Assembly (NCBI GenBank): GCA_030407005.1
Contig: JAUDYN010000006.1
Location: forward strand, 2,852,001-2,916,000
Direction of reading: 5' to 3'
Origin: Desarmillaria ectypa
Taxonomy: Eukaryota; Basidiomycota; Agaricomycetes; Agaricales; Physalacriaceae
Length of the DNA stretch: 64,000 nt
Shown: in pieces, positions 1 to 64,000 of the stretch
Layout: each line of letters begins with the position of its first letter
How positions within the stretch are numbered: position 1 is the first letter of the stretch
Notes under the pieces: model-generated
The model's database searches: none
The model's input: only the letters and a program-made list of their open reading frames with translations
What the model was told of the DNA's origin: nothing
Position numbers and translations under genes: made by a program

Positions 1-489
1 AGTTATACAATTTCATTCAGTCGTCAGTTAAAAGAAACGAAGCCAACAAGTAGCCAGAACGTGTTGTAAACCAAAATTTGCACATCGCGACCATTTGCAC
101 ATGCCGACCACCCACAATACAAGGTTCAGGTAGGCCATTTTTTCTTCTCGACGAGTGTCATCGAGAACCGTCGAGTTGGTAACAGTTGTCAACACGTGTG
201 CTTGACTCCAACTTCTTTGCACAGAATTAGGCCAGCGGCGCCTCAGGTCTGGAGTAACATATATGTCTCGTCATCCAAAGAAAGTTCCTGGTATCAGGTG
301 CCACTGGCAAGTATTTCCTAGCTTGGATGGAGATTTGCGGAAACCGGTGCCGCCCTAGACCTTGCATTTCTCTTGTTCGAATGCTGAAATATTTCGATAT
401 TTACCACGTGTAGCTGGGCCCCTCACAATGTCGCTATGGAACGGTTTTCGAGGAAACGGTGAGGATCCATTACTTCCAAGGGCGGATTC
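1..489. other. no gene recognised
   Basis: I see no recognisable coding region, RNA gene or repeat here. The only open frame is a short minus-strand one without codon logic or splice context. Confidence 0.5.
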
Positions 490-835
490 TGCCGAACCTT
501 GCCGTTTCGATATTTTGGAGCTCCTCTTTAAATGATCGGACCGCCTCTTCCGGTTACTGCTTCTTATACTCGTTCAACACGTCGACGCGATTCGCTCCAT
601 TGAACTCATCTGGATTTACCTTGTAGCCAGATCAGCAGCCCTTCAGCTATCCTACAAAATAGTGCGGCATAAATTCTATCACTAAACTAGCCACAACCGA
701 GCCACAATTCGACTACCTCGGTGATGACCGTGACGTGCTCATTTCCTGCTCCTATGCTTCTAGGATCTTCTATCATCTACCCACATGCATATCTTCTCGT
801 CTGTGACCTTCACAGTGTGGCAGCTTAGATGATAT
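490..835 (+). pseudogene. truncated 5' relic of the F-box gene at 5195
   Basis: This stretch aligns base by base, with many mismatches, to the promoter, 5' leader and first ~45 codons of the F-box gene (about 4985-5345). The shared part includes the leader around 600-700 and the coding piece for DDRDVLISCSYASRIFYH near 722-775. The segment that would carry the start codon and first ~10 codons is missing, and the match stops near 830 just after the equivalent of TFTECGS. It is therefore a broken partial duplication lying about 4.5 kb upstream of its parent, in the same orientation. It cannot encode an F-box protein. Confidence 0.75.
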
Positions 836-1615
836 CCTCAGACCCCTTCATCCATGGGACATTTTATTTTTGCATACGAACACTTATTATTTCTTCAATG
901 GACTTGAATATATACAATTCATCGTCAACCAAATTATTTTCACAGACATGGTGCTGTGTCTGCAACATGAGCAATATTAAATTCGTACAATTAGACACGT
1001 TCTCTGGCATTGTAAAGACGAAAAGATTATTTTACATGCAATGCTTTCTCCGGCGAAGATTTATCTTCTGTCCTGTTCAATTTCCACAGCCTATTAAGAA
1101 ACGCTGTTAGATTTGTAACGAGTATCAGACCGTGCAAAACACATGACGGGAACCGTTCTGGCTATTTTTTGAGATTCTACAAGAACTCGCCTTTCTCCAG
1201 AGAGGTCCTGTGGAAATTGTGCACGTGATACGATATGGGAGGTTGTAAAAGTACATTTTCAGACCCCCCAAAAGGGTGGTCAACTTTTGTTCGGTCCACC
1301 TTCCCGGTGTCCCGGCCCGTTATTCCGGTACCTCTTCCAGGCTCCACGTGAGGGTTGACATTTTGTTCTCGACTTCCACGGAAGCAAAGGATAAGCTGGC
1401 AGCGAAGGGGCGACTGCAGGTGTTGCAGGCCGTATGTTAGCTGGCTGTCTCTTTAGTACTACTTTGTTAACTTTTGCTTTAGGAACCCGCACGAACAGCT
1501 ACCTCGTGCCTTACTACACGCAACTAGTAATTCTGACCGTTACCTCGAGGCTGTACATAATCGCCACATCGTGGGTGTATTATTGATACCCCCCTTATTG
1601 GTGCTTTTTTACCCT
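836..1615. other. no gene recognised
   Basis: Short open frames only, in several registers, none resembling a known family or joined by convincing splice sites. Confidence 0.4.
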
Positions 1616-2428
1616 ATGTCGAGCAAGAATTTCAACGGAAATCCACCCAAGTCAAATCGGAATCTTCGTAATATGATCATCATCTGACATTTGCTTCTTA
1701 GATATATCAATGACTTTAGCAAGGCGCTTGCCAGTGAAGTTCGGATTCTGCTGGCAGAGGTGGGGAAACTCAGGGATGAGCGACGGGCGCTGCAGTAGTA
1801 CGTCTGTCCATTCTGCTGCAGCCGCCACCTCTAATCAGTATCCATTAGTGAAATAGCAGAACTCATGAGTGTCAAGTCGAAGCACGGCGCTGGAGGAGAG
1901 TACTCGCCGGAGTGGCAGCCGGTGCGTTGATTTTTTATTCTTTGGATGCAGTCCTTGATGACTCCCAGCCCGCCGAGCCGCAAGGGTTCGGCGCTCCGCC
2001 TCCGCCCCCACCCCCGCCTCCTCCGATGGATGAGGGACCTCCGGCTCCAGCACGTCCAGCATGGCGCACGGTACATAAACGTGCTGAAAGGAAGGAGAAG
2101 GCGATCGCAAAGCTCATGCCATCGTCTATCCCAGCGCCGTCTGCCGTTCCGCCTCTTGAGCCTCCACGATCAAACGTACCAGCATGGGCGCAATGGAGGC
2201 GTACGTCTTGACTCGTTACTCGTTTTTTGTGCTCACTGAGAACTCGATATAGCAAACCCTCTCCTTTCGCCGGCCCCCGTCATGGCCACACCAGCTGCGC
2301 CGCTCCCTACTTCTCCGCCGCCGCCGCCTAGCCGCTCAGGTCTTTTCGGTTCGTGTTTTACTGACAGTGCCGTTTTTCATTCTAACATTTTTGCAAATTC
2401 AGGTCCCCCGACTCCTCCCCTGAAGTAG
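1616..2428 (+). CDS. proline-rich conserved fungal protein, spliced, possibly a pseudogene
   Basis: I infer a multi-exon gene starting MSSKNFNGNPPKSNRN. It continues through an amphipathic exon (YINDFSKALASEVRILL, then GKLRDERRALQ), YEIAELMSVKSK, a proline run of ten, WRTVHKRAERKEKAIAK, and a Pro/Ser tail ending PPTPPLK. Introns are suggested at about 1795-1845 (acceptor ccattag), 1922-1968 and 2201-2253. A family of this general make-up (short coiled-coil, then Pro-rich region) is common in agaric genomes, but I cannot give it a function. The first junction (about 1670-1702) does not keep frame with a GT donor: one base seems to be missing, so the copy may be dead. The tail is ambiguous, because the last intron near 2341-2401 may be retained in frame. 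Confidence 0.45.
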
Positions 2429-2429
2429 A

Positions 2430-4240
2430 CGAACCTACAAAGAAACATCATTCATGTAACACCACCTCATCTTTTGCTTTTCTCGTCAGATTTTCTACAA
2501 CACAGCAAGCATTTCTTTACCGTCTTTTCGCTTCTTACCGTACACATTCGTGCCACATTGTTTTTATTTTATTGGCTTTCAGCATGTAACGAAAACTTTC
2601 TTCTTTTTTGTATGGAACTAATCGTAATGTACCTTCTCTCCCACGTCAAATATTGATATCAGTTGTCCCAATTCGACTACAGGATTATCCTCGCACGCTG
2701 AACGAAGAACAGATTGCAGGTGTGACTTCGAAAGTATGCTGGTTTATCCCAGCTTCAGCAAGCGAGAATGGAATAATGTGGCTGACTCCGTGCAAATCGA
2801 ACAGATGGTAGAATGAGACAATGTATCAACGAAAGGGAACGGAACGATGGACGCGGGATGACTCAGCCCTCCACCAACAACCCCTCCAGACATCGAGAGC
2901 TCGATAGTCGAATTCGTAGGAAGAGGGAACACAGAACCCTTAGATAGGTCATCCGCAGGCCCCACTCAGGATTTGCAGAAGGACTGGTGTAGTGAGAGCA
3001 GTGAACTGGGTTCCGTTGACCGTGAACGTCCCCGCCGAAGTCTTTCATTGATAACATTGTTAATTCTACTGAAGACCAAGGAAATATTGAACATACGAAT
3101 GCGAAAGCGTGCTTCAGCACATAATTGACGCTCCCAATCTCCAGTAAACCAGGCTGCGAGAGGCCATCAGAGATAATCAATGACATAGGAGTTGATTGGC
3201 CTACAGCTCCGGGATTCTCAAGTGGCTATGGACCATAAGTAGGGGTTGTGCGAGCGAGTAAGTAAACTGGAAAAGATCGTATCACCAACTCAGTCTCGTT
3301 CATCTGCCGCACCGGAGTAACGAAGCATGGCAGAATTGATCTCACCTGTAAATTCTACTGTGCCTACACTTGGCATAGCGCGGATCCCTTGAGGAAAGAG
3401 TAGAATGTTTCGCGCAAAGCGAAGAAAAGGACGTACAGCAATTAGCAGCAGCTTGGTCCGCAGTGAGCTATTGTGTAGGGTAAGCCTTTCAAGAATACTG
3501 AAGGAAGAACAGAGCCTGCGACGAAAGAGTACCGTTGACCTACACCCTCTGTAAATACGGGTACGAATCAACAGTGCAGTTAATATCAGCGTACCAGCGT
3601 AAATCCGAATCTCGTCAACGGTGTATGGGACATGATTGACTCCGTCAACCTCAATTATAGTCCTGTTTATCATTTAAGGTCTTAATCAGTCAGACGCGAA
3701 GGAAGGACGGACGCGTTATGCCCTTCAATCGAGAAAATGAAGTCTGCATCACATGCCATGTCAATCATATGGAAGCGATAACTATTTGAGCAAGTCAGTC
3801 AGAGTGCGAGCGTTTGCAAAAAAAAAATATACACCAACCTCCCTCTTCAACAGATATTATAGCTAAGTCCGAGGAGGGGCCTCCACTCCATCTAGAAGCG
3901 AAAATCGGTGAAGATGTTTGAATAATACTACTGAGTGCTTCAAGGTGGAGTCTGGAGGGCTAAGGGCCATTAGATGAGACGGATAGTGGCTTGGCACTCA
4001 CGGAAAACCAAGCTGTTTAGCCGGGGTACGATACCAATCTGACAGTGACAGGGTTGTCGTTTCTGTAAAACTCGATCAACAAAGAACAAGGACGTAGAAT
4101 GTCAACAAGGCGAACCACCATGTACATCATATAAATTCGCACGAGAACTTTCAGGGTCGCAAATCATAAAGGGTCGTCTAAGATCGTCGCAGTATTGAAT
4201 CGCTGATTCGCTTATAAGCTCAGGGTATGCTACAGCGACT
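2430..4240. other. no gene recognised
   Basis: The longest open frames are on the minus strand (3290-3673, 127 codons, hydrophobic stretches; 2863-3186, 107 codons). I found no conserved motif or convincing intron set. It may hold a decayed membrane-protein gene but I cannot support one. Confidence 0.35.
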
Positions 4241-4244
4241 GGCA

Positions 4245-4735
4245 GCTTCATACCTCCCGAAATCTGGAATAGCTGGACATAGCACTCGTCTGGAAGATGG
4301 TAATGTCTGCCATTCGATTGCATGGGATAAGAGAAATAGAAACCGAAGGCACTCGTTACCGACCCGAATTATAAGTTCGAATGTTGTGGCCATCGACGGG
4401 CAGAGCATCAAGTTTCAACAGGGTACTACGGTAAGCCATATACTGATGATTCCAGTTTCCACGAGGCTGGAAACAAAAATCCTTAGCAGCTCTTTAAGTG
4501 AGTCAACTCAGATTCAAACTGAGGATCCGTAAGACAGATGCGATAACCAACCTCGCCATCGATGCGTACCGTGGAGCTGAAGTGCATCGAAATAGTCATG
4601 AGTATGACTGTGGCTACCAGTGCTTTCGTGTAGAGGCGGTGGATTCTCTCCCATACACGGGCCTGACGCGGTCCCAAGGCCGTGGACAAAGGTTCGAATC
4701 TAAGAGTGCTGAAGGGGACAGTGGATGAAGAATCG
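4245..4735 (-). repeat. tRNA-Val-derived dispersed element (SINE-like), copy 1
   Basis: On the minus strand the element holds a tRNA-like head at about 4499-4565: an A-box-like TGGCGAGGTTGG and a B-box-like AGTTTGAATCT, followed by GAGTTGACTCA, which resembles the 3' end of the tRNA-Val at 61755-61850. The anticodon arm is damaged. The tail runs leftwards to about 4245. The whole unit aligns with 59665-60075 in opposite orientation at roughly 75-85% identity by eye, with small indels, including the blocks around 4260-4310, 4355-4430 and 4610-4640. Two dispersed copies sharing head and tail suggest a tRNA-derived Pol III retroelement. No target-site duplication was identified. Confidence 0.6.
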
Positions 4736-5194
4736 CTCGGAGTCTTTGCTAGGTGCAACTCGTAACTCGTGGAAATTTTGTGAGGTGGAACAAAAGGTGA
4801 GAGGGGAAGGTGCAAGAACGGAATGTGGAATGAACATCTCTCGAGTGAATGGACAAAGTATAATCCGGACGCGTTTTGTCAACTTGTTTATCACCAGACA
4901 TTCTCTAGCACCTCAGCAAACGCAAAGCGTCCCTCAGTTCAAACCATTATCCGCCCGATATAGTAGGGGAGATAAGCGTATTTAGCCGAACCTTGCCGAT
5001 TCAGCTTTTTTGATCTCCGCTTTAGATAGTCGGCGGACCGTTTCTTACGTACAACGCGTGGTGACTGGGCGCTATTGAACTCACCTGGACTTACCTTGTA
5101 CCTAGACCGGCAGCTCTTCAGCAGTCCTACGAAATAGTGCAGCGTAAGTTTCTATCAGTAGACTGGGCGCAACTGAGCCACAATTTTCTTTCAG

Positions 5195-6286
5195 ATGCCA
5201 CTATCTCAAGAGCTCGTCGAGGAAATTGTCGACCACCTCAGTGATGACCGTGACGCGCTCATTTCCTGCTCCTATGCCTCTAGGATCTTCTATCATCGTA
5301 CCCGCATGCATCTCTTCTCTTCTGCGACATTCACAGAGTGTGGCAGCTATCACGACCTCTCTAGAGCAAGACTTCTCGCTGAGATGCCTTTAGCTGCGAG
5401 CCAAATAAAGCGGGTGCAAGTCGACCATTACACAACTATCTCTATTCTCTTATTGCCTCCACTGTCTTCTCTGTCGTCCATCGTTTCCTTAGACCTCAAT
5501 TATGTTCGCTTTAGCGAACCCAGTGATTTTCACATGACCGTTCTCTCTTTCCCTCTTCTCAAAGAGCTCAATATCAAGCAGTGTTACTTCGAAGAATTCG
5601 AGTCGGACATCCCGGCCTTACTGCGCAGCGGTCCTAGGCTAGAAAAGCTATCCATTTTGTACCCGAAAGCGTCAGTTCTATTGGATTCGTTGATGTCACT
5701 GCGCAGAGTGTACATGGACTCTCTCGTTCAGCTGTCTTTGCAGAATCCTTCGGGTGCAGACTTGAACAAATTAATTGAGTACTTGCACTGTGCGTCGAAG
5801 CTAAGGATTCTCCGGCTGGCATGGATTGATCACGGAGGTAGGCAAATCCGAATCTTGATCGAGAGATCGGAGTCTGATCTGGGCTTTGTAGCTATCTATG
5901 CCAATCCTCCTACTCGACACCTTCGTTTGATGAGACTGGAGGAACTGAACATCGGAATCACGCATCAAAGGTTCAGCTTGAACCTCAGGATCATGCAGTG
6001 GCTCGTGCAGTCCCTCCTACAGCCAGAGTTTCGCGGTCTACGCAAACTCACGTTGCGCATTTTTGTTCAGTACAACACGAGGTTTTCAAACAAAGGCGAA
6101 ATGTGGATGCCATGGCTGCAGATAGGTGATGCGTTGCCGATCGCTAAGATCGACATCGTTTGGGTTTGTAAAGGATACAGGGATGGGGATTTGGATTATG
6201 TGAGTCGAGAGATGGTAGCCTTGACCAGACGTCAATTCTCGGCAGCTCACGAAAGAGGGATGTTGGAGGTAGCCGTGTGCACTTGA
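5195..6286 (+). CDS. F-box-like protein
   Basis: This is a single-exon gene for 363 residues. The N-terminus (PLSQELVEEIVDHLSDDRDA, then LISCSYASRIFYHRTRMHLF) matches the pattern of agaric F-box-like proteins, which act as substrate receptors of SCF ubiquitin ligases. The rest is leucine-rich (LSSIVSLDLNYVRF, FPLLKELNIKQCYF, LRKLTLRIF), consistent with degenerate leucine-rich repeats for substrate binding. The ATG at 5195 directly begins the F-box, and the leader contains an acceptor-like tttcag just before it, so a 5' UTR intron is possible. No frame break is seen. A damaged duplicate of its promoter and F-box lies at 490-835. The substrate cannot be predicted. Confidence 0.75.
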   Translation: MPLSQELVEEIVDHLSDDRDALISCSYASRIFYHRTRMHLFSSATFTECGSYHDLSRARLLAEMPLAASQIKRVQVDHYTTISILLLPPLSSLSSIVSLDLNYVRFSEPSDFHMTVLSFPLLKELNIKQCYFEEFESDIPALLRSGPRLEKLSILYPKASVLLDSLMSLRRVYMDSLVQLSLQNPSGADLNKLIEYLHCASKLRILRLAWIDHGGRQIRILIERSESDLGFVAIYANPPTRHLRLMRLEELNIGITHQRFSLNLRIMQWLVQSLLQPEFRGLRKLTLRIFVQYNTRFSNKGEMWMPWLQIGDALPIAKIDIVWVCKGYRDGDLDYVSREMVALTRRQFSAAHERGMLEVAVCT

Positions 6287-7945
6287 TACTATTCGGCGGT
6301 AATTCTTTTCGGCGTCGCTCGCTCGAGATTTACTTGATTCTTCACTCAGATGTCCGTGGGTTCCTTTGCGTTCGAGGGGGCTTCCGGCTGATTGTAGTCG
6401 TAGCAGTTGGGTCTTCACTAGGTTACTTACAACTGTTGTAATAGTATTGATCCTGGATTTATGGTCGCTCATTTTTTTCCACGACCATCATCGTGGCTGA
6501 CGTTCAGGCATATGCACCAAGAACTACTTTTTATATCGAGGCGCCGACATAACGATCTGCAGTGGAATGGACAGGTCCTTACGTGCGAAAATGAATGGAG
6601 ACAAAACTAAGAATGGTTTGGAGAGATGCAGTCCCGTTACCGTAGATTTATTTTTATTCAACCACCCTTTCGCGCTGGCAACTAATCAACGCTGACTGCG
6701 AATCAGGCTGTACGTCTATTTTATTCATGTTTTTCACCCACCGCATCGTCCCTAGTCAGTGCCTTGCGTATTGCCGATCTTCGCGTACAGAATGTTCCTG
6801 TAGTGGCCTCCATCGCTCCATAATGGCGGGTATTTCTTCCATAAACCTATGCCAATTTGCGTTACTCTCATTCTTCGGCCTCTGTAAATCTATATCATGG
6901 TTTACATACGAAGCAGCGGATCTTTCTTAAGCGGCGTTCGTCTAAAACAGACAATAGGAAGTTAAGACCTACTATATCAGCAGAACAATTGCAGACATTT
7001 ATTCTGGCCTAGCAATACTAGAATATGCATTGGTAAAGAACGCTCACAATAGGGAATGAGTGATTATCGCGCTGGAAGTCAAGTCTGACATTATGCTGAG
7101 GGAGAAACGTCGGAATAGACAGCTTGGTCGCAATGAGTAATACACTTTAATGGTTGTTGTTCGTCAGAGCTAGGCGCTGTTCATAAAAATAGGCCGTTAG
7201 TTGGCTGCGACACGCTGACGGATGTCGGAGCGTTTCCCGGCTTGCCCGATTCGTGACAGCGTGCCACCGCCTAGTAGATTTCGTAAAGGAAGGGTCTCCT
7301 AAGTTAGCTTCGAAACCACTTAGCAATAGATGAATTAATTGTCACTTCTCGCATCCGGAGAGCCTAAGTGGTAATAACCAAATTGAAAGTCATTGTGGCG
7401 CTAAGCAAATTCCCGGGTCCGTTTATTTTAATCTTGAGCTCCTTCCTTCCGTCAACTCCATCACACATATCTTCGAAATTGAAACTTGGTCAGATTCATG
7501 AAACATGGAGTGAAAAAATAACAATGCACCCGCAAACAAGTTTGATTCGAGGGTAAACGGCGCCAGGTAATTGCTGAAGAGCCCAGTTTTTGGCAGCCTT
7601 GGCGTCACATCTACGCAGGCACTCTACCATTGTTTCACGAATTCCTAGGTTCCTCACCCTCGGCCAGGAAAAAGCCATGATCTCCGAGGCGCCGCGAAAA
7701 GTGCTCTGCGACGGCGCTGGTCCACGGAACCCAAAGCGGCGCTAAGTAGAATGGAAGTTAAGCATGAGCGAGCGAGCGTCGGGAGTGCCCAATCTCACGT
7801 CATCCTATTTTCCGAGAGTGTACTTCTCGGTCTCGACCTAGGCGCGTACTACCTTGATGAAACTAGACCAGGACGAAACATCATGAGACCGCGAGGTTAC
7901 GTACGCGCAATCCTCCCCCCGAGTGAGCAGCTTTAGTTCCAAAAT
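6287..7945. other. no gene recognised
   Basis: I find no supported gene, RNA or repeat. All open frames are under 130 codons and lack recognisable motifs. The right end is the promoter of the small-peptide gene at 8042. Confidence 0.4.
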
Positions 7946-7963
7946 GAGTTAAGTTGCTGCAAC

Positions 7964-7974
7964 GAGGCACCCGA
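7964..7974 (+). promoter_or_regulatory. GAGGCACCCGA box upstream of small-peptide copy 1
   Basis: GAGGCACCCGA sits 68 bp before the ATG at 8042 and about 22 bp before the TATA box (7996-8002). It is preceded by GTTAAGTTG, which also precedes the same box at 26797. The box recurs upstream of several family members, so it is probably a shared activator site. Confidence 0.55.
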
Positions 7975-8041
7975 CAAATAGAGAGCAGTATGGATTATAA
8001 AAGCCAGTCTTGTCGAAATAAAGCCTTCAGCTTCATCGACA

Positions 8042-8300
8042 ATGTCTGCCCCAGAAACCGCTACCAAATTCTCTTCGCCATCGTTCGCCTCTGTCGGTGG
8101 ACAACAAGTCGCTGGCCGATCCTCCAGGCAGGCTGCTGCACCCCCCAAAGAGGCCCTGAAGCTCCGTTTGGACTTGAATCTCGAGGTCGAGATTGCCATC
8201 CAGGCCAAGGTCAACGGTGACATCACCTTGTCGCTCCTGTGAGTATATGACAATGCATCCCCCGGTGAATCCACTGACTTTTCTGGTGTCTAGCTCATAA
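8042..8300 (+). CDS. small conserved peptide gene, family copy 1
   Basis: Exon 1 is 8042-8238, a 55 bp GT-AG intron is 8239-8293 and exon 2 is 8294-8300, giving 67 residues ending LLS. The N-terminus MSAPETATKFSSPSFASVGG is followed by the family core: KLRLDLNLEVEIAIQAK, then VNGD, then ITLSLL. The core alternates hydrophobic and polar residues, which predicts a long amphipathic beta strand, a tight NGD turn and a short return strand. There is no signal peptide or membrane segment, so it is probably cytoplasmic. If the intron is kept, the TGA inside GTGAGT stops translation right after LL. A TATA box is at 7996-8002. Function unknown; this copy differs from most in ending with Ser instead of Glu. 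Confidence 0.85.
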
Positions 8301-9235
8301 ATGCTACACATGAATGCAGTTGGTCGGCTGGTCGCGCGTTCCCATTCTAGGTAGGTTCTCGAATATTTGTTTGTTGCATTGGGTGCTAATGGTTCTGCCG
8401 CTAGGATATTTAATGCCTGGTGGTGGGAATATTGGTTAGGCTGGGGACTTCATATGTGAAAGGAACTGTACCATTGTTACGCGTAGCCTTGAATCCATTC
8501 TCGTTTGAAGTATACATTTTTCTGAAAGTAAGAGAGATTCCGGGTTAAGCCAAATATGTATCAGGTAAATGCTCTTGTGGTCGAATATCTTGACTGGTCA
8601 TAAGCTCGATCATTACGGTGTAGCTACCGTAGATGCAATCCAATGTCGAGCTGTTGGTGTTGAGCATGGAGGTTAGCGGAAGAGCGACTGAGCTTCAATT
8701 GACCTCAACGACGACAACTACCACGACTATGACCACGAACCGTCTGCGACGAACGAGCCACCGAGGACCAGCTCCGGGAGATATATATCTCCCAGGAGTG
8801 ACGAAAACAAAATGGTTCGTGGTGTCACACGAGGTCTTCAAGTCGATCTACCAAACGTCTATATATTGTTCGTGCTGTTATATATACTATACGTCTCCCA
8901 TGATACCTCCCTACTTTTGGACAACCTATTTCTCGGATGTGGACATTTTATTGCTAATTTAATGGACTTCTACATAGATTCAATGAATCCAAATAAAAAA
9001 ACACCTCAAACTCATCATTCCAGGAAATGATGCAGACGGAATCTTCAGTGCCTGTTGACGTAGGTCTCATCACCACATCTCAAACTATTCAAGGTTATTT
9101 GTGGTTTTATTATCGTTGTACAACGTTCTTAACATCATCTGGAATATTTATAATTGATGAGGCTTGCATACTCGGTGAGAGGCAGCCTTGGAGGGAGTGG
9201 AGTATACATGGACGGAACACCATCTTGACGAGGAA
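8301..9235. other. no gene recognised
   Basis: This holds the 3' flank of the small-peptide gene and AT-rich intergenic DNA. The conserved downstream box seen after other copies is not obvious here. Confidence 0.4.
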
Positions 9236-11163
9236 TTAGAATACTTCGCGTCTTTTTACACCGACACGGCACCCAGACGGTTTCCTCAAAAGACCTTCTT
9301 TCACTTCGAGCTATATACCAGGTCAGCAAGGCGCAAAAGAGAAAGTATCAGCACATACGACTTCATCAGGACTCTCCAACACAAAATGGAAGCGCTTCAA
9401 AATCGACGCGATAATAATTTGCAGCTCGAGCATTGCTAGATTACGCCCCACGCACGCTCTGTGATGTTATGAGTACAAGGATGCTACAATCGGCGTCACG
9501 TACCGAGGGCCAACAGAGAACGGAGTAAATGCCTTCGACACAGCCAAGCTATCACATTCAAACCATCTCTCCGGCCTGTACTCCTTCACATCGGTCCCCC
9601 ATACTGTAGGGTCCCGATGGATAGTGTAGGTAGGAGCACTAACAACTGTGCCTCCAGGGAAGTATTTTCCGGAAACCATCATACCACCCTCGGGTACTAC
9701 ACGGGGAAGCCCCATACCCACTGTGCAGTGCAGTCGCAGCCCTTCGTTGATACACGCCTGCAAATAGGTGAGTCTCTTGACTCGTGTAGCTGTAGCAACA
9801 TCAGAGTCAAGGTGCTCGTCAAGCTCCTTGTGAAGTTTGTCTTGTATGCCCGGCGCGCGTGCCAGGTAGTAGATGATGGCGCAGGTAGAGCTGAGCAAAA
9901 TGTTTAGTTCATCGTTGCGCCAACGAAATGGATAGACTTACATAGAGGTCATATCTGATCCTGTAATGAGAAACGAAAATGCTTCTGTACTGAGCTCTTC
10001 TCGACCTATTGGATTACCCTTGGATAAAGCAGGTTAAAATAACTGCCGAGTCGTCGGCAAAACCATTGCTTACTTGGTCATCCTTCCCAGCTTGCAGCTT
10101 GCTCAACAGATCATTCCTATCTGTAGGTACCTCCAGCCTCTTCGAAACAGCCATGATTGCCATTCCGAATATGGCGCCAAAATCCTCTTTGCCTTGCCTA
10201 AAGAACGGGGTCCGCTCGAGCAGCAGCCTCCACCACTCAGGAACAACTCCTATCATCGCCGTAGTATAGTCCGCTGGTCCACTTAAAGTCTTAATAGCTG
10301 GGATTTCCTTCGTGGCATACCTCGCTCCTGCCTGGCCGTAAGAACCCATCATGGCATGTGGATCTTCAGGCACTTGAGCTATATCCTTGGCTGCCTTTAC
10401 CATTCCGAATGGCGCTCCAAACGCCAAATCACCGATGATATCAAATGCAAGATAGTTCACCCCTGCAGAACATGGTATGTAATGGGGAGGCTCAAACTGA
10501 CAGAGGAAGCCCACCTACACGGGAAGCAGTCCAGCCAAAGCCGCCCGTCATGTCCTGTCCAACCTTCACCTTCCTGGCCTGACAGGCCCTCTGAAGCCCC
10601 ATCATATAGCCTGTCCCACTGTCTTAGCAACTGACCGACGAAATGGCGTACATGAGGTTCAAACTCCAGCACACTCTTCTGCGAAAAAGTACGTGACACC
10701 ATCTTTCGTTTCCGAGTATGTATCTGGCGATCCCGGGTGGTAAACATGCCATGCGAAGAAGAAACATTGAAAGCATCATAGAACGAGGATTTGAGCGCTC
10801 CATTCCCATGCCCGTAGATAATGGTCTGTGCGTCCGGAAGGGCCACCGATACGTGGTTAGGCGCTATGCGAACAAAGGGACCTTGGGGGATATTGATGAG
10901 CGATTTTAATAACGAACATGGTCGATACCGGACTGACCATATTTCATATGCAAGTCATGAATGACTTCTGACCGATGTGCCTTATAAGACACGTATCCCA
11001 GCCATGCATAGGAAAACTTGGCAATGAGAGGCCCAGGTTATGAGCGGAGGCCATGAGAGTCGACAAGCTAGGGTACTAGATGAACCAGAGCGACTAGTAC
11101 AAGAACAGTGGCGACGATCGTCGGAAGGTCTGTATGAAATGATTCGAGGCTAAGATAGAACAT
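9236..11163 (-). pseudogene. cytochrome P450 with two N-terminal in-frame stops
   Basis: Seven exons join in frame (11163-10938, 10881-10519, 10462-10074, 10018-9942, 9890-9504, 9458-9359, 9310-9236), giving 538 codons, the normal length of a microsomal P450. Visible motifs: hydrophobic anchor (IVATVLVLVALVHLV), PGPL hinge, I-helix TGSDMTS (345-351), ExxR (E401-R404), PERW, and the haem loop FSVGPRACVG with the ligand Cys483. The fold resembles fungal benzoate-hydroxylase/pisatin-demethylase-like P450s (family-level inference). Codons 32 (TAG, 11068-11070) and 42 (TAA, 11038-11040) are stops, both where Tyr would fit. Either the gene is dead, or a 60 bp in-frame GT-AG segment covering both is removed. 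It lies head to head with the Zn2Cys6 regulator at 12104, 941 bp between start codons, suggesting a former regulator-enzyme pair. Confidence 0.85.
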
Positions 11164-12103
11164 TGCACCGCGTATGAAGCTGTTCATGGCAAAGACCTGT
11201 TATACCATCGCAGTGGGATAGATCCTAGAACGCCATATGGCCAATCATGAGTGGAAAATACCGACCAAGTCACGTTGACAATAAACTTACCTTCCTCCTT
11301 GGAAACTTTGTTGACGAATCGAGTGCGGAAATACGGCTATATGTGTAAGAGTGATGACAAACCGCTAGAATTCATTCGAACGGCAGGTTTGACGTAAGTC
11401 GCATCGCGCGAGGGATTTTCTCAAATGGTAATATCATTATACCGTGCTGGACTTTCAGTTTCAGAAATCTCGGAGCAATTCTGTTAGAAAGGGATAGCTC
11501 GAAGAGGTAAGCAACTGCCTCACCGAACCGTTTAATGACAGCAAGGAGCCGCGGCAGAGCAAGGCAGGCAGACCCTGCAAATAACGATGTACGTGTCGAG
11601 AACAAATATAGACAACTGAACTCAAGAAAAGCTATTAGAAAAGAGTAAGGCACTCTTCCAGAAGATCCTTTTGTATGTCAGTGGTAGTTTCGTGGTGTCC
11701 AATCCTGCATTCTCCGAAGAGATGGGGAGGTGTCCGAAGGAAGAGAGAATTAAATCATTCCATAGTGTGGATGCTCTGGTCTAAGAGCAAATGACAGGAG
11801 TACGGGAGAAGCTCGGTCTTCGCTGAGGATCGTGTAGTAGGCTAGTAGCTGTCTAGAAACTTGGAAAAGACTAAAAGAAAACGATGAGACAGTCCTTGTG
11901 ATGCAGAATGAGGAAGATATTTGCACTAGTGCGACACAATAGAGCACTTACCAGGCATCTACTTATTTCTAGGGCCTTGGCTTGCAAGGGAGGGACAGCA
12001 ACTGAGTCAGAGCAGTGTGGTTGTGCCGACCCACGTTTCTCCGGAGCGGAACCGACTACCGGAGGATGTCCCCCGGTAGCAATGTCTGCCTTTCTCAATC
12101 ATC
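11164..12103. promoter_or_regulatory. divergent intergenic region between P450 and Zn2Cys6 regulator
   Basis: This 940 bp lies between the P450 start (minus) and the regulator start (plus) and must carry both promoters. I see no clear gene. A minus-strand open frame at 11372-11653 has no recognisable content. Confidence 0.4.
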
Positions 12104-15100
12104 ATGGAGGACGAGTTGTCTTTCAGAAAAAGGAGAATGACTCGTGCGTGCGATAGGTGCCGTGTAAGGAAAAGTAAGCTTTGTCTATGCCTTGTTCTCG
12201 TGGCTGTTTCTGACGTAGGCTTCCTTGCTAGTAAGATGTATAACCCGTCCGCTCCATCAGATCTGCTAATACAACTGCTCAGTATCGAAAATGTATAGGT
12301 GATCACGCTGCTGAACAGGGAAATCGCTGCTCAAGTTGCGTTGTGACCGATGCAGAGTGCACCTATGCGACTCCGGCGAAAGCCAGTTTTTCCCTTTATT
12401 GTGAAATACTAAGACTTATCACAACTCTCGTACAGAAACGGGGTCAAAAGTCCAAGTCAGTGCGTCTATCTCCATGCTCAAATAGGCACTGATTTCGGTA
12501 GTCCCAAGCAAAACGTTGATCCGGCATCCTCTAATTTCCGGAGACGCAAAAACAATGCCAGGTGTGACAATTGTAAACCCGGTGACTTCATGATAATGCA
12601 ACTGATATCTGACCAGCTACGTGGCGGGATTAGTACAACGCGCAGAGCAATTGGAACGTACGATCAAAGAGGTTCGGAAATAGTGCATCTACCCCGTAAC
12701 TTTTCTCAGTAATTACAGCTCAATCCCGCTGCCGTTCTACCTGAAAGAACAGTACACGGGATGCCAAGACACGTGCCGGGGATACCCTTGCAAGGAGATT
12801 CATCCCGATCTGCAAGTCATATGCCGTCTGAGACAGTGGTTGAGCTTGATGACGACTTTACGAGCCTGGACCTTGGGGAAAAAATGAAGAATCTGTCATT
12901 AAAACACGACAAGGCCTTCAGCGAGAGGTGTTTCGGATCATCAAGTAGTTTGGCGCTTTTCATGAATGCCCTTTCCACCAAAAAGAAGTTGACGGGTCGC
13001 TTGAATACGATGCAACTACAAGACTACTCCAATTTATATCCTGTGTGTCCTGCTTTAAGCCTCAGCTAGCTTCTCTTTCGCTAAACCAGTTTTGATGACC
13101 AGTGGGAGCAGGCTACTGCCGACGCCGAGAAATCTTGTTACGTTTTTCCTGACAATGATCTTATTACGAACCTGGTCGCCATATATTTTGAAACGGTCAA
13201 TCCAATTCTTCCAATCCTGCATCGACCTACGTTCACGAAAGACGTCGCCAATGGGTTACATCTACGTGATGAAAATTTCGGTGCTATATTACTTCTTATT
13301 TTAGCTGTTGCGTCGCGTTATTCCGACGACCCAAGGGTATTAGCCGATCCCAGCTCGAGGCTTTCCGCAGGATGGGGTTTCCTCGTGCAGGCCCCCATCT
13401 TCAAAAAAACAGTATTGGCTCCTCCTAGCTTATATGAAATTCAGCAAGCTGCCGTAAGTCTATCTCCTACCACTTTTCAATCAAGCTCAGCATGGCTTCG
13501 GAAGCTCGGGGTGATATGTTCCATGGGAACTTCCGTTTCTCAGTTTAGCTGGACCGTTATTGGGCTCGGACTACGCTCTGCAGTAGAAATTGGGTTACAT
13601 AGGCAGAAGCCTAAAGGGCATAAACTGACAGTCGACGATGAACTCAAGAAGCGATCCTTTTGGTACTTTTCCTATTCTTCGTATCGCCGAGAGATGCCGA
13701 TGGACCTATATGTAGGGCGCTTGTTACATTTGACAGACTACTAAGTCTATACCTGGGCCGGCCCATCACGATACAAGAGGAAGAGTTCGTCGTTTTGACA
13801 CATTCTATTAATTCTGCCGAACATTCATATTTTTGCTACAGCTTCGACTTGGAGCTGCCGGTTGAATGCGACGACGAATATTGGGATATTAGTCCTGATG
13901 GAGAAGTGCATTTTTGCCAACCGGCGGACAAACCTTCTAAAATCAGCTATTTCAACGCGCAAATACGGTTAAGCGGGATAATGTCGGCTGTCATGAGGAA
14001 TCTGTATTCCATCAAGAAAGGTCGAGACATGTTAGGCCTTAGCGGAAAGGATGAGCAGCACATCGTTTCTGACATAGATTCTTCAATGAATGCTTGGATG
14101 AACGCCATCCCCGAACATTGTATGCCTTCCATTATGTCAGTCCAACGTTCCGCTTACCATGTTTCAGTACGTTGGGACCCCGACCGCGATAATACGCTGT
14201 TCTTGTATCAATCTGCGGTTCTATATAACACCTACTATATGCTCCAGATCTATATACATCGACCCTTTCTACGCGCGGAATCTTCCTTTTCCACTCCATC
14301 TCTCATTATATCCACGGTTGCAGCCAGATCTTGTGCTCGAATCCTTCAGGTTCATTTGACAAGAATAAAGTTTACAACGCCCCACCTTCTGGTAAGCTGA
14401 ACATCTCTACCTCCTCATCCATTAATCGGAAGTCGTTTTAGATGGGAGCCTTTATGTCTGGTGCTGTACTGGCCATAAACATCTGGAGTCACAAACGGGT
14501 GGGCCATCCCCCAAATGCATATGACCTGACTGGCTTTGAACAGTGCCTAGCCACCTTCATACATGCTGCCGACACGTGCGTTCGAGTATATTTCGTACCA
14601 TGAGTAACCTGATATTGGTCCATTGATAGGTGGAATGTTGCTGGTTGTTCACTGTGGGTAGCAGTTCCAAAGTATTACATCTGCATGACTACAAATGGAC
14701 GTCTAGGAAAATGTTCAAGGGCATGGCATCCTTTGAGACCGTTGGTGTTTTAGATGGCGCTTCTATCAATACTGAATATCCTCGGGAAAATGCCGCCCCT
14801 GTATCTGCTCCTATTTGGGATTCGTATCATACTATACCAGACGCTCCACCTGAACAAATGCAGCAATTTGGTACCGTTGGCCTTCCCTCCTTCGATGTAA
14901 ATCCTTGTTCACGAGAGCTAGCTTCTACAGATACAGAGTACTTGAACAGTTATCTAGAGACCCACACCGGTGCAGGCCAGCCCTTAGACTGGACGGACGT
15001 GGAGTCGTGGAGTTGGCCCCAGTCGACATTCTGCGATATTGCGGAATCAGAGTTGTCTGGGGGTCTAGGCACTATCGATATGTGGACTTTTGCACCTCCA

Positions 15101-15112
15101 GGATTTGGGTGA
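12104..15112 (+). CDS. Zn2Cys6 transcription factor with fungal-TF middle domain, copy 1
   Basis: Fourteen exons keep one frame for 733 residues: 12104-12173, 12232-12237, 12299-12381, 12436-12455, 12617-12671, 12719-13042, 13103-13453, 13505-13662, 13716-13784, 13842-14119, 14168-14391, 14442-14575, 14630-14653, 14707-15112. The zinc cluster is Cys16, 19, 26, 36, 39 and 46 (CDRCRVRKIRCD, then RCSSC), a DNA-binding domain. Cys26 exists only if the 6-nt exon 2 (TAAGAT) is included. A coiled-coil (NYVAGLVQRAEQLERTIKE) and the fungal-specific TF domain follow (NPILPILHRPTF, GLHLRDENFGA, RYSDDPRV, AGW, TSVSQFSWTVIGLGLRSAVEIG, DRLLSLYLGRP, LPVECDDEYW, RWDPDRD). Exon 3 needs a GC donor to keep frame. 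It faces the P450 at 11163, a likely former target, and is paralogous to the gene at 21749. Confidence 0.85.
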
Positions 15113-15546
15113 GCCGTCACTGTCTCTTGGAAAGTGTCTGCTGATATCTGTAGCATCGCGGAGTGGGATGCATACGTTAATAATATGGGTCTCGAGAATA
15201 GACACTTTTAATTCTACAACTCTGTCAGCGAACGTACGAAGTACGTGTCCTGATCTAAATATGGGCTAACTAAAATGTATCGTCGGTCATTGGTGTCGCA
15301 TATATAGTTAACTTAGGTGCCTGAGAATACATAACGGCTCGAAGTGGTGGGTTCTTCTCTATCGTCCTCGGGAGATTTCAGCATCAGCTGATATTGTCCG
15401 TGCAGTTGCATTCTTGCAAGACACTATTGAAGAGCCAGTCAGTGTCGGATGCTATGGATAAATCATAAAATACTTTTCACTTATCACGACTTTAATTGGT
15501 CTCTGTTATCGCAGCAAGCAAATGCATACAGTAATAGAGTTTTGAA
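15113..15546. other. no gene recognised
   Basis: Intergenic between the regulator and the Crinkler-like gene; no feature seen. Confidence 0.45.
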
Positions 15547-17705
15547 GTGCATAGAGGAACCATTAAGCAGAGGACCGAAATGATGGGTAGAGCACAAATT
15601 GAAAGGTGCCTAGGCACTAAGCATTATGACGGCAAGAGTTCGGCGAAGGCAGTCGGAGATTCAATATTGCAGATTAATTGGGTCAGTCGGCAAATCCCGA
15701 AGGTTCATTACGCTTGCTTCCTTTCAGCCATGGAAACCTTTTACTGTGGCATCTATGATCCCGCCACATCTAAACAGTATACGCCTATCGTTTCTTTCAA
15801 GTTATTGATGAGACCAAGGGTCGCTTGTGTCGAGGATGCCATAGAAACCATCTTCGAGCGAGTCAAAGGCATGCCAAAGTTCAAACGGCTTGGCGAATGG
15901 TCGCTGGATAGGATCCAACTCTGGAAGGTATCTGCCTGTTCTGAAGCTGCCACAATCCTAGATCAACTTTCTATCACTAGTTGAATGAACCAGTGATCGC
16001 CCTCGACTGGGAGGACAACCCTAGTCTACTCGCTGGCCCTATCGAGGGCTGTGCCACCCGCTTACGAATGACCTGCGACCTTTCTATGCCTATCAGAAAC
16101 GAAGTCGGTAAGGCTTTACTCGACTTCGTCGTCGTTCTTGAGCCGCCAGAGTCCGAAGAGATGCTGGATCAAATCCAAGATCTGATACCTCGTAGTGCGT
16201 GTCGGTGTTGATCTGACTGCAGGCTGTTGTTTTACTTCTAAGTTAGACTTTCAAGAGACGCTTTCAGAGGTTCTCAGAGGACCAACGCCTTCCCAGCAGG
16301 CCAAGTCGACGGAGTACAAAGAGCACCAAAGGAAGCAAAGACCAGTATTCGATGGCCGTTACGACTTCGACAAACCTCAGAACACCGAGGGGTTACCTAT
16401 TGCTTTATATCATCCTGTCTTTGCCCAATTCAGGACGCAGTTCGCCAATGTGGATCTCCCAGTACCTCAAAAAGTCTTACGCTCCACGGTGAAGGTTGTT
16501 GACGTGTCCTCGGCTATTTATTCAGGCGCCAGGAAGGGAGAAAAGCGACGAAGAGAAAATCTTGTTCCTCACCTCTCGGCTGCCATTGGTCATTCCATCG
16601 AGCATGTCTCCAATCTTGATGGTACCGAGCCTGATGGTACCGTTCTACATCGACCCGCGCACGTAGTGGAAGGAGAGAGCGTGGCGCTTTCGCTGAGCGA
16701 GGTCAAGGATGAGATAGGAACGGGAGGGTCCGACCCCTCCATTCAGGGTGGTTTGTCTGTCCGTCACTTTTGGGCGCAAACAAATGTAAATCCGAATGTT
16801 GTCCGTTACGTCCAAGCTGACCGTTCTTTTACTAGCGCACTAATTACAGAAATGCGACCTGCTGTCCTACTCTTATCTTCGCAGCTGCAGGCCCTTGGAT
16901 GGCTGTCTTCGGCGTCGTCTTTACCGACAAATTGATCATCGAACCATTGACGGATCTCATTAGGGTTGTCAATCTTCGTCTGAACAGCCCACATTACCGA
17001 CGGATAGCCCGGCTCTTTTACGTCTTCGGTAACTGTCTTACTTCGTTGGCAAACTACTGGGATACACTGGTCATCCCTTCTGTACCTGTAACCTCGATGG
17101 AACACCCTCGCTACTTCCCTCATGTCAACAGCTATATCTCGAACGACTCGACTACCTCTTTTCGATATCTTCGCCCGATGGATCCACAAGATACTCTCTG
17201 TGTTACTTTTCTCGCAGAAACACCTTCCCGCACTCGTATTGTTGTCAAGTTCGTGGAACAATACGGGGGTGGAGCACATCAACTTCTCGCTGATGCCGAT
17301 TTGGCCCCCAAGCTCCTCTATCATGGTCCTCTTGATTCTTCTACCGACGCGCCTTCATATGATAGTCTTCGCATGGTGGTGATGGAAGAGGTGGAGGGTA
17401 CCAATGCGTTTGCTCGATACCAAGGTCGAAAGGCACCGGAATCGTTCGTCACCTCGGTACGCGAGGCTGTACGCAAACTGCATGACCACGGGTTTGTATT
17501 CGGTGACTTACGGCGCCAGAATATCATGGTCACACGAGATGATAAAGTCAAACTGATTGATTTCGATTGGGCTGGGAAGGATGGTGAGGTAGAGTACCCG
17601 ATGCGGCTGTCTGAAAAAATACAATGGGCACCGGGGGTAAAGGCGATGGAGAAAGTTTGCAAGACTCACGATAACTTTATGATTGACCAACTGTACTATG
17701 GGTAG
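15547..17705 (+). CDS. Crinkler-like protein with atypical kinase tail, probably frame-broken
   Basis: Exon 1 (15547-15927) ends in a CRN-type header, VACVEDAIETIFERVKGMPK followed by SLDRIQLWK. A phase-0 intron 15928-15980 joins it to LNEPVIALDWEDNPSLL and a CRN-like stretch to about 16191. The central part (16223 to ~16850) has RYDFDKP, GHSIEHVSNLDGT and GSGGSDPS-like GTGGSDPS motifs. The C-terminal part (to 17705) has AGPWMAVFGVVFTDKLI and a kinase-like core: VKFVEQYGGGAHQLL, VREAVRKLHDHGFVFGDL, RRQNIMV and DFDW in place of DFG. CRN proteins with such tails occur widely in agarics and may belong to self/non-self or nucleic-acid processes (family knowledge). The frame changes between ITEMR (~16856) and LIFAAAGPW (~16880) without a clear intron, and the 31 bp intron near 16192 is unusually short, so the gene may be inactive. 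Confidence 0.6.
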
Positions 17706-20295
17706 CTGAGACATTCAAAAATTGTACAGATCATTCTCCCATCTCAGGAAACTTAGGCATAGGTCAAAGAACCTCCTGTGAGTATTGGATCTCTTTAAAG
17801 GAGTTGTGAGCAACGAGTTGATCTCAGCATACCATGACCGTCATCAATCCGGCAAAGCTATCTTCACTTTTTCTCCTTCTATCAACATTCATGCAGAGCC
17901 CATTGAAGGACGATGATGTCGATCTTTTCGAATTCTGTGGTCGAAAGAGAGCAAAGTAGACGATATCGATGACAATTTTCAGGGAGTATATACGCCTTTG
18001 TATCCTTTCTATGTTTTTTCTAGCTTTTCCTGCCTCAGACGGTGCTTGTCCTGAATCTTCGTCGTCGGCGACGCGTCTTCGCCAGTCATCTTTTCCTCCA
18101 ACCCCGCAATCTCCTATCCGAAGAGGTACTGACTTCACATTCTACGGGGTCCAAATCACGTTAAAAGTGGGCGGCGGCGGCGGCTACATTGGGCTCGGGG
18201 AGCAAACAGGTACGCCACCTAATTGACTCTTCCATTGTAGGTGTGCGTCCAATAGGAAGGACCCTACTGCGCCCATCATTCTACACCAACCCAAGCCCTC
18301 TGTGTCATCGTCACGGTGTAGGCGTATTTCATAGAGCGTGAAGAACTCAGTCCGTGGCGCTTTCTCCAGTCATACGTGGCTCACAAGGGACTTGTGTTTG
18401 TGATGCGTGAATTTTAGCAGCACGCTCAATTTGAAAGCATCACATCATAATCCGTGATGTTTTCGTATCACTCAACTGCTACACGGTTGTCTACCATTCG
18501 ATTCAATGGGATACATTAATACAAATGCTATGAAACGAGCTTACAAGCGGCCAGACAACCGTCAACGCGTTTACTGGAAGATATTGGCTCTCGTTTCGGT
18601 CCTGTTCATCCGAGAACGCGTCGTTTCTGAGGCCCGGGGAAAAGTTGAAAAACCCACTGAGGAAATCCGCCAAATATCAGGCCTTCAAGACGGGTCTCGT
18701 CACCTTGCCCTCTGCCCTGTATTCCTTTATGCGAGATCTGTAGGTGACCCTTGAGTACTGGCCAGACTTGCTTTGGTATAGCAGAACGCACCAGAATGCC
18801 ATTACAATCACTTCAGATATCCCATTTCGAGGTCCAGATGCGCCGTGGTCGAATCCAACGGAACACAGTGGTCGCATTGAAAGTTGAACGTTGGGGTCTC
18901 CTCGTCACTGAAACCAAGCCGAGGCCCACGGACGCCGGTGTAGCGCGAAGAGACGAGTATTTTGATGATCGGGAAGGAGTGGCTGAGTTTTAAAATTTAC
19001 GTCTACGACGACGAATAGTAAATACGGCAAACGACCGACTGCTCGAAAGGCGCTAATGGAAACAGCTATTTATGCGGGTACCTTCACGACTTGATAACGA
19101 CAAAGGTAAAACCTGCTAGTATAGAACCACGCCGCCAAGCCCATCGATTATTTGCTGAAAGGATTGCAATGCACTGGTCCTTCGTCTATGCTCTGCCTCT
19201 GTAAAAGAATTATCTTTTCGTCAACGACGACGGTATATCGTTTTTGTCTGATGTCGTGGAAGTCTATGCAGTCCTGATGGTACCACTCGCATGTTCTTCA
19301 CGCTTCAAATCTCGATGGATGACAATGCACGGTGACTGTGCTATACATATGCTTTACTGAGGCGAATGCACCTCTACCTCAGGTGAGTGTCGTACCTCAA
19401 AGGACTGGAAGTCGCAATTGATAGCCATCAGCAGCAAGTTTGCGGGCATCTCAGACCGGTCCTTTCATTATGCTAAAACGAAGCATATACCGAAAAATTC
19501 TAGGTACACTCGGCGTAGACTGTAATGTTTCAACACGTGTTTCAAGTAATAAGTGGGTGGGAGAACATTCTTGGCTGGAATATAGACGAATCAGAAACCT
19601 TCTTGTCTCCTATGAACCTAAAAATTCGAAGCAGAGCCGGCCTAGGTTCAATCAATCATTCTTCAGGGAACCGATGATATCTTCTGCATAACATCCCCTG
19701 ACGCATGTCGTCCACGTTGCGTGTTACTTCACTGTCTTGTTTTCATTGCCCTCGGAACCATGGAATATGAGCTGGTACCGAAATACATTACACCAGCCTC
19801 GGTCGCTCTGCTTACGATAAAAGAAGCCGCTACCTCCCGGAACATTTGGTCAGTTACCTGGATGTCGGGTTGGCTGTCAGCTTTCGTCTCCTAACAATCA
19901 ACCCAGAATTTTATGAAGGTACGAGGTCCAACCGAACAAGGAAGGTACCAGTTACCGTACCTCAGTTCTTGAAGCTCGAGCTGTAACGGGTCCAGAATGC
20001 AGGTGCACGACGGTCGTCTACGGGATAACTCGGAGATGCTGCTTTAGCTGAGCTCCAGCTTTTCAATCGTTGCCTCATAGGCTCGGATTTTATTCTCTCG
20101 AACCGTCAAACGAGCTGAGACTTCAATTGCGGTTACACATATTATTGCCATCCAATCAACAGTCATTTATAGCAGCACCCACCCAAATTGCGACAACTGG
20201 AATACATGTGGTGCAGTCCAATTTGATATTCATTCTCACCAGACAACCTTTACGTACCACAAGACTTATTCTCTCCTCCCCAAAAGAGGAGACAC
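17706..20295. other. no gene recognised
   Basis: The open frame 17969-18226 (+) starts with a hydrophobic MTIFREYIRLCILSMFFLAF and could be a signal peptide, but nothing downstream supports a gene. The frame 18506-18754 (+) has one hydrophobic stretch. Neither is reported as a CDS. The right end is the promoter of the small-peptide gene at 20348. Confidence 0.35.
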
Positions 20296-20347
20296 TAAGC
20301 GTATAAAAGGACCCATTTCACTAACAACTTCCCCAGCTTCAGCAATC

Positions 20348-20606
20348 ATGTCTGCCCCAGAAACTGCTACCAAGACTGCATCCACCGGAACTTCCTCTGT
20401 CCTCGGAGGACAAATCGTCGGTCGCTCCAACCGACAGGCCGTCGCACCCCCCAAGGAGGCCTTGAAGCTCCGTCTTGACCTTAATCTCGAGGTCGAGATC
20501 GCCATCCAGGCCAAGGTCAACGGCGACATCACCTTGTCGCTCCTGTGAGTAGATCCCGACGCGTTTAACCGGTGGATTGTGCTGATTTTCGACGCGTAGT
20601 GAGTAA
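20348..20606 (+). CDS. small conserved peptide gene, family copy 2
   Basis: Exon 1 20348-20544, intron 20545-20599 (55 bp), exon 2 20600-20606, 67 residues ending LLE. The N-terminus MSAPETATKTASTGTSSVLG and the piece GGQIVGRSNRQAVAPPKEA link it to copies 3, 8, 11 and 12. The core KLRLDLNLEVEIAIQAK plus VNGDITLSLL is unchanged, although several third codon positions differ from copy 1. TATAAAA lies at 20302-20308, 40 bp before the ATG. GTGAGT gives an in-frame TGA if the intron is kept. It lies between the Crinkler-like gene and the second regulator. Function unknown. Confidence 0.85.
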
Positions 20607-21748
20607 ATATTCTACCGCGCTTGAATACAGCGGGGCGGACAGTCATAGGATATCAGGTTAGCCTGAATTCTCTTGTTTTCATGTCTTAGTTGCTGATACT
20701 CTGTTCTTCCGCTAGTTCCACTTGTTATCTGATGAGCGTGAAGGTTGACGTAGTGTGCGGAAAAGTGTACCTTTGTCAATATTACGCGTAGCACCCCAAT
20801 CCATTCTTGACCAACACAACTTCTGAGATGGTGAGAAGACCACAGTTGTGAAGACGCGACCAGAGTCAGAAGTATACGTGCCTTGAGTAGTTAACGTAGA
20901 ATATGCATAACAGTGGACGGATGAAGACGAAACAATCCGGAAGTTATATGTACAGGTAATGTCAGTCAACACGCATTATCTTGTGGATACTGGAGTTTGA
21001 ACATTGACTTGGAAGACTGAGGTCGCGCCGTCTATGCCTGACTTACAGGAAGAAACCGGCAGTATGAAAACTGCTCGTTGAGGATAATAGCCGGATATTG
21101 GCCGGATAACTGATATTAGTGGTTAGTAATAGGCCCACAAGGGCATCTCTGTGCAAGCCGCTTTTGACTTGAAAATGATGAACGAGACACGCGATATCCG
21201 ACACTTTTGCCGACTGTATTACCCCATACTGTACATCGATTCTAACCTTTTCGATTATCTTACTCCTATACTTCATCCCGCCAGTAGTAAATATATACCC
21301 TTAGTTATACCCGTGACCTCAGTCGTATCCACCCTTGCTGCGCTGACTGAGCTCTGACTACGTCGTTCTATTCACTTTAGAAAGCAATAAACCGCCGGCA
21401 TGATTTAAATCGCGCGAATGCCTAAGCGTCTGTAATATGTACGCAGTACAAGGTAAACAGGTGGCTGTGCTAATCCATCGGAATCATGCCCGAGTCCCTC
21501 ATTAACTACGCCTTCGCTTGTTTGACTGCTTGAGGTTTTTTTGCCTGGCTTCTTGACGCTGGGTGCTCCTCCTCCACAGTTGGCCCGGTAGTGGGAGTTA
21601 GGTCTGGGCTCGTGCAAAAGGTGGCTATAATGTACGTGCTACCCAATTGCTACTTAGTCTTCACTTACTCCCCATGTTGTGTACGTAATATCTGGGACCG
21701 GCGTTCACGGTGTGAACACTGTTGTGTCATCCTACCTACCTAACTACT
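20607..21748. other. no gene recognised
   Basis: 3' flank of the small-peptide gene and 5' flank of the second Zn2Cys6 regulator. A weak match to the downstream box (aggtaatgtcagt) is near 20951. No other feature is supported. Confidence 0.4.
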
Positions 21749-24551
21749 ATGGAGGACAAAGTGCCTATCAAAAGGAGGAGATTGACTCATGCATGTGATA
21801 GGTGTCGTTTAAGAAAAAGTGAGATTTCCCTCAGGCGTTGTTCTCATGGTTACCCTAAAGCTTTCTTTAGAAAAATGTATAATCCCGTCCACCTCATCAG
21901 ACTCTGCGAATGCAAGAACTGAACATTGAAAATATACAGGTGATTATGTTGCTGGCCAGAGAATCCGTTGTTCAAGTTGCACCGCGCTTGATACAGAATG
22001 TACTCATTTTATTCCAACCAAGGCCAGTTCCTCTTTACTGTAAAATATCAAACCTTACCACGACTCTTGCACAGAAACGTGGTCGAAAGTCCAAGTCAGT
22101 TTTATCCGTATCTGTCCTCAACCTGGTCCTGATTTCGGTAGTCCCAAGGAAGAATTCGATCCAACACTTACTGCGGTTTCAGATACAGCGAGACCCAAAT
22201 TTAGCTCTGGGTGCGGCAACTGTCAAATGGATGATCCTGCAGCATGCAGCTCATAAAATTTTGTTTAGCTACGTAGAGGATCTAGAACGGCGTGTGATCG
22301 AACTGGAGAGTACACTTAAAGAGGTTCGATGACCCCTGCACATTACCTATCGCTGTTCTCAGTCATCATAGCTCAATCCGGATATCATCCTACCCGAAGG
22401 AACTACGTTGCAAGAGAAACCCAGACGCTTATCAATATCCATGCACGGAGTCTTATCTCAATCTGCTAGTCATACGTCAGAATCCGAAGTGGCTGAGCCT
22501 GACGACGACTTAACACACCTGGACCTTTTGGTAAAAATGAAGAAGACAACATTGAACCACGAGAATTCCTGCAGCCAGAGGTGTTTCGGACCATCAAGTA
22601 GTTTTGCGCTCTTCATGACTGCCCTTTCTACCGAAAAGAAGCCGAAAGGTCTGAATACGATACAACTACAGGATTATTCTAATGTACATCCTGTGTGTCC
22701 TGCTTTAACAGTTAGCTTCCCTTTCGCTAACCAGTCTTGAAAACTAGTGGGAGCGCGCTACGGCCGACGCCGAGAAATCTTGTTACGTCTTTCCTGACAT
22801 AGATCTTATCACGAGCCTAGTCGCCATATATTTTGAAACAATCAATCCGATTCTTCCAGTCCTGCATCGACCTACGTTCACGAAAGACGTCGCCAATGGG
22901 TTACATCTACGCGATGAATATTTCGGTGCTACGCTACTTCTCGTTTTATCTGTTGCCTCACGATATTCCGACGACCCAAGGGTGTTGGCAGATCCGGGAT
23001 CGAAGCTTTCCGCAGGATGGGAGTTCATCAATCAGGCCCCTCTCTTCAAGAAAGCGGTATTGTCTCCACCTAGCCTGTATGAGCTTCAGTCACCTGTCGT
23101 AAGTCTATTTTCGTTGTCTATCGATCAAGCTCAGAATGCTTTCGGAAGCTTGGGGTCGTATACTCCCTTGGAACGTCCGTTCCTCAGTTCTGCTGGACCA
23201 TGGTTGGGGTCGGACTACGCGCCGCAACGGAAATTGGATTACATAGGCGAAAGCCTGAGGGGCATAAGATGACAGTCGACGATGAACTCAAGAAGCGATC
23301 CTTTTGGTAACTTCCCTATTCTTTGTATCGCTGAGGGATGCTGATAGTACTATATGTAGGGCGCTTGTTACACTTGACAGACTGATAAGTCTGCACATGG
23401 GACGACCTGTCATGATGCAAGAGGAAGAGTACGTCGTTTGGTATATTACATTACGTCTGTCGAACATTCATATCTTGACACAGCTTCGACTTAGAAACTC
23501 CGATTGAATGCGACGATGAGTACTGGGATATTGGACCGGACGGAGAAGTGCACTTTTGCCAACCTGCTAATAAACCTTCCAAAATCAGCTATTTCAATGC
23601 GCAAATACGGTTGAGCAGGATAATGTCGGTTGTCGTAAGGACGCTATATTCCATCAAGAAAGGTCGAGACATGTTGGGCCTTACCGAAAAGGGATGGAAG
23701 GAGCGTCTTGTTGCTGATATAGATTCGTCTATGGATGCCTGGATGAACTCCATCCCCGTCCATCGTACGCCGTTCGTCTCATCTTCGATATTCTGCTGAC
23801 CGTCTTGTAGTGCGATGGGATCCCAGCCGCGACAATTCGCTGGTCTTGTATCAATCAACAGTTCTATATACCTCCTACTACATGCTCCAGATCCATATCC
23901 ATCGACTCTTTCTACACACCAACTCTCCTCTGTCCGAACCGTCTCTCGCTATCTCTACGACTGCAGCCAGATCTTGTACTCGAATCCTTCAGGTTCACCT
24001 CACCAGAGTCAAAACCGCCGTGCCCCACGTTCTGGTAAGCTGAATATGCCTACGTTCCCTTCCGTTAATTACAAGGTGATCTAGATGGGAGCCTTTGTAT
24101 CCGGCACTGTACTAGCTATGAACATCTGGAGTCGTAAACGGGCGGGCCATCCTCCAAACGCAGATGACCTGGCTGGCTTTGAACAGTGCCTAGCCACCTT
24201 CATACATGCTGCTGATACGTGCGTGCGAGTATATTTCGTACCATGAATAAACTGACATTGGTCCGTTGATAGGTGGAATATTGCTGGTCGTTCACTGTGA
24301 GTAGCCGTTTCGAAGTACTACATCTGCGTGATGACAAATGGGCATCTAGGAAAATGTTCAAGGCCATGGCTTCCGTTGAGACTGCTAGTGTTCTAGATGA
24401 TACTTCTATTCCCGTCGCCCATCCCTCGAAAAATGCCGTCCCTCTATCCGAGTCTGCTTCCATCTGGAGTTCGTTCTACGCTGTACCAGACACATGGCCT
24501 GAACATTCTGGTACCCTTAGCCATCTCTCCTTTGATGCAAATCCTCGTTGA
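21749..24551 (+). CDS. Zn2Cys6 transcription factor, copy 2, C-terminally shortened
   Basis: Exon structure matches copy 1 exon for exon: 21749-21818, 21871-21876, 21940-22022, 22075-22094, 22269-22323, 22372-22692, 22748-23098, 23149-23306, 23360-23428, 23484-23764, 23811-24034, 24085-24218, 24273-24296, 24350-24551, giving 665 residues. The zinc cluster is again Cys16/19/26/36/39/46 (CDRCRLRKKKCD, RCSSC), with Cys26 made across the 6-nt exon AAAAAT. The coiled-coil reads YVEDLERRVIELESTLKE. Middle-domain motifs include NPILPVLHRPTF, GLHLRDEYFGA, RYSDDPRVLADPG, DRLISLHMGRP, PIECDDEYWD and LRWDPSRD. Translation stops at TGA 24549-24551, where copy 1 continues for ~68 residues; homologous DNA persists to about 24735, so the tail was lost by mutation. 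The activation domain could be affected. Target genes are unknown. Confidence 0.82.
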
Positions 24552-25671
24552 TAGCAGTTGGCTTTCGTAGATCCAGCGTACTCGAACGATTATTTAGCGA
24601 TTCACCTGCCCCTGAACCGGACGGGCGCGGGCGAGGGTTCGTTGAGTTCATCCCAGTGGTCATTCTTGAACGTTTCCGAATCAGGGTTTTCCGGGGGGGT
24701 AGGCACGATCGCGCCTCCTGAATCAAGGTGAGCCGTCATTATCTCTCGAAAATGTTTGCTAATATGTGGACCTGTAGCTTCGCGGAGAGGGACGTATACG
24801 TCACTAACATGGGTCTCGAGAATCGAAGCACTTAACGATTGAGATCTGCAGCCCCGTCAGTGAACGTACCAATGATGTGCCTTGATCTAAACACTGAGTC
24901 TGCACTCGAAAGGTGTGCCCAGATCCGAACATAAGTATAAACAGTCAACCTGTAACCGACTTGCCAAACGAGCGGATTATACACATTTGGGCGACACGGC
25001 CTTAAGAACGAGACCGTATAGTTCGGCTGTCCGTATTATATGTTATCCAAGTAGAAAAGAAGTAAAGTGACACGTTTTAGTACGATAACCTACGATCCTC
25101 AAAGCTTTGACGCCGTGCTATACAGGTTGTTCTTCTACTACCCGTGCGGTATCAAACTAAGTTTAAGTGACTTCATCTTAAAAGCCTCGGGGAGTCGTGG
25201 AGAAACACATCTATGATAAAAACGTGGTTCCTCCAGCTAAGAGGCGCGGAAAATCAACAAACAGCAATGACCCGCAGGATTGCACTTGTTCCCGGATGAT
25301 TATACTCTAGCTCTCAATTCGTCAGTAGAATACCCTGACAACTTAGTTCTTTGCAAAAACGCGAGATGACCTAGCCATATCTACGAAATCTTGAATGAAG
25401 TTCTCTATTGCCCGACAACTGAGAGCGCCCTACAGTTAGGGGCGCCGAGTTTTGTTCATAGTCACACGAAGGATAATTAGGTCAAAAATGGATTGGAAAG
25501 CGACGCTACGCATAAGAACGGTACATTCGTTTGCATCTCCTCCACCATCGAAACGTCGACCATAACTACATGTGCAAGGAACTCTCAGTAAAGCAACACC
25601 CGATGACGAAATAAAAAGACTGACCTGACGGTTTACGACCAACCTCATCACATTCAAGGATGAGGAAAGTT
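24552..25671. other. former C-terminus of the regulator, then no gene recognised
   Basis: From 24552 to about 24735 the DNA still aligns with the last coding part of copy 1 (12104-15112) but is out of use after the stop. The rest to 25671 holds nothing I can identify. Confidence 0.5.
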
Positions 25672-25923
25672 TCACTCACTACGCCCGTCAAAAATAAGTC
25701 CACTTCGTCAAATAAATGCAGGATCTACTCACAGGAGCGACAAAGTGATGTCGCCATTGACCTTGGCCTGAATGGCAATCTCGACCTCAAGGTTAAGGTC
25801 GAGACGGAGCTTCAGAGCAGCGGGGGGTGCAGCCTGACGCTCAGAGCGACCGACGATTTGTCCGCCGAGGACAGAGGAGGATTGGGTAGGTGCGAATTTG
25901 GTAGCGGTTTCTGGGGCAGACAT
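25672..25923 (-). CDS. small conserved peptide gene, family copy 3
   Basis: Minus strand: exon 1 25923-25733, intron 25732-25679 (54 bp), exon 2 25678-25672, 65 residues ending LLE with a TGA stop. The N-terminus is MSAPETATKFAPTQSSSVLG, then GGQIVGRSERQAAPPAA, close to copies 8, 11 and 12. A TATA box (TTTTATA on the plus strand, 25955-25961) lies about 32 bp upstream of the ATG. It is transcribed away from copy 4 at 26916, with about 1 kb between start codons. Core unchanged; function unknown. Confidence 0.85.
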
Positions 25924-25961
25924 TGTTGGGAAATTTGCTGGCTCGTCAAGGCTCTTTTATA

Positions 25962-26780
25962 CGCGACCGGCGATTTTTTGGGGAGGAATTTTCTGCGATC
26001 CCAGAACCCTCGTAGAATGTAAGGTGTTCCAGAGTCAAATTGGAAGTCATGTGCTGCAACGCCTGTATTCAAGTTGTCGTAAGCTTGTAGCAATAGACTC
26101 TTACCGACCCAGCGCATCCACGAGCATGATGATTATCATACTTGTCGCGGATACATTCTTCTTTTCCATGACAGAGTTACCTGGGTCGGATACAGAGAGG
26201 TAAAAGAAGAGCATTAGAGCGAGAAACGGTGGTAGTGGCGGCTGGCGAAACTCGGGCTAATTTGTTGTAAGAGAACGATGAGCTTCGAACAACCCGAGGC
26301 AGGCCGACTCACGAAACTGTCATCCCGTCGAAGACTCTTTTCTCGTGATAGCTGATTTTGAGAGCAGCAATTGCTACATTTTTGATGGAAAAGATAACGA
26401 GATGGGGTGCGTCGAGACCGAGGGTTGCGGTGATATTTTCTAGAAATCTACTCTGGAGAACGAAGACATGCCTCGGAGACCGTCGCGCGGAATTGATGGC
26501 GTAAGAGTAGCAGAGATGGTTGCAAATCAAGCCGGACCTTCCCGTGATGTAAAGCTTTGCAGTGGAATTTTGGACCCACAAGCACCTATACATATGGCTA
26601 CTCGTCCCGGCCATGCCATCAACAAATGCTATATTACACCTCCACCCTGTGTGTTCTACTTCACTGGTTTATGTTCCAAGAGCCCCAAGTCGCAGGCAGG
26701 GATATCTTCTGCAGCGTGTTCTTTATGAAATAAGAACCGTTACGTAGTAAGTACCTTCTTGCCGCTTCGAGACGAAAAAA
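25962..26780. other. no gene recognised between divergent small-peptide copies 3 and 4
   Basis: About 0.8 kb between two divergent family members. The short open frames on both strands have no recognisable content. Confidence 0.4.
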
Positions 26781-26796
26781 GTTAAGTTGTTTGGAC

Positions 26797-26807
26797 GAGG
26801 CACCCGA
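26797..26807 (+). promoter_or_regulatory. GAGGCACCCGA box upstream of small-peptide copy 4
   Basis: GAGGCACCCGA preceded by GTTAAGTTG, as at 7964, but here about 110 bp before the ATG at 26916. Confidence 0.55.
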
Positions 26808-26915
26808 CTTATTGAGCTGCATTATGGCGCAAAAATATCCTCATTTATACCCCGGGTCGGTCGATTCTCAAATAAAAGCCTGAGGACCAAGACTTTCATT
26901 CAGTATCAGCATAAC

Positions 26916-27128
26916 ATGTCTGCCCCAGAAACCTCCGTCGCCACCCGCTCCAACCAGGGAACCGTCGCTCCCAAGGAAGCTTTGAAGCTCCGTCTTGACC
27001 TCAACCTCGAGGTGGAGATCGCCATCCAGGCCAAGGTCAATGGCGATATCACCCTTTCCCTCCTGTGAGTCGACAATTACTGCCGTTTTGGGCGCTCCAT
27101 GCTGACTGGTCGTTTTTACAGCGAGTAA
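26916..27128 (+). CDS. small conserved peptide gene, family copy 4 (shortest N-terminus)
   Basis: Exon 1 26916-27064, intron 27065-27121 (57 bp), exon 2 27122-27128, only 51 residues ending LLE. The N-terminus is cut down to MSAPETSVATRSNQGTVAPK before the core, so the variable region is about 21 residues. Copy 10 (51845, minus) has almost the same N-terminus, so these two form a subgroup. The TATA-like ATAAAA is at 26872-26877. A conserved downstream box lies at 27311-27334. Core codons differ from other copies mainly at third positions. Function unknown. Confidence 0.85.
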
Positions 27129-27310
27129 ATAGTCTGTAGGACTGGACAGAGCGTACTAGACTTCGATTGTCGTGTTCAGGTGAGATTTGCATCGGACAAG
27201 CCGTCGTTGATCCTGACATCTGTCTGCTTAGCACCGTGTCGACTACCTTCTTCCCACCCTTTACTTCCCCCTTTCACAGATGTTGTATTAGTATTCGGGG
27301 TTCATGCGCA

Positions 27311-27334
27311 TAGTACATACCAATATCAGTGTTG
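27311..27334 (+). other. conserved downstream box after small-peptide copy 4
   Basis: The box contains GTACATACC followed by AATATCAGTGTTG and a G-rich GGGGTTC about 185 bp beyond the last exon. Related boxes follow copies 7, 8, 9, 10, 11 and 12, so it is likely a 3' UTR or polyadenylation-region element. Confidence 0.45.
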
Positions 27335-28887
27335 CTTTTGGGGTTCCATTCTTCTAAGTCACCGTCCCGCTCCCAGTCAATAGTCGGTAGAAGCTCAGTC
27401 ACACCGCAAATGGAAGAATTTTAGGTGTACTGGAAAACCACGAAACTTGATAAGAAACTAGTCCTGAAACTGACTTTGCCCGCCGTTTTTCCAATTCCGG
27501 CACTAGTTTACAGTCAAGTTTCTTTCAATTACGTGATCATTTCGGCTGATATTTTTTCGTTTGCGGTGTGCTAGTATTCCACTTTGTGGGGCCGTTGAGA
27601 TTCACAACTGCCAATGGCGCTCCTTCGGAGATCAGGACGGTGCGCTTAGTATGCCACATGGGCAAAGGTTCAGTACGACCGTGTCGGTTATTTGATTAGA
27701 AGACGACTGCCAGTAGAGAGTAAAAATGTTAGCGTTTTGACATTTCCCCTCGGTTCATCACTGAGAGAGAGATGTAAGTATGAGCCCGCGCCAAAGTGAG
27801 TCATGGTACCTGAGACAGTAATTTCGTAGATTTAACTGGTACATTCATTGTATCGTGAGCGTGGGTGCTGTAAGTAATGGTAGGCCATCTGTCGGTACGG
27901 GAAAAGTTGATGAAGGACATATTTACGAAGACGTGTAGCATACTAGGTTCTCCATTGCCGCAGTTCACTCAGGGAGGCTCGTATAAAAAAGATTATACCT
28001 CTAGGTAATTGAACTCCAGGTCAACTAGCCTCCCATTGAGTTGTCTCGAGTGAGAAATTTAGGCAAGAAGATGTCAGGGCCCGAATAAGGGGTAGGTTAC
28101 GTCCTTGGATGCATGGAGGCTAAACAAGCAACTCCTAAAAAGGGCAAAGGATTGTCGACACGTTTGTACCAAATTCCTGTATATTGAATCGCCTGTGCTT
28201 CAAGTTTCAAATGACCAAGGAGCTGGAGTTACCGGAGCACATACGAGCACAATAAGAAAGCGACATTCATCGTTTCTGGAACACATGACTCAGAAAGGAG
28301 GATGAACGAGAATGCGGACCGGTGAACCGGGGATATCGGCAGCTGGTACGCGTGTCATAGCTCGAATCTCCGAAGATGGAGAGGGAAGGGAAACAGATCC
28401 TCAGCGAGAGATCATGATAGAGAGGAGGTTTTGGGATCAATGGTAATGGCATTGAGAGATACCGAGTTCTCGGGAGCCTGTAAGGGGACAACCCAAGCCA
28501 ACTACGGAAGGTACAAGAAGTAGAATAGAATAGAGTAGTTGAGAAATAGTCTAGGAGGGAGGCGGGTGGGCGAAAAGTCGTCGTCGCATGAAGGAAAACG
28601 GCTGCAAGCAGCGTGTGAGAGGGTAAAGAAAGGTGCTGTTCACAGCCAAGAAAGCTATATATACAGAGAGTGGACAAAGTAAAGAAGGCCGAACAAAGAA
28701 ATTCTAAGACACGGCACGAGGATGCCGTCGTTTCGGCAATGACCCTGAACAACAACCCTTGTTCACTAAACCTAAGCACCTGTGTCTCTCCCTCCCTTCA
28801 AGTTTGTTTGACCTATAACAAAAGTACGTATATCAGCGCATTTTCTTCCAACACCTTTTCGAGCTGCTTTTCAGGATTCTACTCTCA
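27335..28887. other. no gene recognised
   Basis: Contains the 5' flank of the F-box gene. A 170-codon minus-strand open frame at 28267-28779 lies here but looks like chance (low-complexity promoter DNA). Confidence 0.35.
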
Positions 28888-30578
28888 ATGTCGTGCCTCA
28901 CCTGCCGCAACTGCGGATTTGTCAATCTCGTTCCTCTCGAGCCATGGCAGCTACAAAATATCACAATCATTCATAACTCCGACAGCTTCGTTTCGCAAAT
29001 TCTGCACGGGTCACGGCCATTTCCCGACTCTGACCATACCTTAATTAACGCTGAAATTGTCAAGCTAGACCGGCTGCGGTCTTTGTATGATGCCCGACTT
29101 CAAGAGATCCAGTTGCGTTGGCATACGGTTTCGAAAGCCCCGGAAAAGCGCAAGTCAATCTTTACCCCCATCTGTCGTCTTCCCCGAGATATTCTCATCG
29201 AAATATTCCATTCTATTTGTGATTCTTGGTGGCAGAATGCAATGGAAACGCACTCCCGCCACCTACCACAATCCCATAGTCTAGATATATCCGGTCCTCT
29301 TTGGGTTTTAGGTCGCGTCTGCGGGCTTTGGAGGGATACATTGCACACCTCACCAGCGTTATGGGCTCAGAATGTTGTGGTGACGTCCCCTTTGTCCGAG
29401 CGCACTCCCGAGATATTGCAGACATATCTCGAGCGTACAGGCGAGCATCCTCTCAGTATACGGGCTGTATTTAGCAAGTGGTGTGGTCTGATGGGATGGA
29501 GAAAAATTATGGCCTTACTCGTTCAATCCTGCAATCGCTGGAAAAATGTGCGCATTTGCACCGTCGTGCATCATACACACTGCCTCGAATCTATAGTAAA
29601 CTTTCCCACCCTGGAGACGATTGAATTAGATATCGTCGATGACTACCGCTCCAACTATCACTTGGACATATGCTCGAAAGCCCCGCAGCTATGGCAAGTA
29701 TCCCTTCCCAGCCGTGGGATTCATCAAATGAGTTTACCGCCTAGGATAATTCAATATTCCGGATGTATCACTTGTGCGGAAGATTTGCGACTCCTCTTCC
29801 ACCTATCCAATCTCAGAACATGTCACCTTCGGCCCTACTGGAAATCCATAGTTCAAATCGAGGTGCTGGTGGTTCTAGCCGAGCTTCGTCATCTCTATGT
29901 GGATTGCGCAAAATTTCCCAACTTCTTAACTGCACCTCTCCTCCAAAGTTTGACCGTATCCGAATCCGCGTCGCAAGGATTAGCATGTGTCATTTCCTTC
30001 TTCCGCCAATCGGGATGCTATCTCAAGAGCTTGAGTTACAGTATGAGATGGCGTTCAGTTCTAAGCCGCTAGGCTTGATCAGCAATATGCTTTCATTGGA
30101 GGCATGTTCTACCATCTCTCGCCTTAAACTTGAGCCTGATGACCAATTCGGCGGAATTGCCGAGGCCCTTACTCGTTCCTCTGTCCTGCCCAACCTGCGC
30201 CATCTTATTCTTTGCTTGACGACACCTGTAGAGAAAGAGGTGTGGTATCCCATGCCCGACATGATACGCTCCCGTCGTGATGCAGGGCTGATCAAAACAG
30301 TTGAACTACAGTTTACGGGTGATTCGTACTCGGACTATGGGTATGAATACTCAAACGAGTGTGACACCACAGCGGAAATCAGAGCACTCACCGGGGACAA
30401 TTTGGAGATGCGGGTTGAGGAGTGGAACCCGCCGAGTAAAGACACGAGTTTATATTCCACCAGATTGTCATTGGATGAGACAGGGTTTGAGTACATCTTA
30501 TGCTTGGCAGGCAGTTCATATGTGGTGCAGACGTCTGTCCAAGTTTATATATCCCCAAACGTCGTTACATTGGTGTGA
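28888..30578 (+). pseudogene. F-box protein gene interrupted by one frameshift
   Basis: The reading frame opens at MSCLTCRNCGFVNLVPLEPW. It has a helical stretch (EIVKLDRLRSLYDARLQEIQ), then an F-box-like segment at about residues 91-115 (FTPICRLPRDILIEIFHSIC), then LWVLGRVCGLWRDTLHTSPA and leucine-rich scanning repeats. This is the standard layout of agaric F-box-like proteins, expected to be SCF adaptors. The first frame ends at 30072, but homology continues in another frame from about 30040 (SSKPLGLISNMLSLEACSTI) to the stop at 30578. The paralogue at 48361-48837 reads through the same place as one protein, so one indel near 30045-30065 broke this copy. Without it the protein would be about 560 residues. 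Other relatives lie at 48361-49740, 53700-53870 and 57305-57940. Confidence 0.7.
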
Positions 30579-31495
30579 TACGGGAAGATTCTGTCCAGAG
30601 TCTTCAAGTTGAACTCGGTTAAAGCAAGGTGACGTTGCAGAGCAGGTCACCCCAAAATGAGTTGAGGAGCCGTGTCGCCATCCGGTTATGCTATGTTTAA
30701 ATTTTTATTCAGACAAAATTGACTGATCATGACCGAATCTCTCAGATTGGGCGTCGGTCTCCTAACCTTAGCTATTTTGGGGGTCCTCGTAGAGCCGGGT
30801 TTGCTTTAGTAGGGTAGATGACCAGATAGTTCCGGAAGTTGAATGCTCGACTACCTGGGCCAGCTGCAGCACATCCTGGAGTGAAGTGGCTTTCACTTGC
30901 TGCTCTTTTTCGTGGCTGTGATGATATGAGTAGTAATAAACGATGAACGGTGATGAGCTGCTTGACCTCAATGAGCTCCGTACCGACTACCGGTGACGAG
31001 GGAGTGTCCAGGTGTAATGTCTATGAGATGAGGGCGGCGACAACCTTGGCGCTTGCAAATTTTCTTGAGGCATAAGCACCTTGACGCGTGGTTGCATGAT
31101 CGTGGGTCAGAGCCAGTGGACGAAGTGCCATATAGAATTGTACTCGCTGTAAAGACGTCTCTGAGAGCCACGAAAGAAACCCCAATGAGACGGGGTAGTA
31201 GAACGAGGTTGGAAAGAATTTCTAGCATCGGGCCCTCTTCTGCTAGTACAAATTTAGGGATCAGTAAGATATTCAGCCCGCGCCAATCGTTTGTAATACT
31301 GACGCCCACTACAAGGTACGAAATTGTCGTGTCGTCGTTCTTTCCTTCCACCCCGTATTTAGTAGTTCGCCTCGTTCTGAGATCTATGAATCTGAACATT
31401 CAATGTGCGTACCTGGAAATTGCTGGGAATGCAGGATAGTTAGAGGGTGCTATACAAGAAATACGTTACATACGGAATAAACATGTAATACGTCC
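30579..31495. other. no gene recognised
   Basis: Short frames on both strands; no supported feature. Confidence 0.4.
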
Positions 31496-31665
31496 TATTA
31501 AGAGACGATGGCATTCAGGAGAGTCGAACTCTACGCTATAGGCGTCGGATACTACTATCTACGAATGCTGAAGTAATCCCGTTCGCAGCGTCCGCTTCAC
31601 TAAAACATAGCTTTGGCGAAGAAACGGCAAAGAAGAGACCCAGAGGGTGGCCAAGGCCGACTGGT
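31496..31665 (-). repeat. dispersed repeat, copy A
   Basis: Read on the minus strand, the stretch CCGACGCCTATAGCGTAG then AGTTCGACTCTCC, followed by a CTTAATAG block, aligns with 47040-47190 (+). The match also extends upstream through TTTGCCGTTTCTTCG and CCAAAGC. AGTTCGACTCTCC looks like a Pol III B box, so a tRNA origin is possible. A shorter match (GGAGTTCGGCTCTCCCGA) is at 58770-58790. Confidence 0.45.
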
Positions 31666-32570
31666 AGGTAGGAAGCACCCAACGAAGATGGCTGCCATCA
31701 TCTCTTGTCTCTTCATTGCTAGCAGAGCATATGTCCATTACATATGAACTTGAAGACGGGTACTCAAGTTCCGAACGCCGACGAAAGTTAGACGTAAAGC
31801 AACGTCTAGATACCCAGTGGAAGCTCCTGTCCTTGGCAAAGTTCAGCGCGGCACCATTGAATTCGTGCGGGGTCCCTCGACCAGAAAGGCAGCGAGAGAA
31901 GGAGCAGGTCATCATTCAGTGTCTATCTCGAATAGAACAAGGTGCAGGCGGGGCACTGGGTCGAACATTCAATCTTCGTCCATCAACGGCAGAAACACGG
32001 TTTCCCCACCAGCCCCAGTGCCGTCATGGTTGATACCGCACATCCACAGAAGTGATCTCAGCGGTAGAAGTTGGAACGATGAGGGAAGGAGTTTCCAGTT
32101 GACGAATTTGGGGCGAAGACAAGATCTTACTGATGATTCCAAAACTTAGCTCGCAATGTCGCCCTATAGGATAGCGTCCGAGAGCTATTGTCGGCTCAAG
32201 AAGGCGAGGATTTAATCAAATTCCGACATTATCCCTGTCGACTCTACCGATTATGCTTTAGCCATCAAATTATTGCAACGATGCTACAAGATGCAAATTA
32301 TCAACAACAGCTGAGCTTCCCACCAATTTTGGTGGAGGCGATAATCACTTAATCACTCGAAGGAATGCCTTGGTGATGAAATGAATTACAGAAAAGCAGC
32401 GCTACGCATAACAATGGTACATTCAATGAATCTCCTATCCAATGTCACGCTCATCTTCACATCAAGCAATCCTGCGACTGACACTCAGCCATCTCCTAGC
32501 TGACGAGGCGACCATGACTAACCTGAAATTCATGACTGACCACGCCAGTTGCGCTCAATTGCGGCGGCAC
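31666..32570. other. no gene recognised
   Basis: Open frames 31716-32033 and 31817-32149 (+) overlap each other in different frames and show no family signature. No feature supported. Confidence 0.35.
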
Positions 32571-32572
32571 GT

Positions 32573-32833
32573 CTACTCACTAGAGGCGTGCCGAAAGTCA
32601 GCCATGTCCATGGACGACGCATCAAGAAATACTCACAGGAGTGACAGGGTGATATCACCGTTGACCTTTGCCTGGATGGCAATCTCAACCTCGAGGTTGA
32701 GGTCCAAGCGAAGCTTCAAGGCCTCCTTGGCGGGTGCAGCAGCCTGCCTGTTGGAGCGAGCAGCAACCTGCTGTCCACCAACAGAGGTGAATGAGGGAGA
32801 AGAGAACTTGGTAGCGGTTTCTGGGGCAGACAT
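32573..32833 (-). CDS. small conserved peptide gene, family copy 5
   Basis: Minus strand: exon 1 32833-32637, intron 32636-32580 (57 bp), exon 2 32579-32573, 67 residues ending LLE with a TAG stop. The N-terminus MSAPETATKFSSPSFTSVGG is nearly the same as copy 1, and the piece QQVAARSNRQAAAPAKEA is a close variant, so copies 1 and 5 are sister duplicates 24 kb apart on opposite strands. A TATA box (TTTTATA on plus, 32872-32878) lies about 39 bp upstream of the ATG. Function unknown. Confidence 0.85.
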
Positions 32834-32878
32834 TGTTATTGGACTGAAGACTTTGCAACAACTGGCTTAACTTTTATA

Positions 32879-33500
32879 CCATACATCCGGGACGCATCCG
32901 TCGCAGCTTTACCCATTCTGGACTCCAAGTCGCGGCAGGTTTGCAGTACGTAAATCTCGCGCGATCCTGTGATACTTTGTCCCGGTCCAATTTCGTAAAT
33001 GAACGCGCCTTCGAATCAAATTACATCTAGGAGACAAAATCGAGACCAGAAGCCCTCACGGAGCATTAATGCCTGCCGTAAAAGTGGGCGTGGCTGGAGA
33101 CCCGACGCTCGCTCCTGCTGTCTTCTATTCCACTTTTCTGCGTATCTATTGTCGCGAAACGGGAACGTCTCACCGGATGTTCGTCGCAGAACTCGGCTCC
33201 CGGACGCTGGTTGCGGAAATAATGGTTGAGGGTAAAAAAAATCGACAACGGAATTGCAACACCGAGTTGGCCGAACATCGTGCGATGTCAGCCCGCTTTG
33301 ATACCTGTGCGTTGTCATTTCCTTACCTAGAAGTAGAACCTGACATTCTCTACGTGAAGATGGTCTAATGACCTTCATTCAAACTAATGACCGGCACCGG
33401 GAATAATTGTAAAGTTCGTCTTTCCTATAAGTCCTCCATTAACACTGCTAATTGAAACATGAGCAGACGCATCGGCTCTTTTAAATTGAATGTCATCACT
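32879..33500. other. no gene recognised
   Basis: 5' flank of copy 5 and intergenic DNA. Open frames overlap on both strands without motif support. Confidence 0.4.
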
Positions 33501-33511
33501 TAGGCACCCGG
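33501..33511 (+). promoter_or_regulatory. degenerate GAGGCACCCGA box (TAGGCACCCGG) upstream of a small-peptide relic
   Basis: TAGGCACCCGG differs from the family box at its two ends. It lies about 340 bp upstream of the broken family copy at 33841, so it may be what is left of that copy's promoter. Confidence 0.3.
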
Positions 33512-33840
33512 GACGCGAGAACTCTGAACCACATTGATGCTTTCAAAGCCAAGCAGAACTCTTTCTTTCGAACTTCAATATCGCTGGCGCCGTTTCAGTT
33601 GTCTAATGACACTTCGGCCTAGGCGCATCCAAAGATCTGGACGACTTTATTGATGGAATGGGAGTTGTTGGCGCACGGGAGTCGCGTCCCCAGTCCGTGT
33701 CGCGGTTGTTTTCCCTACGGGCCATCTACTTTCTCTCTCTGATCCTTTCCTGTGTGAACCAATAACGGACGGACTCACTAACAACGTATTATAGAGTCTC
33801 CCAGTCGTTCTCCCTTTCCCTCCGACGCTAAAGGGCACCC

Positions 33841-33905
33841 AAGGAGGAGATGAAGTTCAGACTTGACCACGGCCGAGATCGCCATCAAGGCGAACGTCAC
33901 ATCCT
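33841..33905 (+). pseudogene. small conserved peptide gene, relic a
   Basis: AAGGAGGAGATGAAGTTCAG, then ACTTGACC, then CGAGATCGCCATCAAGGCGA and ACGTCAC align with the core coding part of the family from KEALKLRLDL to the QAKVN region. About ten bases are missing between the LDL and EIAI codons, which shifts the frame. The segment ends before the NGD turn, and no start codon or terminal intron remains. It is a dead copy, between live copies 5 and 6. Confidence 0.7.
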
Positions 33906-34740
33906 TTCGCCTTTTTAAGCCATTGACTCCTGCTGTCTTGCATCTCAACGGCGCCCAGAGTTCACCGTTGATGGCATATCTGAATTTGTTTGAGATGTCA
34001 TAACTTCGGCGTTGGATACTTAAACATCCATCGAACGAATGACTGGCTGGCGCGTAATTCAAAGCATGTCCGATATAATTAGTTTGAGTAGCGCCTTTTA
34101 TTCCGTGGTAAAAGTTTGTCATTTGTGGTGTAAACTTGGTTAACTCCGACGAGTTGAAGAGAAAGCGGCAGCTTAATAATTATGTACGTCGTCTGAATCT
34201 GCTTAGAAGACACTGGTTTGCAGTTCATCCCCAGTATCATCACTTCAATACATCCCTTCGATGACCGATAGCTCGATGACATACCCGCCGTGGCAATCGT
34301 ACTCCTCGCATAGGCTTTTAATCAGGCGGCAGCCCTTGTCGGAGACTGCAGTCCGAGCAGAGGCAGTGAGATCCTCCTTCCCCAGGCCCCTTTTTCATTC
34401 GGTAGTTCCATAAGCCAAAATACCCATCTTCACAGTACCCTTGTCAACTTGAAGAGAACGAATGGCTTGGTTTACGAGCAGCTAATACGCATCATCCGCA
34501 GAAAAGTAGTCGATCAAAGAGGGCATTGGAAAAGTGCTGCTATATACAGATGACGATGGTATGCATGGCGCTTCCTTCCAGATATACTGTCCACCCTTCA
34601 TCAATGGACTAAAACCCGTCCGAGAACCAAATCAAAATGCTAGCTAGCAGCGAGAGGATGAGCATAAAAAACCGGCACCGATTCAAGAGAGATTCAAACC
34701 CGACAACCCAAGGAAACCTAATTTGTTTTCACTCGTGTTG
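33906..34740. other. no gene recognised
   Basis: On the minus strand near 34250-34380 a frame reads SDKGCRLIKSLCEEYDCHGG before a stop; a faintly similar frame (DRKGCRLISDATRIDHRGYS) is on the minus strand near 58900. I cannot name it and do not call a gene. Confidence 0.3.
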
Positions 34741-34747
34741 AGCGCGT

Positions 34748-35012
34748 TCACTCACTGGGATCAGAATTTAGTGACGGCCCCGCGACAGAACAACGAAGAA
34801 TCCACTTACAGGAGCGAGAGGGTGATGTCACCGTTGACCTTGGCCTGGATGGCGATGTCGACCTCCAGGTTAAGATCCAACCTGAGCTTCAGTGCCTCCT
34901 TGGGGGCGACAGCTCCAGCACCGACACGAGCGGTCAGCTGGCCGTTTTTGGCTTCGGCATCAGCGGTAGCGCCGAGAACAGAGAGATGAGCTTGAGCAGT
35001 TGGTTGAGACAT
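34748..35012 (-). CDS. small conserved peptide gene, family copy 6 (divergent N-terminus)
   Basis: Minus strand: exon 1 35012-34810, intron 34809-34755 (55 bp, donor GTAAGT), exon 2 34754-34748, 69 residues ending LLE. The N-terminus MSQPTAQAHLSVLGATADAE differs from the MSAPETATK type and has no GRS motif, but KEALKLRLDLNLEV and the rest of the core are kept, with Asp for Glu in LEVDIAIQAK. A TATA-like TTTTTATA (plus) lies at 35047-35054. If unspliced, the in-frame stop is TAA. Function unknown. Confidence 0.82.
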
Positions 35013-35054
35013 TATCGTTAATAAGAGTATTGGAGTGGGATGGGCCTTTTTATA

Positions 35055-36985
35055 TGAGCACTGAGGGTATGAGCAATGTCATGTCGAGGTCTCCTCGGTA
35101 TTGGGGGATTGCGGTTGCGGGATTCCATTCCGTAAAATGGTGAAATTCAAATGAACATATTAATCCCTGTACACCATACGTCACATCCTTTGGAACTGGT
35201 AGGGTACTTGCATGGAAGTTTTTCGGAGCATGAGTTCAGCCGATACGTCGTAGCCTCAGGTTACAAGTGAAGGTACACCAGCCTTTTGCAAATATGAACA
35301 TGTATGGATGGGTCCCTTCCAAGCCCGTTTGAGATCAAGCGAATAAACCGATGAGCTAATATCACTCTGGGTCCCTTCCATGTAGGTTTACAGCGAGGCC
35401 TCGGTAGAATTAAATAACGTGATGGACGCATTATATTGGTTTCAGTTACACACAGATCATGGGAGGTCTGATGCTGGGTTTTATCGAACATACTCAGTCA
35501 GCGTTCCCATGGTCATGGACTAGAACGCGAGTGTATAGTAATGAGAACAAGAAATCGAACCTAGGTCGTCGCGTAAGCATCGCAGTTGAGTTGATGCAAC
35601 TGTTCCCGCGGACCGGAACTACGGACCTATAAGCGCCCATACGACATCAGGGTCTTTCCAAGATGAGAATATACATAATTACGAGTGTAGCCATAGAAAT
35701 TGACAGTGGTAATAATCTCTAATCCGGAGCCTCTAGACCTGCTGCGATGTTCGGTGTCTCGGAGAAAGGACAATAGAGAGTAGAGCGCCGGCGCTGCATA
35801 TTCCTCAGTCTCCGTATAGAATCATTGAGTTGCGAAGACTCACCTTCCACTGCAATTATAGTATCATATTACAAAAATCTACCCGTTTTGCCACAATGCT
35901 GCCCCCTGGTGACCGAGCCCTCTGACAAAGAACAAGGCTTGGCTTGTAAGAAGAGGGATCAGTTCGGATTTACTATCCCTAGCTATGGAAACACCGCTGG
36001 CAAACAGCCGACTGAAGAAAACAAAGTTCAGCTTGGATCAATCCAGGCCAAGTATATTACGCCTTTGCAGTTGTTGATGATGGGCTTGGCCTGAGGGTAG
36101 TTTGCGAATAAAGAACTTGATTCACTAAATCTTAGCAAGTCAGCATTGGATTGCTGCGTAGCTGCGAATTTTATCGCTAGGAGAGAAATTGAAGAGAAGG
36201 GCGATATATTGAGAAGGATAGAAGTACTGAAATTATATCAGTCTTTGTTGCATAGTGCCAACGCTTTCTCAACTGTGCGGAAAGAACTGTGAGGGTACCT
36301 GGCCATCATTTCTAGTATGAAGGTACAAGGGGATTGCATGAGATTCGTCGAATAATAGAAGTTCAAGAGGCCCCCAGGAAAGGCGTGCTGCATGATGGTG
36401 GGAACGAAGTTAGCTGCGTTTGACTTTTCGGTAATCTCTGAAGACATTCTTTTTTGAACTACTACCACGACGATAGCTTAGTGAAGGCATTTTAGGATTC
36501 CTCTGCAAGGGCCATGGCAGCTCTTCTGCGATCGCGCACCATAAAACCGTACGTCTTCTTTAACCAACATATACATGTTCTAAAGAATCGTACAGATAAG
36601 TAATCTGATCTTTGCAACAGAGGAAATGCGAATATCGTTTTTATCATCTGTGGCTTAATCTCTTATTCGAGGACGGCTTACAGACTGTTCAAACTTCATC
36701 TTCAGTCTAAGCCAAAATTTCAACATCAATTTCACCTACAACGACGCTGGAATTGGAACTGGTTATTGCCCTTTACCTTTATACAAGAAAGACAGGGCCG
36801 GGCCTATAGGTGCGTGTACCCAGTTATATCTACGAATTATCGTTTCTCCTTGTTATAGGCCGTTGACCTGTCGATTGAATTTCGGACTGTTTGATCGTAT
36901 CAAAATGACTTCCCGCGTGCGACTCCCAAAACAATTCACGCGTTATTCAAAGACTCGGATCAGGGTGAATATACTTGAAATGTGA
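35055..36985. other. no gene recognised
   Basis: An 89-codon plus frame at 35825-36094 contains SIQAKYITPLQLL. It has a passing resemblance to the family core but not enough to call a relic. Nothing else is supported. Confidence 0.35.
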
Positions 36986-36989
36986 ACAT

Positions 36990-37015
36990 GGAACAACACT
37001 GATACACTGATATTC
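36990..37015 (-). other. conserved downstream box after small-peptide copy 7
   Basis: Read on the minus strand this contains AATATCAGTGTATCAGTGTTG, about 290 bp beyond the last exon of copy 7. The AATATCAGTGT core seems to be partly doubled. Confidence 0.4.
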
Positions 37016-37304
37016 GACACAAAAAGCCGTACGACTCGATAATTGATATGAATTGACAAAAGGTATGATGAAAGTACAAAAGGAGTAGCTGGGAAGAAGA
37101 CAGAAGCAATCTGGCGAAGGGAAAAAGTAAAGATGTTGAATAGATGGTAAAATTTTATCGAGGTGGCGATGTGAACAAGTCTGGCTAACGGACATTCTTG
37201 ACAACAGTCCTAGGACGCCGGTAAGACTTTGACACCAAATGCGAATTGAAAACGACGCGAAACCGACCTGGTGCGCTCAATTCAAGCTACTGACCTTGGA
37301 GGAT

Positions 37305-37577
37305 TTACTCCCTGAACGCGAAGTCAGCTCTGATTCAGATGCAAAATGAACAAAGAAATAGAGCTTACAAGAGGGAAAGGGTGATGTCGCCGTTGACTTT
37401 GGCCTGGATGGCAATCTCGACCTCGAGGTTGAGGTCCAACCTGAGCTTGAGAGCCTCCTTTTGCTTGCCGACACCACCGCGCCCAAGGCCTTGGTTGGTG
37501 ACTTGGCCAGCCTGGTTTTCACCACCGAAGGCGGTTTTCTCGGAGGTAGCGTATTGAGTAGCGGGTTGAGAAGACAT
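37305..37577 (-). CDS. small conserved peptide gene, family copy 7
   Basis: Minus strand: exon 1 37577-37369, intron 37368-37312 (57 bp, donor GTAAGC), exon 2 37311-37305, 71 residues ending LLE. The N-terminus MSSQPATQYATSEKTAFGGE is unlike the others, and the linker is Gln/Gly-rich (NQAGQVTNQGLGRGGVGKQK). An upstream in-frame ATG at 37617-37619 would add 14 residues, but the ATG at 37577 fits the TATA box (TTTTATA on plus, 37627-37633) better. The last Leu codon is TT/G rather than CT/N, showing the intron position is kept although the bases around it changed. A GAGGCACCCGG box is at 37714-37724. Confidence 0.83.
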
Positions 37578-37633
37578 GATACTTGTGCAGCTGGTGTCTG
37601 GGTCGATACCTTGGAGCAACTGGCTCTTTTATA

Positions 37634-38946
37634 CGTGGTAATGATCCCACATAGGTTGAAAATGGGAGAATTGGAGCAATGTTACTAAAGCGGCACGTTG
37701 TCTTGCTTGTAAACCGGGTGCCTCGTCATCCTTAGGAGTTTGATTAATGTTGGAGGAGCGGGAGTACCAAACCTCGCGGTACGTAATGCTCAGTTTGAAA
37801 TGGTAGCAAACCCCAAGCAATGATTCAAGTTACCGTATGCGTTACATTCCATTTCGCGATTGAAGACTTGGTAAATATAGAAATTTCGGTTCAACGTGAT
37901 GTATAGAATGTATATCTGAAGTTGGAGTCTGGGTGCGCATTCAATGTTTCCGAGACACGAGTTATTTACCTGGGTATGGAAGAGAGACAGAAAGCGGACA
38001 TGTGGTCCCCTGACTTAGGCATTCGTCCCTTTCAATAGGAAGTACTATAGCCCAATCACCGCATTGCCATAATCTAATCTAAATGCACATATATCATAAC
38101 CCTCATAATTTTGTCTGATCTAGAAGATCATTAGCCATCATTATGCCATATCGACCGGCCTTGCATCAATTTCTGAGGCCTATTTTTTGCCGAGGTACAT
38201 TGCTACACGTGCCATCTCTCTTCTTTTCTTCTTTCCGAATAATATCACACTGTTCTTGTGCCTTTGTCCTTTAACCTCTTGTTTCTGCGCCACTGGAGTT
38301 TCAACTTTAAAGTTTCCCCTTTATGGACTGACATCTTCGTCTGTATCTCTTGCGGCTTCAAAGGACCTGAGGTCATTCTCGGTACGGCGACAGCAATACG
38401 GGATTAGTAAATGAAATGTACAGATGGGGATTCAACGGGGAAAACTTCTAATCGAATCGAGATTACTGTGCAGAGATTGTAGAGGTACAAGGAATGTCAT
38501 GGGCAGTTAGTGCGTAGATGATAGGGGGGCAGTCCCTACACGTTTCTGAGAGTATCATCAGTACATCTCTTCTTCAGAACCTCGGGAACTGATGCGGTTC
38601 TTTTTTGAGACGGATACCGGTGTTCGGCCCGGATCCACATTGGCGATCAGTTGATCGGAACTGCCGATGGTGCGCTGCCACGGCAAATTTGAATCTTTCC
38701 TTCTCACCATCATCGCTTTCTGCAAAGCTCCTGCCAGTCTCTCACCGGGGAGCATCGGGAGTCGTGGAGGACACTCCATATAGTAATATCGCTCTCGCGG
38801 CCAAGATATTGTGCTGACAGCTCAGTGAGCTCATGACCATACTCCGCTCCCGCTTTGGCATGATTGGCTCCACCCCCCAGTCTCCTCTCGTTTAACTCTG
38901 ACGGCTCAACTCTTGAAGTGACAGGTCTGCCTAGACCGACTTTGTT
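37634..38946. other. no gene recognised apart from the copy 7 promoter
   Basis: Beyond the box at 37714 I find no supported feature; open frames near 38558-38991 overlap on both strands. Confidence 0.35.
37714..37724 (-). promoter_or_regulatory. GAGGCACCCGG box upstream of small-peptide copy 7
   Basis: Minus-strand GAGGCACCCGG lies about 137 bp upstream of the ATG at 37577 and 81 bp above its TATA box. It differs from the family box by the final base. Confidence 0.5.
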
Positions 38947-39351
38947 TTGCCTTGGTCTGATGTTTCCTTGTTCTTCGATTGGCGGCATCATACCAAGCGC
39001 ATCTCTTGCGTAAAGGAGTACTATAATGATGGTGCAACCGCCAATTGGATTCTGTTTACTTTACGGGGAACTCTAGCCCCTCTAGATATCTCATCAATTG
39101 CTCTTTCTGACCATCCTAGGTCCCCGTCATCTTCACTGCCATTTGGAGAGCACGTCATGTCTTTTCCTGTTCCCTTTGACGACGACGAAATGTCGCAACC
39201 GGTCATCGTGAAGTACCAAGACTTGTTCCAGGCCGGCCTTCAATGTCGTATGCTATACTGCGAAGACGTCAGCCGCCCTTGCTTCTCTACGGAAAATGTC
39301 AAGGCCATAGCAGCGGAATTGACCCTCCGCGCTCATCTCCGAGTTACATGA
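38947..39351 (+). CDS. unrecognised open reading frame, 134 codons
   Basis: A single uninterrupted frame reads MPWSDVSLFFDW at its start and contains GEHVMSFPVPFDDDEMSQPV and VKYQDLFQAGLQ. I do not recognise a family. It has no signal peptide or membrane segment. The stretch just after it (39378-39405) contains ATTAGATACCAATATCA, like the downstream box of the small-peptide genes, which may mean it is transcribed. It could equally be a fragment or a chance frame. Confidence 0.25.
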   Translation: MPWSDVSLFFDWRHHTKRISCVKEYYNDGATANWILFTLRGTLAPLDISSIALSDHPRSPSSSLPFGEHVMSFPVPFDDDEMSQPVIVKYQDLFQAGLQCRMLYCEDVSRPCFSTENVKAIAAELTLRAHLRVT

Positions 39352-39405
39352 CTGTGATTATGCTTCTAAACTGCAGTATTAGATACCAATATCAACTTCC
39401 ACTGA

Positions 39406-41065
39406 GTTCAGACTTCTAGCGAACACCAACGGTTATCGAGAAACCGAAGGAGGTACCTTGAAGTTTGAACAAATGCGACCATGCCACGGTGCGTATGACA
39501 AATGAATATCAGTGATTCTCCCGCAAGCGTATTTTTAGAATGAATGAAACGGCATGACTTCAGGAAAACCTTCGCAGTGTGGGGTGGTAATGATCTCAGC
39601 ATCAGAACACGTTGACGAACCCACTTGTCACCCGAGCCAGGTCAATCAATAATCTGAAATTTGGTCGCAGAACGGTCATGAGCCAGGAGCATACCAAGCT
39701 GAGAACTTGGATCGCCGTTAGTCACTCTGAGAAGCGAAAGCGCGTATTCGCCGCAATGATCCTAGCTTGAGTATGCCTCCTCTGATTCTATCATTACACC
39801 GATGAAGTCGGCGAAATAGAAATGCGAATGAGCTAAAGAGCTTATGTATGAGACATAGGGAAATGGAATCAAGGAGGCTGTTATGATGGGCCCTATTTTC
39901 GATGAGTGAGGGCAGGAGCAACGTTAAGTGTTAAAGTGTACTGGACTGAATTTGTTTTGAGCGGCAAAGGGAGGGACACGGGATCCTACCGCTTCATAAA
40001 CACCTAGAACGCGCCTGAACAACGTATATATATATAGTTTGAAGAATATTACAAATATATCTAGCAAAAGTTTGAAATCATTATCATGTCGTGAAACGGG
40101 ATGAGCTTCAGTATAACTTATGCACGTATTCCCACTTCTACGCTGAGTAAATCGTTGCAATATATGGGGGACATAGCTACCCCACCATACACCAACGTGA
40201 ACGAGGGGCAAGCACGTCGTGCGGAATATGCAGCGTAATGGAGGCGGGAACCTGTGTTGGAAGGGCATCAAGTGGAAAGTCATTGCCCTAGCTTTCTGAC
40301 TAGCCCGAGACTGGTCCGAATGTCGTTTTTTGACCTGACTTTCACACAGCCACGGAACGCCATCACCTGATGCTGTCCCCACCATAACGGGAGGACGTCG
40401 CACAGCCATCGCAGTCGGTCAACTTCGGTCGAGAAACCGGACAGATACGCTGGTTTAGGCTGGCTTTGTGGGTCCGTGAGAAAAGGTCAGGTCAAAAATG
40501 CCCTGCCTTCTCCTGCCTTTCGGCGACTTGTGACTTGCACCGGACTTTGTAACTGGTCAGTGACTGGCACAACACTGGCAGCTACTGACATTCTGAATCA
40601 ACCAACGAAGTTAGTGGAGGTAGAAGAGTCTATACCACGGCTGGCGAAAGTGCCGTTAGCATAGACCCGCCTGAAGAATGGCCCTACAAGGACCCATAGA
40701 AACAGCGATCTTGTTGATCGATATTGACCGCCCTTAGAGTAAGTCACAGCGGCTCGCAAACCTGCAGGGCCTCTGCCGCCACTCGTTTCTTCCATCCCGA
40801 GGACCGCAGCATAAATGCAATTACGCACCTTCCTTTATGAAATTTGTAACCCTTTCCAGGAGGACTTGAACCCATACGAACAAAATTGATCTAAGTGGGC
40901 AAGGCAGCCGGCTTACCTGCTGATGTTCCTTATCGTATAAGAGGAAGTCCTCATTAGACGCCATCTTCAACAATGAAGATACGTCCGAACCAGCTCCTTA
41001 AGCTTCTATCCCCGGTACACTTAACTTTGCATTTGAAAACCAGGAGGACGATGAGATCATCAGCA
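39406..41065. other. no gene recognised
   Basis: No supported gene. A short TA dinucleotide run is at about 40024-40037. Confidence 0.4.
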
Positions 41066-41083
41066 TAAAGAAGTGGAGGGGGA

Positions 41084-41179
41084 GCGCTCAAGCTAAAGTT
41101 GGACCTTAACCTCGAGGTTGGCATAACTATCAAGGCCGAGGTTAATGGCGACATCGTGTTTCCGTTTCTGTGCGTGTAA
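41084..41179 (+). pseudogene. small conserved peptide gene, relic b
   Basis: ALKLKLDLNLEVGITIKAE and then VNGDIVFPFL clearly derive from the family core, with changes at six or so positions. The frame is closed upstream by TAA at 41066-41068, with no ATG before the core, so the N-terminal part is gone. A donor-like GTGCGT still follows the second-last Leu codon and an acceptor CCAG is near 41219, so the intron remains recognisable. Changed core residues mark it as decaying. Confidence 0.7.
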
Positions 41180-41902
41180 TTGAGGCTTCGCCTGCACTCG
41201 AGGCTGATTCATTTGCCAGATAGTAACCTTTTCGGTATCGTCGCGATTGGTGTTCCCTATGAGGTTGATCTGTTTTTGCATGCTGTGAACTAAATGACAA
41301 GGTTGACCACCAGCCTTGATTCTAGCAAGTCGGAATGGATGGTTGTCAGGAAACTCGAAGGCTAAAAATACCGAGATTTGCATCATTCTTTTGCGTGTTA
41401 GCGGCGCTCCCTATACACTGGATGAAAAACAATGTATTTTTACCTATGAATACATAGAAAATATCCAAAGTTTTTCCACCGTTTTTTATACTAAAAAAGC
41501 ACTAAAAGTATTTTGAATTCCTCACTGTTTACTACAAAGCCTGTCAAATACAGTGAAAAGTTATGAATACTTATACCGCTTTTTCTACACAAAAATACTG
41601 AGGAAAAAACTTTGAATATTTTCTGTGTATTTAGGGGTAAAAATACCTAAATTTTAGTGCAGTGATATCCACCTTCAACTTGGTTTGCCGTCGTTATCGA
41701 TGCGTGCTGCACAAAATGTCGTTCTTGATGGATCAACAGAGCGCAAGGATGGCTGGCTGTATTTAAAAAAGTGACAAGTCCTACATAATAAATAGCGAGA
41801 CTTCGAATCTGTAGTAAGTTCCGGGCCCGGCTTACCTTTCCGCTCTTCCTCGAGCCTCGAAATCCCAATTGTGAACATTCGACGCCAGAAAAATAAACTC
41901 GT
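41180..41902. other. AT-rich intergenic DNA, no gene recognised
   Basis: The stretch 41430-41660 is unusually AT-rich, with repeated AAAATA/AAAGTATTTTGAAT-type words. No feature can be named. Confidence 0.4.
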
Positions 41903-41999
41903 AGCCCACCGTGGGGGTCGAACCCACAGCCTTCAGATATCCACATAGCCGCCTGGCGAATTAAGAGTCTGACGCTCTATCCGATTGAGCTAGGCGGGC
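41903..41999 (-). tRNA. tRNA-Lys(CUU) with intron
   Basis: The minus strand folds as a tRNA. Acceptor GCCCGCC pairs with GGTGGGC (one G-U pair), the D arm is TAGCTCAATCGGATAGAGC, and the T arm is GTGGGTTCGACCCCCAC. The anticodon arm has 5' half TCAGA, loop CTCTTA with anticodon CTT after T33, an intron of about 23 nt, then the 3' half TCTGA. Intron placement one base after the anticodon is the normal eukaryotic position. Confidence 0.88.
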
Positions 42000-43289
42000 T
42001 ATAAAGAGTAGCCGGCAGAAGGACTATGTAAAAAGATAATACGAGGCGTGTGAAAGGATTGGCCACCCTGATCAAGCCAAGTCCACCCTTACCGTGAGCT
42101 CAGTGCACAGCATTATAGACCAATCAACTATAAAACAATCTACCGGAAAAGAGTAAAGGAAGTAAAAGGACGAGGTAAGCGCTGGAATCACGGTCGCGTG
42201 CAGCACTAAGACGGGTGATCTCGATGTATTTGGATCAAGTCCAGACAAGCATGTCGGCCTAAGAGCCAACTCAACTACGGAAAGAAAGTGACGTGCATTG
42301 AGCTATTCACAACGAAAAAGGTAGCAAAGGGATCCTAGATTGCAGATTGACATGTCGACAATGACTCCCTTAGCATTCGCCTACTTTGGACCAATCAATC
42401 CCATTATAGACGGACAGAACACATTCAGGGAGGCAGCAGTCGCAAGTTCACGTCCAGGTGCTGAGCGTATTGTTAGAACGTATTGTAGCAGGAATAGTAT
42501 TTGGCCACGACACCATATGTTCTACCCCACAATTTGGCAAAGGTCCACTCGGCAAATGAACAGTAGACGGCAGAGGGACGCTTCAGGACTTCAAAGTGGT
42601 GGAGATGCAATAATTGCGAACGGCTGGAGGCCCATAGTCTATTTCTAAGAGAAACTATGGTTTGTATTTGAGATATAGATGTGACGAGACGTCAGAGTCC
42701 TTATCGGTGGAGATGCAACAACTGCAAACTTCGTTGGAGCCCATGATACACCCCAAAGGCACTAGCAAAAACACAGCAATCATGCCTAGAAAATGGTGCG
42801 AAGAACATACAGAGTGTAAGTATAACTTGCTGGTATGCATTTCGTTGACGCGAGGCAGTACAGTAGGACACACCAGGGTACCGATCAAAGCGATGAAAAG
42901 AGATACGAGATGAGGGCGGGGCCATCGAGAACAAAAGGCAATTCTTCGGGCTCGTGATTCTCCACCGAAGAAAAAACGTACAGACCTTCCAACGCACGGA
43001 AGGGAACGGAAAAGTCATCTCGAGCAGATGAATGACTGAGCACACCAGTCCACACAATGATGTTACAAGAAGTTCAAGAAATGCCCTTGTGAAGTGAGCG
43101 GATTGAGGCTTGCAGCGCGACTAATGCTCTGATTAATAAGTTGGACAATCACTTTCCCTTCCTTTCAATCGAGGCAGGCAATACTGCAATAAATGCCCGT
43201 GTGCGCTAAGTCATGAGATATGGAGTCCAAAGAGGCTGAAGCAAATGAGTCCATCGTTCCTGATTTCAAGGCCATCATGGTAAGAGCAG
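42000..43289. other. no gene recognised
   Basis: Two imperfect copies of a ~40 bp unit (GGTGGAGATGCAA, then AANTGC, then GGAG, then CCCAT) are at about 42598-42640 and 42706-42745. No coding gene is supported. Confidence 0.35.
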
Positions 43290-43401
43290 AACCAAAGTTG
43301 CCGGCCCGAGTTCCGTTTCCTACCGATTTAATCCGACTTGCCATAAACAGCTCACGATTTTTGATCGCACAGGTTGTACAGCCACGTCTGCTTTTGTGCA
43401 C
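43290..43401 (-). pseudogene. possible relic of a Zn2Cys6 zinc-cluster exon
   Basis: On the minus strand a frame reads HKSRRGCTTCAIKN, typical of the start of a fungal zinc cluster. A possible intron (GTGAGC to GGTAG) joins it to RNGTRAGNFGSAL, where a working cluster would have three more Cys. The cysteines have been lost, so at best this is a decayed exon. It is not closely related to the regulators at 12104 and 21749. Confidence 0.25.
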
Positions 43402-44425
43402 TTACCAGTGCGACGACTACTACTACTACATAAACAAGATTCATAAACGAAGTCAAAAATTACAGCTTATCCCTCATAGAGCTTTGGATTAGCGATAAAC
43501 CGTCGACACATTTTACATCGTCGCGACATCGTCGCGTCGATAGTTAATATCCCGGCCGGTGGCAAATATCCGCTCTTTTCTGGCTCCGCTGCTCGATGAA
43601 AAGCGCCGTTTTTCCGAATACCCTGTTCTCAACTACACTTCCAAATACGGAATGAGACCGCTTTTGTCGCATTACGGTTCTTTTGCGACACGTTTTTGTT
43701 GCTTTCTACATCAGACTTCGAGACTCGAGTCCACATTCATTCTTTTCGGCCCACGAAGCCCTCTGTGGGTACAACTAATTCAACCTCGTTTCAACCCGAG
43801 TCCGAGGGCCATGGTTGTCTTCTCTCGAATCCAAGGATCGAATCTGAGTCCGCCGACACGCGTCTCTTCGCTGGACGCCACGGTTGAATGATTCCGTCAC
43901 TTTTCCACCGCCAATCCGCCTCCATTGCGTGATGCCTTAATTGACGCCACTACGACGCCACGCTTGGTCTAGGCGCTGCGTTGTTACCTCGCGCCACTTA
44001 CTCTTGATGTCATATTCCATTCTAATAGCAACCCCGAGTCATTGGACGTCTTCGGCTATATTCCTTTCCTCCAGCATCCAACAAGTTACTGTCTCCCTAG
44101 AGACATGCAAGTCGAGGTCGCTCTAGGAGGCAAAAAAAAAACGACACAGGGTCATTTAAATCTTCTGATCCACCCTCATTTTTGGTGGTTCCTCGAATAG
44201 AAAGAACGTTGCTATGCATGCCTCCATTTGTGCGTGCGATCACATTATATTAGCAAGGGCTTTCGGCCCGCGAAGCTCGTTCTTCCGCTCCGTCGCATCT
44301 CTCACCCTCGTCCCCTATACCGCAGACCTCCTTTGATTTGAATTTGATTTGGCAAAGCGAAGGTCGCCATGCCGCACGGTAGCGAAAAACACTTGACAGC
44401 AATTTAACCCATCTCTATGAAGCTC
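43402..44425. other. no gene recognised
   Basis: No supported gene; contains a short poly(A) run near 44133. The right end is the promoter of copy 8. Confidence 0.4.
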
Positions 44426-44474
44426 ACTGTGTATAAAAGACTCACCCATTTCAGCAAAAGTCTTCATTCCAATC

Positions 44475-44723
44475 ATGTCTGCTCCAGAAACCGCTACCAA
44501 ATTCGCACCTACCCAATCCTCCTCCGTCCTCGGCGGGCAGATCGTCGGTCGCTCTGAGCCCCGGCCTGCACCCCCCGCAGCTTTGAAGCTCCGTCTTGAC
44601 CTTAACCTCGAGGTTGAGATTGCCATCCAGGCCAAGGTCAACGGCGACATCACCCTTTCTCTTCTGTGAGTACCGTACGTAGCCTTGCGCGTCCTCGAAC
44701 TGACTATTACTTTCAGTCAGTAA
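44475..44723 (+). CDS. small conserved peptide gene, family copy 8
   Basis: Exon 1 44475-44665, intron 44666-44716 (51 bp, the shortest in the family), exon 2 44717-44723, 65 residues. Exon 2 reads TCAGTAA, so the last residue is Gln, not Glu. The N-terminus MSAPETATKFAPTQSSSVLG, then GGQIVGRSEPRPAPPAA, is almost the same as copy 12 at 62983, a recent duplicate. TATAAAA is at 44432-44438, 37 bp before the ATG. A downstream box lies at 44926-44960. Function unknown. Confidence 0.85.
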
Positions 44724-44925
44724 AGGTCTCTAACCCCATAAGTGAGGGCGGTATTCGGTCATTGGATTTCAGGCAAGATTTCGTCGGTAAATGCCTGCTG
44801 ATGTGCTTATCGTTTGGATGGTATAGGGATAACTATGCATGTCTTACCTATATCTGTTGCGGCGTACCATACTTTCAGCTCTCTTTCTCGTTCAACCTCG
44901 TAGGCATATTTAGTAGTGCATTCAT

Positions 44926-44960
44926 ACCTATTAGATCTCAATATCAGTGTTTTCGGGTTG
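44926..44960 (+). other. conserved downstream box after small-peptide copy 8
   Basis: TACCTATTAGATCTCAATAT followed by CAGTGTT and a G-rich end, about 205 bp beyond exon 2. Closely similar to the box at 63370 after copy 12. Confidence 0.45.
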
Positions 44961-45680
44961 TACTCCATTGAGCCACTCACTAAGAAGTATAGAAATGCCC
45001 GTTGATTTGTAAACAACTGCGCCAATGAATTCTAGTATATGGCTTCCAAGGAGAGTCATAATTACGTCGGATGGGCTTGGTGGAGGAACAGGATACTGCA
45101 CCATTTTGACGTCGAAGCTCGGCCAGCTGCGTTTTTGGCCAGTAATCCGAAATATGTATTTCGGAGCAGTACGTTCACGAAGATGGGGTACTTGACGCCT
45201 GTCCAAATGTTCGACAGCGACCTTCTGAGAGGACGATAGGAACATGGAAGCCGTAAGACAAAATCGTTGGGATGGAGCGACACAGTCTATTTGCTCATGA
45301 AATGACCATGAGAAAACGTCGAGTTGCTGTGTAATCGATCATTGCACGAAGCGGAGTTGCGCCTGCTCGACCAGGAAGGAGGCCAGTTGGGCGTTGGGCA
45401 CTTGTCGACTAGAGGATACGGATGACAAGACGATTTTCTCGGCCATGCCGTTCACTTTGTTGAGCACAATCTCTCTGGCGTGACATTCGCGAGTGCGAGA
45501 GAAGGAGGGTTGGTACCGGCGGCAACTTTAGCAACCTAGACCACGGGTGTTTATTTTTGCGCGGTCTAGGTGACGTATCTCGCCTCATTTACACCCACTT
45601 GGTGACGACCCGACGACAGCTCTTCTGTACGACGTCGCGCTTGACATATAATCTCTTATGCATGAGTCGTTGGTGGGCAC
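44961..45680. other. no gene recognised
   Basis: Open frames at 44931-45283 overlap on both strands; no motif or splice support. Confidence 0.35.
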
Positions 45681-45720
45681 AAACCCAGTGACACTGATAT
45701 TCGAGATGGTGTATACAAAG
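45681..45720 (-). other. conserved downstream box after small-peptide copy 9
   Basis: On the minus strand it contains GAATATCAGTGTCACTGGG, about 165-200 bp beyond the last exon of copy 9. Confidence 0.4.
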
Positions 45721-45882
45721 GCCGCAGCCTGTACGAGGACGAGAACCGAAGGAACGACGATTTCTGAACACTGAATTTTGACCTGCAGCAAGAGTCTTAG
45801 CGCAACTCGAGGTGGAAGTAAAAGACCTGCCTTGGGAGTAGTAAACTCGACGACTATATGCGCTTCTCAGCCCGCGAAAGAA

Positions 45883-46297
45883 TCATTCACTAGCAAAGCG
45901 GAATCAACGGGAAAGTAACGGATATAAATATGACGACTCACAGGAGCGAAAGGGTGATATCCCCGTGAACCTTGGCCTGAATGGCGATCTCAACCTCCAA
46001 ATTCAGATCCAACCTAAGCTTACGGCCTTCCTCATTGCTCCTCCTTGCAACTGGAGCAGGAGTGTCGTCAATAGCCCCAGTTCCGCTGATAGAGTCCCAT
46101 TCCTGCATTCCATTCAAGCTGCTGTTGGGCACGAAATCCCATTCCTTTCGTCGACCGCCGTAACCGGTTCCGCTAACGGATTCCCAGGCGGAAGCGGTGC
46201 TTAAGCTGCTAGGTAAACCGTCGATGTGGGAGCGTGTAGTGGTAGGAGATTCGCTGTAGTATGGGAGCCCGCTGACTGTATTAGAGTTGTGCGACAT
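45883..46297 (-). CDS. small conserved peptide gene, family copy 9 (long N-terminus)
   Basis: Minus strand: exon 1 46297-45942, intron 45941-45890 (52 bp), exon 2 45889-45883 (TGAATGA), 120 residues ending LLE. The N-terminal part is about 92 residues, far longer than in the other copies, starting MSHNSNTVSGLPYYSESPTT. It holds an imperfect internal repeat (AWESVSGTG, EWDFVPNSS, EWDSISGTG) before RKLRLDLNLEVEIAIQAK. In the core only one residue differs (VHGD for VNGD). A TATA box (TTTTATA on plus) is at 46331-46337. This copy shows that the C-terminal core and its last-codon intron act as a module joined to unrelated N-termini. Confidence 0.83.
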
Positions 46298-46337
46298 GAT
46301 GGGCGTCGAAGTTCAAAGTTGGTCGAACCCTTTTATA

Positions 46338-47039
46338 CCAGGAAGGGGTAGCAGTAACGTTATACACACGCCACATTGAGGTACGTAAGGATGAACCGAA
46401 CTTTGTCGAACCGCGGGTTCCATGAATGTGTATTTGTTTGGTTATGTACACTTTACTTCTTGCTCTCATCCATTATCGAAACATTATCCTATCAATGCCA
46501 TTGCTGGACATGCTGTCTAGGCAATGCACACGGGCCCGGGCCCTATTCCTTCTCCCGTGCGATGTCAACGAGGAGGTTTCTACTGAGTAGATGTCGCTTT
46601 ACATCTGATTCTACCGACATCGAGCAGCCGTCTCGAGCTTGTATGTATTGAGAATATTCGCTGGGATGGGACAGGGGTGGTGGTAATTGCTGCTCGTTAA
46701 TCTTCGTTGGACGCTTGCGACTTATTATATTGTTCGGGTACGTAGGTAACTGGGGAGGAGGATTGACTAAGAGCCCAGTTTTCAGCACGGATATCCTCTT
46801 TGAGACGTCATAGGACCCATTCTCAAGCGCGACTCATGGTGACCCCGTCGATCTTAATTGAGAATATGCAACCAGGAAGAGGTTCTCTGCAAGATACCAC
46901 CAATATCTCATTTTTCACCTCTATCGTGACAGTGGCGCCTTTTTGTATGGCCGTAGCATCTGCTTGACGCTTACCCTGATCCCAGTCCATCTGTGCTTCC
47001 CAGCTCACGTGTCTCGTTGCAGCCTTGACCGCGTTACGA
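46338..47039. other. no gene recognised
   Basis: 5' flank of copy 9, then intergenic DNA leading into dispersed repeat copy B. Confidence 0.4.
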
Positions 47040-47190
47040 GTCATCTTTGCCGTTTCCTCGCTAAAGCCAAAGCATTGTGAAACGCTCGCCGAAAACGCAA
47101 ATTTGACCTCAGCAATCGCGGATAGCAGATTCCGACGCCTATGGCGTGGAGTTCGACTCTCCCGAAATGTTATCGTTTCCTAATAGCCTC
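47040..47190 (+). repeat. dispersed repeat, copy B
   Basis: Aligns with 31496-31665 (minus). Shared words include CATCTTTGCCGTTTCCTCG, CCAAAGC, TCCGACGCCTATGGCGT and AGTTCGACTCTCCCGA. The last of these looks like a Pol III B box. No coding capacity and no terminal repeats were seen. Confidence 0.45.
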
Positions 47191-48360
47191 ATTGTGCGTT
47201 CGTTTGGTATGTCCCTTCAATGGTAGCGTCTAACAGATCGTTCCCAACAAAGTCAGGACAAGGCATCCCCCTTTCACGTCGGGCCTGGTTGGACGCAAGA
47301 GTTCAACTGCTTGCCTGTGTTCCCTGGTATGCGTGCTCGAACTTCGAAATGTGATCGACACTAATATCCATATCTCATAGGTTTAAGAATGCTGACAACT
47401 ACAAATACGAATATATGATGTGCGGATCATGCTGGCTAAGCCGGAGGTCGATTCTTCAGAGAGGTTATACCCTTGATGTGTGGTGGACGAGATGCTATGA
47501 TATCTCCCTAGCGTGTAAACTTCGGTATATCATGCGTACACTCAACATGCCGCCCCGCCGACACTGCTGCTAGATGGATCATCGTTCCTATAGCGTCTGT
47601 AAAGACGCCAGATCATGCTTATGCACGAAAATATGTGCGTAACTATATGGAAACGAAGAGATAAGGCACTCACCTACCATCTCCAGAGAGCACATGCAAA
47701 TTGTGATCTCGGTCATTCGAGAAGCCTCTGAGTAACCAGATACGCCTTCTTAGTGATTGCGTACCAGTCTGTTGCATCTCACGATGAAAAGTGAATTGCT
47801 TCAAATTCCTCCAAAGCAGTCGCTACTAATAGCTTCTTACACCGGCAAACACCAAGATCGCGATGGGTCAGGGAAGGAAATTGGAAAGCCGGTGATCGAA
47901 ATGATCGTCTTACCAGCATAGTATTCAGCATCAGGATTCGCAGCGACGAACGTTGAGCATCGCAAATCTCACCTGAAGCCGACGCACACTTTTCTGGGAC
48001 ATTTTATTCTCATTGAGAACGAAAATTCACTTCGCGTCCTAGCTCCCAGAATCAGTAATCACGAGGACGAGGCCTTCGATATCAACGCTGTCTAGTCGCT
48101 CAAATAGTAGTCAAACTCTGTTTCATCTCCATCACGTTCTAAGTACTAAGGTATAAAGTTTTCTACAGTGGTGGTTATGTATCCCAAAATGACGACCAGT
48201 GGTCCAGACGTAGCGGGCACCACTTCCTCGACCCGCATCTCCAATTTGTCCTCAGTGAGGGCGAGGATATCCTCTTCCAACCATGATCTCCAGTGGCCCA
48301 CTCGTGGTTATCAAACTGTCCTTCGGTCGTTTTTCAGCCCTTCATCACGGCGGGGGCGGC
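47191..48360. other. no gene recognised
   Basis: No supported feature in this stretch. Confidence 0.4.
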
Positions 48361-49740
48361 TCAGTTCGAAGAGGACAAGCCGCTCCGTCTGTGTATGACG
48401 GAAAACCTGATCCTCAATGCAGAGGATGAGACGGTGTAGATTGGATAACATAGAAGGAGAGAGGGCTTTGGGACGTTATACCATGCCGAACAGTCCGAAC
48501 AGAGCTCGAGTTTGATGTGAGAGATTGTAGAACATGCTTCAGAAGAGAAGATGTTGCTTATTGAGGCCGACGGCTCTGACTCGAATATATCCACGCACAT
48601 ATCCAAGCTCTCGAGACGACATCCAGATGGACGGAGGAAAAGGGTGATACAGTCTGAATCAAACGACGATCTTGGTAAAAAATCGGTAACGGCCAGACTT
48701 TGGAGCATTGGCGTCGTCAGGAAGTCGAGGATACGGAAAGAGTCAACGTGGAGGTGGCAGAGCTGTGCATTAACCACCGGCGCCGAGTCCTCCGAAAATT
48801 TCTGCAACAGAAGGTGACACGTTGTGAGCGCGGGCAACAGAGAAAGAAGGCGTAAATCTTCTGGACTAGTGACGAGTCCAGAAAAAATGAATTATTCCGG
48901 GCGGTAACCTCACCTGATGGATTCCTGAGCTTAGAAGGACTGCTTGCCATAGCCGCAGGGAATTCAAGTACATATCAAAGCGATGACCAGACCCAGAGTG
49001 CCGGTTGTCGTCGCGGATAATTATTCTGATTGTCTGCAGGACAGGAAGGTGGGACATAGATTCCAGGTGGCGCATATGATGGTTGACGGTGTTTGTGCGT
49101 GGGTTCTTCAACCGTTGGCAGGATTGAACGAGTAGGGACGTTGCCGTCTCTTCTTAGCTCGGCGCTGGTGCAGAAGACCTGCAGATCGAGAGGATGTTCG
49201 TCTGTGCGCTCGAGATAGGCCCATAATATCTGGAGAGAATGCCTGTGGAAAGGAGACTTCGCCGCAGCATTCTAAGCCCAGGACGCTGTAGAGGTGTGCA
49301 ATGTATCTCTCCAAAGCCCACAGACGCGACCTAAAACCCAAAGAGGCCCAGATACATCTAGACTTTGATGTTTTTGCTCGAGGCGGTAGTCCTCTTTTGC
49401 TTCCTGCCACCAAGAATCGCAAACCGAACGTAAAATTTCGAAAATGTTGGAGGATACGACAGACGGGCATAGATCGACATGCTCGGATTTTCCAGTGCTT
49501 TCAAGACTGTATGCTGATGCAACTGGCTCTCTTTAAGCCAGGCATCAGATAAAGACAGCAGCTATTCTAGCCTTTCAATTTCGTCCTTAATCGATGCATG
49601 TTCAGAGTCAAGCAACGGCCGTGACCCTCGTAGAAATCGCAAAACGAGGCCATCGGAGCCCTGAATGGTTTTGAGAGTTCGTAGCTGTGGCTCAGGAGGA
49701 GAGATTGACAGATCTACAGTTATTTAAAGTGAGACATGAC
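48361..49740 (-). pseudogene. decayed F-box protein gene, relative of the one at 28888
   Basis: On the minus strand the pieces align in order with the gene at 28888: SVNLSPPEPQL and LRFLRGSRPLLDSEHASIK (near 49600-49710), IISSAHRRTSS-like text (near 49210), SGIHQVRLPPGIIHF (near 48890), then RLESLDMCVDIFES and ISNIFSSEACSTISHIKLEL (48400-48630). Several in-frame stops and frame changes break it, for example after EIERLE near 49575. The F-box itself is not readable. It usefully shows the undamaged frame at the site where the 28888 copy is shifted. Confidence 0.7.
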
Positions 49741-49892
49741 TCGTACAGTGAATTGTGAATCTTGGAAGATCGTTGAGGACATTGTGAGAAAAGAGTGTAA
49801 CTTTCGCTACAGCTGTGGAATAGGGATACACGCAACTTGTTGTTGCCACACCCTCATCGTTTCTGAAACTTTCCGGCTCTCGAATTGGCGAA

Positions 49893-50475
49893 ATGGACGT
49901 CGATATCAAGCCCATTGCTGGACCGACAACGTCGTCTGTGGCGACCATACCGACCCCTTCTCTTCCTCATCCTGGGCACACCGACAGCCCTACACCGAAA
50001 TCGAATATTCCGACCCATGCCACTGGCGAAGAGGCCAAAGTAAAATCTGGGACACCGAAGCCAGTGGCGCCGACCCCGCTTCCGGGTGAGGCTGCTGCAG
50101 GACCTTCCTCTGGGCTAAAATTTTCTGAAGCTGAAAGGCCGTTGCACGCCACCGATGTGCTGAGCTACCTTGATACACTCAAGGTCCATTTCAAAGGCAA
50201 GCCAGAGGTTTACAATGCCTTTTTGGATATTATGAAGGACTTCAAAAACCAAGTGTGCGTCGTAGTATCGTTTGACTCTAGCATTCTCACTCACCTTATT
50301 CCCTCAGCATCGATACTCCTGGTACATTCAACGGGTAACACAACTGTTCCATGGGAACCCGACACTCATCAGAGGATTTAACACGTTTCTTCCAGTTCGG
50401 TATCGTATAGACGTATCTACAGACCCCCTTGATCCCAATACAGTTACCGTCACTACTTCGCAGGGAAGCTGCTGA
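49893..50475 (+). pseudogene. Sin3-like PAH1 fragment with competing splice donors
   Basis: The N-terminal ~85 residues are Pro/Thr-rich and lead into a paired amphipathic helix domain: LHATDVLSYLDTLKVHFKGK, PEVYNAFLDIMKDFKNQ, and after an intron [20 protein letters not shown] and LPVRYRIDV. This is the PAH1 pattern of Sin3, the scaffold of histone deacetylase complexes. Sin3 is over 1,000 residues, whereas this stops at 175, so it is a partial copy. Exon 1 ends at 50252 or 50254 (tandem GTGT donor), intron to 50307, exon 2 to 50475. With the stronger GTGCGT donor the conserved IDTPG is restored, but a frameshift near 50326 gives a stop at 50336. With the GTGTGC donor the second helix is in frame, but IDTPG becomes HRYSW. 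It may have lost function. Confidence 0.7.
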
Positions 50476-51395
50476 ATACAGGGATTCATTTCCCCCTGTC
50501 GTCCATTTCCTCTCTTGTCCCATGCATCCTTGCAACCTCCATTGACATTTGTCACTCTGTAAAGTCATTGTAGTGTGATAGCCATGTTTCTTGACCTTCG
50601 TTATCCCGTGTCGCAGCGAGGCGCAGCTAGTCTATGACGATCGTAGTCTGAAAGATTCAGAGTGAATGGATGTACTACCTATTACTTTGGACTCATGCAC
50701 TAGTAGATAATGCTGCTACGACTGCCATTACTTCTCACAACGAGCCATCAAGGTCGGTAGTAGTTTCTTCTATTTACCCGAGCTATATCAGCGGAGATGG
50801 CCAATCTAGTCGACCAGTCTTCCTTCGTAGACAGTCTCCCATTAACTGATTTCGTCAGGATGAACGTTACGACACTTTAACTAGGTTCAAAGTCGAGACT
50901 CCAGTTTCACATCTGCGATCTTACCGGTCCGGCTTTGCGGTTCTCTTAACAAAAACGATTCAATGTTGGACGCTGAGCGCTAAACATCCTTTAATGGCAG
51001 CCACTTTTGTCTTCGCATCCCAAACTCTCTGTAATTGTAGCCTATTCACTGATGTCTTCTACCTAAAGTCAACCTAGAATTCAAACTGACACTCACAGAC
51101 AAAGTGCTAGCTTTTGATTCCCTAGAGGGACAATATCTTCTTATCTGTGCCGGCAGCCATGGAGTGCGACAGTGGAAGCGTTCGATAGCTCTCCTCATGC
51201 CTAGGGATGGTTAACTGTTTCCTAAACTCCCCCCTGCTTACAGTAAACACTCGAAACTACAACGTCAATGCGCAATTCCCTTTGGTGCAAGTTATCCACG
51301 AGGTAAAGCATCGCGTACTTTGAAGGGACCTCACGGTTAACTTCCCTCACAGCTTATTATCTGCTGACTGATACACGCAGTAGTTCAATGTGCAG
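50476..51395. other. no gene recognised
   Basis: Intergenic; no supported gene, RNA or repeat. Confidence 0.4.
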
Positions 51396-51430
51396 AACCC
51401 CAGAAACAACACTGATATTGGTATGTACTA
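51396..51430 (-). other. conserved downstream box after small-peptide copy 10
   Basis: On the minus strand: TAGTACATACCAATATCAG, then TGTTGTTTCTGGGGTTC, about 195-230 bp beyond the last exon of copy 10. This is the closest match to the boxes at 27311 and 61966. Confidence 0.5.
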
Positions 51431-51624
51431 GGTGTATAAACACCGGTAAAACACTAATACAATGTAATGAAAGGGGGAAACGAAGGATAGGGAGAAGGTA
51501 ATCGACACGGTTATGGGCTAGGCAGATGGACGTCAGTGTCGACAACTTGTACTCAGCAAAGAGAATTTTACCATGAGAGAGCCGACAACTACTCAAATAC
51601 TGTCTCTCCAGTCCTACGGAACGT

Positions 51625-51845
51625 TTACTCGCTATAGAAGAGAACAGTCAGCATGGAGGCGCGCTCAGGACGGCATAGTCATCAACTCACAGAAGGGAGA
51701 GGGTGATGTCACCGTTGACCTTGGCCTGGATGGCGATCTCCACCTCGAGGTTGAGGTCAAGACGGAGCTTCAAAGCTTCCTTGGGTGCGACGGTGCCCTT
51801 GTTGGGGCGAGTGGCAACGGAGGTAGAGGTTTCTGGGGCAGACAT
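51625..51845 (-). CDS. small conserved peptide gene, family copy 10
   Basis: Minus strand: exon 1 51845-51691, intron 51690-51632 (59 bp), exon 2 51631-51625, 53 residues ending LLE. The N-terminus MSAPETSTSVATRPNKGTVA is almost that of copy 4, 25 kb away on the other strand. The coding frame is only 52 codons without splicing, short enough for many gene finders to miss. A TATA-like CTCTTATATG (plus) is at 51881-51890, and the promoter box is at 51963-51973. Core unchanged. Function unknown. Confidence 0.85.
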
Positions 51846-51962
51846 GTTTTGCTGATACTGAATGGGTCGCTCTGGTCAGGCTCTTATATGAGAACCGTCT
51901 AACCCAGGGTATCTGCAGGATGTAAATAGGGGTACCCTCACGCCATGATGCACTCTAACAAG

Positions 51963-51973
51963 TCGGGTGCCTT
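51963..51973 (-). promoter_or_regulatory. GAGGCACCCGA-like box upstream of small-peptide copy 10
   Basis: On the minus strand AAGGCACCCGA lies about 118 bp above the ATG at 51845, preceded by AAGTTGCTTAGAC as in copies 1 and 4, which have AAGTTG at the same place. Confidence 0.5.
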
Positions 51974-53699
51974 GTCTAAGCAACTTGTCTTTTTTCGTCT
52001 CGAAGCGGTGAGCCCTACGTAACGGTTCTTATTTCATAAGAAACACGCTGCAGATACGTTGACATGCGTCTATGACTCGGGGTCTTCTCATGGACCAATC
52101 AAGTAGAATGCAAGCCGGAGAGATACGCTACAACATGCCGTCAGCGTTATGCATGCCGGTAAGAATATACTCACTTGTATTAGTGCTCCTAGGCCCAGAA
52201 TTCCCAGTGAAAGTCTACATCGTGCCAGGAACGCCTAACATGTTCGCAACCATCATCACATACTCGCCACCCTCCGCAATTTTCCTGAGTTTCTGTCATC
52301 AGTTCCGTGCCGACGCATTTCTCCGTGCACCTTTGGAAGAAATTTTTGAAGATGCCACCGCAACCTTGGATTCTACGTACCCCATTCCGTCGTTTGAACA
52401 CCAGATTCTGACAGGCTAAGCTCCCAAGATCAGAAGTCAAAAAGAACAAAGAACAAGGCTTGTGATGACATTGCAGCTTTGTGAACAACTGCGGTGCTTT
52501 GGTCCATGCCCGAAGCTCATGATCTTTTCGCAGCTCTATTGCAACAAATTACAGCATCCCGATGTCCGCTCTGCTGCTTTTCTTTGTTCCTCTTTGCTTC
52601 CAAATCAGATATCCCAAACGCCGATAACTTCAACAGCAAACCCGCGAATAATATGGTAATCATCACACTCGGGAATGCGCTGGGTTGACAAGTCCTTCTT
52701 TTGCTTCCGGACAAAAAGAACGGTCTCTAGTTCCTTTGTGGGGTTTGGAATTTGTGACGTGATCACAAACTCCCGCGGAGATCCAGTCTCCTCTACCCTG
52801 CTCAATGCTCAATGCGGCTTTGGCTATTGAGTTTGAAGGATGAAGTAAAACAGGGCATTCGGTTCGTCCCGGATAAGTGCGTTCACAGCGTTTGTTGGGA
52901 ACATTGGATGCGGCGTACGGCCGATCTCGCTATAGAACTTCTGGAAAAAGGACTCTCCCTGGTGAGACGGATACTGACTCATGCTCAATATGTACCTAGG
53001 CCACCGGGACTGGATAATGGACATATGTGTCTCTGCATGCGCTTCTTTTTTAAAATCTTGTTCTTGTCATCACGAGCGGACATCAGAGCCTAGACACGTA
53101 GTGGGTCCAACAATTTGATCGACTGCTTTAGAACACATATTCATAGCATAAGTTCCTAACAGTACGCGCTGGACCCTGGGATCGGCATGCTGGGGGACAG
53201 GGCACAATACAGTGACCCAAGCAAGAGCGTTTATGATATCCTGTAACTTTGTGCAAGTTTCAAGGCTCCTATACTGCAGGTGTGTGTTTATCATCCATCA
53301 GTTGCTCAATACCGGTGAATCCGTTTCGTTCCCACCCCTATTACCCTCTGTCGCAAGGATTGAGAACTAAATAATTCGGCACTTTCTTGTCAGTGTACCT
53401 GGCGTATGCAGTGGCGCGATCATATCACATTAACCGCACCGGTAATATCTATCCGTTTTCGTGCACACGTGTCATCGGGCCTCTGGATTTATAACCAATG
53501 ATTCTGACCTGGCGAGTCCAAGTATTACCTAGTAGGAGCTCAGATCTCTGTTTCCATATCATCTCCGATAAGTTATACATAGTCTGAAACTTTACTTCGA
53601 TCGTTGTCAGCTATCCCCGCATCATGTATGCCTCCGTCTCTTCATGGTACCGAGAGGCAGAGAGCAAGATGGCGCGGATTTGGAATAGTTTGACAAAGG
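51974..53699. other. no gene recognised
   Basis: Longest plus frame 52072-52419 (115 codons) has no recognisable motif. Nothing else is supported. Confidence 0.35.
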
Positions 53700-53870
53700 C
53701 TAACCAAGCTCAGTTTGGAACAGGAGATGGTAGAACATGCTTCAGATGAAAGTATTTCGCTGACTGTAGCTGACCAAATAACGCCTTGAAACTCTCGAGA
53801 CGACGTCCTGATGTTTTGGTGCGGATAATGACATGTAGGATCCTGTTAATATTAATACATCCAGAAAAAC
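53700..53870 (-). pseudogene. short fragment of the F-box family
   Basis: On the minus strand GRRLESFKALFGQL and the following bases to GAAGCATGTTCTACCATCTC align with the SGCRLESL-to-SEACSTIS part of the F-box relic at 48361-48640. Only about 130 bp remain, out of frame in the middle. It lies just outside the left arm of the inverted repeat. Confidence 0.55.
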
Positions 53871-53946
53871 ACAAGGGTAAACCCACATGATAGATCAAAA
53901 CAGTTTGCTACAGCGGCGAGGCTTAGGTTAATGCATTCAATGTCAG

Positions 53947-55126
53947 CTCTCACTGAAACAGCGCTACAAGATGAGAGACATTCCTCCCATCTAGTTACAA
54001 GACGGAAAGAGTAAAAGAGAAGAGAGTATATGCAAATTGCATTGGAGGTATACAATACTATACATACAGTGTTACAAATGTCCATTGTCACCCCGCCTGT
54101 TCGAAGAATAAAGCTTCGTCGAACTTAGTAGTTGTAGTGGGCGTTCCAGCAAGAAGTGTCGTAGTACTTGTGGCCATCTTTGCCATCCTTGCCGTCTTTC
54201 TTTCCGTCCTTTCCATCTTTCTTTCCGTCCTTGTCATCTTTCTTTCCGTCCTTGTCATCTTTCTTTCCATCCTTTCCGTACTTTCCGTCCTTGTCACCGT
54301 TGTATTTTCCATCCTTATCATCATCACAGTCATCCTCCCAGGTCAGGATATCAATGATCTCCTCGAACAGCTCGCAGATGAACTTGTCCTCGGATTCTTC
54401 TTTCGAATAAGCTACAAAAACATCAGATTAAAGAGTCGATTGAGCGTGAGTAGATATCAGACGGACCCTGGCAAGAGTTGCATTTATCGTCCTTCTCGCA
54501 AAGGTTCTTGCAGTCTGAGGAGTAAACGTCAGTGGAATGATCGTGGATGAAAATGAAGAGACGAGCTTACCGATCTCATAGGAGTCCTTCTTGACATCCT
54601 TGTGATCGTAGGGGGTGTACTTGCCTTTGTTCCACCCTTTGAAGTCCTTCTTGTGCTCAAACACAGGCTCCCAGGTGCAATCCTTGCGCCCCTCGTCCTT
54701 GTTGCCATAATGGTAGTCCTTGCTGCCGCCATCATTGTGGCCGTCCTTGCCCTTATAATCGACACTGCCATACGAGCCGTCCCTAGCTTGAACGGAAGTC
54801 GAGAGGACGGGGACCGCGAGAGCAGCGAGAGGGACGAGAGCGCCAACTGAGAAACGCATGGTGGAGAATGTGCTGAAGTAAGTAGATGAGGATGGTGAGT
54901 CTGTCTGTCTGGAGAATGTGGGCGATTCCATAGCTCTTTTATATCTCTTTGGATATCCTTGTCTCGACCAACTGTGAACTGGAAGAACGTCATATTGAAA
55001 CAGCACTGAGCACAGGATGAGGGGGTTTTGTGGCCAAGCGTAATCTACCCCAAGACCTGCCAAGCTGCAAGAGAACCAAGTTCGAGTGGTAGTAACCAAA
55101 TACGGTGCAGGCGGGAACGTCGGTCT
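53947..55126 (-). repeat. inverted repeat, left arm
   Basis: 1,180 bp that matches 55875-57054 in reverse complement, ending at equal distances (53947+57054 = 55126+55875). Every stretch I compared, including introns and flanks, is the same, with no indels. Just outside the outer end the two sides share a few more bases with three mismatches, then diverge. It contains one complete secreted-protein gene with promoter. Confidence 0.85.
54125..54859 (-). CDS. secreted Lys/Asp/Gly-repeat protein, left copy
   Basis: Minus strand exons 54859-54571, 54514-54467 and 54411-54125, 207 residues. A signal peptide (MRFSVGALVPLAALAVPVLS, cleavage after about residue 23-25) is followed by a charged region (SVDYKGKDGHNDGGSKDYHY), a short Cys-rich part (DCKNLCEKDDKCNSCQ), an acidic helix (FICELFEEIIDILTWEDDCD) and a low-complexity tail of KDGK/KDDK units ending CWNAHYNY. 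It is probably exported to the cell wall or medium. Codons in the tail form a 21 bp minisatellite. It is identical in translation to the gene at 56142, and the two are transcribed away from each other. No known family was recognised. Confidence 0.8.
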
Positions 55127-55874
55127 AAGACGTAGCGGAAAAAAAGGGGAGACCTGCCATACTCTTGCTGGCGCTGGGGGGTACAAGACATTTCAGGCGT
55201 GGCAAGAACAATCAGTGCAAGGAGATTGTGGGAATTGAATATAAATAATTTGAAAGCAAGAATTCGAAGTTAGTTGTACAAAGATGACTGATAAGTTCGG
55301 ATCCAAGTTGAGAGTCGAGAGAAACCGGCAACCCACAGCCGATTACAGCCGGAAAGTCCGCACAAAGTTGCCGTGACGGCTGGATCACTTTATCGTTTGC
55401 TTTTTGTCTAAAGTCATGCCCGCCCTAGCCAGAGCCTTTCCTCTTCCCCTGCTCGGAGGATGAAATTGCCACTATTATATAACGACTTCATATATATCCG
55501 CCAATTCATTGATGGTGGCCAATATGACCTTTTCATTGGAGGACTGAGGGGCTATATCAGTGTTATTACCTTCTGAAATAACGAGGGACTGACGGCTTCA
55601 TCTAGCATGTTTCGCTTATTTGGTGTCGATGTAACTACTGAGGCAAGCCACAGCGGGCTAGGATCACTTGTTTCTATTGGGAAAGATCTACATTTTTCGC
55701 TGAACCATGGACTTGGCTTAATCGCCTTGAAAATCAAATCTACGTGACTACTTTCGAAGATGAATCCACTCGGAATCCTTGGCATATCTGAAATATCTTT
55801 CCCTTTGAGTAGCAACTCTCTCGCTTCGAATGAGACTAAGGCTGGCCACTCTCAAAAGTTCCCCGTTCCCTCTG
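55127..55874. other. spacer of the inverted repeat, no gene recognised
   Basis: 748 bp of single-copy DNA between the arms. It holds no transposase-like frame, tRNA or terminal repeat that would explain the duplication. Confidence 0.6.
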
Positions 55875-57054
55875 AGACCGACGTTCCCGCCTGCACCGTA
55901 TTTGGTTACTACCACTCGAACTTGGTTCTCTTGCAGCTTGGCAGGTCTTGGGGTAGATTACGCTTGGCCACAAAACCCCCTCATCCTGTGCTCAGTGCTG
56001 TTTCAATATGACGTTCTTCCAGTTCACAGTTGGTCGAGACAAGGATATCCAAAGAGATATAAAAGAGCTATGGAATCGCCCACATTCTCCAGACAGACAG
56101 ACTCACCATCCTCATCTACTTACTTCAGCACATTCTCCACCATGCGTTTCTCAGTTGGCGCTCTCGTCCCTCTCGCTGCTCTCGCGGTCCCCGTCCTCTC
56201 GACTTCCGTTCAAGCTAGGGACGGCTCGTATGGCAGTGTCGATTATAAGGGCAAGGACGGCCACAATGATGGCGGCAGCAAGGACTACCATTATGGCAAC
56301 AAGGACGAGGGGCGCAAGGATTGCACCTGGGAGCCTGTGTTTGAGCACAAGAAGGACTTCAAAGGGTGGAACAAAGGCAAGTACACCCCCTACGATCACA
56401 AGGATGTCAAGAAGGACTCCTATGAGATCGGTAAGCTCGTCTCTTCATTTTCATCCACGATCATTCCACTGACGTTTACTCCTCAGACTGCAAGAACCTT
56501 TGCGAGAAGGACGATAAATGCAACTCTTGCCAGGGTCCGTCTGATATCTACTCACGCTCAATCGACTCTTTAATCTGATGTTTTTGTAGCTTATTCGAAA
56601 GAAGAATCCGAGGACAAGTTCATCTGCGAGCTGTTCGAGGAGATCATTGATATCCTGACCTGGGAGGATGACTGTGATGATGATAAGGATGGAAAATACA
56701 ACGGTGACAAGGACGGAAAGTACGGAAAGGATGGAAAGAAAGATGACAAGGACGGAAAGAAAGATGACAAGGACGGAAAGAAAGATGGAAAGGACGGAAA
56801 GAAAGACGGCAAGGATGGCAAAGATGGCCACAAGTACTACGACACTTCTTGCTGGAACGCCCACTACAACTACTAAGTTCGACGAAGCTTTATTCTTCGA
56901 ACAGGCGGGGTGACAATGGACATTTGTAACACTGTATGTATAGTATTGTATACCTCCAATGCAATTTGCATATACTCTCTTCTCTTTTACTCTTTCCGTC
57001 TTGTAACTAGATGGGAGGAATGTCTCTCATCTTGTAGCGCTGTTTCAGTGAGAG
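55875..57054 (+). repeat. inverted repeat, right arm
   Basis: Reverse-complement partner of 53947-55126. It spans from about 267 bp upstream of the gene's ATG to about 178 bp after its stop, so the unit copied is one gene with its flanks. Beyond 57054 the sequence still resembles the left flank for a few bases (three differences) before diverging. Confidence 0.85.
56142..56876 (+). CDS. secreted Lys/Asp/Gly-repeat protein, right copy
   Basis: Exons 56142-56430, 56487-56534 and 56590-56876 join in frame for 207 residues. Introns are 56 and 55 bp (donors GTAAGC and GTCCGT). I chose ATG 56142 because a hydrophobic signal peptide starts directly there; an in-frame ATG at 56070 would add a 24-residue polar leader. 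TATAAAA is at 56058-56064. Domain order is as in the left copy: signal peptide, K/D/G-rich, four-Cys cluster, acidic helix, KDGK repeats, CWNAHYNY. The regular charge pattern suggests a structural or ion-binding role outside the cell, but this is only inference. Confidence 0.8.
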
Positions 57055-57109
57055 TTGACGTTGAATACTTGTGGTGTAAGGCGAACACAATCTGACTTCG
57101 ATGCGTGGA

Positions 57110-57145
57110 CTCCCAAGTAACAACTGATATTGTTATGTACTAGCC
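57110..57145 (-). other. orphan copy of the small-peptide downstream box
   Basis: Minus strand TAGTACATAACAATATCAG and TTGTTACTTGGGAGTCC match the box after copies 4, 10 and 11, but no family member lies just upstream on this strand; the nearest minus-strand sequence is the F-box relic at 57305-57940. It may be left from a deleted copy, or the box may not be specific to the family. Confidence 0.4.
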
Positions 57146-57176
57146 GGTAAAGGAATGATACAACATTAAGGCAAAA

Positions 57177-57201
57177 GAAGGAAGGAAGGAAGGAAGGAAG
57201 G
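57177..57201 (+). repeat. (GGAA)n microsatellite
   Basis: About six tandem GGAA units next to the inverted repeat. Confidence 0.8.
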
Positions 57202-57304
57202 TACTAAGCAACGGTTCCATAGCCGATTCAAGCATATGGCCGATCGATAACCAAGATCGTAGTCATCGAAGACGTTGATTTCAATCGTCTGCAGGGTGGG
57301 AAAG

Positions 57305-57940
57305 TCAATATAGACTCCAGGAAGTGCGTATTATCTTCGCGTGTTTTGATGCGCAGGTTCTTCCAGCGTTGGCAGGATTGAACAAGTAGGGGCATGACCT
57401 CGTTCTATTTTGCCAGCCTGTGTACTTGAGATAGGTCCGTAGTATCTTGGGAGCATGCTTGGAGATAGGGATCTTTATGACAAGCCTCTGAGCCCCGGAT
57501 GCAGGAGATATGTGTAACGTATCCCTCCAAAGCCCACAGCCATGGCCCCAAACCCAAAGCGGTACGGCTACGTCTAAACTATCACGACCTGGGGGCGAGT
57601 TATGCCACCACGATTCGCGAGCATACAAGGATTGCAGCAGTTCCAACTCGACGATTTCTGCGTTGATTGGAGCATGGTCAGAGTCGAGTAACGGTCGCAA
57701 CCCGCGTAGAATTTGAGAAACTAAGCTGTCAGAGCTCTGGCTGGTTTTGATATTTTGTGGCTGTAGCTCGAGAGGAAGAAGGTTGACGGATCCACAGTCG
57801 CGACACGACATGAAGGGAAGAGGCAACAATTGCGCGTGGTCTTGACTACTCCGCACTTGTCGCTGCAAACTTTTTGTGTTATTCCTCAGTATTGGCCTAA
57901 TATTTCTCCCTTCAGGAAATCGTAGTCCGATGTGCCTCAA
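57305..57940 (-). pseudogene. F-box family member with the F-box deleted
   Basis: On the minus strand the frame gives MSCRDCGSVNLLPLELQPQN, SLVSQILRGLRPLLDSDHAP and EIVELELLQSLYA, clearly related to the N-terminus of the gene at 28888. It then jumps to SWWHNS and VPLWVWGHGCGLWRDTLHIS. The part between, which in the 28888 copy holds the F-box (PICRLPRDILIEIFHS), is missing, and the C-terminal two thirds are absent. The frame stays open across the deletion, so a short protein could be made, but it could not bind Skp1. Confidence 0.65.
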
Positions 57941-59664
57941 GCTGGAGAAGAATTGACCGGGAATTCATGAGGACCACCATGGAATCGTGACGCAATTTTT
58001 GTATACTCACTGGGCACTGTACTGGTTGCCGACGATGCATTGGTGAGTGACTCCTTGTCTCTTGATCACTGTATTTAATGTTCATCCACTAGATGGTGGT
58101 CGCACTACATCTACCTTGTTGGCACTATTATAAGGTTCAAATGTCTCAATATCCCTTCTCAAGGCCTTATTAAATTTCAAATGCAGTGTCATTTTCCGTC
58201 TCGTTCTGCTCTGAAGGTCTCCATGTACCCCAAGGCCCTTATCGTCTCTCCCCTGCAATATACCTCGTCTCGGCCACCGGAAGATTGTTCTCGCAGATAG
58301 CTGGGCCTGACGATTCCTTGTATGCATGTAAGTCGCCTGGCAAGCCGGCGCTGGCAGAGCTCGTACCTGTATATGAAGCATTCTGGCGGTCTGGTTCCCC
58401 ACTTTTGTGGTGGAAGTGAAGCGAGATGATGAGCTTGTCTAGACGCGTGAATGGGATGCAAAGTGCGTGGGCGCTCTCACTGACAAGTAATCTCTCCGAC
58501 ATTTTCTGCTCGTCGTACTCAAAGTTTATTCGGATAGATACCGCCCAACATTTTTACGTTGACCTCGGCCCTTCGTATCATATCCCGGGAGATGAAACCC
58601 TATGACCATCCAATGGCTATCGCCATCTCTCTTCCCTGCATGACCTTCCCAGCAGCAGGTTTTTTCCAAGACCCTTCCTGCTCTTTCCAGAATTCATATC
58701 GTCCTATACTCTTTTGACGCAGAGGACACGCGATCGTGGACGCATGGGTCCAATGCTAGTAATTAGCATGGAGTTCGGCTCTCCCGAGGCGCCTTCTCTC
58801 TGTGCGCTAACCGCGACGTATCCTCAGCGCCTCAATTTCGATGTCAGTGGATCCTTTCAACACGCCCTCCGCTAAAGTTGGCTTGGACAGAGGATTCATC
58901 GATGTTCTACTTTTCCACGAGTAACCACGATGGTCAATCCGAGTCGCGTCAGAGATCAGCCTGCAACCCTTCCGATCGTAAAGAAGAAAGATAGTCCCAG
59001 GACTGATATCCATATGTTCCATCGTCATGTCATTGGATCACCAAGTCCAGCTACAAATTAACAATCAACTTCAAGAACGGGCATTGTCCGTCCATTCGAC
59101 CTACATGACAATAAATTTTACGGTTCCCGCAGAGACTCAGCTTATTCAAACACGCGCAGGTGATTCGATAACCTCAGGCTGACCACATCTCCCTCGTGAC
59201 TTGTTCACAGATATGGAACAAGACTGAACTCTTGTTACGCGAACGGGATGCAACACACTTGATGCTCGCTGGTGAGTAATCTATTTGACATTCCTGCTTG
59301 TCGGACTTGAATACGCATTAGATAATGATTGCTGCTGCCCGTATGATCATCATGGTGGATACGTCACCAATACATGCCCGGATTCCAAGCCAGAAGATGG
59401 AAAAGTGGCTTGACGTGATGCTTGTGACTTCGCACGCGGGTAATGGTCTCGTGTTTTCTGAGGCTAGAGAGCTTCTCGTAATAACCTGGTTAGTGGTATC
59501 GTCGACTAGGACTCACGCGCCAACACGTCCGGCTCATGCATCGTCCATTCACTCGAGAGTCGCATCCTGTTCTTGCATCCTCCACTCTCGCCTTTTATTC
59601 CACCTCGCCGAATCTCCATGAGTTACGAGTCGCACCTAGGAAATATTTTGGGCGTGGAGTCTGA
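57941..59664. other. no gene recognised
   Basis: A short match to dispersed repeats A/B (GGAGTTCGGCTCTCCCGA) is at about 58770-58790. Open frames near 58082-58500 overlap on both strands and are not supported. Confidence 0.35.
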
Positions 59665-60075
59665 ATTTCTTGTCCGCTGTCTACGCTGGCACCCGTGGAT
59701 TTGAACGCCTCAGGACCGCGGGAGGGAATTCACTCTCTCGGCGCGAAAGGACTGGTAGCCGACGCACTTCAAAATCTACTGTACGTGTCGATGGCGAAGT
59801 TGGTTATCGCATCTGATCCTCAGTTCGAATCTGGGCCGACTCATTATCGCCAAAAGAACATCTGCATATTTTTGTTTTTTCAGCCTCGTCGACACTGAGT
59901 TGAAACTTGACGCTCTACTCGTCGATAGTCACAATGTCCGAACTTTGAATCCGGGTCGGTAACGAATACCTTCGGGTTTTTGTTTCTCCTGACCTATGCA
60001 AGTCGAATCGAATGGCAGACATTACCGTTTTCTAGACGAGTTTTATGCTCAGCATCTTCCAGATTTCGGGAAAGA
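59665..60075 (+). repeat. tRNA-Val-derived dispersed element (SINE-like), copy 2
   Basis: Plus-strand head at about 59787-59852: GATGGCGAAGTTGG (A box), TTATCGCATCTG, then directly ATCCTCAGTTCGAATCT (B box) and GGGCCGACTCA. It is a tRNA-Val lacking the anticodon arm and intron. The downstream part aligns with copy 1 (4245-4735, minus), through the GGGTCGGTAACGA block and AATGGCAGACATTACC to CAGATTTCGGGA. Flanking repeats were not found. Confidence 0.6.
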
Positions 60076-60094
60076 TGAGGCTTGGGGCACCGTG

Positions 60095-60145
60095 ATCCTC
60101 AGATATACCTTGAATCTTCAGTTTGAACCTGGGTCGACTCATGTG
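60095..60145 (+). repeat. isolated 3' half of a tRNA-Val-like sequence
   Basis: CTTCAGTTTGAACCTGGGTC then GACTCA matches the T arm and acceptor end of the tRNA-Val at 61755-61850. The 5' half is missing. It directly follows SINE-like copy 2, so it may be a nested or tandem fragment. Confidence 0.5.
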
Positions 60146-60701
60146 CTTCAATGTTGGTGAGTGCTTTTACTTGGCTCAGGGTCCAGGGAGTACGAGCATA
60201 GATCTTACATAGTGGACCTAGGGTCAATTGTTTTTGCTGCGATGATGATACACAGGCCCTTAGTGGGATCCTTTGTACGGCGCCAGCCTTCTCACAAGCC
60301 GTGTTGACCTCCCTCTCCGTGCACCGCACTTGGGATCAAAGAATCCGTAGGTCAACTCAACAAATCATGGCTGACGACGCTTTTGCTTTGAGAGCCAAGC
60401 CTCTGACGTTAATTTAGAGCATTATTCTTTTCTCAGAGAGGGGTGAGTAGGTGTACGATGAATGCTAGCGGGGCAAGTTCCGAACGCGAACATGTACGCC
60501 TCGTGGATGCCTTTGCGTTCCCAAGTACGATCTTCTTCTGTCGCGTCCGTAGGTTGGCAATCTTCAGCTCCTCGCGGCTTCCATGAGATTAGCGCGATCC
60601 AGTCTGATGCTTCTCCTATTACACCTATGATACAGTACGATACATATCCTCGTAGTAAACCAGTTACTCATTCATAGCAAGGGGTGGTGTAGTAGTGGGC
60701 G

Positions 60702-61487
60702 TTATGATGTGGCAGCTGAAGCAGGAACGAGGGAAATCGTTGTAGCTGCAGAGGAGGCGGCACTAACAGTTGCGGAGGCTGTGATAACAGAGCCGCCAGC
60801 CACGCCCGTCAAGCTTGCGAGGAGACTCGAAGCCTCGTCTGGGGACAGCGTCTTTGTGACGGGCACCTCGGTGCTCACGAACACTGTCGCGGTGGGAGTT
60901 AGGGTGACCGTCACGGTGACGATTCCACTGTCGGCAGTGGAACTAGAACTAGAACTGGAACTGGAACTGGAACTGGAACTACTAGACGTGGAGTTGGCAC
61001 TAGTCGTGGAATTGGACGTGTCGGTGCCAAAGATGCCTCCAGTGGCGCCCGTAGCATCGATGACGGACGTGGCGTCCTTCTCACTCGTGCACTGTATAAA
61101 CTACAAACAATATCAGCTTCGGGGAATCAATGAAAGACAAAAGCAAGGCACGCACGGACCCGTTCCCCCTCACAGAAGGGATTGCAAAACACTGCGCCGA
61201 GCCTGTACAAGGTGACGTCGTCCATCGGTTATCGGCGCACTGAGCCACGTCTCCAGATATACATGCCACTTGGCCGGCTAGAAGAGAGTGAGTGGGGAGA
61301 ATAGTCGGGGAATAGATTCAGACGCACTGGAACACGTATCATTGACGGCGAGGCTCTGAAAGGCGACGTTCTGGGACTGGGCAGCTTTGCCGTTCGCGAG
61401 GAGGGCAGAGGCGTCGAGTGAGGCTGTGGGTGCCGCGTGTGTGGAAAGGAAAAGGGTCGTAGCGAAGAAAATGGAAGAAAGCATCAT
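60702..61487 (-). CDS. secreted CBM19-like protein with Ser-rich linker
   Basis: Minus-strand exons 61487-61328, 61277-61156 and 61100-60702 give 226 residues. A signal peptide (MMLSSIFFATTLFLSTHAAP) precedes a Cys-rich module: CISGDVAQCADNRWTTSPC, then CFAIPSVRGNGSFIQC. This looks like the carbohydrate-binding module family 19 proteins found in agarics, which are expected to bind chitin (family-level inference). A run of about 14 Ser codons follows, then a Thr/Val/Ala-rich tail ending SAATS. The tail is not clearly a GPI signal. A TATA box (TATAAAAAAA on the minus strand) is near 61560. Likely role: cell wall or secreted chitin binding. There is no frame break. Confidence 0.7.
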
Positions 61488-61754
61488 TGAAAGAGTGGAG
61501 AAAAAGCACCAGGCTGGAAAGAAGAGAAAAAGGTGGAAGGCATTGGGGACAGCGAGGCTTTTTTTATAAGTGCCATACGAGAACAATAAACAAAGAGTAC
61601 AAGGACCTCTTTGTTCTCTTGGCAGGGTGACGTATGGATATTTCGGCAAAGGCCGAATTCACGATGAAGACTAACTCAATTCTGGTAACTTAATTCTGAA
61701 AACCTGATTGAAACTAAAAAGTGAAAAATATCAACAAATGCCCCGTAATGAATG

Positions 61755-61850
61755 AGTCGACCCAGGTTCGAACTGAGGACCTTCTGTGAACAAGGGTGCA
61801 GGACTATGTTAGACAGATGCGATAACCAGCTACGCCATCGACCCATTGTG
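61755..61850 (-). tRNA. tRNA-Val(AAC) with intron
   Basis: On the minus strand GGGTCGA pairs perfectly over 7 bp with TCGACTC. The D arm contains TGGCGTAGCTGGTTATCGCA, the anticodon arm is TCTGT, loop CTAACA (T33, anticodon AAC), an intron of about 18-19 nt, then ACAGA, and the T arm is CTCAGTTCGAACCTGGG. It is the likely parent of the SINE-like elements at 4245 and 59665. Confidence 0.82.
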
Positions 61851-61965
61851 ATGGTGAGTTTGGGACTTTATTTCTAACCAGTATTACGACGTGACTTCTT
61901 AAGACGAGTCAGCGCACTGGGCATCTCATCTCACCTTCATCATCCCCGAGTACGCATGCAATGTG

Positions 61966-62000
61966 GAACCCCGAAACAACATTGGCATTGGTATGTACTA
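61966..62000 (-). other. conserved downstream box after small-peptide copy 11
   Basis: Minus strand TAGTACATACCAATGCCAA then TGTTGTTTCGGGGTTCC, about 180-215 bp beyond the last exon. Two bases of the usual AATATCAGTG are changed. Confidence 0.45.
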
Positions 62001-62180
62001 CGTGCATAAACACCGGTATAATACTAATACACCATCAGCTCAAAGGCGGAGAAGGTAACAAAATGGTTGAGCGCTAAGCAGACAGGCATCAGCACCGACC
62101 GCGACAATACCAGCGAAGCATCTCCCACCTGAACGGGAACAACAATAAAGCAAAACCCACTCTTCAATCCTACAACAAGT

Positions 62181-62440
62181 TTACTCGCTGTGAAATCGAC
62201 GAATCAGCCCGCGTGTACACGTCAGACGAAAAAACCTTGAACTTACAGGAGCGACAAGGTGATGTCACCGTTAACTTTGGCCTGGATGGCGATATCAACC
62301 TCAAGGTTAAGATCAAGACGGAGCTTCAAAGCTGCGGGAGGTGCAACAGCCTGGCGCTCAGAGCGACCAACAATCTGTCCACCGAGGACGGAAGAGGATT
62401 GAGTAGGTGCGAATTTGGTAGCAGTTTCTGGGGCAGACAT
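62181..62440 (-). CDS. small conserved peptide gene, family copy 11
   Basis: Minus strand: exon 1 62440-62247, intron 62246-62188 (59 bp, donor GTAAGT), exon 2 62187-62181, 66 residues ending LLE. The N-terminus MSAPETATKFAPTQSSSVLG, then GGQIVGRSERQAVAPPAA, resembles copies 3, 8 and 12. The core has Asp in LEVDIAIQAK, as in copy 6. A TATA box (TTTTATA on plus) is at 62477-62483. It is divergent from copy 12, with 542 bp between start codons, so the two may share regulatory DNA. Function unknown. Confidence 0.85.
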
Positions 62441-62483
62441 TGTGATGCTGAAGAAAGAGACTCGACTCGCAGGTCCTTTTATA

Positions 62484-62869
62484 ACTGAAGGGAGCTTTGG
62501 GGATTTTCTCGACTATGAAATATCGATGGTGACACGGCGTGTGTATCACCGGTTCACTATTGATATTTCATAATAGACATTCTCCTGAAGCTAACTTGGT
62601 CTAAGCAACAATGCACTTTTTCAGCATCGGCTTGTCCCCGAAAACACGCGTCAGAAGATTACGGGAAGGGCAGTTCGAGTGGGGTTGGATACTCATTGTA
62701 CTTACCTGGTGCCCAACCGTTTGTCGCTCCACCCCTTTGGCTCCGAATTACCATGTCCTGACTATAACTTAAATCGGTGATAATAATCCCCTCGAAAATT
62801 GTACATGTTTAATAAACCTTTATGTACCTGTCTGAAACGTTTTCTTCCTTCTAATTCTACGCCTTCGAC
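62484..62869. promoter_or_regulatory. shared intergenic region of divergent small-peptide copies 11 and 12
   Basis: No gene. Must contain the upstream regulatory DNA of both copies. One GAGGCACCCGA box lies at its right end, facing copy 12. Confidence 0.4.
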
Positions 62870-62880
62870 GAGGCACCCGA
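62870..62880 (+). promoter_or_regulatory. GAGGCACCCGA box upstream of small-peptide copy 12
   Basis: Exact GAGGCACCCGA preceded by TTCGAC, 103 bp before the ATG at 62983 and about 59 bp above the TATA box. Confidence 0.55.
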
Positions 62881-62982
62881 GTTGATAAATGCACCATGGC
62901 GTAATCCATCCTAATCCAGGGAAGGGGGTCGATATTCGTATAAAAGGAGAACTTGGAGGGTTAACTATTCTTCAGCATCACA

Positions 62983-63233
62983 ATGTCTGCCCCAGAAACC
63001 GCTACCAAATTCGCACCTACCCAGTCCTCCTCCGTCCTCGGCGGACAAATCGTCGGTCGCTCTGAGCCCCGGCCCGCACCTCCCGCGGCTGTGAAGCTCC
63101 GTCTTGACCTGAACCTCGAGGTTGAGATCGCCATCCAGGCCAAGGTTAACGGCGACATCACCTTGTCGCTCCTGTGAGTGGATTTCCGGTGTTGACGCGT
63201 CGTCGGGCTGACTGTTTGACTCGCAGTGAGTAA
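62983..63233 (+). CDS. small conserved peptide gene, family copy 12
   Basis: Exon 1 62983-63173, intron 63174-63226 (53 bp), exon 2 63227-63233, 65 residues ending LLE. It differs from copy 8 (44475) by one residue in exon 1 (AAVKLRL for AALKLRL) plus the final Glu for Gln, so it is the youngest pair in the window. TATAAAA is at 62939-62945, 38 bp before the ATG. A downstream box lies at 63370-63405. Function unknown. Confidence 0.85.
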
Positions 63234-64000
63234 ATGTGTTACGCGTATGGAGCGGAGTCGGCGTGTAGTTGTTCGTTCGAGGTGAGATTGGCCGTTTAAT
63301 AATATTCGTCGGTTTCGTGCTGATACTTGTTAGATCTAGTCTTTGGTTGACAGTGTATTAGTATCTGTATACCTATTAGATACTAATATCAGTGTTATTC
63401 TGGGTCATGCATCATGCAATTGAGGGTTTACTAACAACGCAAGTTATGACATGTGTTGCAAGTCTCGAGGTAGCAACTTCATCGACTGGTACTGTTGGTC
63501 GGATTTCGATCGAGCGGTAAAACGTTACTCTCCCACGTGCTTCGATGCGTTTCTCTCTCCCACATCAACGCGTTCCAATTCGTTCAACGGGACTCTACCA
63601 TGCAAGGACAGCTCATATCCTTTGCTTCTTCCCCAACTTTTCAAGTTCTCGGCCTGCTGCCCTACATATGTCGTGAGGTCCAAACCCTTGGAATGAACCA
63701 GAAAATGGGCACTGTAGGACGAGCAAGTTTGAAAGGTGGCAGGGAGGCATAAAGTACAATGATTCTTTACATCCTAACCAAGTTCGTTTCCGCTCTCTGC
63801 TTTCCGGAACGCATACATATTGGCTCTTCCAAACGAATCCTTTGAACAAATAGCGTAACCGGAAGAACAGTGGCATTAACAGGTTCATGAAAGTGTTTCG
63901 GTACGGGCATAGCAAAACTGGCAACACGCATGATCACGGTTAAGCATGCAGGCTTTCTTGGCTTGTTCGTCCCCATCGACGAGTTCAGCAGAAATCGTAT
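63234..64000. other. 3' flank of copy 12, otherwise no gene recognised
   Basis: Apart from the box at 63370-63405 I see no supported feature. Frames near 63451-63976 overlap on both strands. Confidence 0.4.
63370..63405 (+). other. conserved downstream box after small-peptide copy 12
   Basis: ACCTATTAGATACTAATATC then AGTGTTATTCTGGG, about 137-170 bp beyond exon 2, close to the box after copy 8. Confidence 0.45.

Follow-up and report, generated by a model that had tools for sequence, protein, structure and literature searches.

Judged by its sequence, a scattered set of tiny genes in Desarmillaria ectypa, a relative of the honey mushroom, appears to consist of real, selected genes belonging to an undescribed small-protein family of Agaricomycetes, whose members share an almost invariant 27-residue C-terminal core (the tail) behind heads that differ from copy to copy. 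In the 64-kb window, by which is meant the whole stretch of DNA analysed, all of the 12 intact copies of the original prediction were recovered at the starts and on the strands it gave, each with the core described, and both of its relics were located (Table 1). The family pattern KLR(L/I)(D/E)L(N/H)L...GD(I/V)T(L/I)SLL closes a small protein in 12/12 of the window copies. Genome-wide there are 53 core-bearing loci, 40 of them inside 258 kb and singles on other contigs, and the 258-kb cluster is the product of local amplification.

Table 1. Coordinates in the window of the gene copies, relics and promoter elements.
Feature	Span (strand)	Exon 1	Core	Intron	Exon 2 coding	Predicted end	Remarks
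Copy 1	8042..8300 (+)	8042-8238	8159-8239	8239-8293	8294-8300	LLS, stop	
Copy 2	20348..20606 (+)	20348-20544	20465-20545	20545-20599	to 20606	LLE, stop	
Copy 3	25672..25923 (-)	25923-25733	25812-25732	25732-25679	to 25672	LLE, stop	
Copy 4	26916..27128 (+)	26916-27064	26985-27065	27065-27121	to 27128	LLE, stop	
Copy 5	32573..32833 (-)	32833-32637	32716-32636	32636-32580	to 32573	LLE, stop	
Copy 6	34748..35012 (-)	35012-34810	34889-34809	34809-34755	to 34748	LLE, stop	
Copy 7	37305..37577 (-)	37577-37369	37448-37368	37368-37312	to 37305	LLE, stop	
Copy 8	44475..44723 (+)	44475-44665	44586-44666	44666-44716	to 44723	LLQ, stop	
Copy 9	45883..46297 (-)	46297-45942	46021-45941	45941-45890	to 45883	LLE, stop	long head, kept across genera
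Copy 10	51625..51845 (-)	51845-51691	51770-51690	51690-51632	to 51625	LLE, stop	
Copy 11	62181..62440 (-)	62440-62247	62326-62246	62246-62188	to 62181	LLE, stop	
Copy 12	62983..63233 (+)	62983-63173	63094-63174	63174-63226	to 63233	LLE, stop	
Relic 1	41079..41195 (+)						core decayed to KLKLDLNLEVGITIKAEVNGDIVFPFL
Relic 2	33835..33899 (+)						shorter; blastn E 1e-5
Element TTACGTA	7897..7903 (+), copy 1						also 20250-20256+, 26740-26746+, 32947-32953-, 37780-37786-, 46382-46388-, 52016-52022-
Element GAGGCACCC	7964..7972 (+), copy 1						also 26797-26805+, 37716-37724-, 62870-62878+
One-mismatch form AAGGCACCC	51965-51973 (-)						of the GAGGCACCC element
TATA box of copy 1	7996..8001 (+)						

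The claim that the cores are nearly identical was borne out, the exceptions being Glu/Asp differences in two copies (starting at 35012- and 62440-) and Asn/His in one (46297-). At the DNA level the 12 cores, of 27 codons each, vary at 21 third, seven first and no second codon positions. Selection on the protein had also been proposed, and the dN/dS check agrees with it, giving a core mean of 0.049 among the 12 copies and 0.060 among 34, with higher values in the heads than in the core in 6/6 head-length groups compared; an exception is a core dN/dS of 0.47 in one group of three recent duplicates with few changes. Between the 12 copies the nucleotides agree at 86% in the core, at 44% across the intron stretch and at 37% from −300 to −100, the random level being 33%. 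The core is under strong purifying selection, and the intron and flanks have lost nearly all similarity above background. The heads of the window copies place 23 to 92 residues before the core, those of the 34 copies are rich in Ala/Ser/Pro/Thr/Gly, and certain heads are kept from genus to genus.

Where the protein ends needed revision. The core had been taken as the very end of the protein, at ITLSLL; its sequence was right, and the C-terminus is most likely ...ITLSLLE, reached through a short intron. The in-frame stop after ITLSLL sits within a GTRAGY splice donor, and a phase-2 intron of 49-60 nt, predicted from the DNA, follows the tail directly, such that splicing adds one codon, which is Glu in 10 of the 12 window copies and Gln and Ser in one each. 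This arrangement of donor and single added residue occurs in 34/34 intact copies across 256 kb (shuffles mean 4.3, max 10), and at 14/17 other loci, the shuffle figures being those for the 34 copies. The end coordinate originally reported for the finding, 63233, coincides with the spliced stop of copy 12. Use of an acceptor 4 nt downstream for coding exon 2 (LLKC...) was rejected, the frame closing early in several copies, and a second intron is likely in the 3'-UTR. A special role for the stop inside the donor was likewise rejected, because a stop, TAA or TGA, arises from any GTRAGT donor in that phase; the GTACGT donors of two loci, which make no stop at that position, count against it too. 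A consensus donor in the tail frame contains a stop and is an annotation hazard: of 215 database proteins, 49 stop with the core itself, 47 run one residue past it and 116 four or more, and the at least four extra residues of these 116 are probably misread downstream sequence.

Upstream, a TATA box and two promoter elements of fixed orientation are common to many copies. A TATA-like box lies 38-56 nt before the start in 12/12 copies, one of them reading AATAAAAG. A wider regulon was considered and rejected, GAGGCACCC with TATAAA giving three matches outside the family and three in the reversed control. The box alone (CGAGGCACCCG) has 24 matches in the genome, against 7 in the reversed control; 11 of them fall in the cluster and 13 elsewhere, and so the box is not private genome-wide. 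Shared promoter elements together with conserved heads make the family readily testable in expression data.

The same tail closes small "hypothetical proteins" of Mycena, Mucidula, Cylindrobasidium, Coprinopsis, Coprinellus, Favolaschia and Serendipita, those of Mycena, Coprinopsis, Cylindrobasidium, Favolaschia and Serendipita ending in KLRLDLNLDVDVQIKARVHGDVTLSLL or a near form, and it is this presence in other mushroom-forming fungi that makes the set look like a real undescribed family. The relatives resemble the D. ectypa proteins in the homologous tail and in a low-complexity head, mostly starting MS, and most rows inspected stop at the core or one residue later; they differ in a tail that is typically KLRLDLNLDVDVQIKARVHGDVTLSLL and in longer, Arg/Ser/Gln-rich heads. 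Across the 215 database proteins the tail is nearly invariant, for example at L2 (214), N7 (213) and S25 (213 of 215), and K1 likewise, and it is older than the cluster and extends beyond both cluster and clade. The statement that no named family was known for this core stands, since Pfam, NCBIfam, the PDB and literature motif strings all gave no match. Pfam returned 0 matches for five window proteins and only sub-cut-off ones for 10 relatives (best E 5.5e-4, to DUF2076, in one relative), NCBIfam gave nothing above curated cut-off for the 10 relatives, a PDB search yielded no matching family, and a literature search by motif strings, six A. ostoyae locus tags and topics found no description of the family among the matches listed. 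Strict conservation of the tail contrasts with this absence of any Pfam, NCBIfam or PDB match, and a near-fixed 27 residues, kept in distant mushrooms and, within a single genome, by 40 or so paralogs or more that have otherwise diverged, speaks of a task tolerating little change.

Quite what this task is can be put forward tentatively: the tail may be an amphipathic beta-strand serving as a common interface, self-assembly included, that presents interchangeable disordered heads. Its residues 1-18 alternate hydrophobic with polar or charged; an NGD/HGD turn and then a second, short strand would come after them, the whole being a module for assembly or docking. Tails of different copies might pair with one another, in homo- or hetero-assembly, or add a strand to one conserved partner, and many paralogs would thereby bring interchangeable heads to one place. 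In support, the 170-degree moment of three tail versions was equalled by 27, 17 and 28 of 5000 shuffles, which preserve composition only, and an AlphaFold2 monomer gave the tail a pLDDT of about 78-84 and the head mostly <50. Counting against the beta interface are the pTM of 0.21 of that model, DSSP assigning it no strand, and a Foldseek comparison of it with the PDB giving no match. One shared interface would fit the constancy of the tail in paralogs diverged almost everywhere else, and self-assembly is slightly preferred to a non-self partner. The bolder proposal is quite doubtful: a beta-strand polymerisation tag of a new kind, conserved in mushroom-forming fungi, through which dozens of armillarioid paralogs, each with its own disordered head, would build combinatorial hetero-filaments or condensates together.

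Docking of the tail on one conserved non-self protein, by strand addition or extended binding and without self-assembly, so that members share or compete for it, is somewhat unlikely. It predicts equal conservation, as the dN/dS values and the 215 proteins would have it, which counts against self-assembly as the sole reading, and a lone strand without a fold of its own would suit the AlphaFold2 monomer; against such a putative partner, no gene near the copies was seen to accompany them as a pair. Action like that of the plant EAR repression motif, recruiting a fungal corepressor with the Arg-rich heads of older relatives being nuclear, is improbable: by inspection overlapping LxLxL lies within LRLDLNL (corepressor binding being putative) and there are relatives with Arg-rich heads, but EAR spans 5-6 residues and 27 are conserved here, strand alternation alone produces LxLxL, and the five window proteins scanned contain no DNA-binding domain. 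Very improbable is a tail that, as an amyloid signalling motif of putative amyloid fold, relays NLR activation to other proteins in the HET-s style. The length of 27 and the GD pair near the C-terminus resemble basidiomycete motifs described in PMC9815663, but 0/53 genome loci lie beside any of six NACHT loci, in the loci read a short frame finishes with the core, and no tail copy at the N-terminus of an NLR was found in the D. ectypa genome; a HeLo search had no match either, but its control was silent too and so it says little.

Secreted effectors or pheromone-like peptides are scarcely credible here, even though small size, multiple clustered copies and a constant C-terminus recall the DELD proteins that PMC3192844 describes in Piriformospora indica. 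The original suggestion of a peptide system, taken as a secreted or signalling peptide, finds no support: a signal-like hydrophobic stretch is absent from the 34 heads (top mean hydropathy 1.0 in 12-residue windows near the N-terminus), as is cysteine, close relatives occur in Mycena and Coprinopsis, and the STE3 receptor genes lie elsewhere, on C1, C2, C9 and at C29:2149 kb, the last about 600 kb from the cluster. Mushroom mating pheromones carry a C-terminal CaaX box, and none of the 12 window copies has such an end. A mating-type B locus was rejected, there being no STE3 in the cluster, and so was a mating-type A locus, for which MIP, of the M3 peptidase family, is a flanking marker; that family maps to C23 and C31. 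Cargo or remnants of a mobile element could account for copies scattered on both strands and for singles on other contigs, but in their −300 to −100 flanks the 12 copies are hardly more alike than random sequence, strong selection acts on the core, and this reading is already disfavoured, its chance being very slight.

Among known systems, the DELD family of Piriformospora (Serendipita) indica is alike in being a multi-copy set of small basidiomycete proteins, constant in a C-terminal motif and more variable in the body, and unlike, as PMC3192844 describes it, in its seven-residue RSIDELD motif, in a His/Ala-rich body predicted helical, and in being secreted and linked to transposable elements. 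In the D. ectypa family the tail is 27 residues long and the head is not signal-like; neither an RSIDELD end nor a signal-like stretch is present, the 12 window copies ending LLE, LLQ or LLS and the 34 heads being as described. Fungal amyloid motifs (HRAM, sigma, PP and the basidiomycete NLR05/08/22/29/44; PMC9815663) share a similar length, a GD pair near the end and the C-terminal position of the effector side, and differ in that here no NLR-side copy and no adjoining NACHT locus was seen (53 loci, six NACHT). The plant EAR motif, for which PMC9956375 gives the two forms LxLxL and DLNx(x)P, has LxLxL in common with the tail, EAR occurring in plant repressors and the tail in small fungal proteins.

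The tail genes of D. ectypa form a real and undescribed family, with an unusually conserved tail (the 27-residue C-terminal core ending in ITLSLL), a shared predicted architecture and a lineage-specific expansion. All 12 copies of the original prediction lie at the starts and on the strands proposed for them with frames open through to the core, both relics are present (41079-41195 and 33835-33899), and the database D. ectypa proteins P0077 and P0110 have heads (the variable N-terminal parts) identical to those of copies 8042+ and 51845- respectively. Three genome searches with different queries gave an identical set of at least 53 family loci, a lower bound, the 55 rows of one search being the 53 loci, an extra fragment of one of them and a weak unrelated match. 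Within 256 kb of contig C29, window included, 36 core loci were read, 34 intact and two with decayed cores, and for the remaining 17 loci short pieces were read. Upstream regions are distinct in 26 of the 34 intact copies, and some copies of the C29 cluster are recent segmental duplicates. Family copies travel with a larger unrelated gene of ~330-440 residues in a segment that was recently triplicated (C29:2916-2934 kb, L021-L022).

That selection acts on the protein, and that the pattern is not only recent copying, had been proposed with dN/dS as the check, and both points hold. Among the 12 window cores third codon positions vary at 21 of 27, first positions at 7 and second at none, and the Nei-Gojobori method with mean proportions gives a mean dN/dS of 0.049, or 0.060 for the 34 intact cores, far under 1. 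Compared pairwise, the 12 copies have 86% DNA identity across the core, 44% across the intron stretch, 43% beyond it on the 3' side, 44% over the 100 nt just ahead of the start and 37% from -300 to -100, compared with 33% for random pieces; recent copying alone is therefore insufficient, since the core is conserved while intron and flanks diverged and dN/dS is low. Head dN/dS exceeds that of the core in all six groups of equal head length, of 3 to 7 copies each (0.09-0.60 versus 0.01-0.47), the core ratio of 0.47 arising from few changes in one group of three recent duplicates.

The core is present in 12/12 copies as claimed, but ITLSLL is probably not the true end, given a donor and an acceptor in 34/34 intact copies: an intron probably follows, and then one more codon. 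Directly behind the last core codon these copies read CT/GTGAGT (19), GTAAGT (13) or GTAAGC (2), with TT instead of CT in a few, and an acceptor AG lies 49-60 nt downstream (CAG 24, TAG 10). After predicted splicing a single codon remains ahead of the stop, for Glu in 28 copies, Gln in 4, Ser in 1 and Lys in 1. When the downstream DNA is shuffled with dinucleotides preserved, acceptor, codon and stop appear in a mean of 4.3 copies (maximum 10) versus the 34 observed. A branch-like YTNAY is found in 31/34 and the stricter CTRAY in 21/34. A GT donor with an acceptor of this kind is seen, by our count, at 14 of the remaining 17 loci, the shuffle comparison being for the 34 copies; the exceptions are AT for GT, GC for GT and a missing acceptor, one each. 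The 215 database proteins stop at the core in 49 cases, one residue later in 47, two or three later in 3 and four or more residues beyond in 116, and 27 of these 116 extensions start K-C, as if splicing had used an acceptor lying 4 nt downstream. In 21 of 26 non-armillarioid-looking rows (sources jgi, ena and lgn, picked by eye among the matches listed) the protein ends exactly at the core, which is what a gene caller without splicing would yield.

A second intron, also predicted from the DNA, is likely in the 3' UTR, ~50-60 nt past the start of exon 2: 27/34 copies have a donor, a branch-like site and an acceptor there, versus 3.4 (maximum 9) in plain shuffles, an earlier stricter version giving 7/34 versus 1.7 (maximum 5). 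Predicted exon 2 is held at 51-63 nt, and so the stop falls 44-56 nt ahead of the second junction, which is about the distance for nonsense-mediated decay in animals.

Upstream, TATAAR stands 30-70 nt ahead of the start in 30/34 copies (background 1.7% per 46 nt). TTACGTA occurs 91-218 nt upstream in 17/34, in a single orientation, these being 17 of its 24 occurrences on either strand of the 256 kb, and GAGGCACCC occurs 78-147 nt upstream in 13/34, also in a single orientation; the last of its 14 occurrences in the 256 kb appears to be a site ~150 nt before the core of a relic at 2,756,172. Neither element is universal, and both are missing from most copies past 2,950 kb. Followed by TATAAA 55-85 nt on, GAGGCACCC has 15 genome matches (11 in the cluster, one at a C31 family copy, three elsewhere) and its reversed control three; the box alone, CGAGGCACCCG, is less specific, with 24 (11 in the cluster, 13 elsewhere) and seven for its reversed control.

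Twenty window frames were scanned against Pfam for neighbours, and no neighbour gene paired with the copies was found by repeat comparison. A second repeated gene family is seen at ~28.9-30.6, 48.3-49.7 and 57.2-58.0 kb, with more members at C29:2761 and 2943 kb; its frames at 28.9, 48.4 and 57.3 kb look F-box-like, we presume, and an F-box was not reported in them by Pfam. A 1,204 bp inverted repeat (53935-55138 / 55863-57066; 100% identity, 724 bp between arms, mirror-image open frames) is due either to duplication in the very recent past or to an error of assembly, and both arms hold 21-bp tandem repeats of about 5-6 copies (54177-54322, 56679-56824). STE3 pheromone-receptor genes, several clustered, lie at C29:2149 kb, C2:1394 and 1520-1537 kb, C9:5-18 kb and C1:2730 kb.

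Locations of family loci in the genome and of Pfam-matched neighbours in the window
Feature	Location	Strand	Basis
40 family loci	C29, 2,756-3,014 kb		genome searches
Four family loci	C3, 799-838 kb		genome searches
Nine single family loci	on seven contigs		genome searches
P450	9470-9898	-	Pfam, above cut-off
Fungal transcription factor	13660-14397	+	Pfam, above cut-off
Fungal transcription factor	22754-23266	+	Pfam, above cut-off
Protein kinase	16899-17702	+	Pfam, above cut-off
F-box-associated LRR	5195-6283	+	Pfam, below cut-off
PAH	49893-50378	+	Pfam, below cut-off

One protein search found 157 proteins with E up to 0.001 and another, confined to the last 40 residues, found 165 with E up to 1, the named organisms among the best 120 of each being Armillaria, Desarmillaria and Guyanagaster (the armillarioids), whose ancestor is dated in PMC5264464 at 51 Ma (95% HPD 30-73). 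An alignment including divergent D. ectypa paralogs gave 661 at E up to 10 from 3013 candidates, and among the matches listed, the best 120 of 661 (reaching E 1.5e-11), the named organisms from beyond the armillarioids are Mycena filopes, M. rebaudengoi, M. capillaripes, Cylindrobasidium torrendii, Mucidula mucida, Coprinopsis sp., Coprinellus micaceus, Favolaschia claudopus and Serendipita vermifera. These typically have a head rich in Ser/Pro/Arg/Gln and then KDTLKLRLDLNLDVDVQIKARVHGDVTLSLL; similar forms exist in D. ectypa outside the cluster, some decayed (L029-L032, L034). These searches require shared five-letter words and limit length, and so absence of the tail from other groups is not to be read from them. 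Heads are conserved as well as the tail, that of copy 46297- matching Guyanagaster P0123 at 85 of 92 residues and two Armillaria proteins at 84 and 81.

The first 18 residues of the tail alternate between hydrophobic and polar or charged; for three versions of the tail, 27, 17 and 28 shuffles in 5000 reach its moment at 170 degrees. We infer, and rank first, that it would be a common beta interface, for self or for a partner. An AlphaFold2 model from 44 sequences (pLDDT ~78-84 in the tail, mostly <50 in the head; pTM 0.21; no strand assigned by DSSP) had no Foldseek match in the PDB; a lone strand in need of a partner would give such a picture, and a docking peptide would too. Mimicry of the EAR motif, which would rest on a five-residue pattern, is doubtful, and an NLR amyloid signalling motif is very improbable: such signalling, as described in PMC9815663, predicts a copy of the motif on the NLR side, and searches of the D. 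ectypa genome did not find it. The copies are unlikely, from their sequences, to be secreted proteins.

The original view that no named family has this core stands, as none matched above cut-offs: for 5 window proteins Pfam gave nothing even with E allowed up to 10, and for 10 relatives it gave sub-cut-off matches only (best E 5.5e-4); NCBIfam, too, gave sub-cut-off matches only for 10 relatives. PDB sequences gave no match to one family protein and two engineered proteins at E 1.2 to the profile, and the tail motif strings had no match in the literature searched. In kind, the closest precedent is the DELD family, as described in PMC3192844.
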